Assembly (NCBI RefSeq): GCF_003634315.1 | Contig: NZ_RBXL01000001.1 | Location: 3,080,501 to 3,144,500 of the forward strand | Origin: Thiocapsa rosea | Lineage (GTDB): Bacteria; Pseudomonadota; Gammaproteobacteria; Chromatiales; Chromatiaceae | Direction of reading: 5' to 3' | DNA: 64,000 nt | Part shown: positions 1 through 64,000 of the stretch, in pieces | How positions within the stretch are numbered: position 1 is the stretch's first letter | How the letters are laid out: each line of letters opens with the position of its first letter | Made by a program: the position numbers and the translations under genes | Notes under the pieces: generated by a model | Told to the model about the DNA's origin: nothing | The model's database searches: none | Seen by the model: the letters and a program-made list of their open reading frames with translations, nothing else

Positions 1-1202
1 ACGCCGTCCGAGGTTGCGGCATAGACGACCGCGGATTGCAGCAGACGCCGCTCGGAGTCCCGCACGCTGGTCACGTCGCGGATGTTGACGACGATACCCG
101 TGACCTTGTCCTCGTCGTCGCGATGGGGAAAGAGTCTGACCTCGGACTCGCGCACCTGACCGTCCGGGCCGGTCTCGTAGATGTCGTCCACCGCCGGGTG
201 CCCCCCGTCGAGGCAGCGACCGAGGTTGCGATACACCAGCTCGCTGAGCGGGCCCTGACCCGCGACCTCCTGCAAAGGACGCCCGACGGCATTGTCCTGC
301 GTCCGTTGGATCGCCGCCAGGAAGGCCGCGTTTGCGGCGAGCAGGCAGCAGCTGCGGTCCAGGAAGGCGATGCGATCGGGAGAGGCGGAGACGATGTCGT
401 AATAGCGGGCAAGGGCCTCCTCGGCGGCACGGCGTTGCGTGATGTCCAGGACGACGCCGGAAAGCTTGGGTGCGCCGTCCGAGCCTGCGGGCTCGAGGCG
501 GCCAGCGCTCTCCGCCCAGCGCTGCGTCCCGTCGGGGCGGATGATGCGATGGCGAAAGCGGAACGGGACGGCATCCTCGATGGCGTGCTTGACCGCGGTG
601 TTCGCGACATCGCGGTCGTCGGGATGGATCTGCGCCAGCACGGCGTCCAGAGTGACGTCCGTGTCCGGCTCGAAGCCCCAGATGTCATACCAGGTGCGCG
701 AGGCCAGGACGCGCCCGGTCGCAACGTCGATCTCCCAGTTGGCGACCCCCGCGAAGGCCTGCGCCTCGTCTCCGGGGAGTTCCAACCGAAGCGGGGTGCT
801 CGGGATAGCGCGCGGCTCGATGACGATGCTGACCACCGGAGCAGCAGGCGCCTCGCCCGGAGCGAGGCGCAAGAGGCGCATGATGGTCATGACGGGAGGG
901 CCCGCTCGGGTCCGCAGACGCACGGTTCGATTGGTCTCGGTCTCGCCGGTGGCCAGAAAGTCGCTGACCCGGGATGCGTCCTCGTCTTCGAGCAGATCTC
1001 CGAATGCGAGATCGGTCGGAAAACCTCGGGGGTAGCCCAGGAGCGCCGAGAAGGCCCGGGTCGCCGCCACGATGCGTTGGTCGGCGTCGAGCACCACGGC
1101 GCAGCAGGGCAACGCGTCGAGCAGTCGAACGAGATCAACGGTGTCTCGCCGCGCGGAGTCGACACGCGTGGTGTGCTCCTCGGTCGGTTGAAGTCTGTGC
1201 AT
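1..1202 (-). CDS. Multi-PAS sensor protein, N-terminal part (runs off left edge)
   Basis: Reading the minus strand from an ATG at 1202 gives an open frame to the window edge, about 400 residues with no stop. Three PAS-type segments can be seen, at roughly residues 20-90, 135-245 and 250-370. The second contains the typical PAS/PAC pattern (IHPDDR, then RIIRPDGTQRW and a GVVLDITQRR end), and the third ends in GIVVNIRDVT. Proteins of this build are usually cytosolic sensors feeding a GGDEF/EAL or histidine kinase output. The output domain lies outside the window, so the class cannot be named. The gene is divergent from the acyl-AMP ligase gene, with about 130 bp between them. Confidence 0.8.
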   Translation of the reverse strand, partial: MHRLQPTEEHTTRVDSARRDTVDLVRLLDALPCCAVVLDADQRIVAATRAFSALLGYPRGFPTDLAFGDLLEDEDASRVSDFLATGETETNRTVRLRTRAGPPVMTIMRLLRLAPGEAPAAPVVSIVIEPRAIPSTPLRLELPGDEAQAFAGVANWEIDVATGRVLASRTWYDIWGFEPDTDVTLDAVLAQIHPDDRDVANTAVKHAIEDAVPFRFRHRIIRPDGTQRWAESAGRLEPAGSDGAPKLSGVVLDITQRRAAEEALARYYDIVSASPDRIAFLDRSCCLLAANAAFLAAIQRTQDNAVGRPLQEVAGQGPLSELVYRNLGRCLDGGHPAVDDIYETGPDGQVRESEVRLFPHRDDEDKVTGIVVNIRDVTSVRDSERRLLQSAVVYAATSDG

Positions 1203-1332
1203 GCGCGGTGACGTTTCGAAATGCGATGGGGGTTATTCTGCGATTATAAGCGCGAAGATCGGTAGGGATACCGTAACGATTGACCTTCTCGGACCGTTCG
1301 TCGGAGGCTGATGCTCGCATGGTTATTGTGTA

Positions 1333-4137
1333 ATGCTTAAGATCAAGGCTTTCCAAGATCCGGAATCGTCCATGACGGGAGCTACACGGGACGACGAGCG
1401 CGCGGAGCGACTGCTCTCGATCCTGTTGACCTTTGCGCGCGAGTCTCGTGTACCCGATCCTCCGAACGGGATCGATTTGGATACGCGGCTGGATACAGAC
1501 CTCGGGCTCGATAGCCTGAGCCGCTCCGAGCTGATTGCGCGGGTCGAGAAGGGCCTCGGGGCGAGACTCTCGGAGCAGGCGCTCTCGGCGCCGACGGCCC
1601 GAGACCTCCTGGGGTTGCTGCTCGATGAACCGGGGGCCGCTCCCGATGTTCGGTTTGCCGTCGCACGCGCGCGAAGCGCCGAGGATCATCCGGCCTCCGC
1701 GGCGACCCTCTTGGATGTCCTGGACCGGCATCTCCAAGACCACGCGGACCGCATCCATATCTTTTACGAGGGTTCGGAAGAGCGCACGCAGCCGATCAGC
1801 TATCGGTCGCTCGCCGAGGGTGCCGCGCGGGTCGCCGCGCGTCTGCAGGCCGCCGGATTGCGCCCCGGCGCGACCGTGGCCTTGATGCTTCCGACGGGGC
1901 CGGACTACTTCTACAGCTTCTTCGGCGTCCTGATGGCCGGCGGTGTGCCGGTGCCCATCTACCCGCCGAGCCGACCGCAGCAGATCGAGGAGCATCTGCG
2001 TCGCCATGCCCGGATTCTGGACAACGCCGGCGCAGCGTATCTGATCACGGTCCCCGAGGCGCGCGCCATCGGCCGCGTCCTGCGGGTTCAGGTCCGCTCG
2101 CTGCGCGGCATCGTGACGCTCGAGGGTCTCGATCGGGAGACCCCGAGCGAGACCCTGGCGCGCCCCGCGCCGGATGATATCGCCTTTCTCCAGTACACCT
2201 CGGGCAGCACCGGCGACCCCAAGGGCGTGGTGCTGAGCCATGCGGACCTTCTTGCGAACATCCGCGCCATGGGCGAGGTCGTGCAGGTCGGGCCGGATGA
2301 CGTCTTCGTGAGCTGGCTCCCGCTCTATCACGATATGGGATTGATCGGTGCATGGCTCGGCAGCCTCTATTACGGCATTCCATTGGTGTCGATGTCTCCG
2401 CTTGCCTTCCTGGCGCGTCCGGTCCGCTGGCTGGAGGCGATCCATCGCCACGGCGGGACCATCTCGGCCGCCCCCAACTTTGCCTACGAGCTGTGTCTGA
2501 CCCGCATCACCGACGCCCAGATCGCCGGTCTGGACTTGAGCTGCTGGCGTTGGGCGCTCAACGGTGCCGAGCCCGTCGGTCCCGAGACCTTGCGTCGATT
2601 CGCCGAGCGCTTTGCCCCCGCCGGTCTGCGCGCCGATGCGCTTGCTCCCGTCTACGGTCTGGCGGAGGCGGCGGTCGGTTTGGCGTTTCCCCCGGCGGGG
2701 CGCGGGCCTCGGATCGATTGTATCGATCGCGATCGATTTGCCCGCTCGGGCTATGCCTTGGCGGTCGATTGCGAGGATCCACAGGCGATGGAAGTGGTGG
2801 CCTGCGGTCGCGCGCTCCCCGGTTATCGGGTGCGTGTGGTCGACGACGCGGGTCGCGAGCGGCCGGAACGCCATGAGGGTCTGCTTGAGTTCCGGGGGCC
2901 ATCGGCGACCCGCGGCTACTATCGCAATCCGGCGGCCACGCGGGCGCTGATCCACGACGGCTGGCACTCGACCGGCGACCGCGCCTATCTTGCGGGCGGC
3001 GACATCCATCTGACGGGCCGTGTGAAGGATCTCATCATCCGCGGCGGACGCAACCTCTATCCCTACGAGGTCGAGCAGGCCCTCGGCGAGGTCGTCGGCG
3101 TGCGCAAGGGTTGCGTCGTCGCGTTCGCGGCGAAGGATCCGGAGCTGGGCAGCGAACGGTTGGTGATCCTGGCCGAGACCAAGGAACGCGACCCGGCACG
3201 GCGTACCGAGCTGGCCCGGAAGCTGCGCGAGCGCGCGACCGATACGCTCGGCCTTCCACCCGATGAGCTGTTGCTGGTCCCGCCGCGTGCCGTGCTCAAG
3301 ACCTCGAGCGGTAAGCTGCGCCGAGCCGCCACGCGCGATCGCTATCTCGCCGGCCAGCTCTCCGAGCAGGTGCGTCGTCCCGTCTGGCAGTTGATGCGGG
3401 CTACGGCGTCCGGGCTTCGCGCTCGGATCCTGAGCCTGCCGGGGCGGCTTTATGCCGGGTACGCCTGGGCGGTCTTCTATCTGATCGCACCCTGGTTCTG
3501 GATCGGCATTATGGCGAGCCCGAGCGTACGCCTGAGGTGGTCGATGGCGCGGGTCGGCATCCGGCTCCTGCGCCGGCTGACCTTCGTACGACTCACCGTC
3601 ACGGGCCGGGAGCATCTTCCGCCCGCGGGACATCCCTTCGTCCTAGTCGCCAATCATCAGAGCTATCTCGATGGGCTCGCCTTGGCGGAGGCGGTGGAGC
3701 GTCCGATCGGTTTTGTCGCCAAGAGCGAGCTGCTCGCGCGGCCGATCGTGGCGGCCTTCATGCGGCGGATGGGCGCGAAATTCGTCGACCGCTTCGATCC
3801 GCGCGCGGGGAGTGCCGAGTCCGCCCGTATCAACGAGGTGCTGGCCCGCGGCGAGACCCTGGCATTCTTCCCCGAAGGCACCTTCCGCGAGCAACCCGGG
3901 CTCTTGCCCTTTCGGATGGGCGCCTTCGCCGCCGCCGCTCAGGCCGGCGTGCCGCTTGTTCCGGTGGCTCTGCGGGGAACGCGCGAACTCATGCCCGGCG
4001 ACCGCTTTTCACCGCGTCCCGGACATGCCGAGGTACTGATCGGCCCGCCCATCCAGCCCGACGGAGACGATTGGGAAGCCGCAATCGGACTGCGTGACCG
4101 TGCGCGTACCTGGATTGCGGAGCATGTGACCGGCTGA
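1333..4137 (+). CDS. ACP / acyl-AMP ligase / PlsC acyltransferase fusion
   Basis: This 934-residue protein has three recognisable domains. Residues about 25-100 look like an acyl carrier protein, with DLGLDSLS placing the phosphopantetheine serine at 61. Residues about 130-690 are an AMP-forming acyl ligase of the FadD/FAAL type (YTSGSTGDPKG, then STGDRAYL and KDLIIRGGRN). After one or two hydrophobic helices near 705-730 comes a PlsC/LPLAT acyltransferase, with NHQSYLD fitting HX4D and FFPEGTF as the second motif. Inferred role: activate a fatty acid, load it on the internal ACP and transfer it to a lysophospholipid or similar acceptor at the inner membrane. No strong ribosome site precedes the ATG at 1333. 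An in-frame ATG at 1372 is a possible start. Confidence 0.88.
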   Translation: MLKIKAFQDPESSMTGATRDDERAERLLSILLTFARESRVPDPPNGIDLDTRLDTDLGLDSLSRSELIARVEKGLGARLSEQALSAPTARDLLGLLLDEPGAAPDVRFAVARARSAEDHPASAATLLDVLDRHLQDHADRIHIFYEGSEERTQPISYRSLAEGAARVAARLQAAGLRPGATVALMLPTGPDYFYSFFGVLMAGGVPVPIYPPSRPQQIEEHLRRHARILDNAGAAYLITVPEARAIGRVLRVQVRSLRGIVTLEGLDRETPSETLARPAPDDIAFLQYTSGSTGDPKGVVLSHADLLANIRAMGEVVQVGPDDVFVSWLPLYHDMGLIGAWLGSLYYGIPLVSMSPLAFLARPVRWLEAIHRHGGTISAAPNFAYELCLTRITDAQIAGLDLSCWRWALNGAEPVGPETLRRFAERFAPAGLRADALAPVYGLAEAAVGLAFPPAGRGPRIDCIDRDRFARSGYALAVDCEDPQAMEVVACGRALPGYRVRVVDDAGRERPERHEGLLEFRGPSATRGYYRNPAATRALIHDGWHSTGDRAYLAGGDIHLTGRVKDLIIRGGRNLYPYEVEQALGEVVGVRKGCVVAFAAKDPELGSERLVILAETKERDPARRTELARKLRERATDTLGLPPDELLLVPPRAVLKTSSGKLRRAATRDRYLAGQLSEQVRRPVWQLMRATASGLRARILSLPGRLYAGYAWAVFYLIAPWFWIGIMASPSVRLRWSMARVGIRLLRRLTFVRLTVTGREHLPPAGHPFVLVANHQSYLDGLALAEAVERPIGFVAKSELLARPIVAAFMRRMGAKFVDRFDPRAGSAESARINEVLARGETLAFFPEGTFREQPGLLPFRMGAFAAAAQAGVPLVPVALRGTRELMPGDRFSPRPGHAEVLIGPPIQPDGDDWEAAIGLRDRARTWIAEHVTG

Positions 4138-4143
4138 GGGTTA

Positions 4144-4336
4144 TTAAACCGCGTCCAGAGCGAGATGCTCACTTTCGAGTGAACTCGACGTTTGGTGCAT
4201 CCACGGCCCTTAGCAGGTACGCGGTTTAAAATCTATATTTTTTAATCTCTTAAGCCGCGCCGGCTCCAGCGGTCGTCAAATCTGCCGTGGCCGATCCCAT
4301 CCAAAAACATCTCATACCGCGTGGGGCGCGGCTTAA
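4144..4336 (+). repeat. Bipartite palindromic element, copy A (full)
   Basis: Left module 4144-4231 is bounded by TTAAACCGCG and CGCGGTTTAAA. An AT-rich linker follows, then right module 4250-4336 bounded by TTAAGCCGCG and CGCGGCTTAAG. It starts 7 bp after the stop codon of the acyl ligase fusion gene. Its left module is of the same subtype as copies B and C (CTTTCGAGTGA, then GTTTGGTGCATCCACGGCCC). Confidence 0.85.
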
Positions 4337-4394
4337 GTTTAGATCCCGCGGCTGAACGCTTCGTGTTGCATGCCGGGTCATGCAGGCGCGTTGC

Positions 4395-4754
4395 TCAGAG
4401 GAGCTTCACCAACGCTGCGATCGCGGCGACCTGGGCGAACATCAGCGGGATGAGCCACTTGAGTAGATCGACCTTGGAACGCACGATCTCTCCTCGAACC
4501 TGCTCGATCTCTTTCTGAAGGCGGAGCTCGGTTTCTCTGATTTCGCCGCGCATTTGGACAGTCTCGGCCTTAACCAGCTCGATCTCCTTTTGGAGTCGCA
4601 GCTCGGTTTCGCGCAGATGGCCCTGGGTGACCATATCCGGGAGATGTGGATAGCGTTCCTCTAGGCGCTCGAAGGCCTCGGCGATGACGCGCGCACGGGT
4701 GCGGTCGTCGGTGGCCGTGGTCAGGGCTTCGTAGAGTGCGACGCTGGATGACAT
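4395..4754 (-). CDS. Coiled-coil protein with C-terminal membrane anchor
   Basis: This 119-residue protein has a charged helical middle (about 45-95) in which a segment starting ETELRLQKEIE occurs twice, giving a clear heptad coiled coil. It ends in a hydrophobic helix (LIPLMFAQVAAIAALVKLL) that should anchor it in the membrane. The build resembles the DUF1640/CCDC90-like small proteins common in purple sulfur bacteria, whose function is not established. It stands alone between repeat copy A and the Usp gene, with no strong ribosome site. The internal repeat suggests a recent tandem duplication. Confidence 0.7.
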   Translation of the reverse strand: MSSSVALYEALTTATDDRTRARVIAEAFERLEERYPHLPDMVTQGHLRETELRLQKEIELVKAETVQMRGEIRETELRLQKEIEQVRGEIVRSKVDLLKWLIPLMFAQVAAIAALVKLL

Positions 4755-4823
4755 AGGGCGACTATGGAGTGCAATCCGTACGGACGCAAGTCCGAAACTC
4801 GGCGCTTCGGATCGATCCGTGTA

Positions 4824-5630
4824 TCAGCGCCCGATCGCCACCGGACAGCCCAGGGTCTCCAGACTGGTCCAGAGCGAGGCGCGCGCCAGGAGTGGATTGG
4901 TCTCGTCGAGGATGAGCAGATCCATGCCGAGGTTACGGACCGTCGCCGCGAGCCCCGCGGTATCGGTGGCCTCCAGCGGCACCAAGCGGGACTGCTCGCG
5001 CATGGTTCCGAGCTGTTCGAGCACATGGTCGCGCAGCGTCGCCGCATCCGCGGATATCGCCGATTGCAGGATGACGACGAGGCTTGCGGCATGTCGGATC
5101 CCCAGCTCCAGGGCGATCGAGAGGACACGCTCCGCTCCCTCGCTCCCGGTGTAGAGCACGCCGACGACGAGACCGCCGAGAGTCGTTCTCGGTGCGGTCG
5201 GTCGCGGGCGTCGTCGCAGCGGGGCGAAGCGTCCGATCCGCCCCAGTGCGAAGAGTTCCGCATCGAGTCCGGCACCCAGGATCTCGGCCTCGAGATCACC
5301 TCGCCAGACCCGGAACGACCAAGCCACACCCAGCTCGCCCGCAGTGCGTTCAAGGCGTTCGCGCACGCCGCGTGCCGCGGCGCGCAGCTCGCGCTGGAGC
5401 CGGTCCACGTCCAGGGTGCTCTCGCACAGGGTCGCGATCCGCAGCTCGCGCAGAAAGGGCAGTCCGGCGAGACGCAGCAGCTCGGTGTCTTCGACGAAGA
5501 CGCCCTCCAGCTCGGCGTTCAGGGCGGCGGCGATGCCTGCGGCCAACGCCAAGCCCTGCAGGCTGTGCGGGGAGGCGTCCAGTGCGACTGCGATGCGCCG
5601 GATCCGTCCGCCCGGATCTGCAGCGCTCAT
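4824..5630 (-). CDS. Universal stress protein family, two-domain
   Basis: At 268 residues this is about twice the length of a single Usp domain. The N-terminal half begins with the Usp-like RRIAVALDASPHSLQGLALA. The second half contains GLVVGVLYTGSEGAERVLSIA and ends DLLILDETN...LGCPVAIGR, the usual last strand of the fold. I read it as a UspE-like tandem. The start ATG overlaps the stop of the Lon-like protease by 4 bp (ATGA), so the two are cotranscribed and probably translationally coupled. Family members act in the cytosol and often bind ATP. The ATP-loop glycines (GxxGxxxxGS) are not clear here, so nucleotide binding is uncertain. Confidence 0.7.
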   Translation of the reverse strand: MSAADPGGRIRRIAVALDASPHSLQGLALAAGIAAALNAELEGVFVEDTELLRLAGLPFLRELRIATLCESTLDVDRLQRELRAAARGVRERLERTAGELGVAWSFRVWRGDLEAEILGAGLDAELFALGRIGRFAPLRRRPRPTAPRTTLGGLVVGVLYTGSEGAERVLSIALELGIRHAASLVVILQSAISADAATLRDHVLEQLGTMREQSRLVPLEATDTAGLAATVRNLGMDLLILDETNPLLARASLWTSLETLGCPVAIGR

Positions 5631-8062
5631 GGCTCGGCCCTCTCCGCGGGTCGGGTCTGGCCGTCCTGCGCGTGCAGGGCGCGCAGGCGCTCGGAGAAGC
5701 CAATGAGGCGTGCCTCGACGCGCGCGTTGACGCTGCCCTCCGGGAAGCCTCCGTCGGATGCACGCTCGCCGGCCAGCGTTCCGGTCAGGATTTCGATTCC
5801 TTCGTCGATGTGCGCGATCGGATAGACCGCGAACCGGCCCTGCGCGACCGCCTCGCGCACGTCGGCACGCAGCATTAGATGCTTGACGTTGGAGACCGGG
5901 ATCAGGACACCCTGAGCCTCGACCGGTCCGCGCGCCGCGCAGGTGTCGAAGAAGCCCTCGATCTTCTCGTTGACCCCGCCGATCGCTTGGACCTCGCCGA
6001 GCTGATTGACCGAGCCGGTCACGGCGAGCGATTGGCGGATCGGCAGGTCGGCAAGCGCGGAGAGCAAGGCGTAGAGCTCGGCCGAGGAGGCGCTGTCGCC
6101 CTCGATGCCGCCGTAGGACTGCTCGAAGACCAGGCTAGCCGAGAGCGACAGCGGATGGTCCAAGGCATAGCGCCCGGCGATGAAGCCCTGGAGGATGAGC
6201 ACGCCCTTGGAATGGATGGGGCCGCCGAGTTTCACCTCGCGCTCGATGTCGATGAGCTCGCCCTTGCCGAGTCGGACCCGGGCGGTGATCCGGCTGGGAT
6301 GTCCAAACGCGAAGCCACCCAGACTCATGACCGCAAGCCCGTTGACCTGTCCGATCTTGGCGCCGCTCGTTTCGATCAGGATGGTCCCGCGGGTGGTTTC
6401 TTCGCGTAGCCGTCGACTGATCCGGTCGGCGCGCTCGATCTTGGCGTCGATGGCACGTTGGACATGCGCCGCGCCGACCGTTTCGCTGCCGTCCGTCTTG
6501 GCCCAGTACTCGCTCTCGCGCACCAGGTCGCCGATCGAGCGCATGTGGCTGGTGAGCCTTTCGTTGTCGTCGGCGAGGCGGGCACTGTGCTCGATCACGC
6601 GTGCAACCGCCGCGCGGTGGAAATGGCACAGGCCCGCGCGTCTCACCTCGGAGGCGATGAAACGCGCATAGATCAGATGGCTCTCCGGGCCGCGCTCGAG
6701 CTGATCCTCGAAATCGACCGCGACCTTGAACAGCTCGCTGAATTCCGGGTCAAGCTCGCAGAGTAGATAGTAGATGTGACGCTCCCCGAGCATCACGACC
6801 TTGACATCCAGCGGAATCGGCTCGGGCTCCAGCGACAGGGTACTGATGAGACTGGTGATCTGGGCGAGCGACTCGATGCGGATCTCGCCGGCCTGGAGGA
6901 GACGCTTCAAGGTCTCCCAGGCGAAAGGCTGCATGAGCAGCTTGAGTGCATCGACGATGAGATAGCCGCCGTTGGCCTGGTGCAGCATGCCGGCGCGGAT
7001 CATGGTGAAGTCCGTTTCCAGCGCGCCCAGGTGTGCGCGGTGCTCGATGCGCCCCACCAACTGATGATGCGCCGGGAGATCCGCATAGACGACCGGCGCG
7101 CCGCCGTTCTTGTCGTGTGCGAGGAGGACGTTGATGCGGTAGCGCTGATGCCAGGGCGGGCCGTCGGGAGTCGTCGGGATCCAGATGCCGAGCAGCTGCG
7201 GTTGTTTGTCGTGATCGGGAAGAAATTGGCGGAAATTCTCGACGACATCCTCCTGGACCTGGTTCAGATAGTCGACCACGGCCGGGAGATCGCCGTATTT
7301 TTCGCAGAGACCCTCCATCAGGCTCTCGATGGCGGCGGCGGCCATCTCGCGATTGAGCGCTTCGATCTGCTCGTCGGAGCGCTTCTTCCAGAGCGGCATC
7401 TGGTGCAATGCCTTGCGCATCTCGGCCTGCAGGCTGTTGATGTCCTCCTCGATCCGGGTGCGTTCTTCTTCGGGCAAGGCGTGGAACTCGTTCGGGCCGA
7501 GCGGCTTGCCGTCGCGCACGGGCGCAAGCGTGAAGCCGGTCGGCGTCTGCAGCAGGATGACGTCCTTCTCCTTGGCCAGCTCGCGGATCTCGCCCATGGC
7601 CCGCTCCTGTCGCTCCTCGAGCTCCTCTTCGAGCGCCTGAGTACGGGTGCGGTATTCGTCGCTCTCGAACAGCGATTGGATCGCCCGGTGCAGGTCCGCG
7701 ACCAACTGATCCATGTCCCGCTTGAGCTCCGTCCCCTTGCCCGGGGCCAGACACAGTGCGCGCGGGCGATGGGCATCCTCGAAGTTGAAGACGTAGCACC
7801 AGTCGGGCGGTACCGCTTCGCCGTGGGCGCGTGCTTCCAGCGCGCTGCGGATCAAGGCGTATTTCCCGGTCCCGGAGGGACCGAGCGCGAAGAGGTTGTA
7901 GCCTTCGTGGTGGATACCGATGCCGAAACGAAGTGCTGCGATGGCTCGATCCTGTGCGATCAGTCCATCGCGCACATCCAGATCCGCCGTGGTCTCGAAG
8001 TCGAGCTGCCCGAGGTCGCAGGGTCGATAGAGGTCGGTCGATTCGAGTGAAGCAATGGCCAT
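5627..8062 (-). CDS. Lon-family ATP-dependent protease (LonB/AAA_32 type)
   Basis: The protein has 811 residues from the ATG at 8062 (MAIASLES). The frame is open further upstream, but that part is unconserved-looking and overlaps the upstream gene. Walker A is GPSGTGK at 61-67. A helical insert with coiled-coil character lies near residues 120-210. The C-terminal domain carries the S16 protease signature: EGDSASSAEL with the catalytic serine, and GGVNEKIEG with the lysine of the Ser-Lys dyad. It is an ATP-dependent protease related to archaeal LonB and to bacterial proteins lacking the classical Lon N-domain. It lies 70 bp downstream of amrA and overlaps the Usp gene by 4 bp, so an AmrB-AmrA-Lon-Usp operon is likely. 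Confidence 0.88.
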   Translation of the reverse strand: MAIASLESTDLYRPCDLGQLDFETTADLDVRDGLIAQDRAIAALRFGIGIHHEGYNLFALGPSGTGKYALIRSALEARAHGEAVPPDWCYVFNFEDAHRPRALCLAPGKGTELKRDMDQLVADLHRAIQSLFESDEYRTRTQALEEELEERQERAMGEIRELAKEKDVILLQTPTGFTLAPVRDGKPLGPNEFHALPEEERTRIEEDINSLQAEMRKALHQMPLWKKRSDEQIEALNREMAAAAIESLMEGLCEKYGDLPAVVDYLNQVQEDVVENFRQFLPDHDKQPQLLGIWIPTTPDGPPWHQRYRINVLLAHDKNGGAPVVYADLPAHHQLVGRIEHRAHLGALETDFTMIRAGMLHQANGGYLIVDALKLLMQPFAWETLKRLLQAGEIRIESLAQITSLISTLSLEPEPIPLDVKVVMLGERHIYYLLCELDPEFSELFKVAVDFEDQLERGPESHLIYARFIASEVRRAGLCHFHRAAVARVIEHSARLADDNERLTSHMRSIGDLVRESEYWAKTDGSETVGAAHVQRAIDAKIERADRISRRLREETTRGTILIETSGAKIGQVNGLAVMSLGGFAFGHPSRITARVRLGKGELIDIEREVKLGGPIHSKGVLILQGFIAGRYALDHPLSLSASLVFEQSYGGIEGDSASSAELYALLSALADLPIRQSLAVTGSVNQLGEVQAIGGVNEKIEGFFDTCAARGPVEAQGVLIPVSNVKHLMLRADVREAVAQGRFAVYPIAHIDEGIEILTGTLAGERASDGGFPEGSVNARVEARLIGFSERLRALHAQDGQTRPAERAEP

Positions 8063-8132
8063 GATCGAGCTCGCGTCAGGGTGAAGATCGATGCCCCGCG
8101 GCATCGAGACGAACGTCGAGCAAACGACGTCG

Positions 8133-8753
8133 TCATGCGGTCCGGCGATCCTCGCCGAAGGTCTCCGCAATCGAGGTGCCGAATGATTCGGTCGTGTAGC
8201 GCAAGACCTCGAGGGTATCCGACCAGTGCCCCGTCGGTAGGCCGGCCTTGTGGCGTAGGTGATCGAAGAACTCTCGCGGGTCCGGCAACTGCTCCCAGAC
8301 CGAAGGCAGGAAGGTCCCGCGCCGCCCGCGGTCTTCGAGGATCAGCCCGTCGATGCCGGGTCGGATCTGTTCAAGCAGCTCGGACTCCGACCCGACGTGC
8401 ATCGGCTCCGACGGACTCAGCACCGAGAGATGGATGTCGAGTCGCGGCAGCTCCGCGCGGGTCAACGGCGGAAACCGCGGATCCTCGAAGGCCGCGGCGA
8501 AGGCGTTGCGGGCGACGTCGACCACCAGCGGCCGGATCGCCTCGAGCACGCCGATGCAGCCGCGCAGCGAACCGTCGATCTGCAGCGTGACGAAGGTTGC
8601 GCGCTCGGCTTGGAGCGCGGCCGGATACTCATGCGGATCCGGCTCCAGCGGGTGGCCGTGGTTCAACCCGTGCTCGATCGACTGGGCCGCGATGCCCAAG
8701 AGCATACGCCGCTCCTCGGCCCGGTAGATGCCTTGCGTTTCAGTGGAAGACAT
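8133..8753 (-). CDS. amrA: AMMECR1-family protein (AmmeMemoRadiSam protein A)
   Basis: This 206-residue protein has the AMMECR1 core: FVTLQIDGSLRGCIGVLEA with the conserved RGCIG motif, followed by DPRFPPLTRAELP and IDGLILEDRGRRGTFLPSVWEQLP. The family is universally conserved but of unknown biochemical role. In bacteria it travels with Memo-like AmrB and a radical SAM enzyme, as here. It overlaps the end of amrB by 14 bp on the same strand. Confidence 0.92.
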   Translation of the reverse strand: MSSTETQGIYRAEERRMLLGIAAQSIEHGLNHGHPLEPDPHEYPAALQAERATFVTLQIDGSLRGCIGVLEAIRPLVVDVARNAFAAAFEDPRFPPLTRAELPRLDIHLSVLSPSEPMHVGSESELLEQIRPGIDGLILEDRGRRGTFLPSVWEQLPDPREFFDHLRHKAGLPTGHWSDTLEVLRYTTESFGTSIAETFGEDRRTA

Positions 8754-9525
8754 AAGCGCCGTACCCCACCACTTGGTCTCTTGAGCCGGCGGTATCGCCG
8801 GAGTTGCGCAGGTCGAGCATGCGGGCCTGCATCCCGCGGCGGCGTGCCGTCTCGAGCAGGCCGTTCACCGGGATCCGCCCGCACGCCTGGTCGTATCCGA
8901 TGTCCTGTGGTCGGAGCGCCTCGATGGCCGCGGAGGTGGCTGTATCCATCGCTCGGGCGGTCGCGTAGGCGTGATGGTGGCTGAGGTCCGAGCTGATGAC
9001 GATCAGCGTTTCGGGACCGCCCCACAGCAGATCGAGCACCTCGGCGACCTCGTCCGGACTGGCGTCGCCGACCACGAAGGGCACCAGGCTGAACTGCTCC
9101 AAGACCTCCTGCAGGAAGGGCAGCTGCACCTCAAGACTGTGCTCTTGGGCGTGCGCCGCATCCATCAGCCTGACCTGCGGCAGGGCGAGCGCCAGGTCGA
9201 TCGCGTCACGGTCCAGCTCGACCGCTCCGAGCGGCGTGACAAACCGATCGGCGCTGCTCGCGGCAAGGCCGCGCAGGGGCACGCGATGGGCCGGACCCAG
9301 CAGAACGACCCGGCGCACGCTCGCGCGGGCCGGGGCCAGCGTGGCATAGGCGCTGGCGGCGATGGGGCCGGAGTAGACATAGCCGGCGTGGGGGACGATC
9401 AGGGCCTTCGGGGGGGCGCCGTCCGGGCTCGCCTCGGCGAGGTAGTCGTCCACCGTCCGCTTGAGGACGCGTGGGTCGCCCGGATAGAAGAGACCGGCGA
9501 CCGCCGGGCTGCGAGAGAGTGACAT
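8740..9525 (-). CDS. amrB: Memo-like protein (AmmeMemoRadiSam protein B)
   Basis: This 261-residue protein is of the MEMO/AmrB family, related in fold to class III extradiol dioxygenases. Seen in sequence: PAVAGLFYPGDP near the N-terminus, VPHAGYVYSGPIAASAY, VLLGPAHRVPLRG, AHAQEHSLEVQLPFLQ and SSDLSHHHAYATAR, which carry the conserved histidines. The start is well supported by AGGAGG 7 bp before the ATG. It is the first gene of the amrB-amrA-lon-usp operon and divergent from the radical SAM gene across about 200 bp. Confidence 0.93.
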   Translation of the reverse strand: MSLSRSPAVAGLFYPGDPRVLKRTVDDYLAEASPDGAPPKALIVPHAGYVYSGPIAASAYATLAPARASVRRVVLLGPAHRVPLRGLAASSADRFVTPLGAVELDRDAIDLALALPQVRLMDAAHAQEHSLEVQLPFLQEVLEQFSLVPFVVGDASPDEVAEVLDLLWGGPETLIVISSDLSHHHAYATARAMDTATSAAIEALRPQDIGYDQACGRIPVNGLLETARRRGMQARMLDLRNSGDTAGSRDQVVGYGAYVFH

Positions 9526-9730
9526 GGCTGTTTCCTCCTAACGGATGAGGGCCGTGAGGACCGGCTCGGGACAGGACTCGGAGAAGCGCGGTCTCATACC
9601 AGAAGTATAGTCGGCGTGGGTGATGCGTCCTGCGGAACGGATGACCGCGTCCGGGACCTGATCCGGGGTTGCAATCGGGCCGGCGTCTTCCACACTGAAG
9701 AGAGCGGTATCTGCCGAGCAGGAGGTTGCG

Positions 9731-10828
9731 ATGAACGGCGAGCGGATCGATCGCGTCGTCCCGACGCGCTACTGGCATGCCTTGGATGACGATCGCGTCC
9801 AATGCGACCTCTGTCCGCGGTTGTGCCGCATCAAGGAAGAACAGCGCGGCATGTGCTTCGTGCGGGCCTGCCACGGTGGGGAGATCGTCCTGACGACCTA
9901 CGGACGATCATCCGGTTTCTGCATCGATCCGATCGAGAAGAAGCCGCTGAACCACTTTCTCCCCGGCACACCGGTGCTCTCGTTCGGGACCGCCGGTTGC
10001 AATTTGACCTGCAAGTTCTGCCAGAACTGGGACATGAGCAAGTCACGCGAGATGGATACGCTCGCCGATGCGGCCGAGCCGGAGACCATCGCACAGGCGG
10101 CTGAGTCGCTCGGCTGTCGCAGTGTCGCCTACACCTATAACGACCCGGTGATCTTCCACGAATACGCCATCGACGTGGCCAAGGCGTGTCGCGAGCGCGG
10201 GATCAAGTCGGTCGCCGTGACCGCCGGCTACATCTGTCCGGAGCCTCGGGTCGAATTCTTCCGGTGGATGGATGCCGCCAACGTCGACCTCAAAGGCTTC
10301 ACGGAGGACTTTTATCACAAGCTCTGCAGCGGTCACCTGCAGCCGGTTTTGGAGACGCTGGAATACCTGGTGCGCGAGACCAAGGTTTGGGTCGAGCTGA
10401 CGACCCTGCTGATCCCCGGGGAGAACGACTCGGATGCCGAGTTGCAATCCATGACCCAATGGGTGGTCGAGCATCTCGGGCCGCATGTCCCGATGCATTT
10501 CACCGCCTTCCATCCCGACTACAAGATGCTCGACTATCCGCGGACCCCGCTTGCCACCCTCACGCGCGCACGCGCCATCGCGCTCGAGAACGGCGTCCGT
10601 TATGCCTACACCGGCAACGTTCATGACGAGGACGGCGAGAGCACCTACTGTCACGCCTGCGGACAGAAGCTCATCGGCCGCAACTGGTATCGGCTGTCGG
10701 ATTGGAATCTGACCGCGGACGGTCGCTGCAACGGTTGCGGGACGGTCTGTGCCGGCGTCTTCGAGCCGACACCGGGCCGCTGGGGCGATCGGCGCCAGCC
10801 GGTTCGTCTGCGCGATTTCGCCGCCTGA
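9731..10828 (+). CDS. amrS: AmmeMemoRadiSam system radical SAM enzyme
   Basis: This 365-residue radical SAM protein belongs to the PflE-related AmrS family. The cluster motif is CNLTCKFCQNW (CX3CX2C). An N-terminal CDLCPRLCRIKEEQRGMC segment and a C-terminal pair CHACGQ...CNGCG can bind further metal, probably a zinc ribbon. AGGAGG lies 5 bp before the ATG. It is divergently transcribed from amrB/amrA, completing the three-part system. The natural substrate is not known. Family knowledge says only that the three proteins co-occur. Confidence 0.93.
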   Translation: MNGERIDRVVPTRYWHALDDDRVQCDLCPRLCRIKEEQRGMCFVRACHGGEIVLTTYGRSSGFCIDPIEKKPLNHFLPGTPVLSFGTAGCNLTCKFCQNWDMSKSREMDTLADAAEPETIAQAAESLGCRSVAYTYNDPVIFHEYAIDVAKACRERGIKSVAVTAGYICPEPRVEFFRWMDAANVDLKGFTEDFYHKLCSGHLQPVLETLEYLVRETKVWVELTTLLIPGENDSDAELQSMTQWVVEHLGPHVPMHFTAFHPDYKMLDYPRTPLATLTRARAIALENGVRYAYTGNVHDEDGESTYCHACGQKLIGRNWYRLSDWNLTADGRCNGCGTVCAGVFEPTPGRWGDRRQPVRLRDFAA

Positions 10829-10938
10829 GCGGTGACCGGACCGGGACAGTCGAGCGGACGGATGGAGCGCATGTCGCATCGATACGAGGGTGCCGGATCG
10901 GCAGGCGAGTGGATCGCTTTGCCGATCATCAGGTTACG

Positions 10939-12144
10939 ATGATCAGGATCACTGGATTCATCCATCGCGAAGCACTGCATGAGCTGATCGGACGCTGGAT
11001 GCTCGATCGACTCGAGCCGTCGGATCCGACGGCGCTGTTGGAATTGGTCCATTTCAACTCCGTCTATGTCGCCCGTTACCTTCCGCTGCTTGCCGAGGGT
11101 CTGCTGCAGGGCGTGCACGGCGGCCGAATCACGCGCCGGACCTGCTTGACCAAGGGTGACATCAAGGACCAGCTCGTCGCCTACCTGCCGAGCACCTCCG
11201 AGCGGTCAAGCGTGTTGGTTGCCGACTATCGCGCCGACCGCGGACGTTTCTATCGCGAGACCCCGTTTCAGGGCACGCTCTATTTCAGCGAATCAGATGG
11301 ACAACGCCGCTATGTCGGCTCGAGCCGAATCAAACGCATTCGGCGACTCGCCGAGAAGTCCGCGAGGAAGGTTGTCGATTGGCTCTATGCCGAGATCCTG
11401 CGTCAGGCGCGATCGGATCAGCGGCTCTTGGAATTCGGCCCGGCGTTCTGCGACCTCGCCGGAGCGGCCCAACCCGCTCTCGCCCGCGACCTGGACCGCC
11501 TCGAAGCACACGGGCGCGCCCTTTTGCATCGTCTGCGCGCAATGCCGGCGCCGGGATGGCCCCATGACATCCAGATCAACGACGTCGCCGGGATCAAGGT
11601 CATCATCGCGCCGGACGCGCAGGACCGTCCGGTCGAGGTCCTCCGGGCTCTGGGGTGTCGACTGGTGGAGCGGGAGGTCCACCGAGGCGACTACAGTGCG
11701 GTGAATCTGCTCGTCGACTATGACCCGGACAAGGACTGGATCTTGGCGCAGGGGCTCCCCGAGAAGATCGTGCGGGTCTTTCGGGCCCATGGCATCTCGC
11801 CGTGCGAAACCCGCCGCCGTTTCGAGAGCTTCGTGCGCCGCGGCGAGCCGGGCGTGCGTGTGGAGATCATCTGCTCCGGCGCCGAGGAGACCCTGGAGAG
11901 CGAGATCGGCCGCTGCATGCACGAGGATCGCATCATCCGCCAGCGCCTCGGGTGTGCTTACCGAGGACACCTGTCGCAGAACCTTGAGTTCCTGCTCGAG
12001 TACCTCTTCGCGCTACCCTCGGCACCCGAGGCTCGACTCGAACGATTGCCCGTGCGACTCTGGGAGCGATATCTCCCGGACTACTTCGACGAGGTGAAGC
12101 GTGCGCTGTTTCGCGTGCCGTCCGTGGAGCTGAATCCGGAGTAA
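10939..12144 (+). CDS. Conserved protein of unknown function with a possible RelA/SpoT-like segment
   Basis: I do not recognise this 401-residue protein. The frame is open from 10702, but the amrS 3' end occupies that region and the ATG at 10939 (preceded by CAGG) gives a sensible start. It is soluble and rich in charged residues. The segment INDVAGIKVIIAP...EREVHRGDYSAVNLLVDY (about residues 212-265) vaguely resembles the DxxGxR...YxxxN pattern of RelA/SpoT nucleotidyltransferase domains. This is a weak lead from eye only. The gene lies downstream of amrS on the same strand and is followed 20 bp later by repeat copy B. Confidence 0.6.
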   Translation: MIRITGFIHREALHELIGRWMLDRLEPSDPTALLELVHFNSVYVARYLPLLAEGLLQGVHGGRITRRTCLTKGDIKDQLVAYLPSTSERSSVLVADYRADRGRFYRETPFQGTLYFSESDGQRRYVGSSRIKRIRRLAEKSARKVVDWLYAEILRQARSDQRLLEFGPAFCDLAGAAQPALARDLDRLEAHGRALLHRLRAMPAPGWPHDIQINDVAGIKVIIAPDAQDRPVEVLRALGCRLVEREVHRGDYSAVNLLVDYDPDKDWILAQGLPEKIVRVFRAHGISPCETRRRFESFVRRGEPGVRVEIICSGAEETLESEIGRCMHEDRIIRQRLGCAYRGHLSQNLEFLLEYLFALPSAPEARLERLPVRLWERYLPDYFDEVKRALFRVPSVELNPE

Positions 12145-12164
12145 CCCCGTCGATAACCGAGGAT

Positions 12165-12357
12165 CTAAACCGCGTCTAGAGCAAGATGCTCATTTTCGAG
12201 TCAGTTCGACCTTTGGCGCATCCATAGCCCTTAGCGGGGGCGCGGTTTAAAACTTTTATATTTTAATATCTTAAACCGCGCTGACTCCAACGGTCGTCAA
12301 GTCTGCCGGGGTCGATCCCATCCATAAACAGCGCATACCGCGCCGGGCGCGGTTTAA
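12165..12357 (+). repeat. Bipartite palindromic element, copy B (full)
   Basis: The left module starts CTAAACCGCGTC at 12165 and closes with CGCGGTTTAAAA near 12252. The right module runs from about 12280 (TTAAACCGCGCTGAC) to CGCGGTTTAAG at 12357. The last bases continue directly into AAGGAGG, the ribosome-binding site of the following oxidoreductase gene, so the element forms most of that gene's leader. Confidence 0.85.
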
Positions 12358-12367
12358 GGAGGCGAGC

Positions 12368-13732
12368 ATGCCAGCCAAAGCGTTCGACGTCGTCATCATC
12401 GGGGCTGGGCCCGCCGGTCTGTTCGCGGCCATGCGGCTCGCGGGCAAGATGAAGGTTCTGGTCATCGACCGCCGCCCGCGCCCGGGCGGAGCCGGCGGCT
12501 ACACGGACGGCAAGCTCAACCTCTCGCCGCATATCGGGCTGGATCTCGCTGAGCTCGGCCTGTCGGAGGAGGAGGCAACGCGTCGGATCGAGGAGGTGGA
12601 TCGGATCTTTCTCCACCACGGCGCGGACCCGACACTGCACGGTCTGGACGAGGGGCGCATTCAATGGTGGCTCGACCGCGTCTCCTGGGTCCGCCGGCCG
12701 GCATCGAAGGATCGCTGGGATATCGAGCTGGTCCCGGTCGTGCAGCGTCACATGGGGACCGACTTCGCGCATCGGGTCACCAAGGCAATGGCCGACACGG
12801 TCGAGCAACGCGGCGGGATCTTGATGCTGGGCACCGCGGTGACCGAGATCCGCCGCGAGACCGACGGCGGCTTCCTGATCGAAACCGCCGCAGGCGACTT
12901 CCGCGCGCCCAATCTGATCTGCTCGCCGGGGCGCGAAGGCGCCTACTGGTTTCGCGAGAAGGCGCGTGCACTCGGGGTGCGCACCGGCCACGGCGTGATC
13001 GACATCGGCTGCCGAGTCGAGATCGCCTCTGCGGTCTACGAGGAGATCACCGATGTCCTCTATGACCCCAAGTTCATCTTCTGTACCCCGACGCATCAGG
13101 ATCGCACGCGGACCTTCTGCACCAATCCGGGCGGCCATGTCCGAATCGAGGAGCATGGCGATTTCCGACTCGTCAACGGCGATGCTCTGAAGGCATCCAA
13201 GACGTCGAACACCAACTTCGCGATCCTGAACACCGTCGGCATGACCGAGCCACTGCAGGACACCACCGAGATGGGACAGCAGGTCGCGCGCTTCGCCAAC
13301 TTCTGGGGCGGCGGAAACAGTCTCGTCGTCCAGCGCTGGGGCGATCTCATGGCCGGTCGTCGCTCAAAGGCGCAGAGCTTCTTCTCCGCCGATCTGGGCT
13401 TCGACAAGTTGATGCCGACCCTGCCGCCCGGCCCCGGCGTGACGCCGGGCGACATCTCCTTCGCCTATCCCGGCCGGATCGTGCGCAATCTACAGGAGAG
13501 CATCGAGCTGCTCGCCCGCGTCATCCCGGGCGTTGCCCATCCATCGACCACTATCTATGTCCCCGAAATCAAGTTCTACGATGTCCGCTACCCGACCAGC
13601 CGCGAGCTGGAGACGGATGTGCCCGGACTCTTCGTCGCGGGCGACGGTGCCGGCAAGTCGCGCGGCATCGTGGGCGCGGCGGTCAACGGGATGATGGCGG
13701 CGGAGGGGGTTCTGCGACGGGTCGGAATCTGA
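12368..13732 (+). CDS. NAD(P)/FAD-dependent oxidoreductase
   Basis: This 454-residue flavoprotein has the N-terminal Rossmann motif VVIIGAGPAGLFAA (GxGxxG at 12-17), followed by a second-strand acidic VLVIDRR. It closes with the typical FAD-binding tail GLFVAGDGAGKSRGIVGAAVNG. It resembles the uncharacterised FAD-dependent dehydrogenases of COG2509, with no clear substrate. AAGGAGG lies 5 bp before the ATG and overlaps the end of repeat copy B. It is probably a single-gene unit, since the next gene belongs to an unrelated restriction locus. Confidence 0.82.
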   Translation: MPAKAFDVVIIGAGPAGLFAAMRLAGKMKVLVIDRRPRPGGAGGYTDGKLNLSPHIGLDLAELGLSEEEATRRIEEVDRIFLHHGADPTLHGLDEGRIQWWLDRVSWVRRPASKDRWDIELVPVVQRHMGTDFAHRVTKAMADTVEQRGGILMLGTAVTEIRRETDGGFLIETAAGDFRAPNLICSPGREGAYWFREKARALGVRTGHGVIDIGCRVEIASAVYEEITDVLYDPKFIFCTPTHQDRTRTFCTNPGGHVRIEEHGDFRLVNGDALKASKTSNTNFAILNTVGMTEPLQDTTEMGQQVARFANFWGGGNSLVVQRWGDLMAGRRSKAQSFFSADLGFDKLMPTLPPGPGVTPGDISFAYPGRIVRNLQESIELLARVIPGVAHPSTTIYVPEIKFYDVRYPTSRELETDVPGLFVAGDGAGKSRGIVGAAVNGMMAAEGVLRRVGI

Positions 13733-13886
13733 ACCGCAACGTTTGTCATCGCCCCCGCAATGCTCTAGCCTCCCCCGAGACAGCGGCCACCGCGCCACGC
13801 CATACAGCGTGTCTGACCCGTCTGATGCCGAAGCGGCAGCGCGCGGGGCGACGCAGGACTTCAGCACCCATCGTCAGGAGACATAC

Positions 13887-16800
13887 ATGGGGCACCCGTT
13901 CTTCGACCGACCGATTCTCAACTCGCCCTACGCCTATCCAGCGCGCCACTGGGAGCTGGACGAGACAGGTCAGCCGACACACCGGATCCTTGAAGCCCGG
14001 CGTCGCGCCGAGTTCATTACGCCCATCCCCAAGCCGAAGAAGCAGAAGGGCGCCCCCAAGCAGGCCGAACTTGCGTTTGAGGAAGGCAAGGGTCTCAGTA
14101 CCGAGGCTCAGCGCTACGATCACACCGCCGTCATCAACGCGGTCCGCCAAGAGGTCGACCGCTGGCGGATGGATCCCGACCCCAACCACTGGCGCGTCAC
14201 CCCCGAGACCGCTCGCCTGCTGCAGCACTGGCGCCACCATCCCTTCAGCAGTCTTCGTCCCTTCTTCTGTCAGATCGAAGCCGTCGAAACGGCCATCTGG
14301 CTGACCGAGGTTGCGCCCCAATTCGGCAAGGCGGGCAAGCGATTCCTAACCCACTTGGCGGACGCCAACCACGACGCCAACCCCGAGCTGATGCGGCTCG
14401 CCCTCAAGCTCGCGACCGGCGCCGGCAAGACCACGGTCATGGCCATGTTGATTGCGTGGCAGACCATCAATGCCGTCCGCCGTCCGGACAGCAAGCGCTT
14501 CAGCCGTGGCTTTCTCATCGTCGCGCCCGGTCTGACCATCAAGGACCGCCTGCGCGTCCTTCAACCCAACGACCCGGACAGCTACTACGCCAGTCGCGAG
14601 CTGGTGCCCACGGACCTCCTCGACGAGGTCAACCGCGCCAAGATCGTCATCACCAACTACCACGCCTTCAAGCGGCGCGAGCGTGTCGAGCTGTCCAAGG
14701 GCGGACGTCTTTTGCTGCAAGGCCGCGGCGGCGAGGCACTGAACACGCTGGAGACCGAAGGCCAGATGCTCCAGCGCGTCATGCCGGACCTGATGGGACT
14801 GAAGAACATCCTCGCCATCAACGACGAGGCCCACCACTGCTACCGCGAAAAATCGAACGCATCCAAGGGGGGCGCCCCCGAAGGCGAGCTGAAGGGCGAC
14901 GACAAGAAGGAGGCCGAGAAGAACAACGAGGCCGCCCGGCTCTGGATCTCCGGACTGGAGGCCGTCAATCGCACGCTCGGGCTGGCGCGTGTCCTCGACC
15001 TCTCCGCCACACCCTTCTTTCTGCGCGGCTCGGGCTATGCCGAAGGCACGCTCTTCCCCTGGACCATGAGCGACTTCTCGCTGATGGATGCCATCGAGTG
15101 CGGCATCGTCAAGCTCCCGCGCGTGCCGATTGCGGACAACATCCCCGGCGGCGAGATGCCCATGTTCCGCAACCTCTGGGAGCACATCCGCGCCAAGATG
15201 CCCAAGAAGGGACGCGGCAAGGCGGCCTCGCTGAATCCGCTCGACCTTCCGCCGCAGTTGCAGACCGCCTTGGAGGCGCTCTACGGCCACTACGAAAAGA
15301 CCTTTGATCTCTGGACGGCGGCAGGGGTCACGGTTCCGCCCTGCTTCATCGTGGTCTGCAACAACACCGCCACGTCCAAGCTGGTCTATGACTACATCTC
15401 CGGATTTCAGCGCGAGCAACAGGACGGCAGCACCAAGCCGGAGCCCGGCCGCCTGGCCCTGTTCCGCAATCACGACGAGCACGGCAACCCGCTACCGCGC
15501 CCCCGAACCATTTTGATCGACAGCGAGCAACTGGAATCGGGCGAGGCGCTGGATGCCAACTTCCGCGCCATCGCATCGGACGAGATCGAGCGCTTCCGCC
15601 GCGAGATCATCGAGCGCACCGGTGACGCCCGTCAGGCCGAGAACCTGACCGACCAGGACCTCTTGCGCGAGGTCATGAACACCGTCGGCAAGCCCGGCCG
15701 ACTCGGGGCCGAGATTCGCTGCGTCGTCTCCGTCTCCATGCTCACCGAAGGCTGGGACGTCAGCACCGTCACGCACGTCCTCGGGGTGCGCGCCTTCGGC
15801 ACTCAGCTTCTGTGCGAGCAGGTCATCGGCCGGGCGCTGCGCCGCCAGTCCTACGATCTCAACGAAGACGGGCTTTTCAACGTCGAGTATGCCGACGTGC
15901 TCGGCATCCCCTTCGATTTCAACGCCACCCCCACGGTCGCCCCGCCGCAGCCGCCGCGCGAGACCATCCAGGTCAAGGCGATACGGCCCGAGCGCGACGC
16001 CCTGGAGATCCGTTTCCCCCGAGTCGCCGGCTATCGCACCGAGCTGCCGCAGGACCGCCTGACCGCCGAGTTCGATGCCGACTCCATCCTGGTCATCTCC
16101 CCCGAGCTGGTCGGCGCCGCCGAGACCCGCAATTCCGGCATCATCGGCGCGACCGTGGATCTCAACCTGGTCCATACGGGCGACGTGCGCCAATCCCAGG
16201 TCCTTTACGAGCTGACCTCCCATCTCTTGCTGAGTCGCTTCCGCGACGCCGACGGCGAGCCGCAACTCCATCTGTTCGGCCAGCTCAAGCGCATCGCGCG
16301 CCAATGGCTCGACGGCTACCTGCAATGCAAGGGCGGCACCTATCCGGCTCAGCTCAAATACAAGACCCTCGCGGACATGGCCTGCGAGCGCATCACCGCC
16401 GGCATCACCCGCGCCCAGATCGGCGAGCGGCCCATCATGGCCCTGCTCGACCCCTACAACCCGGTCGGCTCCACCACGCATGTCAACTTCAACACCTCCA
16501 AGACCGAGCGATGGGAGACCGACGCGCGCCGCTGTCACCTCAACTGGGTGATCCTCGACAGCGACTGGGAGGCCGAATTCTGCCGTGTCGCCGAGGCCCA
16601 TCCGCGGGTCAGGGCTTATGTCAAAAACCACAACCTGGGATTCGAGGTCCCCTACCGGTACGGCTCCGAGATGCGCCGCTACCGACCCGACTTCATCGTG
16701 CAGCTCGACGACGGCCACGGCGAGGAGGATCTGCTGAACCTCACGGTCGAGATCAAGGGCTATCGCGGCGAGGATGCCAAGGAGAAGAAGACCACCATGG

Positions 16801-16967
16801 ATGTCTACTGGGTGCCCGGCGTGAACAACCTCGGCACGCACGGCCGCTGGGCCTTCGCCGAATTCGCCGATGTCTACCAGATCGAGGCCGACTTCAAGGC
16901 CAAGGTCGAGAGCGCGTTCAACAGCATGATTAAACGCGTCGTCGGCGGGCTAGAAACACCGACATGA
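13887..16967 (+). CDS. Type III-like restriction enzyme, Res subunit (helicase-nuclease)
   Basis: This 1026-residue protein starts at the ATG at 13887, preceded by AGGAG with 6 bp spacing; the upstream open frame is not needed. Walker A is in LKLATGAGKTTVMAM and the DEAH box is in ILAINDEAHHCY. A helicase motif VI region (EQVIGRALRR) follows. Near the C-terminus, RRYRPDFIV then LTVEIKGYR gives the PD...ExK of an endonuclease domain. It resembles the BPTD_3080-type restriction enzymes. Such enzymes need the Mod subunit for specificity and usually for activity. Mod is truncated here, so this intact-looking nuclease may be unable to act. Confidence 0.88.
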   Translation: MGHPFFDRPILNSPYAYPARHWELDETGQPTHRILEARRRAEFITPIPKPKKQKGAPKQAELAFEEGKGLSTEAQRYDHTAVINAVRQEVDRWRMDPDPNHWRVTPETARLLQHWRHHPFSSLRPFFCQIEAVETAIWLTEVAPQFGKAGKRFLTHLADANHDANPELMRLALKLATGAGKTTVMAMLIAWQTINAVRRPDSKRFSRGFLIVAPGLTIKDRLRVLQPNDPDSYYASRELVPTDLLDEVNRAKIVITNYHAFKRRERVELSKGGRLLLQGRGGEALNTLETEGQMLQRVMPDLMGLKNILAINDEAHHCYREKSNASKGGAPEGELKGDDKKEAEKNNEAARLWISGLEAVNRTLGLARVLDLSATPFFLRGSGYAEGTLFPWTMSDFSLMDAIECGIVKLPRVPIADNIPGGEMPMFRNLWEHIRAKMPKKGRGKAASLNPLDLPPQLQTALEALYGHYEKTFDLWTAAGVTVPPCFIVVCNNTATSKLVYDYISGFQREQQDGSTKPEPGRLALFRNHDEHGNPLPRPRTILIDSEQLESGEALDANFRAIASDEIERFRREIIERTGDARQAENLTDQDLLREVMNTVGKPGRLGAEIRCVVSVSMLTEGWDVSTVTHVLGVRAFGTQLLCEQVIGRALRRQSYDLNEDGLFNVEYADVLGIPFDFNATPTVAPPQPPRETIQVKAIRPERDALEIRFPRVAGYRTELPQDRLTAEFDADSILVISPELVGAAETRNSGIIGATVDLNLVHTGDVRQSQVLYELTSHLLLSRFRDADGEPQLHLFGQLKRIARQWLDGYLQCKGGTYPAQLKYKTLADMACERITAGITRAQIGERPIMALLDPYNPVGSTTHVNFNTSKTERWETDARRCHLNWVILDSDWEAEFCRVAEAHPRVRAYVKNHNLGFEVPYRYGSEMRRYRPDFIVQLDDGHGEEDLLNLTVEIKGYRGEDAKEKKTTMDVYWVPGVNNLGTHGRWAFAEFADVYQIEADFKAKVESAFNSMIKRVVGGLETPT

Positions 16968-16986
16968 CAGGGGAGACAAGACCGCG

Positions 16987-17184
16987 ATGCGTACAACCGT
17001 GACCCTGGATGACAACTTGCTCGAAGAAGCACAACGGCTGACCGGTTTGACCCGACGGAAGGATCTCATCCAAGAAGGCTTGAAGGCTCTGATTGCGCGT
17101 GAGAGCGCCCGTCGTCTCGCACGTTTAGGGGGCAGCGAGCCGCAGGTCGAACCGATCCAGCGCCATCGCTTCGACCCTCAATGA
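16987..17184 (+). CDS. VapB-type antitoxin
   Basis: This 65-residue protein begins MRTTVTLDDNLLEEAQRLTG and continues with a ribbon-helix-helix pattern (DLIQEGLKALIARESARRLARLGG), as in DUF2191 VapB antitoxins. Its role would be to neutralise a PIN-domain toxin and repress the operon. The stop overlaps the ATG of the vapC remnant (ATGA), the usual vapBC coupling. It sits between res and mod, which suggests an addiction module carried with the restriction locus. Confidence 0.85.
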   Translation: MRTTVTLDDNLLEEAQRLTGLTRRKDLIQEGLKALIARESARRLARLGGSEPQVEPIQRHRFDPQ

Positions 17185-17318
17185 TCCTGGTCGATACCTC
17201 CGTCTTTCTGCTTGCCGCGACGGCCTTGGCGCATTCCACACGGATCTGGACGCGGGACAAGCGGCTCGCGAACCTCGCAACGACTCTCAACCTGCATTTT
17301 GTCCCGGAAATCCACTGA
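17181..17318 (+). pseudogene. vapC toxin remnant with internal deletion
   Basis: A 45-residue frame starts at the vapB stop overlap. It opens with MILVDTSVFLL, the first strand of a PIN toxin with the first catalytic Asp, and passes straight into a VapC C-terminal pattern, ALAHSTRIWTRDKRLANLA, whose last Asp is the fourth metal ligand. VapC toxins are about 130 residues. The middle part with the other acidic residues is missing without a frameshift, so the product should be inactive. The stop is followed by one base and then the mod ATG. Confidence 0.82.
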
Positions 17319-17319
17319 C

Positions 17320-18495
17320 ATGGCCCGCAAACCAGCCCCGCCAATGGTCGTCGAGACCCTCACTCACGACGAGGCCACCCGAAAAAACATCCCGACAGCC
17401 GAATACCAGTCGATGATGCGCAAGGACGAGCAGGCCCCGGTCCGGGTGACCTACGCGCGCGGTCCCGCCGAGCAGCCCGATGCGCTCGCCGACGAGAAGG
17501 CGCAGCGCAACCGCGACCTCGACCCACAGCTCATCTGGCGCGGCAAAGATCAACAGGATTGGAGCGACCTCGTCGTCCATGCGCCGCCGCTCTATATCCA
17601 AGAGAAGGTCCATCCCAAGGCGTTGATCGATGATCTCTTGCGCCGGACCAAGGAAGGCCAGCACGACGCCGGCATGGGCACCGCCGACCTCTTCGCCGAC
17701 TTCAACGGCATCCCCAAGGACGCCGACAAGACCGAGTTTTATCGACACGACCAGAACTGGTCGAACCGCATGATCCTGGGCGACTCGCTTCAGGTCATGG
17801 CCAGCCTCGCCGAGCGCGAGGGTCTACGCGGAAAGGTCCAGTGCATCTACATCGACCCGCCCTACGGCATCAAATTCAACAGCAACTTCCAATGGAGCAC
17901 CACCACCAGCCGCGATGTGAAGGACGGCAATGTCGCACACATCACCCGCGAGCCGGAGCAGGTCAAGGCGTTTCGGGATACGTGGCGGGATGGCATTCAT
18001 TCCTATCTGACTTATTTGCGTGATCGGTTGACTGTTGCGCGTGATCTATTGAGCGCTTCAGGCTCGGTCTTTGTGCAGATTGGGGATGAGAATGTGCATC
18101 GGGTCCGGGCACTTATGGATGAGGTCTTCGGCGATACCAACTTCATCGCGCAGATATCCTTTGTCACAACTGGCGGCCAAAGCAGCAACTATCTTTCGTC
18201 GGTATGTGACATTCTGCTGTGGTATGCAAAGGACGCAGATGCTGCGAAGTATCGTCAATTATATCTCCGTCGCACTCCTGGCGAGGCTGGTGCAACGCAG
18301 TTCAAGCATATTTTTAATTGCGAGACGAGTGGGCTGCGGTCGGCAGAGGCTGACGAGATGAGGCCAGAGACTCCGCATCCTCAGTTATGCAAACACGAGC
18401 AATTGTCATCGATGGGCGCGTCACCTGAGGTGAAAACGATGGCTCTCCCGGAATTCAGGGAAAGCGCTAAAATATTTAAAAACATGACGTTGTAG
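17320..18495 (+). pseudogene. Type III-like DNA methyltransferase (Mod), truncated by IS insertion
   Basis: The protein starts MARKPAPPMVVETL and keeps its native frame for about 373 codons up to the ISL3 end at 18441, then reads 18 IS-encoded residues to a stop. The catalytic motif DPPYGIKFN is at 179-182 and after. Proteins of this family are much longer (roughly 900 residues or more). The C-terminal half, with the target recognition region and the SAM-binding FxGxG expected in this class, is absent. The downstream half is not found beyond the IS. The product is therefore very probably non-functional. It begins immediately after the vapC remnant, in one operon with res. Confidence 0.85.
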
Positions 18496-19933
18496 TCATT
18501 TTGACCGAACACGTTGGTTGAAAATATCGCTGGACGCACCCCGTCCAAGCCATTTTTAAGCGGTTGTTTTTCATTGATCAGCGCGCGAAAACCCGATAAC
18601 CGCACAGATCGAGGTACACCCTCTGGTAGAGCCGGCGCAGGTTGCTCAAGCCATAGCACCGCCGTTTTAATACTTTGATCTTGTTGTTGAGACCTTCGAC
18701 GAAACCGCTCGTGTGTCGTTCGGTAAAATAATTGGTGATCTCGTCCCAATGACGGCGCAACGTTTTCAGGAAGGATTGAAAACACGTCATCTCGGCGTTC
18801 TTGACCCGTCGCATCCAGCCACTGAGTTTGCGCTTGGCCTGACCTTTGGACAGGGGCATGTCGTAGACCTCGGTGAGGGCTTGGCTGAGGGCATGAGCTT
18901 GCGCGAGTTGCGGGGAATAGGCGAACAACCGGGCGCGGATCCGCCGTTCCTCGGCGCTCAAGTCGGATTCGCGCTTGCGCAGGATCCAATGGACGTTCTT
19001 GAGCCCGCCGTACTCGGTTTTCGACAGGTCGCGCTTGAGCCGGCGCAGTTCTGTCTTGCGCAACGTCTCCACGGCGTCGCGATACAAACGCGCGACATGG
19101 AAGCGATCGGCGCAGATGGCGACGTGCGTGCCGAAGACGGCCTTGGCCGCACCGATGAAGCCGCTGTACAGGTCGGTGCACACGACGCGAACGGTGCGCC
19201 GCAAGGATTTTGGGATCGTGCGCAAAAACGCCTCGATGGTCGCGCGCTTACGGTCCTTGAGCACGGCGAGGATGCTCAGGGTGTCCTCGACCCTGGCGCT
19301 GACGATCACCACGAAATTGCCGTGGCCTTTGGTCAAGGCGATCTCGTCGAGCCCGAGCACGGGCAGCGCCGTGAGCGTCGTCCAGTCGATCTGGCTCGGG
19401 ACGCACCGATCGAGAATACCGTCGAGGTGCTCCGGGGTGACGGCCTCCTTGTGCGCGACGTCTTCCAGGGTGCTGTTGATCAGGGCGCGCATCAGGCTGT
19501 GTTCGAACGCACGGGTGAAGCCGCTGCGCGGGTCGTACCAGTCCACCCGTTGGGTGGTGGTGGGATGATCCCGGCAATCGGGGCAGCGATACCGTTTGGG
19601 ACGAATGAGAATTTCGGTGCGATGCTCGAAGATCGACAGATGGCGCAACCGCCGTTCTTCACCGAGTCCATGCGGCTCAGTGATGCGTCGGCCGCAGCTC
19701 CGGCACTGCGTGCCCTCCTCGGTGCTGTGCACATGAATTTCCAGCACAGCGGCGTCCGTGATCTCGACGCGGTCGATGGCGATCTGCGGCAGTCCGAGCA
19801 GGCGCAGGAGTTGGCTCTGGTCAATCATCGGTTTTCCATTGAGTTAAAAGCGTTCGAATGGAAGTTTACCAAGATTGGCTGCGTAGAACACTGATTTTAC
19901 TAAACTTGGCGTTCCCTGAGATCCGGGAGAGCC
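18441..19933 (-). mobile_element. ISL3-family insertion sequence
   Basis: A 1493-bp element has terminal inverted repeats GGCTCTCCCGGAATTCAGGG at 18441 and, read inward from 19933, GGCTCTCCCGGATCTCAGGG. It holds one transposase gene on the minus strand. The 8 bp outside each end (AAAACGAT and TTCTTGTA) do not match, although ISL3 elements normally make an 8-bp target duplication. With mod cut at one end and a SEC-C gene cut at the other, this points to a deletion or recombination next to the IS. Confidence 0.93.
18578..19828 (-). CDS. ISL3-family transposase
   Basis: This 416-residue transposase has an N-terminal zinc-ribbon region with CRSCG and CPDC pairs, a DDE domain with VLGLDEIALTKGHGNFVV and VVCTDLYSGFIGAAKAVF as the two aspartates, and GFVEGLNNKIKVLKRRCYG carrying the final glutamate. 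This is the ISL3/DDE_Tnp_ISL3 layout. The length is normal and no frameshift is seen, so the enzyme may be active. It fills the IS element bounded by the inverted repeats at 18441 and 19933. Confidence 0.94.
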   Translation of the reverse strand: MIDQSQLLRLLGLPQIAIDRVEITDAAVLEIHVHSTEEGTQCRSCGRRITEPHGLGEERRLRHLSIFEHRTEILIRPKRYRCPDCRDHPTTTQRVDWYDPRSGFTRAFEHSLMRALINSTLEDVAHKEAVTPEHLDGILDRCVPSQIDWTTLTALPVLGLDEIALTKGHGNFVVIVSARVEDTLSILAVLKDRKRATIEAFLRTIPKSLRRTVRVVCTDLYSGFIGAAKAVFGTHVAICADRFHVARLYRDAVETLRKTELRRLKRDLSKTEYGGLKNVHWILRKRESDLSAEERRIRARLFAYSPQLAQAHALSQALTEVYDMPLSKGQAKRKLSGWMRRVKNAEMTCFQSFLKTLRRHWDEITNYFTERHTSGFVEGLNNKIKVLKRRCYGLSNLRRLYQRVYLDLCGYRVFAR

Positions 19934-20175
19934 TTCTTGTACTTCTTTCCACTTCCACACGGACAAGGATCATTGCGTCCGACTTTATCGGTATGAACTT
20001 GCTTGATTGGATTCAGCATTCGCTCCAAATCTGAAATATCTTCGGGCTTATCTTGCTCAAACCCAATGATGTAATGCCATCCATGTTCTGCGCAGATCTC
20101 TGCCACGTACTGCGCTCTCTCATTGCTGTGAACCCGACAAATAATCGGGCGTTTCTCTGTGCCTAACTTTGCCAT
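19900..20175 (-). pseudogene. SEC-C motif protein (PBPRA1643-like), 3' end replaced by the IS
   Basis: The frame of 91 residues carries native sequence to [13 protein letters not shown] and then crosses into the IS terminal repeat ([10 protein letters not shown]). SEC-C motifs normally end KKYKKCC, so the two final zinc-ligand cysteines are lost. The family is small and of unknown role, with an N-terminal part ([25 protein letters not shown]) typical of the PBPRA1643 group. The cut falls exactly at the IS end at 19933. Confidence 0.8.
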
Positions 20176-20402
20176 TTAAGCCTCAAGGACCTGCGTCCTA
20201 AGTTCAAGTGCACGGACTCGCAGCATCCAGTCAGCTGCCAGCACGCATCAAGCGATTTTCCATGGACCGGAAACAACCCCCGGAAACCCCCAAACCCCCC
20301 GGCTTCATCGACTCCGAGCTGAACATGTCGCCTCAAGGCGCTTGCGCACAGCCGGCTGTGGCTGGCTCTTCATTCATCGATTCGCCGACCCGGAGCATCA
20401 TC

Positions 20403-20545
20403 ATGGCAACCAAACCCCGCACGCAACCGACACCCGCAGTCCCGCAACCCTCGGCACGCCTGGCCATCTCCGATGCCACGCTCGCCGAGCTGAACCTCGA
20501 TCACGGCACCTGGCGCGTGCTCACCGAGAGCATCTTCCCGAGTGC
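20403..20545 (+). pseudogene. bet: Phage recombination protein Bet, 5' part (split by transposon)
   Basis: The ATG at 20403 has GGAG about 8 bp upstream. The frame gives MATKPRTQPTP... to GTWRVLTESIFPSA and then enters the transposon at 20546. It continues at 24067 after the element and one copy of the AGTGC duplication are removed: IFPSA joins K-T-A-E-G-I-L-L in frame. The reconstituted protein is 316 residues, the expected size for the Bet/RecT-family single-strand annealing protein. In its present state the N-terminal piece is only about 48 native residues. Confidence 0.9.
20541..20545. repeat. Target-site duplication, left copy (AGTGC)
   Basis: AGTGC directly before the transposon end TGTTGT. 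The same five bases follow the other end (ACAACA) at 24062-24066. A 5-bp duplication is typical of Tn7/Tn552/Mu-type DDE transposons. Confidence 0.92.
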
Positions 20546-20763
20546 TGTTGTTTCCCATCCTGATCCGCAAACCACCGGCAGTTTTTGCAGGAAGTATTCC
20601 ACCGGTGATGTCATTTTCCGGTGAGGCAATGCGGTAGGCGCGGAGCGCGGATGTCCCGCACGCTTCACCGGCGTGCATCCTCGCGGTCGTCCCGGCACAA
20701 TCGCCTCACCCTCCTCCACATGAGAAGGCCCGCCACGGGTGCAACCGTGCGGGCCGATGGCCG

Positions 20764-21384
20764 GTGCAACTACGCTTCGAGTGTCATCTCACCGGCGCGG
20801 ACTACGTTACGCAACAAGGCTGGTTGAGCGCAACGCTTCCGTGCTGTCCGCTGCATCCGCATGGCGATTGCGGCTTTGCGCGTCACGGCACCTATGAGCG
20901 CGTCTCCCCGCCCGGCACGCGGGTGGCGCGCTGGTACTGTCCCGAGGGGCATCGCACCTTCAGTCTGCTCCCCGACTGTCTGGCGGCGCGCCTCTCGGGC
21001 ACCTTGAGCGAGGTCGAGGCGGTGGTGCGTGCGGCCGAGCAGGCGCCGAGTCTGGAAGCGCTGTGCAAGCACCAACGTCTGGACATCGAACTGCCCGGGG
21101 CGTTGCGCTGGGTCCGTCGGCGTGTGCAGGACGTGCACGGCGCGTTGCATCGTATCAAGGGTGTTCTCGGGGACACGTTCGCGAACGTGGCGCCGACGCT
21201 GACGGCGTTCGCCGACCACCTGGAGGTGGAGCCGGTTCTGGTGGCGTTGCGCGGGATCGCCGCGGCCTGGCTTGACGTGCTGCCCAAGCCGCTCGGATTC
21301 GCGCCCCGGCGCCGCCGGGGCCGCAGTGCGCTCCCCCGCCTCCAACACCGTGCGGGGCCTGACCCGCCGGGCTGCCCGGCGTAG
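20764..21384 (+). CDS. Transposon-encoded zinc-ribbon protein (DUF6431-like)
   Basis: Start GTG at 20764 is provisional. The roughly 206-residue frame has a zinc-ribbon-like head (CCPLHPHGDCGFARHGTYERVSPPGTRVARWYCPEGHRTFSLLPD) and then a helical region. The head matches the DUF6431-type domains seen beside DDE transposases. The last 35 residues look low-complexity and may be read past the true end. It is the first gene of the transposon, 47 bp before the DDE transposase. It may bind DNA ends or target, but no function is demonstrated. Confidence 0.6.
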   Translation: MQLRFECHLTGADYVTQQGWLSATLPCCPLHPHGDCGFARHGTYERVSPPGTRVARWYCPEGHRTFSLLPDCLAARLSGTLSEVEAVVRAAEQAPSLEALCKHQRLDIELPGALRWVRRRVQDVHGALHRIKGVLGDTFANVAPTLTAFADHLEVEPVLVALRGIAAAWLDVLPKPLGFAPRRRRGRSALPRLQHRAGPDPPGCPA

Positions 21385-21431
21385 GGTCGGCGGCGCAGGC
21401 AAACCGCCTGCGTGATCCGGAGCGCCCGTCC

Positions 21432-22790
21432 ATGACCGATCCGCAGACCGATCTTCAGCACGACATCGCCCTGTTTCGCTACGGGGTGATTGCCGAACTC
21501 GTGCAGTGGCCCAAGGAAGAGAAAGGCCTCTACGAGGCGATCCAGACCAAGGCCGAGCGCGACTACGCCATTCCGGGCAGCACCCGCACCCGGGTCGCCG
21601 CCGAGACCATCCGCGATTGGCTCAAGGCCTATCGGCGCGGCGGCTTCGAGGCCCTTCTGCCCAAGCCGCGTGCCGATCGCGGTCAGGTGCGCCGCCTGCC
21701 CGCGAACGTGGTCGAGGCGCTGCTCGCCGCCAAGGAGGCCAACCCGCAGCTGTCGGTGCAGTTGGTGATCCGCGCGGTGCGCCGGCGCCCCGAGGTCCCG
21801 CCCGATCTGCCGTTGCCGCCCTCCACCGTGCATCGCCTGCTCGCCCGTCATGGCCTGATGGACACGGCCAAGACGGCGAGTCAGACGCAGGACCGGCGCC
21901 GCTTTGCCTTCGAGCAGGCCGGGGAGCTGTGGATGAGCGACGTCATGCACGGTCCGGCCGTGGTGGTCGGGGAGCGGGTCAAACGCAAGACCTACCTGAT
22001 CGCCTTCATCGACGATGCGACCCGGGTGATTCCCTACGCGAGTTTCGCCCTCTCGGAGAACACCCGGACCTTTCTGCCGGTGCTCGCGCAGGCGATCCTG
22101 CGCCGTGGCTTGCCGCAGAAGCTCTATGTCGACAACGGCGCCAATTATCGCTCCAAGCAGCTGGCCCTGGTTTGCGCCAAGCTCGGCATCGCGCTGATCC
22201 ATGCCCGGCCCTATCAACCGCAAGGCAAGGGCAAGATCGAGCGCTGGTTCAAAACGGTCCGTGCGCAGCTGTTGACCCGGCTGACCGATGCCGATACCGC
22301 CAGCCTCGCGGCGCTCAACCGCCGCCTCGCCGGCTGGATCGAGGGCGAGTATCACCACACCCCGCATCGCGGCCTGGACGGCGCCACGCCGCTCGAGCAG
22401 TGGGCGCGCACCGGGGCCGCGGTGCGCTTTCCCGAGCCCGGCCTGGACCTGGCGGATCTGTTCCTGCACGAGGCGGTGCGCAAGGTGCAGAAGGACCGCA
22501 CGGTCAGCCTCCACGGGGTGGTCTACGAGGTCGACGCCGCCTTGGTCGGGGAGAACATCACCCTGCGCTACGATCCGGACGCACCGCCCGAGCGGCCGAT
22601 TCAGGTCTGCTTCGAGGGCCGCGCGCACGACCCGGCCCGTCCGGTCCAGACGTATGCGAACTGTTTCGTCAAACGCGATCGTCCCTCGCGCACCTTGGCC
22701 GTGGACGGACCGGTCCCCGAGCCCGCACCCTCGGCGCTGCGCCTGCGCGAACTGCCCGAGGCGGATGCCGACACCCTGGAGGGCCGCTGA
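21432..22790 (+). CDS. DDE transposase of the TnsB/TniA type
   Basis: This 452-residue protein has an N-terminal helix-turn-helix region (TRVAAETIRDWLKAYRRGGFEALLPK), an rve integrase core with WMSDVMHG, YVDNGANYRS and QGKGKIERWFK supplying D, D and E, and a Mu-type C-terminal beta region (VSLHGVVYEVDAALVG). It catalyses DNA strand transfer. The stop overlaps the next ATG (ATGA). The 5-bp target duplication around the element agrees with this transposase class. Confidence 0.92.
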   Translation: MTDPQTDLQHDIALFRYGVIAELVQWPKEEKGLYEAIQTKAERDYAIPGSTRTRVAAETIRDWLKAYRRGGFEALLPKPRADRGQVRRLPANVVEALLAAKEANPQLSVQLVIRAVRRRPEVPPDLPLPPSTVHRLLARHGLMDTAKTASQTQDRRRFAFEQAGELWMSDVMHGPAVVVGERVKRKTYLIAFIDDATRVIPYASFALSENTRTFLPVLAQAILRRGLPQKLYVDNGANYRSKQLALVCAKLGIALIHARPYQPQGKGKIERWFKTVRAQLLTRLTDADTASLAALNRRLAGWIEGEYHHTPHRGLDGATPLEQWARTGAAVRFPEPGLDLADLFLHEAVRKVQKDRTVSLHGVVYEVDAALVGENITLRYDPDAPPERPIQVCFEGRAHDPARPVQTYANCFVKRDRPSRTLAVDGPVPEPAPSALRLRELPEADADTLEGR

Positions 22791-23590
22791 TGTACCGCAA
22801 ACACTTCGCCCTCACGGCCTTTCCCTTCGATCTGACCCCGCCGCCGGATGCGCTGTTCGCCGCCGCCAGCCTCACCGAGGCCGCCGCACGTCTGAAGCAT
22901 CTGCTGGAGCTGCGTGCCATCGGCCTGATCACCGGCGAGGCCGGCTCGGGCAAGACCACGGTCTGCCGCAAGGTCGCCGCCGATCTGCATCCGGGACTCT
23001 ATCGGGTGTTCTACATTCCGCTGTCCACCGGCAACGTGATGGACATGTACAAGACCATCGGCTGGGAGCTCGGCCTGCCGGTGGAGCGCAACCGCGCGGC
23101 GGCCTTCCGCACCATCCGCACCGAGATCACCCGCTTGAGTCTGGAGGCCAAGCAACGCCCCGTCCTGATCATCGACGAGGCCCATCATCTGCGCAACGAG
23201 GTGCTCGAGGATCTGCGTCTGCTCACCAACTATCAGATGGATTCGGAGAATCGCCTGTGTCTGCTGTTGGTGGGACTCACGGAGCTGCGCCGGCGCTTGA
23301 GCATGGCGGTGCACGAGTCGCTCGCCCAGCGCATCGTGGTACGCCATCACGTGACCGGGCTGACCCGCGAGGAGCTGCCCGACTACCTCGTCCACCGTCT
23401 GCGCCTGGCCGGCTGCGAGCTGCCGCTGTTCGAACCACCCGCCGTGGAGGCGCTGTTCCAGGCCACCCGCGGCATGCCCCGCAAGGTCAATCGTCTGGCC
23501 CACTACGCGCTCACCGGTGCGGCCCTGGAACAGGCCCGCCAGGTCACCGCCGAGCACGTGCAGACTGCCCGCGAGGAGGTCGCCCCATGA
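22790..23590 (+). CDS. ExeA-like AAA ATPase, TnsC/TniB-like transposition partner
   Basis: This 266-residue AAA+ protein starts MYRKHFALTAFPFDLTPPPDALF, the ExeA/MshM-type head. Walker A is GEAGSGKTT and Walker B is VLIIDEAHHL. The sensor/arginine-finger part follows, ending in RGMPRKVNRLAHYAL. Next to a DDE transposase such ATPases act like TnsC, TniB or MuB in target choice. It is overlapped by 4 bp on both sides, so the transposon genes are an operon. Confidence 0.9.
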   Translation: MYRKHFALTAFPFDLTPPPDALFAAASLTEAAARLKHLLELRAIGLITGEAGSGKTTVCRKVAADLHPGLYRVFYIPLSTGNVMDMYKTIGWELGLPVERNRAAAFRTIRTEITRLSLEAKQRPVLIIDEAHHLRNEVLEDLRLLTNYQMDSENRLCLLLVGLTELRRRLSMAVHESLAQRIVVRHHVTGLTREELPDYLVHRLRLAGCELPLFEPPAVEALFQATRGMPRKVNRLAHYALTGAALEQARQVTAEHVQTAREEVAP

Positions 23591-23826
23591 GCCGGCTCCC
23601 CGAACCCTTCACCATCCTCCTGCCCGAGGACTGGACGCCCGAGCAGGCTTGGGCCGTCCAGGATTGCTTGGATGAACTGCTCGTGCAGATCCAGGCGCGC
23701 TACGGAGCGGCCGTGCAGCAGTGGCTCTACGGCGAGGACACCGATCCGGATCCGGACCCGCCGCCCGACGCCGTCACCCAACTGGACCTCTTCGAGAACG
23801 ACTTCGACGATCCGCTGCCCTTCTGA
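23587..23826 (+). CDS. Small acidic transposon protein
   Basis: This 79-residue protein of unknown function starts inside the ATPase stop (ATGA). The middle is helical and the C-terminal third is very acidic (EDTDPDPDPPPDAVTQLDLFENDFDD). It is the last gene of the transposon. The tight coupling to the ATPase suggests an accessory role in transposition, which is inference only. Confidence 0.7.
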   Translation: MSRLPEPFTILLPEDWTPEQAWAVQDCLDELLVQIQARYGAAVQQWLYGEDTDPDPDPPPDAVTQLDLFENDFDDPLPF

Positions 23827-24061
23827 GCGACCCTTGCCCGGCGGGTCGCCACCCGCCGGGCACCCTCCCTACAGGCGCCCGACCCGGGCGCGTCGAACAC
23901 CGCCGCGACGCACTCCACACACCGCCTTCGCGCTCCTCGGGCTCCTCGCACTCCTCCACCTGCCGACACTGCGCCACCGGGGTGATCAGTGCGGGAAAAC
24001 CGCGAGCATTCCGCGCGAAACAATTCGGGAATCGGCCGGTGAAATAAAGCGAGCGACAACA

Positions 24062-24066
24062 AGTGC
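24062..24066. repeat. Target-site duplication, right copy (AGTGC)
   Basis: Matches 20541-20545 exactly and follows the transposon end ACAACA at 24061. Confidence 0.92.
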
Positions 24067-24874
24067 CAAAACCGCCGAGGGCATCCTCTTGGCGGTCCGC
24101 TACTGCCAAGCCCGTGGGCTCGATGTCCTCAAGCGCCCCGTGCATGTGGTTCCGATGTACAGCCGCGCCCTCGGTCACGAGGTCGAGACCGTCTGGCCCG
24201 GCATCAACGAGGTCCAGATCACCGCAGCCCGTACCGGTCAATGGGCCGGTCTGGATCCGGCACGCTATGGCCCCGAAACCACGCGGCTCTTTCAGGGGCG
24301 GGCCAAGACCGAGCACGGCTGGCAGGATGCCCGCGTCGAGGTCACCTTCCCCGCATGGGCGGAGGTCACCGTCTATCGGCTGGTCAACGGCGTGCGCTGC
24401 GCCTTTACCGAAACGGTCTTCTGGGAGGAGACCTACGCGCGCCTGGCCGGCGGGGAGGTACCGACCGCCATGTGGATCAAGCGTCCACGCGGGCAACTGC
24501 TCAAGTGCGCCAAGGCCGCCAGTCTCAGAGCTGCGTTCCCGGAGGAGGCGAGCTACACGGCCGAGGAGATGGCGGGCAAGACCATCGAACCCGATGACGT
24601 GGTTCCGATCCGCGAAAGCACTCCCGAGCGCCCCGTGCTCGATGTCCCGACCGCCGAGCCGGAACCGGAACCCGAACCGGCACCCCCGACGACGGCGCTG
24701 GATGCCGCCTTCAAACACAAGCTCGCCAAGCTCATCGAACGGGCCGCGGGTGCAGGCGCCTGGGCACAGGCCGAAGACTACCTGCACGAGCGTTTCACCG
24801 GCGAACAGCTCGGCTTCGCGCTCGATGAACTGGGCAAGGCTGCCGCCGCGTCCATTCAGGCGCAGGCCGCGTAG
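24062..24874 (+). pseudogene. bet: Phage recombination protein Bet, 3' part (split by transposon)
   Basis: The frame after the transposon reads SAKTAEGILLAVRYCQARGLDVLKRPVHVVPMYS, the conserved core of Bet/RecT-family proteins, then WPGINEVQITAARTGQWAG and KRPRGQLLKCAKAASLR. It holds 269 residues of the 316-residue reconstructed protein. The open frame upstream to 23672 is transposon DNA, not native. Without the N-terminus and a start signal the product is unlikely to be made. The next gene, 74 bp downstream, is the exonuclease partner. Confidence 0.9.
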
Positions 24875-24948
24875 CCGCCATCCCATCTACCCCGACGGGG
24901 CCGGTTGCCCCGACGGGCGACCGTGCCCCGTCGATTCAGGAGCACGTC

Positions 24949-25716
24949 ATGAAACTGATTTCCCTGAAACAACGCACCCCGGCGTGGGAGGCATGGCGCT
25001 CCCAAGGCGTCACCGCGTCCGAAGCGCCGGTCATTCTCGGGCGTTCGCCTTACAAGACACTCTGGCGCCTTTGGGCCGAGCGCACCGGGGTGGTCGCGCC
25101 CGAGGATCTCTCCAATAAGCCCTGTGTACAGCGCGGCATCGCCCTGGAGGATCAGGTCCGCCGGGGCTTCGAGGACCGCCACGGGACACTGCTCCTGCGG
25201 CTCTGTGCCGAGTCCAGCGAGCATCCCGCCCTGCGCTGTTCGCTCGATGGTCTGAACGACGACGGCGAGCCGGTCGAGCTGAAGGTACCGACCGAGCGGA
25301 CCTACCGACGGCTCGGTCGTGAGCGCGAACGGGCGACCGCCTACCGGCTCGCCTGGGTGCAGCTTCAGTTTCAGCTCTTCGTCACCGAGGCACCACGCGG
25401 GTGGCTGGTCTTCGACCCCTGTCTGTCGGGATCCCCGCCGCTGGAGTTCGCCCTCGCACGCGACGAGCCGTTTCTGACCAATGCGCTGGTGCCGGCGTGT
25501 CTGGCCTTTTGGGACTGCATCACCGGCGGCCAAGCGCCGGAGTCCGATCGGGAACGGGATCTCGACGTTCTCGCCGATGCGGAACTGGCGCAGTGGCAGG
25601 ACGCCGCCCGGACCTACCGCGCACTGCTGGAGGACCGCGGGCAACTGGACGCCCGGCTTAAGTCCATTAAGGACCGGCTCGCGCACGCCGAGGCCGTCTT
25701 CGTCCGACTCATGTAA
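24949..25716 (+). CDS. YqaJ/lambda-type exonuclease
   Basis: This 255-residue YqaJ-family viral recombinase has GVTASEAPVILGRSPYKTLWRLW at the N-terminus, SLDGLNDDGEPVELKVP carrying the catalytic D and ExK of the PD-(D/E)xK fold, and LAWVQLQFQLFVTEA with the later conserved Q. It digests one strand at double-strand ends so that a Bet/RecT protein can anneal the exposed strand. Together with the split bet upstream it forms a Red-like recombination pair. Other phage genes are not seen, so this is a remnant or part of a defence/mobile island. Confidence 0.88.
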   Translation: MKLISLKQRTPAWEAWRSQGVTASEAPVILGRSPYKTLWRLWAERTGVVAPEDLSNKPCVQRGIALEDQVRRGFEDRHGTLLLRLCAESSEHPALRCSLDGLNDDGEPVELKVPTERTYRRLGRERERATAYRLAWVQLQFQLFVTEAPRGWLVFDPCLSGSPPLEFALARDEPFLTNALVPACLAFWDCITGGQAPESDRERDLDVLADAELAQWQDAARTYRALLEDRGQLDARLKSIKDRLAHAEAVFVRLM

Positions 25717-25746
25717 ACAAACAGGGGACGGACCACGGTTTCCCGG

Positions 25747-26157
25747 CTAGGCTGGCAGATCGAGTTGATTGGTATCCGCTTGCTCAGTCCTCGGTCGGCC
25801 AGAGAAGCGCCGGGCCACGTGCGCCGACCGACTATTGTCGCGTTCTAGTCTTGAACGCGTCGACGACCTGGGACGAAGCCACCGATGGACATGTCTCGAC
25901 GATCCTTCACCATATCCTGCTGGATCGCGTCGGCGTAGCCCCTTCATCAGCTGAGCCGGTCCAGCGTCGGTTGCCGGCGTCATCAGCAGATGGATAGGAT
26001 TGGGCAGTCGGACATCGGCGTGGACGCGAACCGACTTGCGTTGCGCGAACGCTGCCAGGGTGCCCGAAAGCTGCCGATCATCGCCCTCGCCGCAGACGAT
26101 CTCGGTTCGATCGATGCCCTGCAAGATGACGTGCATGGGAAAAGCCGGCGGCCACAA
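25747..26157 (-). pseudogene. Y1-type (RAYT-like) transposase remnant
   Basis: The minus-strand frame contains PMHVILQGIDRTEI and IHLLMTPATDAGPAQLMKGL, recognisable as a Y1_Tnp/REP-associated tyrosine transposase. The catalytic HxH is degraded (NPIHLL where NHVHLL is usual), the part with the catalytic tyrosine is missing or out of frame, and only a GRPRTEQ-like tail remains. The exonuclease-to-HicB gap of about 500 bp holds nothing else I can identify. It is broken and non-functional. Confidence 0.7.
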
Positions 26158-26225
26158 TGCGAACCTGTCCGGGCAGACCGATCACGTTCGCCCGCCGACT
26201 TTTTATCCGACGCAGGTATCACGCC

Positions 26226-26561
26226 ATGATGGAATACAAAGGCTATATCGGACGCGTTGCTCTCGATGACGAGGCCGGTTTGTTTCACGGTGAGGTCATC
26301 AATGCGCGCGACGTCATCACCTTCCAGGGCACCAGCGCGGAGGAGGTCAAGCGTGAGTTTCAAGCCTCGATTGATGTCTATCTGGACTTCTGCGCAGAGC
26401 AGGGAAAGGATCCCGATCGCCCGGACGCGGGGCATTTGGTGTTGGATATCGCCCCGGAACTGCAAACCGCGATGATCCGCGCGGCGACGCGTGAGCAGAA
26501 GAGCCTTGACGCCTGGATCCTGGACAGATTGGTCGGATGCGTCGGCGGCTATCCTGCGTAG
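26226..26561 (+). CDS. HicB-family antitoxin-like protein
   Basis: This 111-residue protein has the HicB partial RNase H-like fold: MEYKGYIGRVALDDEAGLFHGEV, then ITFQGTSAEEVKREFQASIDVYLDFC, and a C-terminal helix pair like a ribbon-helix-helix (LQTAMIRAATREQKSLDAWILDRL). ATG codons at 26226 and 26229 are both possible. No HicA toxin is adjacent, so it is an orphan or acts alone. The next frame begins 10 bp downstream on the same strand. Confidence 0.85.
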   Translation: MMEYKGYIGRVALDDEAGLFHGEVINARDVITFQGTSAEEVKREFQASIDVYLDFCAEQGKDPDRPDAGHLVLDIAPELQTAMIRAATREQKSLDAWILDRLVGCVGGYPA

Positions 26562-26571
26562 GGTTTGATCG

Positions 26572-27093
26572 TTGAACTTCCGCATCGCCGACACCTTCAC
26601 CGACAGTCTCGCCCGCCTCGCGGGCGACGAGCAGAAGGCCGTCAAGACCACCGCGTTCGACTTGCAGATCAACCCGGCCAACCCCGGCCCTTCGTTCCAC
26701 AAACTCGACAAGGCGCGGGATAAGAACTTCTGGTCGGTCCGGGTCAGCGGCGATATCCGCCTGATTGTCCATCGGGCCGCGGGGAGTCTCTTGCTGTGCT
26801 ACGTGGATCACCACGACCACGCCTACGCCTGGGCCGAGCGCCGCAAACTGGAGGTCCATCCGCAAACCGGTGCCGCACAGTTGGTCGAGATTCGCGAGCG
26901 CATCGAAGAGATTGCCGTGCCGGTCTACGTCGAGATCGCACAACCCACGCCCGCTAGGCCGCTTCTGTTTGCCCAACGCTCGGACTCGGAAACGAAGCCG
27001 ACGGCAGGAGGCCGTCGGCCTGTCAGCCTGCGCCGAGCATCTCCTCGACATAGACGGCGACTCCATCCATCAGCATCTGCACCGCCATCATGA
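26572..27093 (+). pseudogene. RelE-like N-terminal fragment of a UvrD-type helicase
   Basis: The TTG start at 26572 gives FRIADTFTDSLARLAGDEQKAVKTT and DKNFWSVRVSGDIRLIVHRAAGSLLLCYVDHHDHAYAWAERRKLE, a RelE/ParE-like module that in related proteins forms the N-terminus of a large UvrD-like helicase. The similarity ends near 26985. The rest of the frame runs into the marC terminator and marC coding region. The helicase part is gone, so this is a truncation at the island edge. A free-standing RelE-like product cannot be excluded. Confidence 0.65.
26997..27019 (-). terminator. Stem-loop at marC 3' end
   Basis: A perfect 9-bp stem, GCCGACGGC with GCCGTCGGC and a 5-nt loop, lies 3 bp beyond the marC stop in the direction of marC transcription. 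It is followed by a weak T-rich stretch (TTCGTTTCC). It probably ends marC transcription. Confidence 0.6.
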
Positions 27094-27625
27094 TCAGCAG
27101 CATCCCGGTGAGTCGGACCAGCGCCCGCAGCGCACGCGGTCCCAGCTTCTCCATCAGGAGCCCGGAGGCCAACAGGATCGCGGCGCTGACGCACCAAGCG
27201 GCGGTGAGTGCCGCAAACCAAGTCCAGAACCGATCGGGCTCGCGGCTCACCAGCAGCAGCACCGCGGCGAGGGCAGAGGGTCCGGCGATCATGGGTACCG
27301 CCAGCGGGACGATGAAAGGCTCCTCGTCGAGCTCGCGCCGCTCGGCCGCCTCTTGATCCGGAAAGACCATCCGCAGTGCGATGATGAAAAGCACCACGCC
27401 GCCCGCCACGCCGAGCGCCGGTTGCTTCAGCCCTAGGTAATGCAGGACCGCATTGCCTGCAGCCAGGAAAGCCAGCAGCACCAGGTAGGCGACCAGCAGC
27501 TCGCGCCCGATGATCCGAATGCGCCGGGGACGCGGATAACGTCCGAGCAGCGAATGGAACACCGGGATATTCCCCAGGGGGTCCATGATGATGGCGAGCA
27601 GGATGGCGGCGGAGAGTAGATCCAT
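27023..27625 (-). CDS. MarC-family integral membrane protein
   Basis: This 200-residue UPF0056/MarC protein has six hydrophobic segments. Family signs include IMDPLGNIPVFHSLL at the N-terminus, LGVAGGVVLFIIALRM, and PLAVPMIAGPSALAAVLLL. It sits in the inner membrane. Despite the name its role is unknown, and antibiotic-resistance claims for the family were withdrawn. It lies 39 bp downstream of the HxlR regulator on the same strand, so they may be cotranscribed. A stem-loop follows the stop codon. Confidence 0.9.
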   Translation of the reverse strand: MDLLSAAILLAIIMDPLGNIPVFHSLLGRYPRPRRIRIIGRELLVAYLVLLAFLAAGNAVLHYLGLKQPALGVAGGVVLFIIALRMVFPDQEAAERRELDEEPFIVPLAVPMIAGPSALAAVLLLVSREPDRFWTWFAALTAAWCVSAAILLASGLLMEKLGPRALRALVRLTGMLLIMMAVQMLMDGVAVYVEEMLGAG

Positions 27626-27664
27626 GCCATCAGTTTAGACGCTGTCCGAACGGCAGAGACTGCC

Positions 27665-28009
27665 CTAGCCGTTCGGCGGATCGCGTTGCTCGGCCGGTTC
27701 GGATACCGAGTCGAGCGTCCTGATCTGATCGATGATGCTCACCAGTTTCTGCCCCTTTTCGGTCAGTCCGTATTCCGTGCGCGGCGGGGACTCGGCAAAG
27801 ACCTGCTTGGACAGCAAGCCGTAGTGGGTCAGTTTGCGCAGCCGTTCCGACAGGACCTTGGTCGAGATGCCGTCGATATGACGTTCCAGTGCTCCGGGTC
27901 GCGCGATGCCGGCGCCGACGGCTTGCAGAACCGAGACCGACCATTTGCAGCCGACCACGTCTTCGAGTTTCTTGTAGGTCGAGCGCAGTGGCGAGGCTGT
28001 TTCTTTCAT
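27665..28009 (-). CDS. HxlR-family transcriptional regulator
   Basis: This 114-residue winged-helix regulator has VVGCKWSVSVLQAVGAGIARPGALERHIDGISTKVLSERLRKL, the HxlR helix-turn-helix. One cysteine at the start of the domain (VGC) is the position that senses electrophiles or oxidation in several relatives. It is divergent from a CPVC thioredoxin-like gene and upstream of marC. Control of the thioredoxin-like gene is the obvious hypothesis. Repeat copy C starts 4 bp upstream of its ATG. Confidence 0.88.
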   Translation of the reverse strand: MKETASPLRSTYKKLEDVVGCKWSVSVLQAVGAGIARPGALERHIDGISTKVLSERLRKLTHYGLLSKQVFAESPPRTEYGLTEKGQKLVSIIDQIRTLDSVSEPAEQRDPPNG

Positions 28010-28013
28010 TGTC

Positions 28014-28103
28014 TTTAAACCGCGTCCAGAGCGAAATGCTTATTTTCGAGTGAGCTTGAGGTTTGGTGCATCCACGGCCCCTTAGCGGAGACGCGTTTTA
28101 AAA
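28014..28103 (+). repeat. Palindromic element, copy C (left module only)
   Basis: TTTAAACCGCGTC at 28014 to ACGCGTTTTAAAA at about 28103 matches the left module of copies A and B closely (CGAGTGAGCTT, then GTTTGGTGCATCCACGGCCC). The right module is absent. This copy lies in the HxlR/thioredoxin-like intergenic region, directly upstream of the HxlR start and not at a gene 3' end. Confidence 0.85.
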
Positions 28104-28118
28104 TCAGTAAATTACACC

Positions 28119-28150
28119 AAAAGGTGCCCGGCTTACCGAAAAGTGCCCGC
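28119..28150. promoter_or_regulatory. Candidate HxlR operator (direct repeat)
   Basis: AAAAGGTGCCCG at 28119-28130 and GAAAAGTGCCCG at 28139-28150 form an imperfect direct repeat with a 20-bp period, in the only intergenic region between the HxlR gene and the divergent thioredoxin-like gene. The two-turn phasing on one DNA face fits a regulator site. Binding is inferred. Confidence 0.4.
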
Positions 28151-28232
28151 TATTCGAGCGGTCCTGTTGCTCCTACTATCCAAGTCAGGCTTCGGCATCC
28201 CGCCTTGGCTACCCATCAAAACGGAGACCAGG

Positions 28233-28469
28233 ATGAAGAGCAAAGCGATCTTCTATCATGCCGGTTGCCCTGTCTGCATCGCGGCCGAGCAAAGTTTAGC
28301 CAACGCCATCGACCCCGCAAGGTATGAGGTCGAGGTTGTTCATCTCGGCACCGACCGCGCGCGCCTGGACGAGGCGGAGGCATTCGGCGTCAAGTCCGTG
28401 CCGGCCCTGGTCATGGACGGGTCGGCGTTTCACGTCAACTTCGGTGCCGGCATCGATGCCTTGAGATAA
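28233..28469 (+). CDS. Thioredoxin-like protein with CPVC motif
   Basis: This 78-residue protein starts MKSKAIFYHAGCPVCIAAEQ, placing a CxxC redox pair after the first strand as in glutaredoxin-like folds. VKSVPALVMDG carries the cis-proline expected near the active site. The ATG at 28233 has a GGAG sequence upstream and is a better start than the longer frame. It is likely a cytosolic disulfide reductase or sensor. Its 3' end overlaps the convergent hydrogenase protease gene by 40 bp. It is probably controlled by the divergent HxlR regulator. Confidence 0.82.
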   Translation: MKSKAIFYHAGCPVCIAAEQSLANAIDPARYEVEVVHLGTDRARLDEAEAFGVKSVPALVMDGSAFHVNFGAGIDALR

Positions 28470-28939
28470 CCGTCGCCTGCGGCTTGACGCGGCTGGAGCG
28501 CCACGAGACCCGTGATGGCCTCGCAGAGGCCGGGGATTGCCGCGGCGACGGCCCGCGTCAAGCCGGGTGCCCAACCGATCTCTTCCGGCTGGATTCCGAA
28601 GATAATGATCTCGGAGGGGAGCACCCCGAGCGCCTCGCCCAGCACAAGGGCTTCGGCCAGACCGGCATCGTGCAGGGTTCCGCGCAGGTCCGAGTTCGGG
28701 GTCCGCAGGCAGTCGGGGGTGAAGCGTCGCCAAGTCCCGGGCGCCTCGCCCATCTCGGCCGCATCGACGATGATGACGCGATCGTAGCCCTGCAGGCTCA
28801 GGACCAATCCCAGCCCGGGTGTGCCGCCATCCAGGCCCGTCACGCCCGCGGGTAAGGCGGGCAGGGCGTCCAAGACGGCCGCGCCGACCCCGTCGTCTCC
28901 GCGCAATGGATTGCCCAACGCCAAGATGAGCGTGGTCAT
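28430..28939 (-). CDS. Hydrogenase maturation protease (HyaD/HycI family)
   Basis: The protein is 169 residues from the ATG at 28939, giving MTTLILALGNPLRGDDGVG, the family N-terminus with the nickel-ligand acidic residue (the first D of GDDG). The second conserved part is VIIVDAAEMGEAPGTWRRF. It clips the C-terminal tail of a NiFe hydrogenase large subunit after nickel insertion. Lying downstream of the group 3b alpha subunit gene on the same strand, with only a repeat copy between them, it is the likely partner of that enzyme. Confidence 0.88.
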   Translation of the reverse strand: MTTLILALGNPLRGDDGVGAAVLDALPALPAGVTGLDGGTPGLGLVLSLQGYDRVIIVDAAEMGEAPGTWRRFTPDCLRTPNSDLRGTLHDAGLAEALVLGEALGVLPSEIIIFGIQPEEIGWAPGLTRAVAAAIPGLCEAITGLVALQPRQAAGDGYLKASMPAPKLT

Positions 28940-29122
28940 GGGGGCTTTTGTCATCCTTGCGGCCACGCCGGCGCTCGGGGCGGAGCGCCGGGAGCTGCGT
29001 GACACCGCAGGAGCCTTGTCACGAGCAGGCCGAGAGGCTGGGTAGGACCAACGGCGTCGTGAAGAGAAAAGCGAATTCCCTGGACCCTCGGCATAACGCA
29101 GTTCAGCAAAAAATCCATCACA

Positions 29123-29213
29123 TTTAAACCGCGTCGACTCCGACGTTCGTTTGTCTCTGCGCGTCCGCGAGCCGGCGCCGGTCAATGCATGTCACTCGAA
29201 GACGCGGTTTAAA
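29123..29213 (-). repeat. Palindromic element, copy D (single module, divergent core)
   Basis: TTTAAACCGCGTCGACTCCGACG at 29123 and, at the other side, GACGCGGTTTAAA to 29213. The core differs from other left modules; its start resembles a right module (CTCCGACGTTCGT). The last bases contain the stop codon (TAA) of the group 3b hydrogenase alpha subunit. Confidence 0.7.
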
Positions 29214-30495
29214 CGAACTTCACGTCGAGCATGTGCGTCGAGCAAGAGATGCAGGGGTCGTACGCACGCACCAGCATCTCCAGCGCCAGGGTGATCTCCT
29301 GCTGCGTCCGGTCGAGGATCCCGGGGACGAGCGCGCGCATGTCCAGCTCGATGTTCGCCAGGTTCTGCCCGGTCGGGATGATGCAGTTCGCCCCGACGAT
29401 CGTCCCGTCCTCGATCCTGTAGTGATGGAAGAGGGTCCCGCGCGGCACGTCGGCGGCGCCGACACCTTCGCCCGACATGCGCGTCGGCGCGGCCGGCTCT
29501 TCGGGTTTGATCCCGAGGTCGAGCAACTGGTCGATCAGCAGGATCGCATCCTCCGTGCAATGGACGACCTCGACCGCCTGGGCCGCCGCATTCAGGTAGG
29601 GGTTGATCGTCTTGGGGTGGAGCCCGAGTACCTCAGCCGCGGCCTGCGCGCGGGGGTGCAGCAGATCGTAATTGATGTTGAAGCGCGCGAGCGCCCCGAC
29701 CATGTAGGACTCGCGCCGATGGCGGGTGTGCTTGGCGGATGAATGCGCGACGATGGTCTCGTTGGTCACCTCGCGATACTCGTCGAGTGGCCGGATCCCG
29801 CCGTCGCTGCTGGCGATGGATCCGTCGATGAAGCAGTACTCGTCATCCCGATGCAGTGCGACATATTCGGTGTCGCGCTCGAATGCCGGGAACTCCAGAC
29901 CCTGCAGGAGCTGGATCGTCGCGTCGCAGTCCGCACGCGAGGCGACCAGGCGCTCGCGCAGGGCGCGCAGTTCCGCGGGCTTGGGAAACTGCGTGAAGCC
30001 GCCGACCGTCATGGAGATGGGATGGGTATGGCGTCCGCAGAGGGTCGCGCAGAGATCCCCGGCAAGCTGCTTCATGCGCAATGCGCGCAGCACGATATCC
30101 GGCGCGCTCTTGGCCAGCGGGATCACGCTGCCGAGGCCGAGATAGTCCGGTGCCACCAGCATGTAGATATGCAGGACGTGGCTGTCGAGGATCTCGCCGT
30201 GAAAGTTCAGCTTGCGCAGCAGTGTCGTCTGCAGGCTGGGGGTGACGCCGAGCGCTTGCTCGGTCGCACGCAGGGAGGCCGTCGCGTGCCCGACTGCACA
30301 GATCCCGCAGATGCGCGAGGTGATGTGCGATGCCTCGTCGTAGGCGCGACCGCGCAGCATCGCCTCGAAGAAGCGCGGCGTTTCGACGATCTGCAGATCG
30401 CATTGGGTCAGCTCGCCGTTCTCGACATCCACGACGATGTTGCCGTGCCCCTCGACGCGTGTGACATGATGAACATCGACCTTGAGCGTACTCAT
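29209..30495 (-). CDS. hydA: Group 3b NiFe hydrogenase, large (alpha) subunit
   Basis: This 428-residue catalytic subunit has L1 motif RICGICAVGH and L2 motif DPCISCSTH, with all four nickel-ligand cysteines. After the last His only seven residues remain (MLDVKFV), a short tail expected to be removed by the adjacent maturation protease. The family is cytosolic and NADP(H)-linked (sulfhydrogenase type). The start at 30495 overlaps the delta subunit stop by 4 bp. The stop TAA lies inside repeat copy D. Confidence 0.92.
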   Translation of the reverse strand: MSTLKVDVHHVTRVEGHGNIVVDVENGELTQCDLQIVETPRFFEAMLRGRAYDEASHITSRICGICAVGHATASLRATEQALGVTPSLQTTLLRKLNFHGEILDSHVLHIYMLVAPDYLGLGSVIPLAKSAPDIVLRALRMKQLAGDLCATLCGRHTHPISMTVGGFTQFPKPAELRALRERLVASRADCDATIQLLQGLEFPAFERDTEYVALHRDDEYCFIDGSIASSDGGIRPLDEYREVTNETIVAHSSAKHTRHRRESYMVGALARFNINYDLLHPRAQAAAEVLGLHPKTINPYLNAAAQAVEVVHCTEDAILLIDQLLDLGIKPEEPAAPTRMSGEGVGAADVPRGTLFHHYRIEDGTIVGANCIIPTGQNLANIELDMRALVPGILDRTQQEITLALEMLVRAYDPCISCSTHMLDVKFV

Positions 30496-31247
30496 GCCGG
30501 CGTCACTCCTTCCATTTGCATGGTTTGATAGGTGAGGAACAGCGACAATCGGGCATCGATCTGCTCTTCGGTCATGCCTCGCTCGCGCAGTGCATCCTTG
30601 ATCGCCCCCAGATTGGGCGAGGGAATAAGCCCGCGACACCCCTCGCAGCCTTGCCCGCAGGACGGGCAGATGGCGTCGCAGCCGGCACGCGTGATGGGTC
30701 CGAGACAGGTCTGCCCGCGCAGGAACATGCAGACGTTCTCGGTGAGCTTGCACTCGATGCAGAGCGGGTAATCGGGGATGGCCGGCATGCGGCCCTGCAA
30801 CAGATGGGTGACCGCCATGGCGAATTCGTCGCGGTCGATCGGGCAGCCCGGGATCACGGCGTCGACCTTGATCACGGCGCTCAGCGGACGGGCCGGGTAG
30901 GTCTCGAACCAGTCCTTCTTCTCGCCGTAGACGTACTCGCGCACGTTCTCCAGCGGCATGCGATTGCGGATGGCGTTGATGCCGCCCAGATGGGCGCAGG
31001 CGCCGACCGCGATGACGATCTGCGCCTGCGTGCGGATCTCGCGGATCTTCTCCTCGTCGGACGCTCGCGTACAGGAGCCCTCGATGAAGGCGATCTGATA
31101 GTCGTCGCTGCGCTCGCTCATCGCCTCGCGAAACTGGACGATCTCGATCACCTCGAGGAGCTCGGGATGGCGTTGCAGGGTGTCGAGGACGGTGAGCTGG
31201 CAGCCTTCGCAGCTCGTGAACTCGAAAAAGGCGACCTTCGGCTTCAT
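30492..31247 (-). CDS. hydD: Group 3b NiFe hydrogenase, small (delta) subunit
   Basis: This 251-residue protein begins MKPKVAFFEFTSCEGCQLT, with the proximal cluster CxxC. VGACAHLGG and VIPGCPIDRDEF follow. A C-terminal set of cysteines (CIECKLTENVC...CLGPITRAGCDAICPSCGQGC) should hold two further clusters. It passes electrons from the NiFe site to the gamma subunit. It overlaps both neighbours by 4 bp in the hydBGDA order. Confidence 0.91.
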   Translation of the reverse strand: MKPKVAFFEFTSCEGCQLTVLDTLQRHPELLEVIEIVQFREAMSERSDDYQIAFIEGSCTRASDEEKIREIRTQAQIVIAVGACAHLGGINAIRNRMPLENVREYVYGEKKDWFETYPARPLSAVIKVDAVIPGCPIDRDEFAMAVTHLLQGRMPAIPDYPLCIECKLTENVCMFLRGQTCLGPITRAGCDAICPSCGQGCEGCRGLIPSPNLGAIKDALRERGMTEEQIDARLSLFLTYQTMQMEGVTPA

Positions 31248-32098
31248 GACAACGCCTCCTCGAGGTTCTTGACCTCGGCGTACGACAAGACGGGGCCTTG
31301 CTGGCAGGTGTAGATGTGATGCATCTGACAGTGCCCGCACTTGCCGACCCCGCATTTCATCTGCCGCTCGAAGCTCAGCCAGATATTGCCCTCGGCGATC
31401 CCGGCGGCGAGCAGCTCGTCGAGGACGAAGCGATACATGACCGGCGGCCCCACGATCGCGACGACCGTATTGCGTGCCGGGAACTTCACCTTCGGCAGCA
31501 GGGTGGTGATGACGCCCACCGGGCCGTCCCATCCCTCGCTCGGACGGTCCACCGTGACATGGCACTCGACATCCTCGCGGTCCGCCCAGGCCGCGAGGTC
31601 GGCCGGGAACAGAAAGTCGTTCGGCGTGCGCGCCCCGTAGAGCAGGGCCACACGCCCGTACTTGCCGCGCTCGTCCAGCACCTCGGTGATCAGCGAGCGC
31701 AGCGGTGCGAGCCCGAGCCCGCCGGCGATGAAGATGATGTCCTTGCCGTGGAAGCGGTCGATCGGGAATCCGTGCCCGAAGGGTCCGCGGACCGCGATCA
31801 TGCTGCCGACATCCAGCCGATGCAGCGCATCGGTCAGCTTCCCGACCCGACGCACGCACAGCTCGAAGGAGCCGTTGCTGCGCGCGGGCGAGGAGCAGAT
31901 GCTGATCGGAGCCTCGCCGATCCCCAGGATCGAGACCTCGACGAATTGCCCCGGCTTGTGGGCGATGGTGAAGCCGCTCGGCAGCTCAAGATGGAACCAC
32001 TTCTCCACCTCGGTGAACTGCTCGACCTCGACGATGCGCGCCGGGGTCGGCATGTAGATGGACGAATGGGTGAGTGTTTCGCGCAGGAGTGTGGTCAT
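31244..32098 (-). CDS. hydG: Group 3b hydrogenase gamma subunit (FAD/NAD(P)-binding)
   Basis: This 284-residue protein is of the ferredoxin-NADP reductase/dihydroorotate dehydrogenase electron-transfer type. KPGQFVEVSI and PISICSSPARSNG mark the FAD domain. FIAGGLGLAPLRSLI is the NAD(P)-binding start. The C-terminal set CGVGKCGHCQ...CQQGPVLSYAEV holds a 2Fe-2S cluster. It lets the enzyme exchange electrons with NAD(P)H in the cytosol. Start and stop overlap neighbours by 4 bp (ATGA). Confidence 0.92.
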   Translation of the reverse strand: MTTLLRETLTHSSIYMPTPARIVEVEQFTEVEKWFHLELPSGFTIAHKPGQFVEVSILGIGEAPISICSSPARSNGSFELCVRRVGKLTDALHRLDVGSMIAVRGPFGHGFPIDRFHGKDIIFIAGGLGLAPLRSLITEVLDERGKYGRVALLYGARTPNDFLFPADLAAWADREDVECHVTVDRPSEGWDGPVGVITTLLPKVKFPARNTVVAIVGPPVMYRFVLDELLAAGIAEGNIWLSFERQMKCGVGKCGHCQMHHIYTCQQGPVLSYAEVKNLEEALS

Positions 32099-33150
32099 GA
32101 CCGCGACGAGGCCTCCTCGGTGGCGGGCCGGCGGCGTTCGGCCAGGGTGTTGAGCAGGCCGATCGGCGTGATGTGGGCCGGACACGAGAGCGCGCAGCGT
32201 CCGCAACCCACGCATCCGAGCAGACCGTAGGACTCGAATTGATACTTGCCCTTGCGCAGGAAACGATGGCGCAGTCGTCGCGCTTGGGAGCTGCGGAAGT
32301 TGTGTCCGCCGGCGACCACGGCGAATTTCTCGATCAAGCAGGAATCCCAGACACGCACGCGTTTGCCGTGCTCGAGCTTCAGATCGATCTCGTCCAGCAC
32401 ATCGAAGCAGTAACAGGTCGGACAGACCTTCGTACATTGACCGCAGGCGAGGCAGGTGTCGCCGACCTCGTCCCAGAGCGCACTGTCCTGACTGGCCGCA
32501 AGCAGATCCGGAAGATCCGTCACGTCGCAGTCCAGCCGATAATCGAAGTTCGGCCACTTCCCGGCCATCACCTGGTTCACGCGCTCGTAGTCGGCCTCGA
32601 TAGGCTCCCAGAACAGGCTCAGCCCCTCGATCAACTGCTCGCCCTGCTCCGAGCCGATGTCCACCGCATAGCGATCGCCCAGATCGGTGAGGTGAATGTC
32701 GAAACCCTCGGGTACGGCCAACGTGCCCATGCTCTTGCAGAAGGCGTGGTCCATGCAGGGTTTCAGGCATTCGATGCTGACCAGGGTCGTCTTGCGCCGG
32801 CGTGCTTGATAGTGCTGATCGGTGTGGCCGGTGCCCTGGATCTTGTCCAGTAGGGTGATGGCGTGCAGGTCGCAGGTGTGCAGGGCCATGATCACCGTGG
32901 GCTGGATCTCTTCGATCAGCGGCGACATCTCCATCGTCTTCGCGTTGAAGGCGAAGAGATCCTCGCGCGGCGGCAGGAGGTACTTCTTGGGCGGGAGAAC
33001 GCTGGTGTGGTAATCGAACACCAGGTCGTCCGCGTTCTCGATCTCTTCGAAGATGTACTGACCGTAGGTCTCTCGAGGCGCCACGACGCGGTGGGTGTCA
33101 CGCAGGCGTTCGACCCACGCCTTGAGCGAGTGCTTGGGAAGTATTTTCAA
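32095..33150 (-). CDS. hydB: Group 3b hydrogenase beta subunit (4Fe-4S)
   Basis: I prefer the TTG at 33150, with GAGGG 7 bp upstream, giving 351 residues beginning (M)KILPKHSLKAWVERL, which matches where archaeal HydB proteins begin. The ATG at 33198 would add 16 unlikely residues. Features: LPPKKYLLPPRE, ALHTCDLHAITLLD, then two ferredoxin-like sets, CLACGQCTKVCPTCYC and CVGCGRCALSCPAH. It is the electron-transfer subunit. In the family it has been linked to sulfur or polysulfide reduction. It is the first gene of the four-gene operon. Confidence 0.9.
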   Translation of the reverse strand: MKILPKHSLKAWVERLRDTHRVVAPRETYGQYIFEEIENADDLVFDYHTSVLPPKKYLLPPREDLFAFNAKTMEMSPLIEEIQPTVIMALHTCDLHAITLLDKIQGTGHTDQHYQARRRKTTLVSIECLKPCMDHAFCKSMGTLAVPEGFDIHLTDLGDRYAVDIGSEQGEQLIEGLSLFWEPIEADYERVNQVMAGKWPNFDYRLDCDVTDLPDLLAASQDSALWDEVGDTCLACGQCTKVCPTCYCFDVLDEIDLKLEHGKRVRVWDSCLIEKFAVVAGGHNFRSSQARRLRHRFLRKGKYQFESYGLLGCVGCGRCALSCPAHITPIGLLNTLAERRRPATEEASSRS

Positions 33151-33483
33151 CGGGGTGTCCCTCGACAACGGAGGATCCGGTGCACCCGGCGGGGGCATCG
33201 GTCGGGGTGGAGCTGAAGGGCTCCGGAGCGGTCGGCGCCCTCGGGTAAAACGACCATGCGATGACTACGGGATTACGAAAATGCGCGCAGGGTAACCATC
33301 CGGGGGATGCAGCGCAAGCGACGCAAGACCTTGTCGTTGCGAGGGTGCTCGAGTGCGTTGCGGATGGAGAGCTCCTCATCGGCCGCTGCTGCGCTGCTGC
33401 GCTGCTTCGCATGCCTCGGTCGGCGTTGTAGACTCCGCTTCCTTTGAATCCCCACATCACACGTTCGAGGCGTCACGCGTCTT
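33151..33483. other. Divergent intergenic region, hydB / antiporter
   Basis: A 333-bp gap between the hydrogenase operon and the antiporter gene must hold promoters for both. A minus-strand stretch (about 33273-33390) reads AAADEELSIRNALEHPRNDKVLRRLRCIPRMVTLRAF with no convincing start. It may be a relic or chance. A CTGCTGCGCTGCTGCGCTG microrepeat lies near 33385-33405. Confidence 0.5.
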
Positions 33484-34455
33484 ATGGTCCTAGCATCACT
33501 CTCGGTCGTCCTCGGTCTGGCGCTGCTTCTATGGAGTGCCGATCGCTTCGTCGAAGGCGCTGCGGTGACCGCGAAGCATCTCGGGATGCCGCCCTTGCTG
33601 ATCGGCATGGTCGTCATCGGGTTCGGCACCTCGGCCCCGGAAATGGTGGTCTCGGCGATTGCGGCCTTTCAGGGCAACCCCGGGCTTGCGCTCGGCAACG
33701 CCTATGGCTCGAACATCACCAACATTGCGCTGATCTTGGGTCTCACCGCGATCATCAGCCCCATCGCGGTTCACTCCAGCGTGCTCCGCAAGGAGCTGCC
33801 GATCCTTGCCGGTGTCACCCTCTTCGCCGTGGTGTTGCTCATGGACGGCGAGCTGACCCGCATGGACGCTTGGGCGTTCCTGGGCGTTTTTGCGGCATTG
33901 ATGGGTTGGACCATCTGGCAAGGTCTGCGAGAACGCTCGGATGCCTTGGCCGGGGAGGTCACGCAGGAGCTCGATCAGGCGCGGATGCCGCTGCGCCGAG
34001 CCTTGATTTGGCTGGGCGTTGGCTTGGTCTTCCTGATCATCAGCTCGCGCATGCTGGTCTGGGGATCGGTCGAGATCGCCCATGCCTTGGGCGTGAGCGA
34101 TCTCATCATCGGTCTGACGATCGTTGCGGTGGGTACCTCGCTCCCGGAGCTGGCCTCCTCCGTCATCGCCGCGCGCAAGGGCGAGCATGATCTCGCCCTG
34201 GGCAACATCATCGGGTCGAATCTCTTCAATACGCTCGCCGTGGTCGGGATCGCGGGGGCCATCCATCCGATGCTCGTGCCGCCGGAGGTCATCTCACGCG
34301 ACATGATGGTGATGGGGCTGCTCACGCTGTCCTTGTTCGTGATCGGCTACGGGTTCCGCGGTCCGGGTCGAATCAACCGGGTCGAAGGCATGCTGCTTCT
34401 GGCCTGCTACGTCGGCTATACCGCCTACTTGATCGGCACCGTCTTCGGGGTTTAA
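33484..34455 (+). CDS. Calcium/sodium antiporter (CaCA family, YrbG-like)
   Basis: This 323-residue inner-membrane protein has two homologous halves. Each has an alpha-repeat: GFGTSAPEMVVSAIAA with GNAYGSNITNIALILG in the first, and VAVGTSLPELASSVIAA with GNIIGSNLFNTLAVVG in the second. The GTSxPE motifs bind cations. It has about ten membrane helices and exports Ca2+ in exchange for Na+ or H+. The stop codon TAA is formed inside the GTTTAAACCGCG end of repeat copy E. Confidence 0.93.
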   Translation: MVLASLSVVLGLALLLWSADRFVEGAAVTAKHLGMPPLLIGMVVIGFGTSAPEMVVSAIAAFQGNPGLALGNAYGSNITNIALILGLTAIISPIAVHSSVLRKELPILAGVTLFAVVLLMDGELTRMDAWAFLGVFAALMGWTIWQGLRERSDALAGEVTQELDQARMPLRRALIWLGVGLVFLIISSRMLVWGSVEIAHALGVSDLIIGLTIVAVGTSLPELASSVIAARKGEHDLALGNIIGSNLFNTLAVVGIAGAIHPMLVPPEVISRDMMVMGLLTLSLFVIGYGFRGPGRINRVEGMLLLACYVGYTAYLIGTVFGV

Positions 34456-34646
34456 ACCGCGTCAAGAGCGATATGCGTTGTTTTCATGGTGTGTTTGGCT
34501 TCGGAGATGTCCTCGATCTCGGTGGGGCGCGGTTTAAAATTTAATGTTTTTCAATATTTTAAACCGCGCCGCCTCCAGCGGTCGTCAAGTCTGCCGTGGC
34601 CGGTCCCATCCAAAAACATCGCATACCGCGCTGGGCGCGGTTTAAG
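34451..34646 (+). repeat. Bipartite palindromic element, copy E (full)
   Basis: Left module 34451 to about 34542 (GTTTAAACCGCG to CGCGGTTTAAAA) is of the subtype with GTTTGGCTTCGGAGATGTCC, shared with copies G and H. Right module runs from about 34558 to 34646. The left end supplies the antiporter stop codon. Confidence 0.88.
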
Positions 34647-34799
34647 CGCCTCGAGCGCGCGGGGGCAACACCGCTTGAGTGCGTCGTGAGTCAGCCGAGG
34701 ACAGGGTCTGGATTGATCCAGGTCAGGCTTTGATGTCGGGTCGCGTGTCGACACATTGACGTGGCGCTCGCGAAAACCCTACAGTCCCGCGTTGATTGT

Positions 34800-34992
34800 C
34801 CGGTGCCTCGAAGGCTTTCGCCTTCGGGGTTAAACGGGAAGTCGGTGCGCGGTGCCCTCGGGACCCGCAAAGCCGGCGCTGCCCCCGCAACGGTAGACGA
34901 GTCAAGACGCGGCGAAATGCCACTGTGAGTCATCACGGGAAGGCGCCGCGTCCGGGATCCGATCCCGCTCGTAAGCCCGGAGACCGGCCGGA
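34800..34992 (+). ncRNA. Cobalamin riboswitch
   Basis: The conserved blocks are all visible: TTAAACGGGAAGTCGGTG near 34830-34847, CCCCCGCAACGGT near 34882-34894, TGCCACTG at 34918-34925 and the B12 box AAGCCCGGAGACCGGCC at 34973-34989. It lies upstream of btuB and the cobalamin-salvage genes in the same direction. Binding of adenosylcobalamin should reduce expression of at least btuB. Confidence 0.96.
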
Positions 34993-35028
34993 TGATCGGG
35001 GACCGTTTCGATGTGTCTCGCATGCGTG

Positions 35029-35055
35029 CACGGGCCGACCTGACGTCGGCCCGTG
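35029..35055 (+). promoter_or_regulatory. Stem-loop after riboswitch (possible expression platform)
   Basis: A perfect 11-bp stem, CACGGGCCGAC with GTCGGCCCGTG and a 5-nt loop, lies 40 bp after the B12 box. It is followed by TCGTCTTCG and not by a run of T, so it is at best an atypical terminator. It may act in transcriptional or translational control of btuB. Confidence 0.5.
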
Positions 35056-35225
35056 TCGTCTTCGAGTGATCGAACGGAGCCTCGAACCGGGGTCGCGCGG
35101 GGCGGCCGGCCGGGATGCCGGCCCCGTCGCATGTCTACGGCTCCGCTCTCGCCCGACGTCGTTCTCTCGACCCCTTCTTCTGTTGGCCCATGCGGGTGCG
35201 CTCGGGCCTCTGTCGGAGTTTGTCG

Positions 35226-37076
35226 ATGAGATTTCCTGTTATGGCGGCGGCTGTGTCGCTGCCCCTCGGTTTGCCTGTCTACGCGGACACGCAGACCCTG
35301 ATCCTCGACCCCTTGGTGGTGACGGCGACGCGAACGCCGGAGACCGAAGGCCAAACCCTGGCCTCCGTGAGCGTGATCGATCGCGACGAGATCGAGCGCC
35401 GTCAGTTTCGCTCGGTTCCGGATGCGCTGCGCGGCCTGCCGGGTGTCTCGATCTCGGGCAGCGGCGGGGCCGGTCAGCCCGCGTCGCTCTTTCTGCGCGG
35501 GACCAATGCCGGTCATGTGCTGGTCCTGATCGACGGCGTGAAGGTCGGGTCGGCGACCCTCGGCACCGCGCCCCTGCAGGATCTTCCGATCGCTCAGATC
35601 GAGCGTATCGAGGTGGTCCGCGGCCCGCGCTCGAGCCTCTATGGCTCGGAGGCGATCGGCGGTGTGATCCAGATCTTCACGCGCCGCGGCGGCGGCGAAT
35701 TGCGACCGCGCTTCAGCGTCGGTGCAGGGAGCTTCGACACCGCGAGCATCTCGGGCGGCATCTCGGGCGGCGGCGAGCGTGGCTGGTTCGACCTCGGCGC
35801 CAACATGGAGCAGACCGACGGGATCGACGCCTGCGAGGGCCGCGCCTTTCCCTTCGCCGGCTGCGGCGTGGACGAGCCGGATCGCGACGGCTATCGCAAT
35901 CTGGGGTTAAGTGCGCGTGCCGGTTATGAGTTCAGCGACCAGGCCAAGGTCGATTTCAGTCTCCTCACCTCCGACAACCGCACCGACTTCGATGGCTCCA
36001 TCTTCTCGGGCAACCTCTCGCGCTCCGAGCAGCAGGTCTTCGGCGTGGAGGGCACCTTGCGTCCGCTCGATGCCTGGACCCTGATCCTCTCGGCCGGTCG
36101 CAGTCAGGATACATACCGGGCGTTTTATGCGGACGCCTTCGTCCCCGAGCGCTTCGTCGACAGCTTCGAGACCGAGCGCGACAGCTTCGGGATCCAGAAC
36201 GATCTCGCCTTGATCCCGGACCAGCTCTTCACCTTGGGTCTGGACTATCAGGTCGACCGCGTCGCGGGCACGGTGGACTACACGGACGACTCGCGCAGCA
36301 ACACGGGCGTCTACGGACAGTATCTCGGCTCCATCGGCGCGAACGAGCTTGCCGCCAGCCTCAGATACGACGACTACCAGCAGTTCGGTGGACAGACGAC
36401 CGGCAATCTGGCGTGGGGTTATCTCTTCGATCAGGGGATTCGCGTGTCGCTGTCCTACGGCACCGCCTTCAAGGCACCCACCTTCAACGATCTCTACTAT
36501 CCCGGATTCGGCAACCCGAATCTGTCCCCGGAGGAGTCGGCCAGTGTCGAGCTGGGTTTGACCGGAACCCTCCCGCTCGGTCGCTGGGAGCTGAGTCTCT
36601 ACGAGACCGACATCGACGACCTGATCGCCTTCGATGCGGCGACGTTCGCGCCGGCCAACATTGCCTCGGCCCGTATCCGAGGCTTCGAGGCGTCCGGGAT
36701 CGTCCAAATCCAAGAGTGGGATCTCGGCGCGAGTCTCACCCTGCTGGATCCCGAAAACCGCTCGAACGGCCCGAATCAGGGTAATCTGTTGCCGCGACGC
36801 CCCGAGCAGATGCTTCAGCTCGACCTCGACCGCCAGTTCGAGCGCTGGTCGGCCGGTCTGAGTGTCTATGTCGCAGGGCGTAGCTTCGACGACCTGGCCA
36901 ACAACGAGCGCCTGGACGGCTATACCCTGTTGGGTCTGCGTGCCGAGTATGCCTTCACCCCGTCGGTGCGGATTCAGGGGCGACTGGAGAACGCACTCGA
37001 CGAGGACTACCAGACCGCGTTTCTGTTCAACCAGCCGGGGAGGGCGTTTTACCTGACCTTGCGATACGAGCCGTAG
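35226..37076 (+). CDS. btuB: TonB-dependent vitamin B12 receptor
   Basis: The protein has 616 residues from the ATG at 35226, which has GGAG 7 bp upstream and begins a signal peptide (MRFPVMAAAVSLPLGLPVYA). The longer upstream frame overlaps the leader. The TonB box region is DPLVVTATRTPE, the plug contains RGTNAGHVLVLIDGVKVG and RIEVVRGPRSSLYGSEAIGGVIQIFTRR, and the protein ends in a 22-strand barrel with the terminal aromatic signature FYLTLRYEP. It imports cobalamin across the outer membrane. Position after the riboswitch and before the cob genes supports B12 as substrate. Confidence 0.93.
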   Translation: MRFPVMAAAVSLPLGLPVYADTQTLILDPLVVTATRTPETEGQTLASVSVIDRDEIERRQFRSVPDALRGLPGVSISGSGGAGQPASLFLRGTNAGHVLVLIDGVKVGSATLGTAPLQDLPIAQIERIEVVRGPRSSLYGSEAIGGVIQIFTRRGGGELRPRFSVGAGSFDTASISGGISGGGERGWFDLGANMEQTDGIDACEGRAFPFAGCGVDEPDRDGYRNLGLSARAGYEFSDQAKVDFSLLTSDNRTDFDGSIFSGNLSRSEQQVFGVEGTLRPLDAWTLILSAGRSQDTYRAFYADAFVPERFVDSFETERDSFGIQNDLALIPDQLFTLGLDYQVDRVAGTVDYTDDSRSNTGVYGQYLGSIGANELAASLRYDDYQQFGGQTTGNLAWGYLFDQGIRVSLSYGTAFKAPTFNDLYYPGFGNPNLSPEESASVELGLTGTLPLGRWELSLYETDIDDLIAFDAATFAPANIASARIRGFEASGIVQIQEWDLGASLTLLDPENRSNGPNQGNLLPRRPEQMLQLDLDRQFERWSAGLSVYVAGRSFDDLANNERLDGYTLLGLRAEYAFTPSVRIQGRLENALDEDYQTAFLFNQPGRAFYLTLRYEP

Positions 37077-37080
37077 AATC

Positions 37081-37187
37081 GCCGCCAGCCGCCAGCCGCC
37101 AGCCGCCAGCCGCCAGCCGCCAGCCGCCAGCCGCCAGCCGCCAGCCGCCAGCCACCAGCCACCAGCCACCAGCCACCAGCCACCAGC
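37081..37187 (+). repeat. Heptanucleotide tandem array 1
   Basis: About 15 head-to-tail units of GCCGCCA, the last five changed to GCCACCA. It starts 4 bp after the btuB stop. Seven-base repeats are out of phase with codons and lie in intergenic DNA. The minus-strand open frame across it is a low-complexity artefact. Confidence 0.95.
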
Positions 37188-37218
37188 GAATAGACGAAGG
37201 CTGATGGCTGGCGGGATG

Positions 37219-37333
37219 AAGCAGGAAGCAGGAGGCAGGAGGCAGGAGGCAGGAGGCAGGAGGCAGGAGGCAGGAAGCAGGAGGCAGGAAGCAGGAGGCA
37301 GGAGGCAGGAGGCAGGAGGCAGGAGGCAGGAGG
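37219..37333 (+). repeat. Heptanucleotide tandem array 2
   Basis: About 16 units of GGAGGCA, with a few units changed to GGAAGCA. It is separated from array 1 by about 30 bp and ends 115 bp before the btuM-like gene. The unit contains a GGAGG core, but it is too far from the start codon to serve as the ribosome site. Confidence 0.95.
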
Positions 37334-37447
37334 CTCCCCCGCAATCGACCCGCTTTCGACACCCCGTGCGACCGCCTACAATGGCTGCACGGGACTTGAG
37401 CAACACCACATTGTCGCCCCGGCGACGCGACCAGGAGACTCGACCTC

Positions 37448-38035
37448 ATGACCCCCATCACCGACGCTCGAAGCCGTATTCTGATCGGCCTTGCCTTGGC
37501 CGCGCTCATGGCGGCGACCCGCGGACAGCAGTTCGCCCCGCTGGCGCATCATCTTCCGGATGCCTCGCTGGCCGTCTTCTTCCTTGCCGGTCTGTATCTG
37601 CGCTCGATTTGGGGCTTCCCGGCCCTGTTCGGTCTGGCGACCGTCATCGACCTGACCGCCATCGGCTGGGGCGGTGTCAGCGGTTACTGTTTGACTCCGG
37701 CCTATTGGATGTTGGTTCCGGCCTATGGCGTGGTCTGGGGGATGGGGCGCTGGTCCGCCGGTCGTCTCGAGTTGACCAAGGAAAGCCTGCCCTTGCTCTT
37801 CGGCGCGCTGCTCATCGGCGGTGTCCTGTCCGAGGTCTTCGCCAGCGGCGGTTTCTATCTCTTCTCCGGTCGCTTCGCCGATCTGAGTGCGCTTGAGCTG
37901 CTTGGGCGCTTCGCGACCTACATGCCCGCGACCCTGCTGCATCTGATGGTCTACGTGGGCCTGGCGGCGATCGTTCATCTCACCCTGGCGCGCGCCCTGC
38001 CCGGTGCTCGCTCTGAGCGTGCGCGTTCGCAATGA
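37448..38035 (+). CDS. BtuM-like cobalamin transporter (solitary ECF S component)
   Basis: This 195-residue membrane protein has six hydrophobic segments. The motif GYCLTPAYWMLVPAYGVVWGMGR has its cysteine at residue 81. The BtuM family of proteobacterial solitary S components has a conserved cobalt-liganding cysteine at nearly this position in a similar context. The role would be B12 uptake across the inner membrane. It overlaps cobO by 4 bp, and no ECF energising genes are in the window, as expected for BtuM. The identification is by motif and context only. Confidence 0.72.
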   Translation: MTPITDARSRILIGLALAALMAATRGQQFAPLAHHLPDASLAVFFLAGLYLRSIWGFPALFGLATVIDLTAIGWGGVSGYCLTPAYWMLVPAYGVVWGMGRWSAGRLELTKESLPLLFGALLIGGVLSEVFASGGFYLFSGRFADLSALELLGRFATYMPATLLHLMVYVGLAAIVHLTLARALPGARSERARSQ

Positions 38036-38637
38036 CCGACGACAGCGCACAGGAGCGCCATCGCCGGCGCATGCAGCGCCAGAAGGAGCTGGTGGATGCC
38101 CGCATTGCGCGGGCGGACCAGGACTGTGGTGTCCTGGTCGTCAATACCGGCAACGGCAAGGGTAAGAGTTCCTCGGCCTTCGGGATGGTCGCCCGCGCGA
38201 TGGGCCACGGCATGAAGGTCGCCGTGGTCCAGTTCATCAAGGGCAGCTTCGCGACCGGCGAGGAGGCCTTCTTCAGGCGCTTTCCCGAGCTCGAGTATCA
38301 CGTGATGGGCGAGGGCTTCACCTGGGAGACCCAGGACGCCGAGGCGGATCGGCGCGCGGCGATGGCGGCCTGGGACAAAGCCGCTGCCTTCCTCGCCGAT
38401 CCGGCCTTCGGCATGGTGGTGATGGACGAGCTCAACATCGCGCTCAAGCTCCGCTTGGTCCCGCTCGACGTGGTTCTCGATGCCTTGCAGAACCGTCCGA
38501 TCCATCAGCATGCAGTCGTCACCGGTCGCGCGGCGCCCGCGGAGTTGATCGAGATCGCCGACACGGTCACCGAGATGCGCCCGCTCAAGCATGCCTTCGA
38601 TGCCGGCATTATGGCGCAGAAAGGGGTCGAACTCTGA
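38032..38637 (+). CDS. cobO: Cob(I)yrinic acid a,c-diamide adenosyltransferase
   Basis: This 201-residue CobO/BtuR-family enzyme has the P-loop NTGNGKGKSSSAFG, VAVVQFIKG, and MVVMDELNIALKL. It transfers the adenosyl group from ATP to Co(I) corrinoids in the cytosol. The start overlaps the btuM-like stop (ATGA). With cobU, cobT, cobC and cobS it makes a salvage pathway for imported corrinoids. No corrin-ring synthesis genes are seen here. Confidence 0.95.
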   Translation: MTDDSAQERHRRRMQRQKELVDARIARADQDCGVLVVNTGNGKGKSSSAFGMVARAMGHGMKVAVVQFIKGSFATGEEAFFRRFPELEYHVMGEGFTWETQDAEADRRAAMAAWDKAAAFLADPAFGMVVMDELNIALKLRLVPLDVVLDALQNRPIHQHAVVTGRAAPAELIEIADTVTEMRPLKHAFDAGIMAQKGVEL

Positions 38638-38651
38638 GCACGGAAGATCCG

Positions 38652-39197
38652 TTGGGTCCTGGCTCCGAACTGGGCGGACGCAGCCTGATCCTCGGCGGGG
38701 TGCGCTCGGGCAAGAGCCGCCTGGCCGAGCGTCTGGCCATCGACAGCGCATTGCCGGTTGTCTATGTGGCGACCGCCCGGGCGGGGGATGCCGAAATGAC
38801 CCGGCGGATTGCCGGGCATCGCGAACGCCGCCCGCGTGACTGGGGTCTCATTGAAGAACCGCTCTTGTTGGCCGAGGTACTGGCGCGCGAATGTGCGCCC
38901 GATCGCTGTATCCTGGTCGACTGTCTTACACTCTGGCTGACGAATTGGCTTATGAAAATGGATGAATCGGGTCTGCACGCTCAGACCCGGGCGCTGCTCG
39001 ATGTCGTTGCACGGGCGCCCGGGCGCCTCGTGATGGTCGGCAACGAGACGAGCATGGGCGTGGTGCCGCTCGGCGATCTCTCGCGTCGGTTCTGTGACCT
39101 GGCCGGTGTACTGCATCAGGATCTGGCTACACGCTGCGATCAGGTCATCCTGAGCGTCGCCGGTCTGCCCCTCGTGCTCAAAGGAGAAGCGGCATGA
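38652..39197 (+). CDS. cobU: Adenosylcobinamide kinase/guanylyltransferase
   Basis: This 181-residue CobU/CobP enzyme has P-loop [47 protein letters not shown] and [11 protein letters not shown], all family hallmarks. It phosphorylates adenosylcobinamide and then makes adenosylcobinamide-GDP. No ATG is available near the N-terminus. TTG at 38652, with GGAAG upstream, is the best start, 14 bp after cobO. The stop overlaps the cobT ATG. Confidence 0.93.
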
Positions 39198-40249
39198 TTG
39201 AAGGTCTACGCTGGATCACCCAGCCCTGTCTGCCGATCGATGCCATGGCCGCCGATGCGGCGCGGCGCCGGCAGGATCAGCTCACCAAACCACGCGGCTC
39301 GCTGGGGCGTCTCGAAGAGATCGCGATCCGGCTCGCCGGATTGCAGGGCACCCCCACACCGTCGCCCGATCCTGTGCAGGTCCTGTTGTTCGCGGCCGAT
39401 CACGGGGTTGCGGCCGAGGGTGTCTCGGCCTTTCCGCAGGCCGTGACCAACCAGATGGTACGCAACATCGCCGGGGGCGGTGCCGCGATCTCGGTGCTCG
39501 TGCGTGCACTGGATGCGCGCATGGAGATCACGGATCTCGGGACGGTCGAGGATCCGGGGCCGATTCAAAACGTGCGCCCCGAGCGCATCGGCGCGGGAAC
39601 CGGCAACATCGCGCGCGAGCCGGCCATGACCGACGAGCAGCTCGCCGCGGCCATGAATGCCGGCCGCGCCGCGGCCGAGCGTGCCGTTGACAGCGGGGCG
39701 CGCTTGCTGATTTGCGGGGAGATGGGGATCGCCAATACCACCCCGGCCACGGCCCTGGCCTGCGCGCTGCTGGATCTGCCGGCCGGTGCGCTCGTCGGGC
39801 CCGGCACCGGGCTGGATGAGCCCGGGGTCGCACGCAAGGCCGAGGTCATCACCAAGGCGCTGGCATTGCATGTCACTTCCGATCGGAGCCCGCTGGAGCT
39901 GCTGGCCCGGCTCTCCGGTTTCGAGCTTGCCGCGATGGTCGGTGCCTTCATCACGGCCGCCCAGCGCGGACTCCCGGTGTTGGTCGACGGCTTCATCGTG
40001 AGCGCATCGGCCCTCGCGGCCGTGCGCCTGCAACCCGAGGTGCGCGATTGGCTGCTGTTCTCGCACGGCTCCGCGGAACCCGGACATCGCCGCATCATGA
40101 CGGCGCTGGATGCCGACCCGCTGCTGGATCTAGGTCTACGGCTCGGCGAAGCCAGCGGTGCGGCCGTCGCCGTGCCCCTGTTGCGTCTGGCCTGTACGCT
40201 GCACCAGCAGATGGCGACCTTCGGCGAGGCCGGGGTGAGCGAGGCCTGA
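39194..40249 (+). CDS. cobT: Nicotinate-nucleotide-dimethylbenzimidazole phosphoribosyltransferase
   Basis: This 351-residue CobT enzyme has [50 protein letters not shown] and [14 protein letters not shown]. It makes alpha-ribazole phosphate from dimethylbenzimidazole and nicotinate mononucleotide for the lower ligand of cobalamin. The length is normal. Both ends overlap neighbours through ATGA, showing a tightly coupled operon. Confidence 0.96.
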
Positions 40250-40830
40250 TGCAGGATCGCTTCGTGGATCTGCTGCGCCACGGCGAGGCGCAGGGCGGCG
40301 CGCGCTTTCGGGGCGGACACGACGACCCGCTCAGTGCCGAAGGCTGGGATCAGATGACCCGTGCGACCGCCGTGAATCCGGATTGGACGCGGGTCGTCTG
40401 CTCGCCGTCGCGGCGTTGCAGCGCGTTCGCCCAGCGCCTCGCCGAGAGCAACAAAATCCCCCTGGTGATCCTGTCCGGGCTGCGCGAGCGTGGTTTCGGT
40501 GCTTGGGAAGGGATGGCCGCGCACCAGATCCCGGCCGAGGAGCTGACGCGCTTTTGGGACGATCCGGTCGGCTACGCGCCGCCCGGCGGCGAGCCGTTCG
40601 AGATCTTCCGCGAGCGGGTCATGGCGACTTGGCGTCAGGTGTGCGATGAGTGCGAGCCCTTCACCTTGGCCGTGACGCACGGCGGCGTGATCCGGGTCGT
40701 CCTCGCCGAGGTGCTGCGGATGCCGTCCGAGGCATCGCTCCTGATCGAGGTCCCCCCGGCCTGTCTGTCCCGCCTGCGCGTGCCGGAGTCTCCCGGGCGA
40801 CCCAGTCTCATGCGCCACGGGCCTCCCTGA
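40249..40830 (+). CDS. cobC: Alpha-ribazole phosphatase-like histidine phosphatase
   Basis: This 193-residue protein of the histidine phosphatase superfamily has LLRHGEAQGG (catalytic RHG), VCSPSRRCSAFAQRLAE, LRERGFGAWEGM and LAVTHGGVIRVVLAE (second catalytic His). In this context it should remove the phosphate from alpha-ribazole 5'-phosphate or adenosylcobalamin phosphate. The substrate is inferred from the operon. The start overlaps the cobT stop, and cobS begins directly after its stop. Confidence 0.88.
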   Translation: MQDRFVDLLRHGEAQGGARFRGGHDDPLSAEGWDQMTRATAVNPDWTRVVCSPSRRCSAFAQRLAESNKIPLVILSGLRERGFGAWEGMAAHQIPAEELTRFWDDPVGYAPPGGEPFEIFRERVMATWRQVCDECEPFTLAVTHGGVIRVVLAEVLRMPSEASLLIEVPPACLSRLRVPESPGRPSLMRHGPP

Positions 40831-41586
40831 GTGGACCTGCGTCCGCTCTGGCTTGCCGGACGTCTCCTGACGCGTCTGCCCTTTCCCGAGCCGAGCCCCT
40901 TCGAGGCGCGACTCTCGGGCCTGTCGGTGCCGTGGTATCCCGCGATCGGTGGGCTGTTGGGCGTGTTGCTGACCTTGGCCGCGACCGCGCTCGCATCCGT
41001 GGATCCGGGTGTCGCGGCGGCCTTGGTTCTGATCCTCTGGGTCTGGTCCACCGGGGCGTTGCACCTGGACGGTCTGGCCGACAGCGCAGACGCCTGGGTC
41101 GGCGGGCTTGCGAGCCGCGAGCGGACCCTGGAGATCATGAAGGACCCGCGTTGCGGACCTGCGGCCGTGACCGCGATCGGGCTCGTCCTGATCGCCAAAT
41201 GGGCCGGGCTCCAGGCCCTGATTGCCGGCGGCACCGTCTGGATTTTGCTGCTGATTCCGCTGTTGGCAAGGGCACAGTTGCCGCTGCTGATGCTGACCAC
41301 ACCCTATGCCCGTGACCGGGGGATGGCCTCCGAGCAGATGGCACAATTGCCGCGTCGCGCGGCGTGGGCGGCAACCCTGATTGCGGGGATTGCCTGTATC
41401 GCGATCGCCGGTTGGATCGGACTCGGGCTATGCGCCGTGACCCTTCTGGTCTTCGGGCTATCGCGCCGAACCATGATGAACCGGATCGAGGGGTTCACGG
41501 GAGATACCGCCGGTGCCCTCGTCGAGATTACGGAGACGGTGCTGCTGCTCGTCGTTGTTGTCCTCTCAGCGGTCTTTACCCCTTAA
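40831..41586 (+). CDS. cobS: Adenosylcobinamide-GDP ribazoletransferase (cobalamin synthase)
   Basis: This 251-residue membrane enzyme has LTRLPFPEPSPFE near the N-terminus and the metal-binding motif GALHLDGLADSADAW. Several hydrophobic helices follow. It joins adenosylcobinamide-GDP and alpha-ribazole, the last step of the pathway. The start is GTG, immediately after the cobC stop. The stop TAA lies inside the TTAAACCGCG end of repeat copy F. Confidence 0.94.
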   Translation: MDLRPLWLAGRLLTRLPFPEPSPFEARLSGLSVPWYPAIGGLLGVLLTLAATALASVDPGVAAALVLILWVWSTGALHLDGLADSADAWVGGLASRERTLEIMKDPRCGPAAVTAIGLVLIAKWAGLQALIAGGTVWILLLIPLLARAQLPLLMLTTPYARDRGMASEQMAQLPRRAAWAATLIAGIACIAIAGWIGLGLCAVTLLVFGLSRRTMMNRIEGFTGDTAGALVEITETVLLLVVVVLSAVFTP

Positions 41587-41609
41587 ACCGCGTCCAGAGC
41601 GAGATGCTA
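41583..41609 (+). repeat. Palindromic element, copy F (truncated left end)
   Basis: CTTAAACCGCGTCCAGAGCG to GAGATGCT matches the first 27 bp of copy A and then stops. The sequence continues directly into the hexanucleotide hairpin element. It supplies the cobS stop codon. Confidence 0.75.
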
Positions 41610-41725
41610 ATGGTGCAGTGTAGCGATTCCGAGACCGTCCGAGATCATTTTCGTTGTCGTTGTCGTTGTCGTTGTCGTAATCGACCATCATACGATTACG
41701 ACAACGACAACGACAACGAACGGTC
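41610..41725. repeat. Hexanucleotide-armed hairpin element, copy 1
   Basis: A conserved lead (GCAGTGTAGCGATTCCGAGA, CGTCCGAGATCATT) is followed by CGTTGT repeated about four times, a short loop, and the complementary ACAACG repeats at 41696-41719. The arms can pair over about 30 bp. It lies between the convergent cobS and CBS-DUF294 genes and could end transcription from both sides. Copy 2 is at 56475-56595. Confidence 0.88.
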
Positions 41726-41763
41726 TCGACACATCTGTCGTGCTGCACTCGCCTCAGCGCAAC

Positions 41764-43236
41764 CTACGAAGCGAATTCCTGTTTGATTCGCGCCTGTAGC
41801 TTTTTGGCCTGCTTGAAGGCTTCTTTGAGCATCAATCGGTGCAGCTCGTTGAGGTCGTCGGGGTCGACGCGATTGACGGCCTCCGGGTCCTTGGTCGTGA
41901 GCTGTTGGTGGATGCGGAACCGTTGGATCAAGTGGAAGGACTCGATCTCGGCGGCGATCTCCTCCGGGTCACGTCGTTTTGCCGCACCGGCGAGGCGCAG
42001 ACGCTCGGCGGTGCTGGTCGCCCAGATGCCGTGTTTGAGTGCCCAGAGCCGGCCGGCGTCCATGAAGAAGCGTGCGCCTTGGGTTTTGAGATCGATGGTG
42101 TGCGGGAAGTCCCGATTGCGATCGAAGGCGAATTGCCCGGCCCAGCCGAGCGGCGGGGCGACGCCGAGCGCCTGCTCGGCCAGACAGTGGAAGAAGCGCG
42201 TCTGCTCGGGCGCGGTGCGGCTCAGCCAGTCGCGCAATCGGTCGACCGGCTCGTCGCTGCCGTAGAGCGGGCGGAAATCAAAAAAGATGACGGCGTTGAG
42301 CAGGGCCTCGGGCTCGGGCTCGCGCAGCCACGTCTTGAAGTGCTTGCGCCACTCGTCCGCACTCAGGCACCAAGCGGGGTTGCCGGCCATGATGTTGCCG
42401 CGGCAGCGCTCGAAGCCGCAGAAATGCAGCGCCTGGTTGACCGCTTGGGCGAACGGCAGGAAGGACTGACGGACCGACTCGGTGCTGTCCGGGTCCGGCG
42501 GCACGAAGAGCAGTCCGTTGTCCTGATCGGTCGAGAAGGTCTGCTCGAGGCGACCCTCCGATCCGAAGGCCATCCAGCACCAGGGCACGGCGGGGAGGTC
42601 GAACTCGTCTTCGATCAGCTCGATCACCCGCATGGCGATCAGGTCGTTGAGACCGGACATCCAGTAGCAGAGTGTCTCCACGCCCATGCCGGAGTGGAAG
42701 AGCTCCGCGCCGCGCCGCCGCACCCGATCGGCGGCCAACGCCATGGCCTCGACGTCGCGAGCCGACTTGATGCCGGCGATCAGAACCTCCGCCCCGCCGG
42801 CGCGCAGCCCGAGCAGGTCGGTTTGGTTGACCAGGCCGAACAGACGCCCGTCATGCTCGGTCAGGAGCAGGTGCTCGGCACCGCGCTTGGCCATCATGAC
42901 CCGTGCACGATGCGCGGGTGCGTCCGCGGTGAGTGTGAGTGGAGCGCCGATCATGTGGACGGCGACAGGATCGTCGAGCCCGCCGCCCTCGAAGCCGATC
43001 ACATGCAGCATGTCGCGCAGCCGGATCAGGCCCAAGGGCAGGCCGCTCGCGGGATCGCAGACGACGGCGGCGTCCAAATGATCCTGACTGAAATGATAGA
43101 GGGTCTCGCGCAGGCTGGTCCCCGGGCCGACGATCAACGGCTGTCGCCGCGCCAAGCTGCGCAGAAGATCCTGGTCGGTTCCTCCCGCGGCCGGGAGATC
43201 CGACGTTTCGTTCACCGGGTGCTCGGTCTCGGACAT
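41764..43236 (-). CDS. CBS domain / DUF294 nucleotidyltransferase-like protein
   Basis: In this 490-residue protein, residues about 30-150 form a CBS pair (TSLRETLYHFSQDHLDAAVV...LGLIRLRDML; RVMMAKRGAEHLLLTEHDGRLFGLVNQTDLL). It continues as a DUF294 putative nucleotidyltransferase (MAFGSEGRLEQTFSTDQDNGLLF, with GSxxR and DxD positions) and a helical DUF294_C region. Proteins of this type are fused to or encoded with signalling systems and may modify a partner; no substrate is known. It lies 18 bp downstream of the response regulator in the symporter-kinase operon. Confidence 0.88.
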   Translation of the reverse strand: MSETEHPVNETSDLPAAGGTDQDLLRSLARRQPLIVGPGTSLRETLYHFSQDHLDAAVVCDPASGLPLGLIRLRDMLHVIGFEGGGLDDPVAVHMIGAPLTLTADAPAHRARVMMAKRGAEHLLLTEHDGRLFGLVNQTDLLGLRAGGAEVLIAGIKSARDVEAMALAADRVRRRGAELFHSGMGVETLCYWMSGLNDLIAMRVIELIEDEFDLPAVPWCWMAFGSEGRLEQTFSTDQDNGLLFVPPDPDSTESVRQSFLPFAQAVNQALHFCGFERCRGNIMAGNPAWCLSADEWRKHFKTWLREPEPEALLNAVIFFDFRPLYGSDEPVDRLRDWLSRTAPEQTRFFHCLAEQALGVAPPLGWAGQFAFDRNRDFPHTIDLKTQGARFFMDAGRLWALKHGIWATSTAERLRLAGAAKRRDPEEIAAEIESFHLIQRFRIHQQLTTKDPEAVNRVDPDDLNELHRLMLKEAFKQAKKLQARIKQEFAS

Positions 43237-43254
43237 GCGGTTACTCCGTCCTCG

Positions 43255-43626
43255 TCAGGTGCGTTCGAGCAGTTCCTTGACCTTGTCGACCAGGTCACGG
43301 GTCGAGAAAGGTTTGGACATGTAGGCGTCGGCACCGAGGGCGAGCCCCTTGTTTTGCTCCGCATCGCGCCCCTTTGCGGTCAGCATCAGGATTCGCGTTC
43401 CGGCCAGCCCCGGATCGGCGCGCACCGCTTCGAGTACGGCGAAGCCGTCGAGTTTGGGCATCATCACATCGAGCACCACCAGGTCAGGGCGATGCGTGCG
43501 CACGGCGGCCAGACCGGCCTCGCCGTCGCGCGCCACGCGCACCTCGTGTCCTTCGCGCATCATCAAAAACTCAAGCGAGATGACAATGTTGGGCTCGTCG
43601 TCGACGATCAGGATCCGCTTATTCAT
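43255..43626 (-). CDS. Single-domain response regulator
   Basis: This 123-residue CheY-like receiver starts at the ATG at 43626 (MNKRILIVDDEPN). The acidic pocket is DDE at the first strand, LDVMMPKLDG holds the phospho-acceptor Asp, LMLTAKG has the switch Thr and YMSKPF the Lys. There is no output domain. It overlaps the 3' end of the symporter-kinase gene by 8 bp, so it is the likely phosphorylation target of that kinase. Confidence 0.93.
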   Translation of the reverse strand: MNKRILIVDDEPNIVISLEFLMMREGHEVRVARDGEAGLAAVRTHRPDLVVLDVMMPKLDGFAVLEAVRADPGLAGTRILMLTAKGRDAEQNKGLALGADAYMSKPFSTRDLVDKVKELLERT

Positions 43627-46366
43627 GGTCAGGCCTACGGTCCGTTGGGTTACCCGGATGGGCGGGCAGCTCGAAGCAAAGGGTAGCACCTTTTTCGGGC
43701 GCGCTTTCCGCCCAGATGCGACCGCCCAGATTGTCGATGATTCGACGGCTGATGGGCAAACCCAGCCCGGTCCCCCCGGGCTTGGCGCCGCCCCGGGCGG
43801 TCTGATGGAACTTCTCGAAGACCAGCTCCAGGTCGCTCTCGGGGATGCCGTAACCGTTGTCCTCGACACAGACCCGCCAGGCCGCGTCGGCGCGCGCGAG
43901 TCCGATCCAGACCTCGCCCGATCCGGTCGGGGCGAACTTGGCGGCGTTCGACAGCAGGTTCACCAGCACCTGAACGATGCGGTCGCGGTCGCCCCAGACC
44001 ATGGCGGACTCGCCGGGCAGCTCCAGATGGACGCGGCAGCCGCGCTCCTCGACATATTGCTCGGTGGCCGACACGGCTTGGTGGATGACGGTCTGAAGCT
44101 CCACCACCTCGGTGCGCCAATCGGCATGGCCGGACTCGATCTTGGCCAGATCGAGCACCTGGTTGACCAGGCGCGAGAGTCGCTCGGTCTCGCTGACCAG
44201 GATGCCGAGGAAGCGGCGCCGTTGCTCGAGGTCGATGTCGGGGTCGTCGAACAGGATTTCGGAGAAGGCGCGGATGGAGGCGAGCGGCGTGCGCAGCTCA
44301 TGGGTGACCGATGAGATGAAATCGTCTTTCATGCGGTCCAGATCCTGGAGCCTGATGTTGGCCGCGCGAAGCTCCTCGGTGGCGGCTTCCAGCGCCTGTG
44401 ATTTCTGCTCGAGCTGGCGGCTGTAGGCCCGGATCTGGGATGCCTCGTCGAGGATGTTCAGCACCTCGTCGAGCCCGAGCGGCTCCTCGTCGGTCACCGA
44501 GGCGACCATCACCCGGGCCGAGGCGCCGCCGATCGCCCCCGAGAGGAGTGTCTCGGCGAAATAGACGGTTTCAGCATCGGCCGGAAGCGCCTCGGGCGAG
44601 ACCGCGCCGCGCGATCGGGCGTACTGGATGAATGCCGCGCGGGTGCGTACCGATCCGAGGAAGCGCTCGGCCAATCTCATCAGCTCCGCGATCTCGGCGC
44701 TCCCGCGCCACAGCGGCGCGCTCGCGAGCGCGGTGCGGCGCGAGGCATCCACGAAGATCCCGGCCTGGGATGCCTCCGCGACATTGGGTGCGCGTAGGGA
44801 GGAGACGAATAGAAAGGCGCCGATGTTCGCCGTCAGGCTCCAGAAGAGACCATGTGTGATCTCGTTCCAGCCGGTGAGGCCGAACAGCGCCATCGGAGCC
44901 AGGATGTCGACCCCGCCGAGACCCGATTCCATGAAGGCCGGCGGGAGCCAACCGGACTTCGCGAACGAGGGCAGCAGGAGCGTGTAGATCCAGACCAAAA
45001 AGCCCGCGAACAAGCCCGCAAGTGCGCCCTCGCGCGTTCCGCCCCGCCAATAGAGCCCGCCGATCACGGCCGGTGCGAACTGCGCGACGGCCACGAAGCT
45101 GATCAGACCGATTCCGACCAGGGCATAGGCCTCGCCGGCGAGCCAGTAGTAGAGGAAACCGAGCAGGAGGATCACCACGATGGCGCCGCGCCGAATGGTG
45201 AGCAGCAGACGCCCGAGATCCGCGGCCGGCGGGCGTCGGCGCCAGCGGTGCAGCAGCGCGGGCAGGATCAGATCGTTGCTGACCATGGTCGAGAGTGCGA
45301 TGGTTTCCACGATCACCATACCGGTCGCCGCCGAGAGCCCCCCGATGTAGACCAGGAGCGCGAGCCAGGGCTGCTCGAAGGCGATCGGCAGGGTCAGCAT
45401 GAAGGTATCGGCGTTGACCGTGCCGTCCGGGAAGGTCAGGAGTCCCGCGATGGCGATCGGGACCACGAAGAGGTTGATGAGCAGCAGATAGAGCGGAAAC
45501 AGCCAGATGGCACGGCGCAGATGGCGCTCGTCGCTGTTCTCCACGACCGCGGCCTGGAACTGGCGCGGCAGCAGAATGACGGCCAGGCCGGCCAGCAAGG
45601 AGATGGCGAACCAGTCGGCAAAGGGCGAGATGCTCGGCTCGAGCAACGGAAGCAGCAGCGGGCTGTCCGGGATCGGGGGCAACGCCGGCCCGCCCAATCC
45701 AAGGAGACCGAAGGTGATGAAGAGTCCCATTGCGAGAAACGCGACGAGCTTGACGATGGATTCGAAGGCAATGGCCGCGACCAGCCCTTCATGGCGCTCG
45801 CTCGCATCCAGATGCCGGGTGCCGAACAGGATGGTGAAGGCGGCCAGCAGGAGTGCGACTACGAAGGCGGTGTCGCCCCAAAAGGGTCCGTCGCCGTGCA
45901 CCGGCATTCGGACCTGCGGATAATGCGACAGGATGGTGAAGCTCCAGGCGATCGCCTTGAGCTGCAGCGCGATATAGGGCACCACGCCGATCACGGCGAT
46001 GACGGTCACCAAGCCGCCTAGCACCTGGCTCTTGCCGTAACGCGAGGCGATGAAGTCGGCAATGGAGGTGATGCGCTCGGCCTTGCTGACCCGCACCATC
46101 TTGACCAGCAGCGAGCCCCACAGGATCACCATCAGGGTGGGACCCAGATAGATGGGCAGGAATCCCAGGCCATTCTCGGTGGCGCGTCCGACGCTGCCGT
46201 AGAAGGTCCAGGCGGTGCAATAGACGGCGAGCGAGAGGGCATAGATCGTCGGGCGCGCGATGACCGAGCGTCCCTGCTCGGCGCGCCGATCGGCCCAGTA
46301 GGCGACCGCGAAGAGGAGTCCCAGGTAGGCGAACGAGATCCCGATAATCAGCGGGCCGTTGATCAT
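43619..46366 (-). CDS. CbrA-like sodium/solute symporter-histidine kinase fusion
   Basis: This 915-residue protein starts MINGPLIIGISFAYLGLLFAVAYWADRR. About 13 membrane helices of the SSS transporter family occupy residues 1-560. A STAC-like linker and a coiled coil (about 640-690) lead to a kinase core with FISSVTHELRTPLASIRAF (H box), VLVNLLSNAAKFA (N box), VEDNGYGIPESD and GGTGLGLPISRRI. CbrA-type proteins couple sensing or transport of a nutrient to phosphorelay. The long open frame upstream of 46366 is not coding. Confidence 0.93.
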   Translation of the reverse strand: MINGPLIIGISFAYLGLLFAVAYWADRRAEQGRSVIARPTIYALSLAVYCTAWTFYGSVGRATENGLGFLPIYLGPTLMVILWGSLLVKMVRVSKAERITSIADFIASRYGKSQVLGGLVTVIAVIGVVPYIALQLKAIAWSFTILSHYPQVRMPVHGDGPFWGDTAFVVALLLAAFTILFGTRHLDASERHEGLVAAIAFESIVKLVAFLAMGLFITFGLLGLGGPALPPIPDSPLLLPLLEPSISPFADWFAISLLAGLAVILLPRQFQAAVVENSDERHLRRAIWLFPLYLLLINLFVVPIAIAGLLTFPDGTVNADTFMLTLPIAFEQPWLALLVYIGGLSAATGMVIVETIALSTMVSNDLILPALLHRWRRRPPAADLGRLLLTIRRGAIVVILLLGFLYYWLAGEAYALVGIGLISFVAVAQFAPAVIGGLYWRGGTREGALAGLFAGFLVWIYTLLLPSFAKSGWLPPAFMESGLGGVDILAPMALFGLTGWNEITHGLFWSLTANIGAFLFVSSLRAPNVAEASQAGIFVDASRRTALASAPLWRGSAEIAELMRLAERFLGSVRTRAAFIQYARSRGAVSPEALPADAETVYFAETLLSGAIGGASARVMVASVTDEEPLGLDEVLNILDEASQIRAYSRQLEQKSQALEAATEELRAANIRLQDLDRMKDDFISSVTHELRTPLASIRAFSEILFDDPDIDLEQRRRFLGILVSETERLSRLVNQVLDLAKIESGHADWRTEVVELQTVIHQAVSATEQYVEERGCRVHLELPGESAMVWGDRDRIVQVLVNLLSNAAKFAPTGSGEVWIGLARADAAWRVCVEDNGYGIPESDLELVFEKFHQTARGGAKPGGTGLGLPISRRIIDNLGGRIWAESAPEKGATLCFELPAHPGNPTDRRPDHE

Positions 46367-46386
46367 TGCGCCGGTGCTCGCGCGGA

Positions 46387-46587
46387 TCAATCGCGTGTGC
46401 GCGACACGATCCAGGCCGCGATGGCGATCAACGCGGCCCAGGTGACGAAGAGATAGATCAACAGGACCGGGATCCCGAGCCAGCGCCCGAGCGTCTCGAA
46501 CTGCATGACCAGCGGCGAGAACAGCAGCAGCATCCCGCCCAGGAAGAGCAGCAGCAGGCGTTGTCGCAGCAAGGTTGCACGGGGCAT
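46387..46587 (-). CDS. Small membrane protein upstream of the symporter-kinase
   Basis: A 66-residue protein from the ATG at 46587 (MPRATLLRQRLLLLFLGGML) has two hydrophobic helices (about 8-28 and 36-58) and a charged tail. It lies 20 bp before the symporter-kinase start on the same strand. Small two-helix proteins beside SSS-type transporters and kinases are frequent. Function is unknown. Confidence 0.72.
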   Translation of the reverse strand: MPRATLLRQRLLLLFLGGMLLLFSPLVMQFETLGRWLGIPVLLIYLFVTWAALIAIAAWIVSRTRD

Positions 46588-47039
46588 AGGCCGGTGACCG
46601 GATGAGGTTCGGGCATGCTTGCGGAGTATATACCGAGCACACGCGGGTTTTTCGGCGCATTGCACGCCCCGCGCACGCCGGGCCGGCCTGATACTTCCTC
46701 GCCGGGGGCAATCCGCCTCGTCGGCGCGCCATGCCCCGACGGGTGCGGGACGCGCCCGGGTTTACGAAAAAACCACGTGCGCGCGGTATCGTGAGCGAAC
46801 AACCGGTCGTCTGGTCTGTCGACACGGGAACGGGTTTCGATTGCTTCAGTCCGCTCTCACATATCTTGAGTACGACCATCACGGGTGCGGCGTCGGGGAA
46901 TCGCACGCTGCTGAAAACCTCCGTGAGCGAGCAGGGCTTTCACGACCTTTTCGAGGAAACGTGGCGTGACACTCCGTCGAACGAACCCGAACCCGAACCC
47001 GACACCAATTTCGATGTCCCCGTGCGATGAGGAGCGAGC
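46588..47039. other. 452-bp divergent intergenic region
   Basis: I see no convincing gene. A plus-strand open frame at 46731-47030 has a composition unlike its neighbours, and its end is made of three GAACCC hexamers near 46980-46998. The region must contain the promoters of the kinase operon (minus) and the exported-protein gene (plus). Confidence 0.5.
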
Positions 47040-47825
47040 ATGCTGCAATCCATGACACCGACCATGATCCCGATCGCCGAATCGCGGAACCCCGCGCGCG
47101 TGCGTCCATCCGGAGCGCCGAGTTGGGCCTGCATGCTGCTGTTGTGGAGCCTGACAGGAGGATTCGCGCTCACCGAGTCCGCGCTGGCGGACGAAGAGGA
47201 TTGGCCCGAGATGGACCTCGAGGCGCGTATCGCGGCGGTCAGTGACGGCGAGCTTCGATTCGTCGGACCCGAACGTGCCGCCGACACCCATCGGCACGTC
47301 AATCGGATTCGTATCGGGGCCGAGAGTCTGCGCGAGGGATGGATCGAGCTGACCCAGTGTCACGAGAATCTCGACGCGGTCCGCGCGGCACAGATCCTCT
47401 TCAGCGCCGAGCGGATCCGCAGTCTGGAGGTGGTCAGCGCGCACGGGATCGGGCGTGCCTGGGTGGAGGGGCCTTCGGTCCAGCTCACGGATATCACGCC
47501 CGAGGCGACACTCTGCATCCGCGCCGAGACCCGCGCCCTGTTCGCTCTCGGCGACGGGCGTTACCGGCTGCGCAACGGCCCTTATATGCGCCGCTTTCTC
47601 GACGGCTACTACCCCATGCAGGTGGCCTTGGACGTCTCTTACCCGGCCGATCGACTTGCACTGGTGCAGCACCAACCGCCTTCCCAGCCCGGATTCGAGG
47701 TGCGTGCCGAATCCGGGCATGTCGCGGTGGATGCCGCCTTCGAAGGGCGGCTCTTCACCTGTTTGGACTTCTGCGAGACCGGTTCCTCGGACTGCGAGCT
47801 GGCGGTCAGTGAGTGCTCGCAGTAA
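47040..47825 (+). CDS. Putative exported protein of unknown function
   Basis: I do not recognise this 261-residue protein. A GGAG ribosome site precedes the ATG. Residues about 28-51 form a hydrophobic stretch ending in ALADEE, a probable signal peptide with a long charged n-region (a later start is possible). The mature part has cysteines at TQCHEN, TLCIRA and a C-terminal CLDFC...CELAVSEC set that could form disulfides. It stands alone and is likely periplasmic. Confidence 0.65.
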   Translation: MLQSMTPTMIPIAESRNPARVRPSGAPSWACMLLLWSLTGGFALTESALADEEDWPEMDLEARIAAVSDGELRFVGPERAADTHRHVNRIRIGAESLREGWIELTQCHENLDAVRAAQILFSAERIRSLEVVSAHGIGRAWVEGPSVQLTDITPEATLCIRAETRALFALGDGRYRLRNGPYMRRFLDGYYPMQVALDVSYPADRLALVQHQPPSQPGFEVRAESGHVAVDAAFEGRLFTCLDFCETGSSDCELAVSECSQ

Positions 47826-47958
47826 CGGCTTTCCGGTCCCTGGTGTCACGCATCCTGGTGGCGCTCTGCGCCGCGTGCCGTGATCGCCGCAGTGACGCAC
47901 ACGGTCGAGGATCCGGGTCGTGGGTTGAGCCTCTGCGGCTCGCTAGCCCTCTTGGGCC

Positions 47959-48390
47959 TCAAGGTTGTTGTGCAATGGCTTGGATAAACTCTGCGGGTTC
48001 CTGAATGGTGAATGATGGATGGTCGAAATCGGGGCCGTTGAGGGTGACGAGGCAGTCGAGTCCGATCCTGCGCGCGCTCTCGAAGGTGAGGGCATCGTCG
48101 AGGTCCTGCCAGCCGAGACCGATGGCACCGTCGATCACTGCGGCATCCACCGGAGCGATCGCCAGGATGGTACAAACGCGCTGAATCGCCGATCGCGCGC
48201 GGGTTCTGCCTAGCTTGCGTGCGAGCTGGGAATGGAGCGGGTCGATGGCTGCGGCGCAGACATAGCCTTGAATGCGGCCCTTGGCCGCGAGAGAGAGGAT
48301 GGCGTTCGATGCGTTGTCGGGCTCCTGCTCGTTGTTGAGTGCGTCCATCAAGACCGTGATATCGACAATTGTCTTGGGCGTTGCGATCAT
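47959..48390 (-). CDS. PIN-domain protein (VapC-like)
   Basis: This 143-residue protein starts at the ATG at 48390 with AGGAGG 7 bp upstream. It has the PIN layout: TIVDITVLMDAL with the first Asp, GYVCAAAIDPLHSQLARKLG, and DLDDALTFESARRIGLDCLVTLNGPDF with the later Asp residues. The first match is to the PIN_3-type family of predicted ribonucleases. No antitoxin frame overlaps its start or lies just upstream, unlike a normal vapBC pair. Confidence 0.8.
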   Translation of the reverse strand: MIATPKTIVDITVLMDALNNEQEPDNASNAILSLAAKGRIQGYVCAAAIDPLHSQLARKLGRTRARSAIQRVCTILAIAPVDAAVIDGAIGLGWQDLDDALTFESARRIGLDCLVTLNGPDFDHPSFTIQEPAEFIQAIAQQP

Positions 48391-49002
48391 CGCCTTCCTC
48401 CTTGCTTCGTTGGTTGTTTGAATCCTTGGGTGTCCGAATCGGGAGCCCTCTATTGAAGGCGTTCGGAATCGCCTCCTGCGCGGCCGGATGCGACACGGCC
48501 GCAGCGTGGTCGGCGGGGTACCGCCGTCTCGGGAGTCGGGGTGCTGAGGTGTGTTCCGGAATCGCTGCGAGTCGAGATGAAGCGGGGATCATCACGGACG
48601 TGGCTTCGAGCGGCGCCGGCTGCGTCGCTCGGCAGTCGGGCATCGAACACCCTGCGCGGGGACTGAATGTCGGCGGCCTCGTCGTGAAAACAAGCCCGAT
48701 CCGAGCAAGACCGCATCGAGTACCAGGGTGCCGCTCGGAGTGACCGGTTGCAACGCGGCGAGACGTCTGTCGCCCAGAGATGCATTCCATGCGGTACGTC
48801 GGCGACCTTGTTGAGCGTCTCCATCTTCTCTGCTCGTCGTCTTTCGATCTTGGCTTTGCGTGTCCGCGTCAGTATGCGGAGGTGTCCGTATCATTACTAT
48901 CGGAGAACCCCGCTGTTTCAGCTTCTCTTGTCCGGGATCAACGATAGTGAAAATAGGCAGTCTCAATGCCCGATCCCTCGAGACGGAGCGGCATGATATT
49001 AA
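48391..49002. other. Gene-poor region upstream of the PIN gene
   Basis: About 610 bp with no credible gene on either strand. Minus-strand frames such as RLAALQPVTPSGTLVLDAVLLGSGLFS (near 48640-48760) look like possible coding relics but match nothing I know and are interrupted. The AT-rich stretch at 48990-49020 leads into the divergent left module of repeat copy G. Confidence 0.5.
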
Positions 49003-49222
49003 AAATGTTCTTCGTTTTTGTTGAATGTGGCTTCGTCGACGTCCTCTATGTCGGGAGTGGCCTTGCGCATCACCTCCGCCCGGCCTGCAGGTCGCACAGA
49101 GCGCCGAGGGTACACGAGATAACGCCGGAGAAGCGTCGTGCGCGCGCCGGCTCCAGCGGCCGTCAAGTCTGCCGGGGCCGATCCCATCCAAAAACATCGC
49201 ATACCGCGCCGGGCGCGGTTCA
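49003..49222 (-). repeat. Palindromic element, copy G (degenerate left module plus right module)
   Basis: 49141-49222 is a clear right module (GCGCCGGCTCCAGCGG to GGGCGCGGTTCAG). About 49003-49065 aligns by eye with the left module of copies E and H (TGTGGCTTCGTCGACGTCCTC against TTTGGCTTCGGAGATGTCCTC), but the AAACCGCG ends have decayed. The outer end of the right module contains the stop codon (TGA) of glycogen phosphorylase. Confidence 0.75.
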
Positions 49223-51748
49223 GGCCCCGAGAGGCTGCGGCTCGATGCTCCAGATCCGCTCTGCATACTCGCGGATGGATCGGTCCGAGGAGAACTTGCC
49301 CATCCGCGCGACGTTCAGGATGGACATGCGGTCCCACTCCGCGGGCCGGTCGTAGACCGTGCTGATCCTGTCCTGGCACTCCAGATAGGCGCGATAGTCG
49401 GCCAATACCATGAAGGGATCCTGATGGATGAGGTGCTCCGTGAGTGGGCGGAAGAGGTTGGTGTCGCCGTGCGAGAATAGCCCCGAGGCGATGAGATCGA
49501 TGTCCGATTTCAGCTCCTGGTCGCCGTGGTAGTAGTCCCAAGGCCGGTAGCCCTCGTCTTGCTTGCGGCGGACCTCCTCGGCCGTCATGCCGAACAGGAA
49601 GAAGTTTTCCGCTCCAACCTCTTCTCGGATCTCGATATTGGCCCCGTCGAGCGTGCCGACCGTGAGCGCGCCGTTCATCGAGAACTTCATGTTGCCGGTC
49701 CCCGACGCCTCCTTGCCGGCGAGCGAGATCTGCTCGGAGAGATCCGCGGCCGGATACAACCGTTGCCCGTTCTTGACGTTGAAGTCGGGCATGAAGGCGA
49801 CGCGGATATAGCCGTTGACCTGCGGGTCGTTGTTGATCACCTCGGCGACCGCGTTGATGAGCTTGATCATCAGCTTGGCCATGTAATAGCCGGGCGCCGC
49901 TTTGCCGCCGAAGATGAAGGCGCGCGGGACCATGCCGAGATTCGGGTTCTGCTTCAGGCGCTGGTAGACGCGGATGATGTGCAGAACGTTCAGGTGCTGA
50001 CGCTTGTACTCGTGCAGCCGTTTGGCCTGGATGTCGAACATCATGGTCTGCGGATCGAGGAGGACCCCGGCATGGCGCTTCAGCCAGACCGCCAGATCGC
50101 GCTTGGCGGCGGTTTTCACCTCGCGCCAACGCGCCTGGAGCTTGGGATCGTCGGCGTGGGCTTCGAGCTCGCGCAGCGAGTCGAGATCGCGGATCCAGCG
50201 GTCGTGTCCGCACACCTCGGTGATCAGTTCCGCCAGACGCGGGTTGCTGACCACGATGAAGCGACGAGGCGTCACGCCGTTGGTGACGTTGTGAAAGCGC
50301 TCCGGCGCCATCTCGTAGAAATCTTTGAGGAGCGTGGTCTTGATGAGCTCCGAATGCAGCGCGGCGACCCCGTTCACGGCACGGCTGCCGACCACGGCCA
50401 GGTGGGCCATCCGGATCCGCCGCCCGCCGGCTTCGTCGATCAGCGACATGCGCGCCACACGCTCCTCGTCGCCGAGATACCGCACGCGCACCTCGTCGAG
50501 AAAGCGTCGGTTGATCTCGTAGATGATCTCCAGATGGCGAGGCAGCAATCGCTCGAAGAGTGCGACCGACCAGGTCTCCAGTGCCTCCGGCAGCAGGGTG
50601 TGGTTGGTGTAGCAGAAGGTCGCGCGCGTGGTGGCCCAGGCATCGTCCCAGGTCACGGCGTGATCGTCCATGAGCAGACGCATCAGCTCCGCCACGGCGA
50701 TCGCCGGATGGGTGTCGTTGAGCTGGGCGACGAACTTCTCGTGGAAGGTCTCCAGAGGGCCGACGGTGTTCAGATGCAGCCGGATCATGTCCTGAATCGA
50801 GCAGGACACGAAGAAATATTGTTGCTTCAGACGCAGCTCCTTGCCGGCCTCGGGATCGTCGTTCGGATAGAGGACCTTCGAGATGGTCTCGGCCTCGATC
50901 TTGGCGTGGACTGCACCGTAATAGTCCCCGACATTGAAGGTTTGGAAATCGAACGACTCGGTTGCCTCCGCCTTCCAGAGCCTCAGCAGGTTCACGTTGC
51001 CGACCCCGTAACCGAGCACCGGGGTGTCGTAGGCAACGCCGCTGATCACCATATCCGGAATCCAGCGCACACGCGGGCGTTCCGCCTGGTCGCGATAGTG
51101 CTCGGTATGGCCGCCGTACATGACGGGGAAGCTGATCTTGGGCCGCGGGATCTCCCAGGGGTTGCCGTTGCGCAGCCAGGTGTCGCTGCGCTCGACCTGC
51201 CAGCCGTCCTCGATGATCTGGTCGAAGATTCCGAACTCGTAGCGAATCCCGTAGCCGATCGCCGGGATTTGGACCGTCGCCAGCGAATCCATATAACAGG
51301 CGGCCAGCCGACCCAGTCCGCCGTTGCCCAGACCCGGCTCCTCCTCCTCCTCCAGGATGGCCTTGAAATCGAGGTCCAACTCCTCGCCCGCGCGCTGGGC
51401 GACCTCCGCGATCCCGAGATTCACCAGATTGTTGGCCAGATGCGGGCCGAGCAGATACTCGGCCGAGAGATAGCAAACGGTGCGCGCCCGGGATGACTTG
51501 TAGACCTGGGCGGACTTCACCCAGCGCTCCAACATGCGATCGCGCACCGTGAAGGCGGCGGCCATATAGAGATCGTGGGGCGTGGCGACCTCGCGGAAAC
51601 GCCCTTGAATATAGAAGAGGTTGTCGATGTAGGCCTGCTTCAGAGACGCCTTCGACATGCCCGTGCGGGTATGCTCGTGAGACGTCGCCGGGGCCTCGGT
51701 TTCGGTCTCGGCCGGGGCCTCGGGGTCGTGGGCGACTGCTATGTTCAT
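49220..51748 (-). CDS. glgP: Glycogen/starch/alpha-glucan phosphorylase
   Basis: This 842-residue GT35 enzyme has GLGNGGLGRLAACYMDSLATV near the N-terminus and FNVGDYYGAV. The C-terminal pyridoxal phosphate region reads EASGTGNMKFSMNGALTVGTLDGANIEI. It removes glucose 1-phosphate from stored glycogen in the cytosol. The length is typical. The lysine that binds PLP is normally a few residues before the GTGNMK motif (here GKEASGTG). It lies downstream of phosphoketolase on the same strand, separated by repeat copy H. Confidence 0.95.
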   Translation of the reverse strand: MNIAVAHDPEAPAETETEAPATSHEHTRTGMSKASLKQAYIDNLFYIQGRFREVATPHDLYMAAAFTVRDRMLERWVKSAQVYKSSRARTVCYLSAEYLLGPHLANNLVNLGIAEVAQRAGEELDLDFKAILEEEEEPGLGNGGLGRLAACYMDSLATVQIPAIGYGIRYEFGIFDQIIEDGWQVERSDTWLRNGNPWEIPRPKISFPVMYGGHTEHYRDQAERPRVRWIPDMVISGVAYDTPVLGYGVGNVNLLRLWKAEATESFDFQTFNVGDYYGAVHAKIEAETISKVLYPNDDPEAGKELRLKQQYFFVSCSIQDMIRLHLNTVGPLETFHEKFVAQLNDTHPAIAVAELMRLLMDDHAVTWDDAWATTRATFCYTNHTLLPEALETWSVALFERLLPRHLEIIYEINRRFLDEVRVRYLGDEERVARMSLIDEAGGRRIRMAHLAVVGSRAVNGVAALHSELIKTTLLKDFYEMAPERFHNVTNGVTPRRFIVVSNPRLAELITEVCGHDRWIRDLDSLRELEAHADDPKLQARWREVKTAAKRDLAVWLKRHAGVLLDPQTMMFDIQAKRLHEYKRQHLNVLHIIRVYQRLKQNPNLGMVPRAFIFGGKAAPGYYMAKLMIKLINAVAEVINNDPQVNGYIRVAFMPDFNVKNGQRLYPAADLSEQISLAGKEASGTGNMKFSMNGALTVGTLDGANIEIREEVGAENFFLFGMTAEEVRRKQDEGYRPWDYYHGDQELKSDIDLIASGLFSHGDTNLFRPLTEHLIHQDPFMVLADYRAYLECQDRISTVYDRPAEWDRMSILNVARMGKFSSDRSIREYAERIWSIEPQPLGA

Positions 51749-51781
51749 GGCGGCGTCTCGTCGGCAGACCAGGGGTTGGGG

Positions 51782-51978
51782 CTTAAACCGCGTTCAGAGC
51801 GATATGCGTCATTTTCACTTTTCGTTTGGCTTTGGAGATATCCTCGATCTCGGTGCGACGCGGTTTAAAATTTAATTTTTTCAATATTTTAAACCGCGCC
51901 AGCTCCGACAGTCGTCGGAGCTGGCGCGGCCAAGCCATTCCAACAAATGACGCATACCGCACCGGGCGCGGTTTAAAA
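51782..51978 (-). repeat. Bipartite palindromic element, copy H (full, with hairpin right module)
   Basis: Left module 51782 to about 51870 is of the E/G subtype (GTTTGGCTTTGGAGATATCC). The right module begins at 51890 and contains a perfect 16-bp stem at 51894-51909 and 51914-51929 with a 4-nt loop, not present in other copies. The outer right end to 51978 contains the TAA stop of phosphoketolase. Confidence 0.88.
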
Positions 51979-54369
51979 TGGCCAAATCCAGTCATCGACA
52001 TCGGGCTTGTCGATGCCGTGCTCGTGCGCGTAGTTTCTGCAGTCGATCTGCATGTCGCGCAGCTTCTCCTTCACATGCGCACCCGCGACCTGCAGACGCG
52101 GCACCCGGTTGATGACGTCGATGGCCAGGCTGAAGCGGTCGATCTCGTTCTCGATGGCGAGTTCCAGCGGCGTGTTGATATTGCCCTTTTCCTTGTAGCC
52201 GCGCACGTGCAGGTTCTTGTGATTGGTGCGGCGGTAGGCGAGGCGATGGATCAACCAGGGATAGCCGTGGAAGTTGAAGATCACCGGCCGGTCTTTGGTG
52301 AAAAGGCTGTCGAAGTCGTGATCGCTCAGTCCGTGGGGATGCTCCCCGGCCGGCTGCATCCGGAAGAGATCCACGACATTGATGAAGCGCAGTCGGATGT
52401 CGGGGAAGTGCTCGCGCAGCAGGGCGGTGGCGGCCAGCGCCTCCTTGGTCGGGATGTCGCCGCAGCCGACCATGACGGCGTCGGGCTCGACACCCTGGTC
52501 GTTGCTCGCCCAATCCCAGATGCCGATGCCCTTGGTGCAGTGTTTGATGGCGGCGTCCATGTCCAGGTACTGGAGATGGTTCTGTTTGTCGGCCACGATC
52601 ACGTTGATGTCGTCGCGGCTCTGTAGACAGTGGTCGACTGTCGAGAGCAGGGTGTTCACGTCCGGCGGCAGATAGATGCGGGTGACCTCCGGATTCTTGT
52701 TCACCACGACATCCAGAAAGCCCGGATCCTGATGGGTGAAACCGTTGTGGTCCTGGCGCCAGACGGTCGAGGTGATCAAGAGGTTTAGAGAGGAGATGCG
52801 CGCCCGCCAGGGGATCTCCTCGCAGATCGCCAGCCACTTGGCGTGCTGGTTGTACATGCTGTCGATGACATGGACGAAGGCCTCGTAGGTCGCAAAGAAG
52901 CCGTGCCGACCGGTCAGGACATAGCCCTCGTACCAGCCCTCCAAGGTGTGCTCGGAGAGCATCTCGAGCACGCGACCGTCCGGGGAGAGCTCCCCGCCTT
53001 GCGCGTCTTCCTCCTTGTATTCGCAGAGCCAGAGCTTCTTGGAGACCTCGTAAATCGCGTCGAGCTTGTTCGAGGTGTTCTCGTCCGGGCCGAAGACACG
53101 GAAGTTGTCCATGTTCTTGGCCATGACGTCGCGCAGCAGCTCACCCGTCGGCTTGGTGTTCATGGCGCGGATCTTCCCCGGCGCGGCCACCTGAAGGGCA
53201 TAGTCGCGAAAGTCCGGCATGCGCAATGCCCGGCGCAACAGTCCGCCGTTCGCGTGCGGATTCGCACTCATGCGCAGCGTCCCCTCCGGGGCCAGCGCGC
53301 GCAGCTCCGGGATCAGCCTGCCCGCGCCGTCGAACAGCTCCTCGGGCTTGTAGCTGCGCAGCCAGTCTTCGAGCTGTTTGAGATGGGCCGGGTTGTCGTG
53401 CATGCCCGACAGCGGCACCTGATGGGCACGCCAGAAGCCCTCGACCTTCTTGCCGTCGACCTCTGCGGGGCCGGTCCAGCCCTTGGGTGTGCGCAGCACG
53501 ATCATCGGCCAATGGCCGCGCGTCGCCGTGCCGCTCGTGCGGGCCTCCTGTTGAAAAGCGCGGATCTGGGCCAGACAGGCATCCAAGGTGGCGGCCATGG
53601 TCTGATGCATCGTCATGGGGTCGTCGCCCTCGACGAAGAAGGGCGTCCAGCCGTAACCACGCATCAGCTCGGCAAGCTCCTCGCGCGGGATGCGTGCGAG
53701 CAGGGTCGGGTTGTTGATCTTGTAGCCGTTCAGATGGAGGATCGGCAGCACCGCGCCGTCGCGGACGGGGTTGAGAAACTTGCTCGAATGCCAGGAGGTC
53801 GCGAGCGGTCCGGTCTCGGCCTCGCCGTCGCCGACCGCTACGGCGACCAAAAGGTTTGGATTGTCGAAGGCAGCACCGAAGGCATGCGAGATCGAGTAAC
53901 CCAGCTCGCCGCCCTCGTGGATGGAGCCAGGCGTCTCCGGCGTGCAGTGCGAGCCGATGCCGCCCGGGAAGGAGAACTGCTTGAAGAAGGCGCGCATGCC
54001 TTCTTCATCCTCGCTCTTATTGGGGTAGATCTCGGAGTAGGTGCCCTCCAGATACACAGGTGCGAGCACGCCCGGTGCGCCGTGACCCGGACCGGCGAGA
54101 AAGATCGCCTCCTGTGCATGCTCCCGGATGATGCGGTTGAGATGCACGTACATGAAGGACAGGCCGGGACTCGCGCCCCAATGACCGAGCAGGCGTTTCT
54201 TCAGATGGCCCTCGGCGAGCGGCTCGCGCAGCAGCGGGTTGTCCCGAAGGTAGATCATGCCCGCAGCGAGATAGTTGCAGGCGCGCCAGTAGGCATCGAT
54301 CTTGGAGAGAAGCTCGGGGGACAAAGGATTGGCGTCGATCTCGGTCGTGGAGAGGCTGCTTGTCGTCAT
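51973..54369 (-). CDS. xfp: Xylulose-5-phosphate/fructose-6-phosphate phosphoketolase
   Basis: This 798-residue thiamine-diphosphate enzyme starts at the ATG at 54369 with GGAGA upstream ([17 protein letters not shown]). Signatures: [66 protein letters not shown] and [16 protein letters not shown], the ThDP-binding part. It splits xylulose 5-phosphate or fructose 6-phosphate into acetyl phosphate and a shorter sugar phosphate. The stop codon lies inside repeat copy H. Confidence 0.96.
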
Positions 54370-54530
54370 GGGGTTCTCCGTGTGTCCGTCGTCGGTCGTG
54401 CGAGCATAGTAAAAGACTCGGATGAACGCGAGGTGACGGGGAGCGATGGAGCCCCGGTGATCGACGGCTGCAGCGGCGCAATCCCTGCGGCCTCCAACGG
54501 CCCTGCAGCACGCGCAACGGAGGACATCGA

Positions 54531-54695
54531 GTGGATGGCAATTCGCTGAAGGCAATCGAGTTTTACGGATTCATGGCGCTAGCCGCCTGGCTGGTCTACT
54601 CCCAATTCATCGCCGCGCGACGGGATCGGAATCGCTCTGAGGACCGTCCGTCGAATGAGGAGCCGCGCGACGGCGACGAACCCCCGCACGGCTGA
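54531..54695 (+). CDS. Small single-pass membrane protein (54 aa)
   Basis: The start GTG at 54531 is preceded by GGAGG with 7 bp spacing. The product has one hydrophobic helix ([17 protein letters not shown]) followed by a basic stretch (AARRDRNR) and an acidic, proline-rich tail. It lies between the divergent phosphoketolase gene and the convergent response-regulator gene. It is too short for most ORF filters, but the start signal, helix and positive-inside pattern support it. Function unknown. Confidence 0.65.
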
Positions 54696-54734
54696 TCCTC
54701 CGGCCGCCGAGGGCTCTGTCCAACGGGGCCAGGG

Positions 54735-55700
54735 TCAGCGATCGTGGCGCTTGAGTGCCGCGCGCAGTGATTGCAGCGCGGTGGTTGCCATGTCGCGCAG
54801 GCGATCGGCGGCGTCGACGACCTCAAGGTCGGAACCACTGCGGCGCGATCCGGCTTGCGGCCCGGAAGGCGCGTGCTCGCCGGAGACGGCCCCGTCGCCC
54901 GTTACGCTCGGCTGCACCCTGATGTCGGGGAGCGATTGCCTCAACTCCTCGATGATCTCGTGGCGTTGGCGTGCGAGCGATGCGGCGACACGATCCCCGA
55001 TCAGGTTCGGGAGAATCTCGCGGATCAGACGCGTCTCGAGATCGCCGAGATCCTGCTGGCTTGCGCCGGGCGGTGCGGCGGCGCGCGCGGCATGCTCCGC
55101 GGCGAGTCGCTCCTCGACGAGGTGGCGCGCCTCGGCGATCGAGATCTCGGTGAGGTCGCGCCGCAGGGACTCCACGAGGATCGTCAAGCGTTTGTTGATG
55201 CCCGCCTCCAAGCGCTCGTCGATCAAGGCGACCAGCTCGGCCTCGCTCAGCGGGCCGGGCGAGGTTGCCGGGTCTGCAACGGGCTTGTTGGCCTGCGACA
55301 TCTTCACCGGCGCGGGCGCGGCCGGGGTGTTGTTGTCGATCGCTGCGCGCAGGCATGCGATGACCTCGGGGAGTCGCTCTGCGGCGAGCGATTTAGGCAG
55401 GATGGTGAGCACGCCCTTCTTGCGGGCCGCTGCCGCGAAGTCGCTATCCTCCTGCGAGGTGCAGAGCACGATCGGCACGTGGGCCGTGCGCGGATCGGCA
55501 CGGATGATCTCCAGTGCCTCCAGGCCGTTTAAACCCGGCATGATATGATCCATGAGAATCGCATCCGGGATCTGGCTTTTCAGGATCTCCAAGGCCGCCT
55601 CGGCGGAGTCGGCGGTATCGACATCGATACCGCGATTCTTCAGCTCGATGCGCAGGGCGTACCGCGTGACTTTGGAGTCGTCGATCAAGAGGATCTTCAT
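54735..55700 (-). CDS. Response regulator with long helical C-terminal region
   Basis: In this 321-residue protein the receiver domain occupies residues 1-120: ILLIDDSKVTRYAL, ILMDHIMPGLNG with the phospho-acceptor Asp, VLCTSQED and ILPKSLAAERL. The rest has no known output domain. It holds a proline-rich linker, a long charged helical stretch (about 150-265, many Glu/Arg/Ala) and a tail ending in LQSLRAALKRHDR. This build fits a regulator that acts by protein contact. It stands alone, 74 bp from the divergent pgl gene. Confidence 0.82.
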   Translation of the reverse strand: MKILLIDDSKVTRYALRIELKNRGIDVDTADSAEAALEILKSQIPDAILMDHIMPGLNGLEALEIIRADPRTAHVPIVLCTSQEDSDFAAAARKKGVLTILPKSLAAERLPEVIACLRAAIDNNTPAAPAPVKMSQANKPVADPATSPGPLSEAELVALIDERLEAGINKRLTILVESLRRDLTEISIAEARHLVEERLAAEHAARAAAPPGASQQDLGDLETRLIREILPNLIGDRVAASLARQRHEIIEELRQSLPDIRVQPSVTGDGAVSGEHAPSGPQAGSRRSGSDLEVVDAADRLRDMATTALQSLRAALKRHDR

Positions 55701-55774
55701 ATCGGGTCGGGACGTGCGGTATCCGTCAGGTGGGGAAACGCCGTCAGTTTACTGGTCGGAGGGGGCAAAGTGCC

Positions 55775-56461
55775 ATGGGCGAGCAGATGATCCGCTTTAT
55801 TCGGTTCGATTCGACAGGGGCGGTCGCCGAGGAAACGGCGCGCCGAATCAGCGCCGCGGCGCGCCGTGCCATCGCGTTACGAGGGCGGTTTCTGTGTGTT
55901 CTGGCCGGAGGTCGCACCCCCTTGACCGCTTACGATCGACTGGTCCATCAGCCCGAGGATTGGGCGCATTGGCATCTCTTTCTCGGCGATGAGCGATGCC
56001 TCGCGCCCGACGATCCCGAGCGCAATAGTCGTGCGATCGCGTCGGCCCTGACCGAGCGCGTTCCGATTCCGTCGGTCAATCTTCACTGGATTCCTGCCGA
56101 AGCGGGGGCAGAGTCGGCGGCGCGACGCTACGATGCGCTGATCGCAACCCAGATGCCTTTCGACCTGATTCTGCTGGGCATGGGCGAGGACGGTCACACC
56201 GCGAGCCTCTTTCCCGGTCATGAGACCCCGGCCGACGTGCGGGCGGCGCCGGTGCACGAGGCCCCGAAACCGCCGCCCGATCGCGTGACCTTGACCCCCT
56301 TGGCCCTCGCCGCTGCCCCGGAGCGTTTGATCCTGGTCACGGGTGCGGGCAAGCGCGAGGCGCTCGCGGCCTGGCGTCGCGGTGCGGACCTGCCGGTCGC
56401 GCGGGTCGCGGCCCTGGGCAGGACGGATGTGCTGATGGATCCCGATGCCGCGGGGGATTGA
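55775..56461 (+). CDS. pgl: 6-phosphogluconolactonase
   Basis: This 228-residue DevB/Pgl enzyme has LCVLAGGRTPLTAYDRL, WHLFLGDERCLAPDDPERNS and LILLGMGEDGHTASLFPGH, the standard motifs. It hydrolyses 6-phosphogluconolactone in the oxidative pentose phosphate pathway. ATG codons at 55775 (GGAGGGGG about 10 bp upstream) and 55787 are possible. I favour 55775. It is followed by the second hexanucleotide hairpin element. Confidence 0.94.
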   Translation: MGEQMIRFIRFDSTGAVAEETARRISAAARRAIALRGRFLCVLAGGRTPLTAYDRLVHQPEDWAHWHLFLGDERCLAPDDPERNSRAIASALTERVPIPSVNLHWIPAEAGAESAARRYDALIATQMPFDLILLGMGEDGHTASLFPGHETPADVRAAPVHEAPKPPPDRVTLTPLALAAAPERLILVTGAGKREALAAWRRGADLPVARVAALGRTDVLMDPDAAGD

Positions 56462-56474
56462 CGCTGAAGGTCTA

Positions 56475-56595
56475 GTGGCGCAGTGCAGAGATTCCGAGAA
56501 CGTCCGAGATCATTATCGTTGTCGTTGTCGTTGTCGTTGTCGTAGTCGTATCGAGGGTCGATTACGACAACGACAACGACAACGACAAAGAACGG
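56475..56595. repeat. Hexanucleotide-armed hairpin element, copy 2
   Basis: The lead GCGCAGTGCAGAGATTCCGAGA and CGTCCGAGATCATT closely matches copy 1. Then CGTTGT units at 56517-56540 face ACAACG units at 56565-56588 across a loop containing CGTATCGAGGGTCG. It lies 14 bp downstream of the pgl stop and may form its terminator or an mRNA end structure. Confidence 0.88.
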
Positions 56596-56690
56596 TCATC
56601 TCGCCATACCGCTGCGGAGATGCGACACCCCGTTCAGGCGCTCTGCGCCCAACTGTAATGCCCTGTTGACATTCCACCAGGATACCGACC

Positions 56691-57161
56691 ATGAACCTCC
56701 AAATTGCCATCCCGATCGCTCTGCATCAGGTCGCCGGTCTTATCTGGGTCGGCGGGATGTTTTTCGCCCATTTCGCACTGCGTCCGACGCTCAAAGCGGC
56801 GCTGGATCCGCAGCCTCGCCTGCGCGTGGCACTCGGTGTCTTTCAGCGCTTCTTCCCCTGGGTCTGGGGCTCGATCGCGGTTCTGTGGCTCAGCGGACTC
56901 TGGGTGTTCCTCGGGGTTTCGGGCGGCAAGGCCGGGCTTTATGTCCACGCCATGATGGGCACTGCGCTGATCATGACGTTGATCTTCACCCTGATCTATT
57001 TCATCCCGTTCCGCCGGATGCAGGGCAGCGTCGCCGCCGCCGACTGGCCGAAAGCCGCTTCCATGTTCGGGTGGATTCGAGGGTTGATGGCCGTGAATCT
57101 GGCCCTTGGTTTGGCGACCGTCGTCATCGCTGCCGCGGGGCCGGCCTTGATCGGTCGCTGA
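56691..57161 (+). CDS. CopD-like integral membrane protein
   Basis: This 156-residue protein has four hydrophobic helices. LHQVAGLIWVGGMFFAHFALRP at the N-terminus, with conserved histidines and WVGG, and YVHAMMGTALIMTLIF later, match the CopD family of copper-resistance or haem-type membrane proteins. A role in copper handling is possible but not shown by context. It is convergent with the hyn operon, and the two share the terminator at 57335. Confidence 0.82.
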   Translation: MNLQIAIPIALHQVAGLIWVGGMFFAHFALRPTLKAALDPQPRLRVALGVFQRFFPWVWGSIAVLWLSGLWVFLGVSGGKAGLYVHAMMGTALIMTLIFTLIYFIPFRRMQGSVAAADWPKAASMFGWIRGLMAVNLALGLATVVIAAAGPALIGR

Positions 57162-57334
57162 AGGGCGATTCATAAGCTGCCGCTTATCTCGATCCGGGGC
57201 GCTCGCTGTGCCCCGGATGTTGTCGCCCATAACGTTGGGCGCTATAGGCCGCGGACGGCCCGAACCTGCGCGCACGACGTTGGTTTCGAACAGGTGCTTC
57301 AGGCCGTGAAGACGTCTACTCAATCTCGACCCCC

Positions 57335-57363
57335 AAAAAAAGGCCGCGATTCGCGGCCTTTTT
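57335..57363. terminator. Bidirectional rho-independent terminator
   Basis: AAAAAAAGGCCGCGA and TCGCGGCCTTTTT form a perfect GC stem with A/T tracts on both sides, so it can act in either direction. It lies between the convergent copD-like gene and hynL and is the clearest terminator in the window. Confidence 0.93.
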
Positions 57364-57384
57364 CCGGGTTCCCCGACAATCGCC

Positions 57385-59115
<1,731 letters not shown>

Positions 59116-59116
59116 C

Positions 59117-60436
59117 TCAGTTCTTCTCCACCAGGTGCTCGGCGATCATCTCGGTGAGACCGACCACCGGGATCTCCATGTTGAATTCCTCCAGACCCTC
59201 TTCGAGCTGGGTCCGGCAGGTGGCGCACATGGTGACCATGCGTTCCGGGTTGACCTCCTCGATCTGCGCCTTCTTGCGCTTGAAGGCGGCCATCTTGAGC
59301 GGCTCCGCGCGCTCGTTGGAGCTGACCCCGCCGCCTGCACCGCAGCACCACTGGAACTTGCCGTGCTCCTTGAGCTCGACGAAGTTCTCGGCGACCAGGT
59401 TCATGAGGTTGCGCTGCTGCTGGATCACGCCGCTCTTGCGGGCGAGGTTGCAGGGATCGTGCATCGAGAGGCGATCGGTTTCCATGCCTTCTGTCTTGAT
59501 CCGCCCGCTCGCGCGCAGCTCCTCGAGGACCTCGATGATATGGAAGACCTTGAAGGGATAGGGCCGGCCGATCAGGTTCGGGCCTTCCCAGCGGATCGCC
59601 GTGAAGGCATGTCCGCACTCGGGGCTGATGACCTTGGGCACCTTGAGCTTCTCGGCCGCGGCCACGACACGCTCGACCAGTTCGGCGGCGATGTCCTTGT
59701 TGCCGATCTGGATGCCGGCGTTGGTCGCCTCGAAGCATTGGGTCGAGAGCGTCCAGGTCACCCCGGCATGGTCGAAGATCTTGGTGATGGCTTCGAGATA
59801 CTCGGGGAAGTTGATGATCTCCATCGAGGAGAGCATCACCAGATATTCGGCGCCTTCCTTGTCGACCGGGACCTCCAGTCCGCTGCTGGTCTGGACATGG
59901 TTGATCTGAACCGCCAGCGTCTTCCATTGCAGACCCATGGGGCTGCCGGTCTGGATGGCGCGCACCGAGGCGGCGATCAGTCCTTCCGGCGCATGTCCGG
60001 CCTGGACCATGCCCTCGCGGGACTTGCGAATCATCAGCGCCAGATCGTTGCCGACCGGACAGACCATGGAGCAGCGACCGCACATGGAGCAGGAGTCGTA
60101 GAGCAGCTCCTCCCATTCGGCCAGCATCGCGTCGGTGACCTTCGGTTGCAGGCCGAGCTTGCCCTTGATCTTGCCCAAGAGTGTGAAGTCGTTCTCCCAG
60201 ACGCGGCGCAGCGGCTCCAGCTTGAGGATCGGCGTGTATTTGGGATCGCCCGTTTCCAGATAGAAGGGGCAGGCCTGCGCACAGATGCCGCAGTGCACGC
60301 AGCTTGAGAAAAACGCGGCGACAGGTCCGTCGACCTCGGCGCGAAAGGCCGCGAGGCCCCGTTCGAGTGTCAACTCGCTCACCTTCGAATCCTCCTGCGG
60401 CTGGGTATGGCCCCGTTCAAGTGTCAGCTCGCTCAT
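59117..60436 (-). CDS. isp2: Isp2, heterodisulfide reductase-like Fe-S protein
   Basis: This 439-residue protein resembles HdrD/GlpC. Two 4Fe-4S motifs are CVHCGICAQACP and CSMCGRCSMVCPVG. Two CCG-type regions follow (CNLARKSGV...WCCGAGGGV and TMCATCRTQL). It likely carries electrons between HynSL and Isp1. The N-terminus is duplicated: SELTLERG at residue 2 recurs after 18 residues. The second copy begins with GTG at 60382 preceded by AGGAGG at ideal spacing, so translation may start there instead of at the ATG at 60436. Confidence 0.93.
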   Translation of the reverse strand: MSELTLERGHTQPQEDSKVSELTLERGLAAFRAEVDGPVAAFFSSCVHCGICAQACPFYLETGDPKYTPILKLEPLRRVWENDFTLLGKIKGKLGLQPKVTDAMLAEWEELLYDSCSMCGRCSMVCPVGNDLALMIRKSREGMVQAGHAPEGLIAASVRAIQTGSPMGLQWKTLAVQINHVQTSSGLEVPVDKEGAEYLVMLSSMEIINFPEYLEAITKIFDHAGVTWTLSTQCFEATNAGIQIGNKDIAAELVERVVAAAEKLKVPKVISPECGHAFTAIRWEGPNLIGRPYPFKVFHIIEVLEELRASGRIKTEGMETDRLSMHDPCNLARKSGVIQQQRNLMNLVAENFVELKEHGKFQWCCGAGGGVSSNERAEPLKMAAFKRKKAQIEEVNPERMVTMCATCRTQLEEGLEEFNMEIPVVGLTEMIAEHLVEKN

Positions 60437-61095
60437 GACTGCACCCCCTTGCGGCCGAATGCGGCCCCGTTGTACCAGCGTGCGATGAAGGTCGTGAAGA
60501 TGTGCGTGAGCTTGGTGAAGGGCAGCAGGATCAGCATGATCTCGGCCGAAAGGATGTGCATGCCCAGGACCAGCGGATAGGGGTCGACCAGGCGGTAATA
60601 GGCCAGCCATCCCGTCAGCACGACCGCGAAGACCACGGCCCAGACCACATAGTCCTCGACCGTGCTGATGCGCCTCTTCACCGGATGTGTCATCCGATGC
60701 ACCAAGGTGGCGATCAGCGCGACCAGGGTGACGGAGGTCACCAGACTGATGACCGGGTTGGGCAGCGCCGGCCAGGACAGGCCGGTCAAGCTCTCGATCA
60801 CGGCGATGTGCGGCAGGAAGAGCAGCAGCGTGATCAGGAAGCCGATATGCCAGATCCAGCCGACGACGACGTTGAAGGGCGCGCGCTGGAAGGTGCCCGG
60901 GTCCGCGACGGTGCGGGTGACAACGGTCCGCAGACCGGGAAGCCACTCACCGGCGCGGGCCTCGGCGAAGTTCTTCTTGCGCCCGAGCATGAGGATCTCG
61001 GCGATGCGCACCAGCAGACCGATCGCGAAGATGGCGATCGCGATGTTGAACATCGGACCCTTGGTCCATAGCAGAAACTCCATCGAGCCGCTCAT
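60433..61095 (-). CDS. isp1: Isp1, membrane b-type cytochrome subunit
   Basis: This 220-residue protein has five hydrophobic helices and resembles NarI/DsrM-type cytochrome b subunits. Histidines in the helices (WIWHIGFL, TLVHRMTHPVKRR, LGMHILSAE, KLTHIF) can ligate haem. It anchors the hydrogenase complex in the membrane and exchanges electrons with the quinone pool. It overlaps hynS and isp2 by 4 bp each. Confidence 0.92.
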   Translation of the reverse strand: MSGSMEFLLWTKGPMFNIAIAIFAIGLLVRIAEILMLGRKKNFAEARAGEWLPGLRTVVTRTVADPGTFQRAPFNVVVGWIWHIGFLITLLLFLPHIAVIESLTGLSWPALPNPVISLVTSVTLVALIATLVHRMTHPVKRRISTVEDYVVWAVVFAVVLTGWLAYYRLVDPYPLVLGMHILSAEIMLILLPFTKLTHIFTTFIARWYNGAAFGRKGVQS

Positions 61096-62201
61096 AGCTT
61101 CGCCTCCAATTCCTCGACCGTGACGGGCTGACGGTGGGCGACCTCGGCCTTGGTCTGTTTCTTGGCCGATACCGCGACCGCACCGCCGACGACCGCACCC
61201 AGCACACCTGCGGCCAGGACGTTCATGCCGGACGCCGAGGTCGGCACCGAGACCGCGTTGTAGAAGCCGCCGGCATCCCAAAATTTTGGCTCGGAGCAGC
61301 CCAGACAGGGATGTCCGGCCTCGACCGGCCAACTGGTGCCGTCGTTCCAGCGCATGGTCGCGCAGGCGTTGTAGGTGGTCGGGCCCTTGCATCCGAGTTC
61401 ATACAGACACCAGCCGAGACGCGCGCCTTCGTCGTCGAAGGTCTTGGCGAAGAGGCCCCGGTCGTAGAAGGGTCGGCGATAGCAGCGGTCGTGGATCGAC
61501 TGACCGTAGAAGGCCATCGGACGGTTGTAGGCGTCGAGTTCGGGCAGCCGTCCGAAGGTGAGGTAATGGGCGATGACGCCCGTGATCACCATCGGGATCG
61601 GCGGACAGCCCGAGACGTTGATGACCGGCTTGTTCTTCACCAGATCCATCACCGACATGGCGCCGGTCGGATTGGGGTTGGCCGCGGGCAGACCGCCGAA
61701 GGTCGCACAGGAGCCGACCGCGATGACGGCGGCGGCGTTCTCCACCGTCTCCATCAGCATGGCGTAGTTGCTGTGACCGGCGACGGTCGAGAATCCCGGG
61801 TTGGCTTTCGGACCCGGGATGGAGCCGTCGACGATGACCAGATACTCGCCCGGATTCGCAGCCATCGCCTCCTCGCGTGCGTGTTCGGCGGCATCGCCGG
61901 CAGCGGCCTGCAGGGTGTGGTGATAATCCAGCGAGATGACGTCGAGGATCAGATCTTCGAGCGTCGGGGCATGGCTGCGGGTTAGCGACTCGGTACAGCC
62001 GGTGCATTCCTGGAACGACAGCCAGATGACCGACGGTCGCTTGGCCTTCTCCAGCGCCGCGGCGATCGCCGGCGCCATGCTCGGCGGCAGCGCCATCATC
62101 GAGGCGGTCGCGGCACAGAACTTCAGGAAGCCACGGCGCGAGACGCCGCGTTCGCGAAGGCTCTCGCCGAGTGTTTTCTCAGTGGGTTTACGGGCAGCCA
62201 T
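61092..62201 (-). CDS. hynS: NiFe hydrogenase small subunit (HynS)
   Basis: The protein has 369 residues from the ATG at 62201, which has GGAGGG upstream. The longer frame begins inside hupH. The Tat signal is GVSRRGFLKFCAATAS. Cluster ligands are in FQECTGCTESLTRS, VGSCATFGG and GCPPIPMV, with a later CLYELGCKGPTTYNAC and HPCLGCSEPKFWD. A hydrophobic C-terminal helix (MNVLAAGVLGAVVGGAVAV) anchors it. The mature enzyme is therefore exported with HynL by the Tat path. Confidence 0.95.
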   Translation of the reverse strand: MAARKPTEKTLGESLRERGVSRRGFLKFCAATASMMALPPSMAPAIAAALEKAKRPSVIWLSFQECTGCTESLTRSHAPTLEDLILDVISLDYHHTLQAAAGDAAEHAREEAMAANPGEYLVIVDGSIPGPKANPGFSTVAGHSNYAMLMETVENAAAVIAVGSCATFGGLPAANPNPTGAMSVMDLVKNKPVINVSGCPPIPMVITGVIAHYLTFGRLPELDAYNRPMAFYGQSIHDRCYRRPFYDRGLFAKTFDDEGARLGWCLYELGCKGPTTYNACATMRWNDGTSWPVEAGHPCLGCSEPKFWDAGGFYNAVSVPTSASGMNVLAAGVLGAVVGGAVAVSAKKQTKAEVAHRQPVTVEELEAKL

Positions 62202-62218
62202 AGTCCCTCCTTCAGATG

Positions 62219-62677
62219 TCAGGACGCGAGAGGCGGGTCGCTCTGGTCCGGGTTCAAGCGGGCGTCGAGCGCGGCGATCGCGTCGTTGAGATCCTGCGGC
62301 TGCGGACACAGGATCTCGGGCACAGTCGCGATCTCGAGATGCAGGGCGAGGCGATGCGCCTCGGAATTCAGATAATCGACCAGCCAGACCCCGGGGATGG
62401 CGGTCTCTTGCACGCGTGTCGGACCGAGCGCATCGATGCTGGCTTGGACCTCGCCGGTGCCCAGCACCGAGAGCAAGTGCTCCAAGTCGCCGGGGCCGAA
62501 GGGCATCGCCTTCAGATCGATCTTGGTGGTCTCGCCGGTACTGATCAGACGCGCCAAGGCGTGGCGGACTTCATGCAGAACGGGTTCGGCATTGCCGTAT
62601 CCTTGCGGATGCGGATCAGCCTCGGGCACGACCGAGCCGCTTTCGACGACGACGGGAATCTGATCCAGCAACGACAT
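62219..62677 (-). CDS. hupH: HupH/HyaF-like hydrogenase expression protein
   Basis: This 152-residue protein has the HupH C-terminal domain pattern: LHEVRHALARLISTGETTKIDLKAMPFGPGDLEHLLSVLG, then ETAIPGVWLVDYLNSEA and IATVPEILCPQ. It is about half the length of full HupH, so it is a single-domain version. Such proteins assist maturation of the hydrogenase small subunit Fe-S clusters. It is the first gene of the hyn operon, 17 bp before hynS. Confidence 0.85.
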   Translation of the reverse strand: MSLLDQIPVVVESGSVVPEADPHPQGYGNAEPVLHEVRHALARLISTGETTKIDLKAMPFGPGDLEHLLSVLGTGEVQASIDALGPTRVQETAIPGVWLVDYLNSEAHRLALHLEIATVPEILCPQPQDLNDAIAALDARLNPDQSDPPLAS

Positions 62678-62771
62678 ACAACATACCTCGCCTTATCCGC
62701 CTGGAATTCTAGGCGCTTTGCCGCCTCCCGGATTTGATGCAGCGCAGCTAATTAGAAAGTTAGCAAACTCG

Positions 62772-62973
62772 AATGATCCGAACCGCGTCACTGTGGTTCA
62801 TCCGGGTGCTGGAGGGTGTTCGAACGCTAGCGGATTCCGAGACTCTCCGCTGTGACGCGGTTCGGATGATTTATTTTTTAATCTCTTAAACCGCGCTGGC
62901 TCCAGCGGCCATCAAGTCTGCCGGGGCCAATCCCGTCCAAAAAACATCGCATGCCGCGCTGGGCGCGGTTTAA
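62772..62973 (-). repeat. Bipartite palindromic element, copy I (full, unusual left module)
   Basis: Left module 62772-62871 has 20-bp near-perfect inverted ends (ATGATCCGAACCGCGTCAC and its complement), and its core contains GCGGATTCCGAGACTCTCCG, similar to the lead of the hexanucleotide hairpins. Right module 62885-62973 is normal. The outer right end contains the TAA stop of agmatine deiminase. Confidence 0.85.
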
Positions 62974-64000
62974 GACAGCACGCCCTGCGTCAGCTGCATG
63001 CTGATGCAGTGCAGGCTGCCGCCTTGGCGGATCAGGGGACGGCAGTCGACGGGCAGGACGGCGCGCTCCGGGAAGAGCTGGCCGAGGGTGTCGAGCGCCT
63101 CGGCGTCGGCGAGGGTGTCGTAGGTCGGCACAAGCACGGCACCGTTGATGAGGAGAAAGTTCGCATAGCCTGCAGGGAGGCGCTCGCCGTCGTCGTCCAA
63201 AACGGGTGCGGGGGTCGGCAAGGGCACCAGACGGTAGGGATTGCCCTGTGGGTCGCGCAAAGCCCGAAGCTCGCGCTCCATCGCCTGAAGCGCGTCGAAA
63301 TCCGCATCGGTCGGGTCGCTGCAGCGGGCGTAGCAGAGTGTGTCGGGGGCGCAGAAGCGCACCAAGGTGTCGATGTGACCGTCGGTGTCGTCGCCGCTGA
63401 TGGCGCCGTGCTCGAGCCACAGGACATGATGGATGCCGAGACGCTCGGCGAGCATCTGCTCGATCGTCTCCCGCGTCAGGCCCGGGTTGCGGCGTGGGTC
63501 GACCAGCGTCCGGGTGACCGCGAGTAGGGTGCCCCGACCATCGGTCTCGACCGCACCGCCTTCGAGAACCAGGTCGACGGGCTCCAGCGGGGTTTCGCCG
63601 AAGAGGCCACCTTCGCTCAGCGTCTCGGTGATCCGGTCGTCGTGATCCGCGGCGAACTTTCCGCCCCAGCCATTGAAACGGAAATCGAGCAGGAGCGGCT
63701 CTCCCGCGTGTGTGCGGACGCCGATCGGCCCGTGATCGCGCGCCCAGGTGTCGTTGCTCGGGGCGAGACCGAAACGCTGGCGCTCCGGATCGGCGCCCGC
63801 CGCTGCGAGGCGTGCGCGCACGGCCGCGGCGTGCTCGGGGTGGCGACAGACGTTCAGCACCGGCTCGTAACGCCCGATCAGGGCGGCAAGATCGGCATAG
63901 AGGCGCTCGACCCGATCCAACTGATCGGCCCAGTCGGTGTCTTCGTGAGGCCAGGTGAGCATGACCCCGCTCTGGGGCTCCCACTCTGCGGGAAATCGGC
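62970..64000 (-). CDS. aguA: Agmatine deiminase (partial, runs off right edge)
   Basis: The frame continues upstream of the ATG at 63962 to the window edge, reading FPAEWEPQSGV before MLTWPHEDTDW, the usual start region of the family, so the true start lies beyond 64000. Features: SNDTWARDHGPIGV, FRFNGWGGKF, LEGGAVETDG, WLEHGAISGDDTDGHID with the catalytic His, and GSLHCISMQ with the nucleophilic Cys. It converts agmatine to N-carbamoylputrescine in polyamine metabolism. The stop codon lies in repeat copy I. Confidence 0.93.
   Translation of the reverse strand, partial: RFPAEWEPQSGVMLTWPHEDTDWADQLDRVERLYADLAALIGRYEPVLNVCRHPEHAAAVRARLAAAGADPERQRFGLAPSNDTWARDHGPIGVRTHAGEPLLLDFRFNGWGGKFAADHDDRITETLSEGGLFGETPLEPVDLVLEGGAVETDGRGTLLAVTRTLVDPRRNPGLTRETIEQMLAERLGIHHVLWLEHGAISGDDTDGHIDTLVRFCAPDTLCYARCSDPTDADFDALQAMERELRALRDPQGNPYRLVPLPTPAPVLDDDGERLPAGYANFLLINGAVLVPTYDTLADAEALDTLGQLFPERAVLPVDCRPLIRQGGSLHCISMQLTQGVLS

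What the first reader, a model, noticed from the sequence alone, without database searches (positions are those of the whole stretch)
4144..62973. A dispersed family of bipartite palindromic elements (about 195 bp) in intergenic DNA
At least nine copies (4144, 12165, 28014, 29123, 34451, 41583, 49003, 51782, 62772) share AAACCGCG/CGCGGTTT ends. Full copies (A, B, E, H, I) are two modules: a left one of about 90 bp and a right one of about 85 bp, each closed by the same inverted ends and joined by a T-rich linker. C and F carry only left-module sequence, D is a single odd module, G has a decayed left module. No gene is encoded. The copy density is very high for one 64-kb window. It may be a MITE, a REP/BIME-like repeat or a structured RNA element not yet described for this lineage.
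Basis: seen in the sequence. Interest (0 to 1): 0.75.

Follow-up and report, generated by a model that had tools for sequence, protein, structure and literature searches.

The report
Palindromic mobile repeats replacing stop codons
A family of short, gene-free palindromic DNA repeats is scattered through purple sulfur bacteria; about half the copies sampled sit exactly on the stop codon of a neighbouring gene and supply a new stop, so they look like small mobile elements that can land there without changing the protein.

Summary
The repeats are real. The unit is an 86-88 bp module closed by a conserved 12-bp stem (YTRAACCGCGYC...GRCGCGGTTYAR). Left and reverse-complemented right modules are homologues; the ~194-bp copy is two modules tail to tail around an AT-rich linker (44 of 47 neighbouring pairs). 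Forty 20-kb stretches of the genome hold 139 modules, suggesting 850-1,060 genome-wide. Named hits are Chromatiaceae (capped list); in a class sample of 274 genomes only the own genome matched.

54 of 109 called elements have an end exactly on a called gene's stop codon, always in one register: the element supplies the TAA/TGA. Fifteen distinct filled sites have an empty counterpart in another genome; the gap is exactly 4 nt at 13, and 11 of these 13 tetranucleotides fit Y(TA/TG/CA)R; 7 of the 15 are stop codons in the empty genome. One stop carries different, oppositely oriented copies in different species.

Best reading: a non-autonomous MITE-like element moved in trans by an unidentified enzyme. 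It is not a RAYT-REP by flanking: 15 RAYT loci have no module within 1.3 kb. GTAG-REPs also supply stops, so this is a new variant of a known kind.

The parts
4144..4229 (+). A, left module (L1 type)
4230..4249 (.). A, AT-rich linker (20 nt)
4250..4336 (-). A, right module (R1 type); stem carries a paired change AAGCCGCG/CGCGGCTT
12165..12250 (+). B, left module (L1); orthologous copies in G001 and G002, no element in G009
12271..12357 (-). B, right module (R1)
28015..28101 (+). C, complete single left module; G002 has an empty site
29124..29212 (-). D, divergent single module; gene 29209-30495 (-) ends in it; shared with G002
34452..34537 (+). E, left module (L2); its TAA is the stop of gene 33484-34455 (Na/Ca exchanger); empty in other Thiocapsa
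34538..34558 (.). E, AT-rich linker (21 nt)
34559..34645 (-). E, right module (R1)
41583..41608 (+). F, truncated head; its TAA is the stop of gene 40831-41586
49143..49223 (-). G, right module (R1) with decayed tail end; upstream part 48999-49070 resembles a decayed L2 by eye
51783..51868 (+). H, left module (L2)
51889..51976 (-). H, right module (R2); its TAA is the stop of the phosphoketolase gene 51973-54369 (-); empty in G002 and G009
62778..62865 (.). I, left divergent module with a 16-bp perfect stem (read by eye); right part of it also present in G001
62886..62973 (-). I, right module (R1) with linker on its inner side; its TAA is the stop of gene 62970-63962 (-)

Best explanation
A non-autonomous, MITE-like mobile element family of Chromatiaceae. 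The moving unit is most likely the ~194-bp composite: two homologous 86-88 bp modules in inverted, tail-to-tail arrangement, so that both outer ends show the same 'head' (YTRAACCGCGYCC..GCG..ATGC), around a 20-nt AT-rich linker. SHOWN: the layout, the fixed module length, the covarying outer stem, the family-wide spread, empty sites, and insertion exactly at a four-base site that is often a stop codon. INFERRED: an enzyme acting in trans, not identified, recognises the outward heads (perhaps as hairpins) and inserts the element at Y(TA/TG/CA)R; the element's own terminal TA..TA takes the place of the target's central dinucleotide. Stop codons preceded by a pyrimidine (YTGA, YTAA, YTAG) fit that target, and the element's end carries TAA in the same register, so the protein is unchanged. 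Insertions inside genes are presumably purged, which leaves stop codons and spacers. Single modules are partly composites that lost one arm.
For: Pattern TTTAAACCGCG: 388 in own genome vs 2 for the reversed control. Of 180 candidate end pairs in 864 kb (reversed-end control 6), 151 are 84-89 bp long. 44 of 47 neighbouring module pairs are tail to tail; linker 20-21 nt in 31 of 47. 57 gene 3' ends (54 of 109 elements) have their stop exactly at the element's TRA, one register only; 51 TAA and 6 TGA, whereas other stops are 466 TGA, 127 TAG, 98 TAA. 39 filled/empty comparisons, gap 4 nt in 34; 15 distinct sites, 7 at stop codons of the empty genome. At the phosphoketolase stop G000 reads R2-L2, G001 and G003 L1-R1, G005 L1-R2, G004 and G008 a single R1, G002 and G009 empty: at least two insertions at one nucleotide is the simplest account. 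Single L/R modules: 13 of 39 have >=70% AT beside the tail, 0 of 39 beside the head, as expected for decayed composites.
Against: No autonomous copy and no enzyme found: 43 outward head pairs 350-6000 bp apart in 1.46 Mb share no inner sequence >=300 bp. The ends do not show an ordinary target duplication: right ends are TYAR, the complement of the left, and targets with TG or CA are flanked by TA in the filled genome. Empty could mean excised. Two of 13 four-base targets do not fit the motif (ATAG, TGAG). Even for this motif stops are occupied more than nearby flank sites (57 of 435 vs 32 of 1,039; 1.8-fold for CTGA alone), so the motif does not explain everything. Subtype differences at one site could partly be gene conversion.
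Confidence: 0.68

Rival explanations
1. RAYT-mobilised REP/BIME elements: the modules are large REPs and the composites BIMEs, moved by a Y1 transposase of the RAYT group.
For: Nine PF01797 hits in the own genome and many in relatives; BIME-like inverted pairs; 3'-of-gene location; published GTAG-REPs also supply stop codons (PMC3733652, section read).
Against: 15 RAYT loci (all 9 of the own genome, 3 of 19 in G001, 3 of 14 in G004) have no module within 1,314 bp, and 10 have none within about 3 kb. One RAYT (L169) is flanked by another palindrome, GGTGTAGGGGCGACTTAAGTCGCCCCTACACC. Genomes with no exact-end modules (G006, G007, G010) also carry RAYTs. No GTAG or CGTC tag was noticed by eye.
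Confidence: 0.1
2. Selected RNA element: a 3'-UTR hairpin acting at the stop codon (terminator, stabiliser or ribosome-stalling element), kept by selection rather than mobility.
For: Outer stem covaries: 7 of 12 pairs with two-sided changes, covariation 0.206 vs 0.121 in shuffles, 0 of 500. RNA folds are stable: z <= -2 in 9 of 12 modules, z -8.9 for composite E.
Against: Any palindrome folds well. The interior has no shared fold. The count of further pair types does not exceed shuffles (386 of 500 reach it). Both orientations occur next to stops (12 R, 9 L, 4 other), and 11 of 89 divergent gaps also hold one. An effect on the mRNA is possible as a by-product.
Confidence: 0.12
3. Ordinary TA-duplicating MITE of an IS630/Tc1-mariner-type transposase (TA duplication recalled, not looked up).
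For: Filled ends read TA..TA and 5 of the 15 empty sites can be read as a TA centre.
Against: 8 of the 13 four-base empty sites have a TG or CA centre, and 7 of these 8 show TA on both sides when filled.
Confidence: 0.1

Closest known systems
REP/BIME elements with RAYT transposases (GTAG and CGTC families, PMC3733652; RAYTs, PMC2817692)
   Same: Hundreds of copies, palindromic, paired in opposite orientation, intergenic and mostly 3' of genes; [quoted passage not shown]
   Different: 86-88 bp modules instead of 20-40 bp; YTRA end giving TAA/TGA instead of GTAG; no modules flanking the 15 RAYT loci tested; four-base empty sites seen here.
Bacterial MITEs and ERIC/RUP/Correia-type repeats (recalled; families not searched here)
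   Same: Short, non-coding, inverted-repeat, dispersed, with clean empty sites in relatives.
   Different: Each half is itself closed by its own stem; the target's central dinucleotide appears replaced by TA; half of the copies sit on stop codons. No parent transposon was found.
Integron attC sites (recalled)
   Same: Imperfect palindromes of similar size that can lie at a stop codon.
   Different: Ends by eye do not fit GTTRRRY; no cassettes; an integrase was not searched for.

Membership tests
MITE (non-autonomous inverted-repeat transposable element) | Terminal inverted repeats, short, non-coding, many copies | tested here: met
MITE (non-autonomous inverted-repeat transposable element) | Insertion polymorphism with clean empty sites | tested here: met
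   15 distinct sites, gap 4 nt at 13
MITE (non-autonomous inverted-repeat transposable element) | Target-site duplication | tested here: inconclusive
   Flanks resume after 4 nt, but the ends are inverted copies (YTRA/TYAR) and TG/CA targets become TA
MITE (non-autonomous inverted-repeat transposable element) | Related autonomous transposon with the same ends | tested here: inconclusive
   None among 43 outward head pairs in 1.46 Mb; whole genomes and ISfinder not searched for it
REP/BIME with RAYT | RAYT genes delimited by two inverted copies of the repeat (PMC2817692, passage) | tested here: not met
   15 RAYT loci, nearest module 1,314 bp
REP/BIME with RAYT | 20-40 bp palindrome with GTAG or CGTC at one end (PMC3733652, listing and passages) | tested here: not met
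   Modules 86-88 bp, ends YTRAACCGCG
Known Rfam RNA family | Match above the gathering score | tested here: not met
   Only a cobalamin riboswitch at 34784-35006
ISfinder family | Match to a listed IS or MITE end | not testable with these tools
   ISfinder not available

The most novel reading that the evidence does not exclude
A mobile element lineage whose landing preference is in effect the stop codon: the end of the element is a stop codon in register, the target is the pyrimidine-preceded stop, and the element's own TA replaces the target's centre by a recombination chemistry unlike standard target duplication. Insertion at a stop is translation-neutral, which would explain how one family could reach hundreds of copies in small intergenic space.
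Probability: 0.25. Interest if true: 0.75.

Novelty: new variant of a known kind. Interest (0 to 1): 0.52.

Why it matters
If right, it shows a simple way for a dense mobile repeat to be harmless: end in a stop codon and insert at stop codons. It also makes a testable prediction (target Y(TA/TG/CA)R, TA at both ends after insertion) that would lead to the unknown enzyme, and it means that many 3' ends in these photosynthetic bacteria carry a transcribed hairpin from the stop codon onward. Annotation of stops, terminators and small RNAs in Chromatiaceae should take these repeats into account.

Tried and rejected
RAYT link: examined at 15 loci and not supported. Autonomous parent: outward head pairs and 40 orphan heads against 424 full copies in 2.5 Mb; by eye the orphans are mostly truncated or internally deleted copies. 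Plasmids and phages: no match for composite E (records near the own genome may be left out). Coevolution of the two arms of a composite: own arms pair slightly better than swapped arms (-75.0 vs -73.8 kcal/mol, 128 of 5,000 permutations as good), too weak to use; 38 of 42 composites have some arm-to-arm pairs in the predicted fold. Common interior RNA fold: none. The simple idea that the tetranucleotide alone explains the stop preference: only partly. Evenness of sampling: the 40 stretches lie about 98 kb apart in the first half of the chromosome and wider in the second, and several hold no element, so the direct projection (about 1,060 modules) is probably high; scaling by exact-end modules (47 in the sample, 286 in the genome) gives about 850.

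Gene positions come from a crude codon-usage caller written here, not from annotation. One of the 109 elements (window 34372-34455) is a false call. Three elements at stretch edges and 9 overlapping a called gene by more than 12 nt were left out of the distance list. In one search, 108 of 147 flank pairs were filled or had other gaps and were not used as empty sites.

Literature searches: AAACCGCG in text, 356 papers, 20 seen in the listing, none on this; Chromatiaceae with repetitive extragenic palindromic, 0; Thiocapsa with palindromic, 10 listed, passages of one read; Chromatiaceae with miniature inverted-repeat transposable, 1 listed and not read; broader searches (listings only). No description of this family was seen in these; subscription papers and ISfinder are outside them.
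Full report
OBSERVATION. AAACCGCG is found 23 times in the window, 2.6 expected. Repeat finding and a covariance model recover the nine reported places (F weakly, and five window modules were in the model's training set).

ANATOMY. In 864 kb (forty 20-kb stretches plus the window), 55 modules with perfect 10-nt ends have lengths 85-89 bp in 54 cases (one of 97). With degenerate ends 151 of 180 candidate pairs fall at 84-89 bp; a reversed-end control gives 6 pairs. Length stays fixed although interiors diverge strongly. Oriented by a common head, modules fall into an L family (86 bp, 55 modules), an R family (87-88 bp, 57) and a diverse remainder (39). Left modules and reverse-complemented right modules are homologues. 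Of 47 neighbouring pairs, 44 are tail to tail with heads outward; the linker is 20-21 nt in 31 of 47 and AT-rich. Of the 42 composites with the short linker, 35 join one L and one R.

STRUCTURE. On 50 modules chosen across the families, the only common structure is the outer 12-bp stem: 96.3% of cells paired, 7 of 12 pairs with two-sided changes, covariation 0.206 against 0.121 in shuffles (0 of 500 as high); the number of further pair types is no higher than in shuffles (386 of 500). Nine of 12 modules folded as RNA have z <= -2; composite E folds as one long hairpin, z -8.9. Paired end changes (for example CTGAACCG..CGGTTCAG, TTAAAGCG..CGCTTTAA) are visible by eye. They fit selection for pairing or template-switch correction of palindromes (the latter recalled).

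SPREAD. TTTAAACCGCG occurs 388 times in the own genome, 2 for the reversed control. Two perfect ends 58-82 nt apart: 286 in the own genome, 59-212 in seven of ten others of the genus, 17 in one genome of another genus, none in the other 47 of 56 genomes. The covariance model reaches 18 of 116 family genomes in 12 of 61 genera and, in a looser search, two of the three genus members that had no exact pair (G006, G010, not G007). In 274 genomes drawn from the class, only the own genome matched at E <= 1e-4 (strict filters).

STOP CODONS. With a crude gene caller, 56 of 108 gene 3' ends that face a non-overlapping element end exactly 4 nt into it, at the TRA of YTRAACCGCG; the recount gives 57 ends on 54 of 109 elements. 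No other offset comes near (7 at 6 nt). At these ends the stop is TAA in 51 and TGA in 6; elsewhere TGA 466, TAG 127, TAA 98. For single modules the stop lies at the head in 26 of 32 cases.

EMPTY SITES. In 2.99 Mb from the own genome and relatives (377 elements), 39 filled/empty comparisons were found; the gap is 4 nt in 34. They are 15 distinct sites, 13 with a 4-nt gap: CTGA/TCAG at five (four read as stops with TGA plus the E site), TCAA/TTGA at two, CTAA at two, CTAG, TTGG, and two that do not fit Y(TA/TG/CA)R: ATAG and TGAG. So 11 of 13 fit. Sites A and B, with gaps of 1 and 3, can be read as TTAA and CCAA. Seven of the 15 are the stop codon of a called gene in the empty genome, at offset zero. 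Where the target centre is TG or CA, the filled genome shows TA at both ends at 7 of 8 sites. Thus the element does not show an ordinary duplication; it brings its own TA. 'Empty' is taken as the state before insertion, which is an inference.

RECURRENT LANDING. Behind the phosphoketolase gene, in gene direction, G000 carries R2-L2, G001 and G003 L1-R1, G005 L1-R2, G004 and G008 one R1, while G002 and G009 are empty with CTGA. The opposite orientation in G000 is most simply an independent insertion at the same nucleotide. Gene conversion may explain part of the subtype differences: at a second site G002 and G005 carry R1-L1 and G000 R1-L2 in the same orientation.

WHY STOPS. Stops fitting Y(TA/TG/CA)R are occupied in 57 of 435 cases, such sites in the next 80 nt of 3' flank in 32 of 1,039 (ratio 4.3); for CTGA/TCAG alone 57 of 255 against 32 of 260 (ratio 1.8, p = 0.003). 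The target motif and purging from genes explain much of the coincidence, but not all of it.

MECHANISM AND NOVELTY. Best reading: a trans-mobilised, MITE-like composite whose ends carry TAA in register with the stop it replaces. The enzyme is unknown: RAYTs are not flanked by modules (15 loci), no parent element appeared, and plasmid and phage collections gave no match. Decay of composites into singles is supported by AT-rich linker-like sequence beside the tail in 13 of 39 single L/R modules against 0 of 39 beside the head. Published GTAG-REPs also provide stop codons to neighbouring ORFs (PMC3733652, section 15 read), so supplying a stop is not new in itself; the large two-stem module, the four-base replacement and the recurrent landing are what differ.

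Noticed in passing
window 34784-35006: Cobalamin riboswitch (Rfam RF00174, 108 bits), just downstream of element E.
   Followed up: no
window 41607-41683 and 56472-56548: A second dispersed repeat with GTTGTC runs, 91% alike; the first copy follows directly on truncated head F.
   Followed up: no
window 37067-37341: Two 7-nt tandem arrays (GCCGCCA and GGCAGGA units) between called genes.
   Followed up: no
L169:2843-2879 and 3465-3501: A RAYT gene flanked by a different palindrome, GGTGTAGGGGCGACTTAAGTCGCCCC, probably its own REP family.
   Followed up: partly
L072:11259, L074:17600, L100:16673: Ten-base duplications of the element's end at the stop (such as CTGAACCGCG followed by CTAAACCGCG), perhaps scars of an earlier copy.
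   Followed up: no
L072:3520, L091:14034, L104:12037, L107:12580: Several elements are followed by GTGATTTCCGG-like sequence, possibly another dispersed repeat.
   Followed up: no
L193:4413, L145:1989, L090:2775: Chimeric or internally deleted copies: two heads fused, R2-R1 hybrid, a 25-bp remnant.
   Followed up: no
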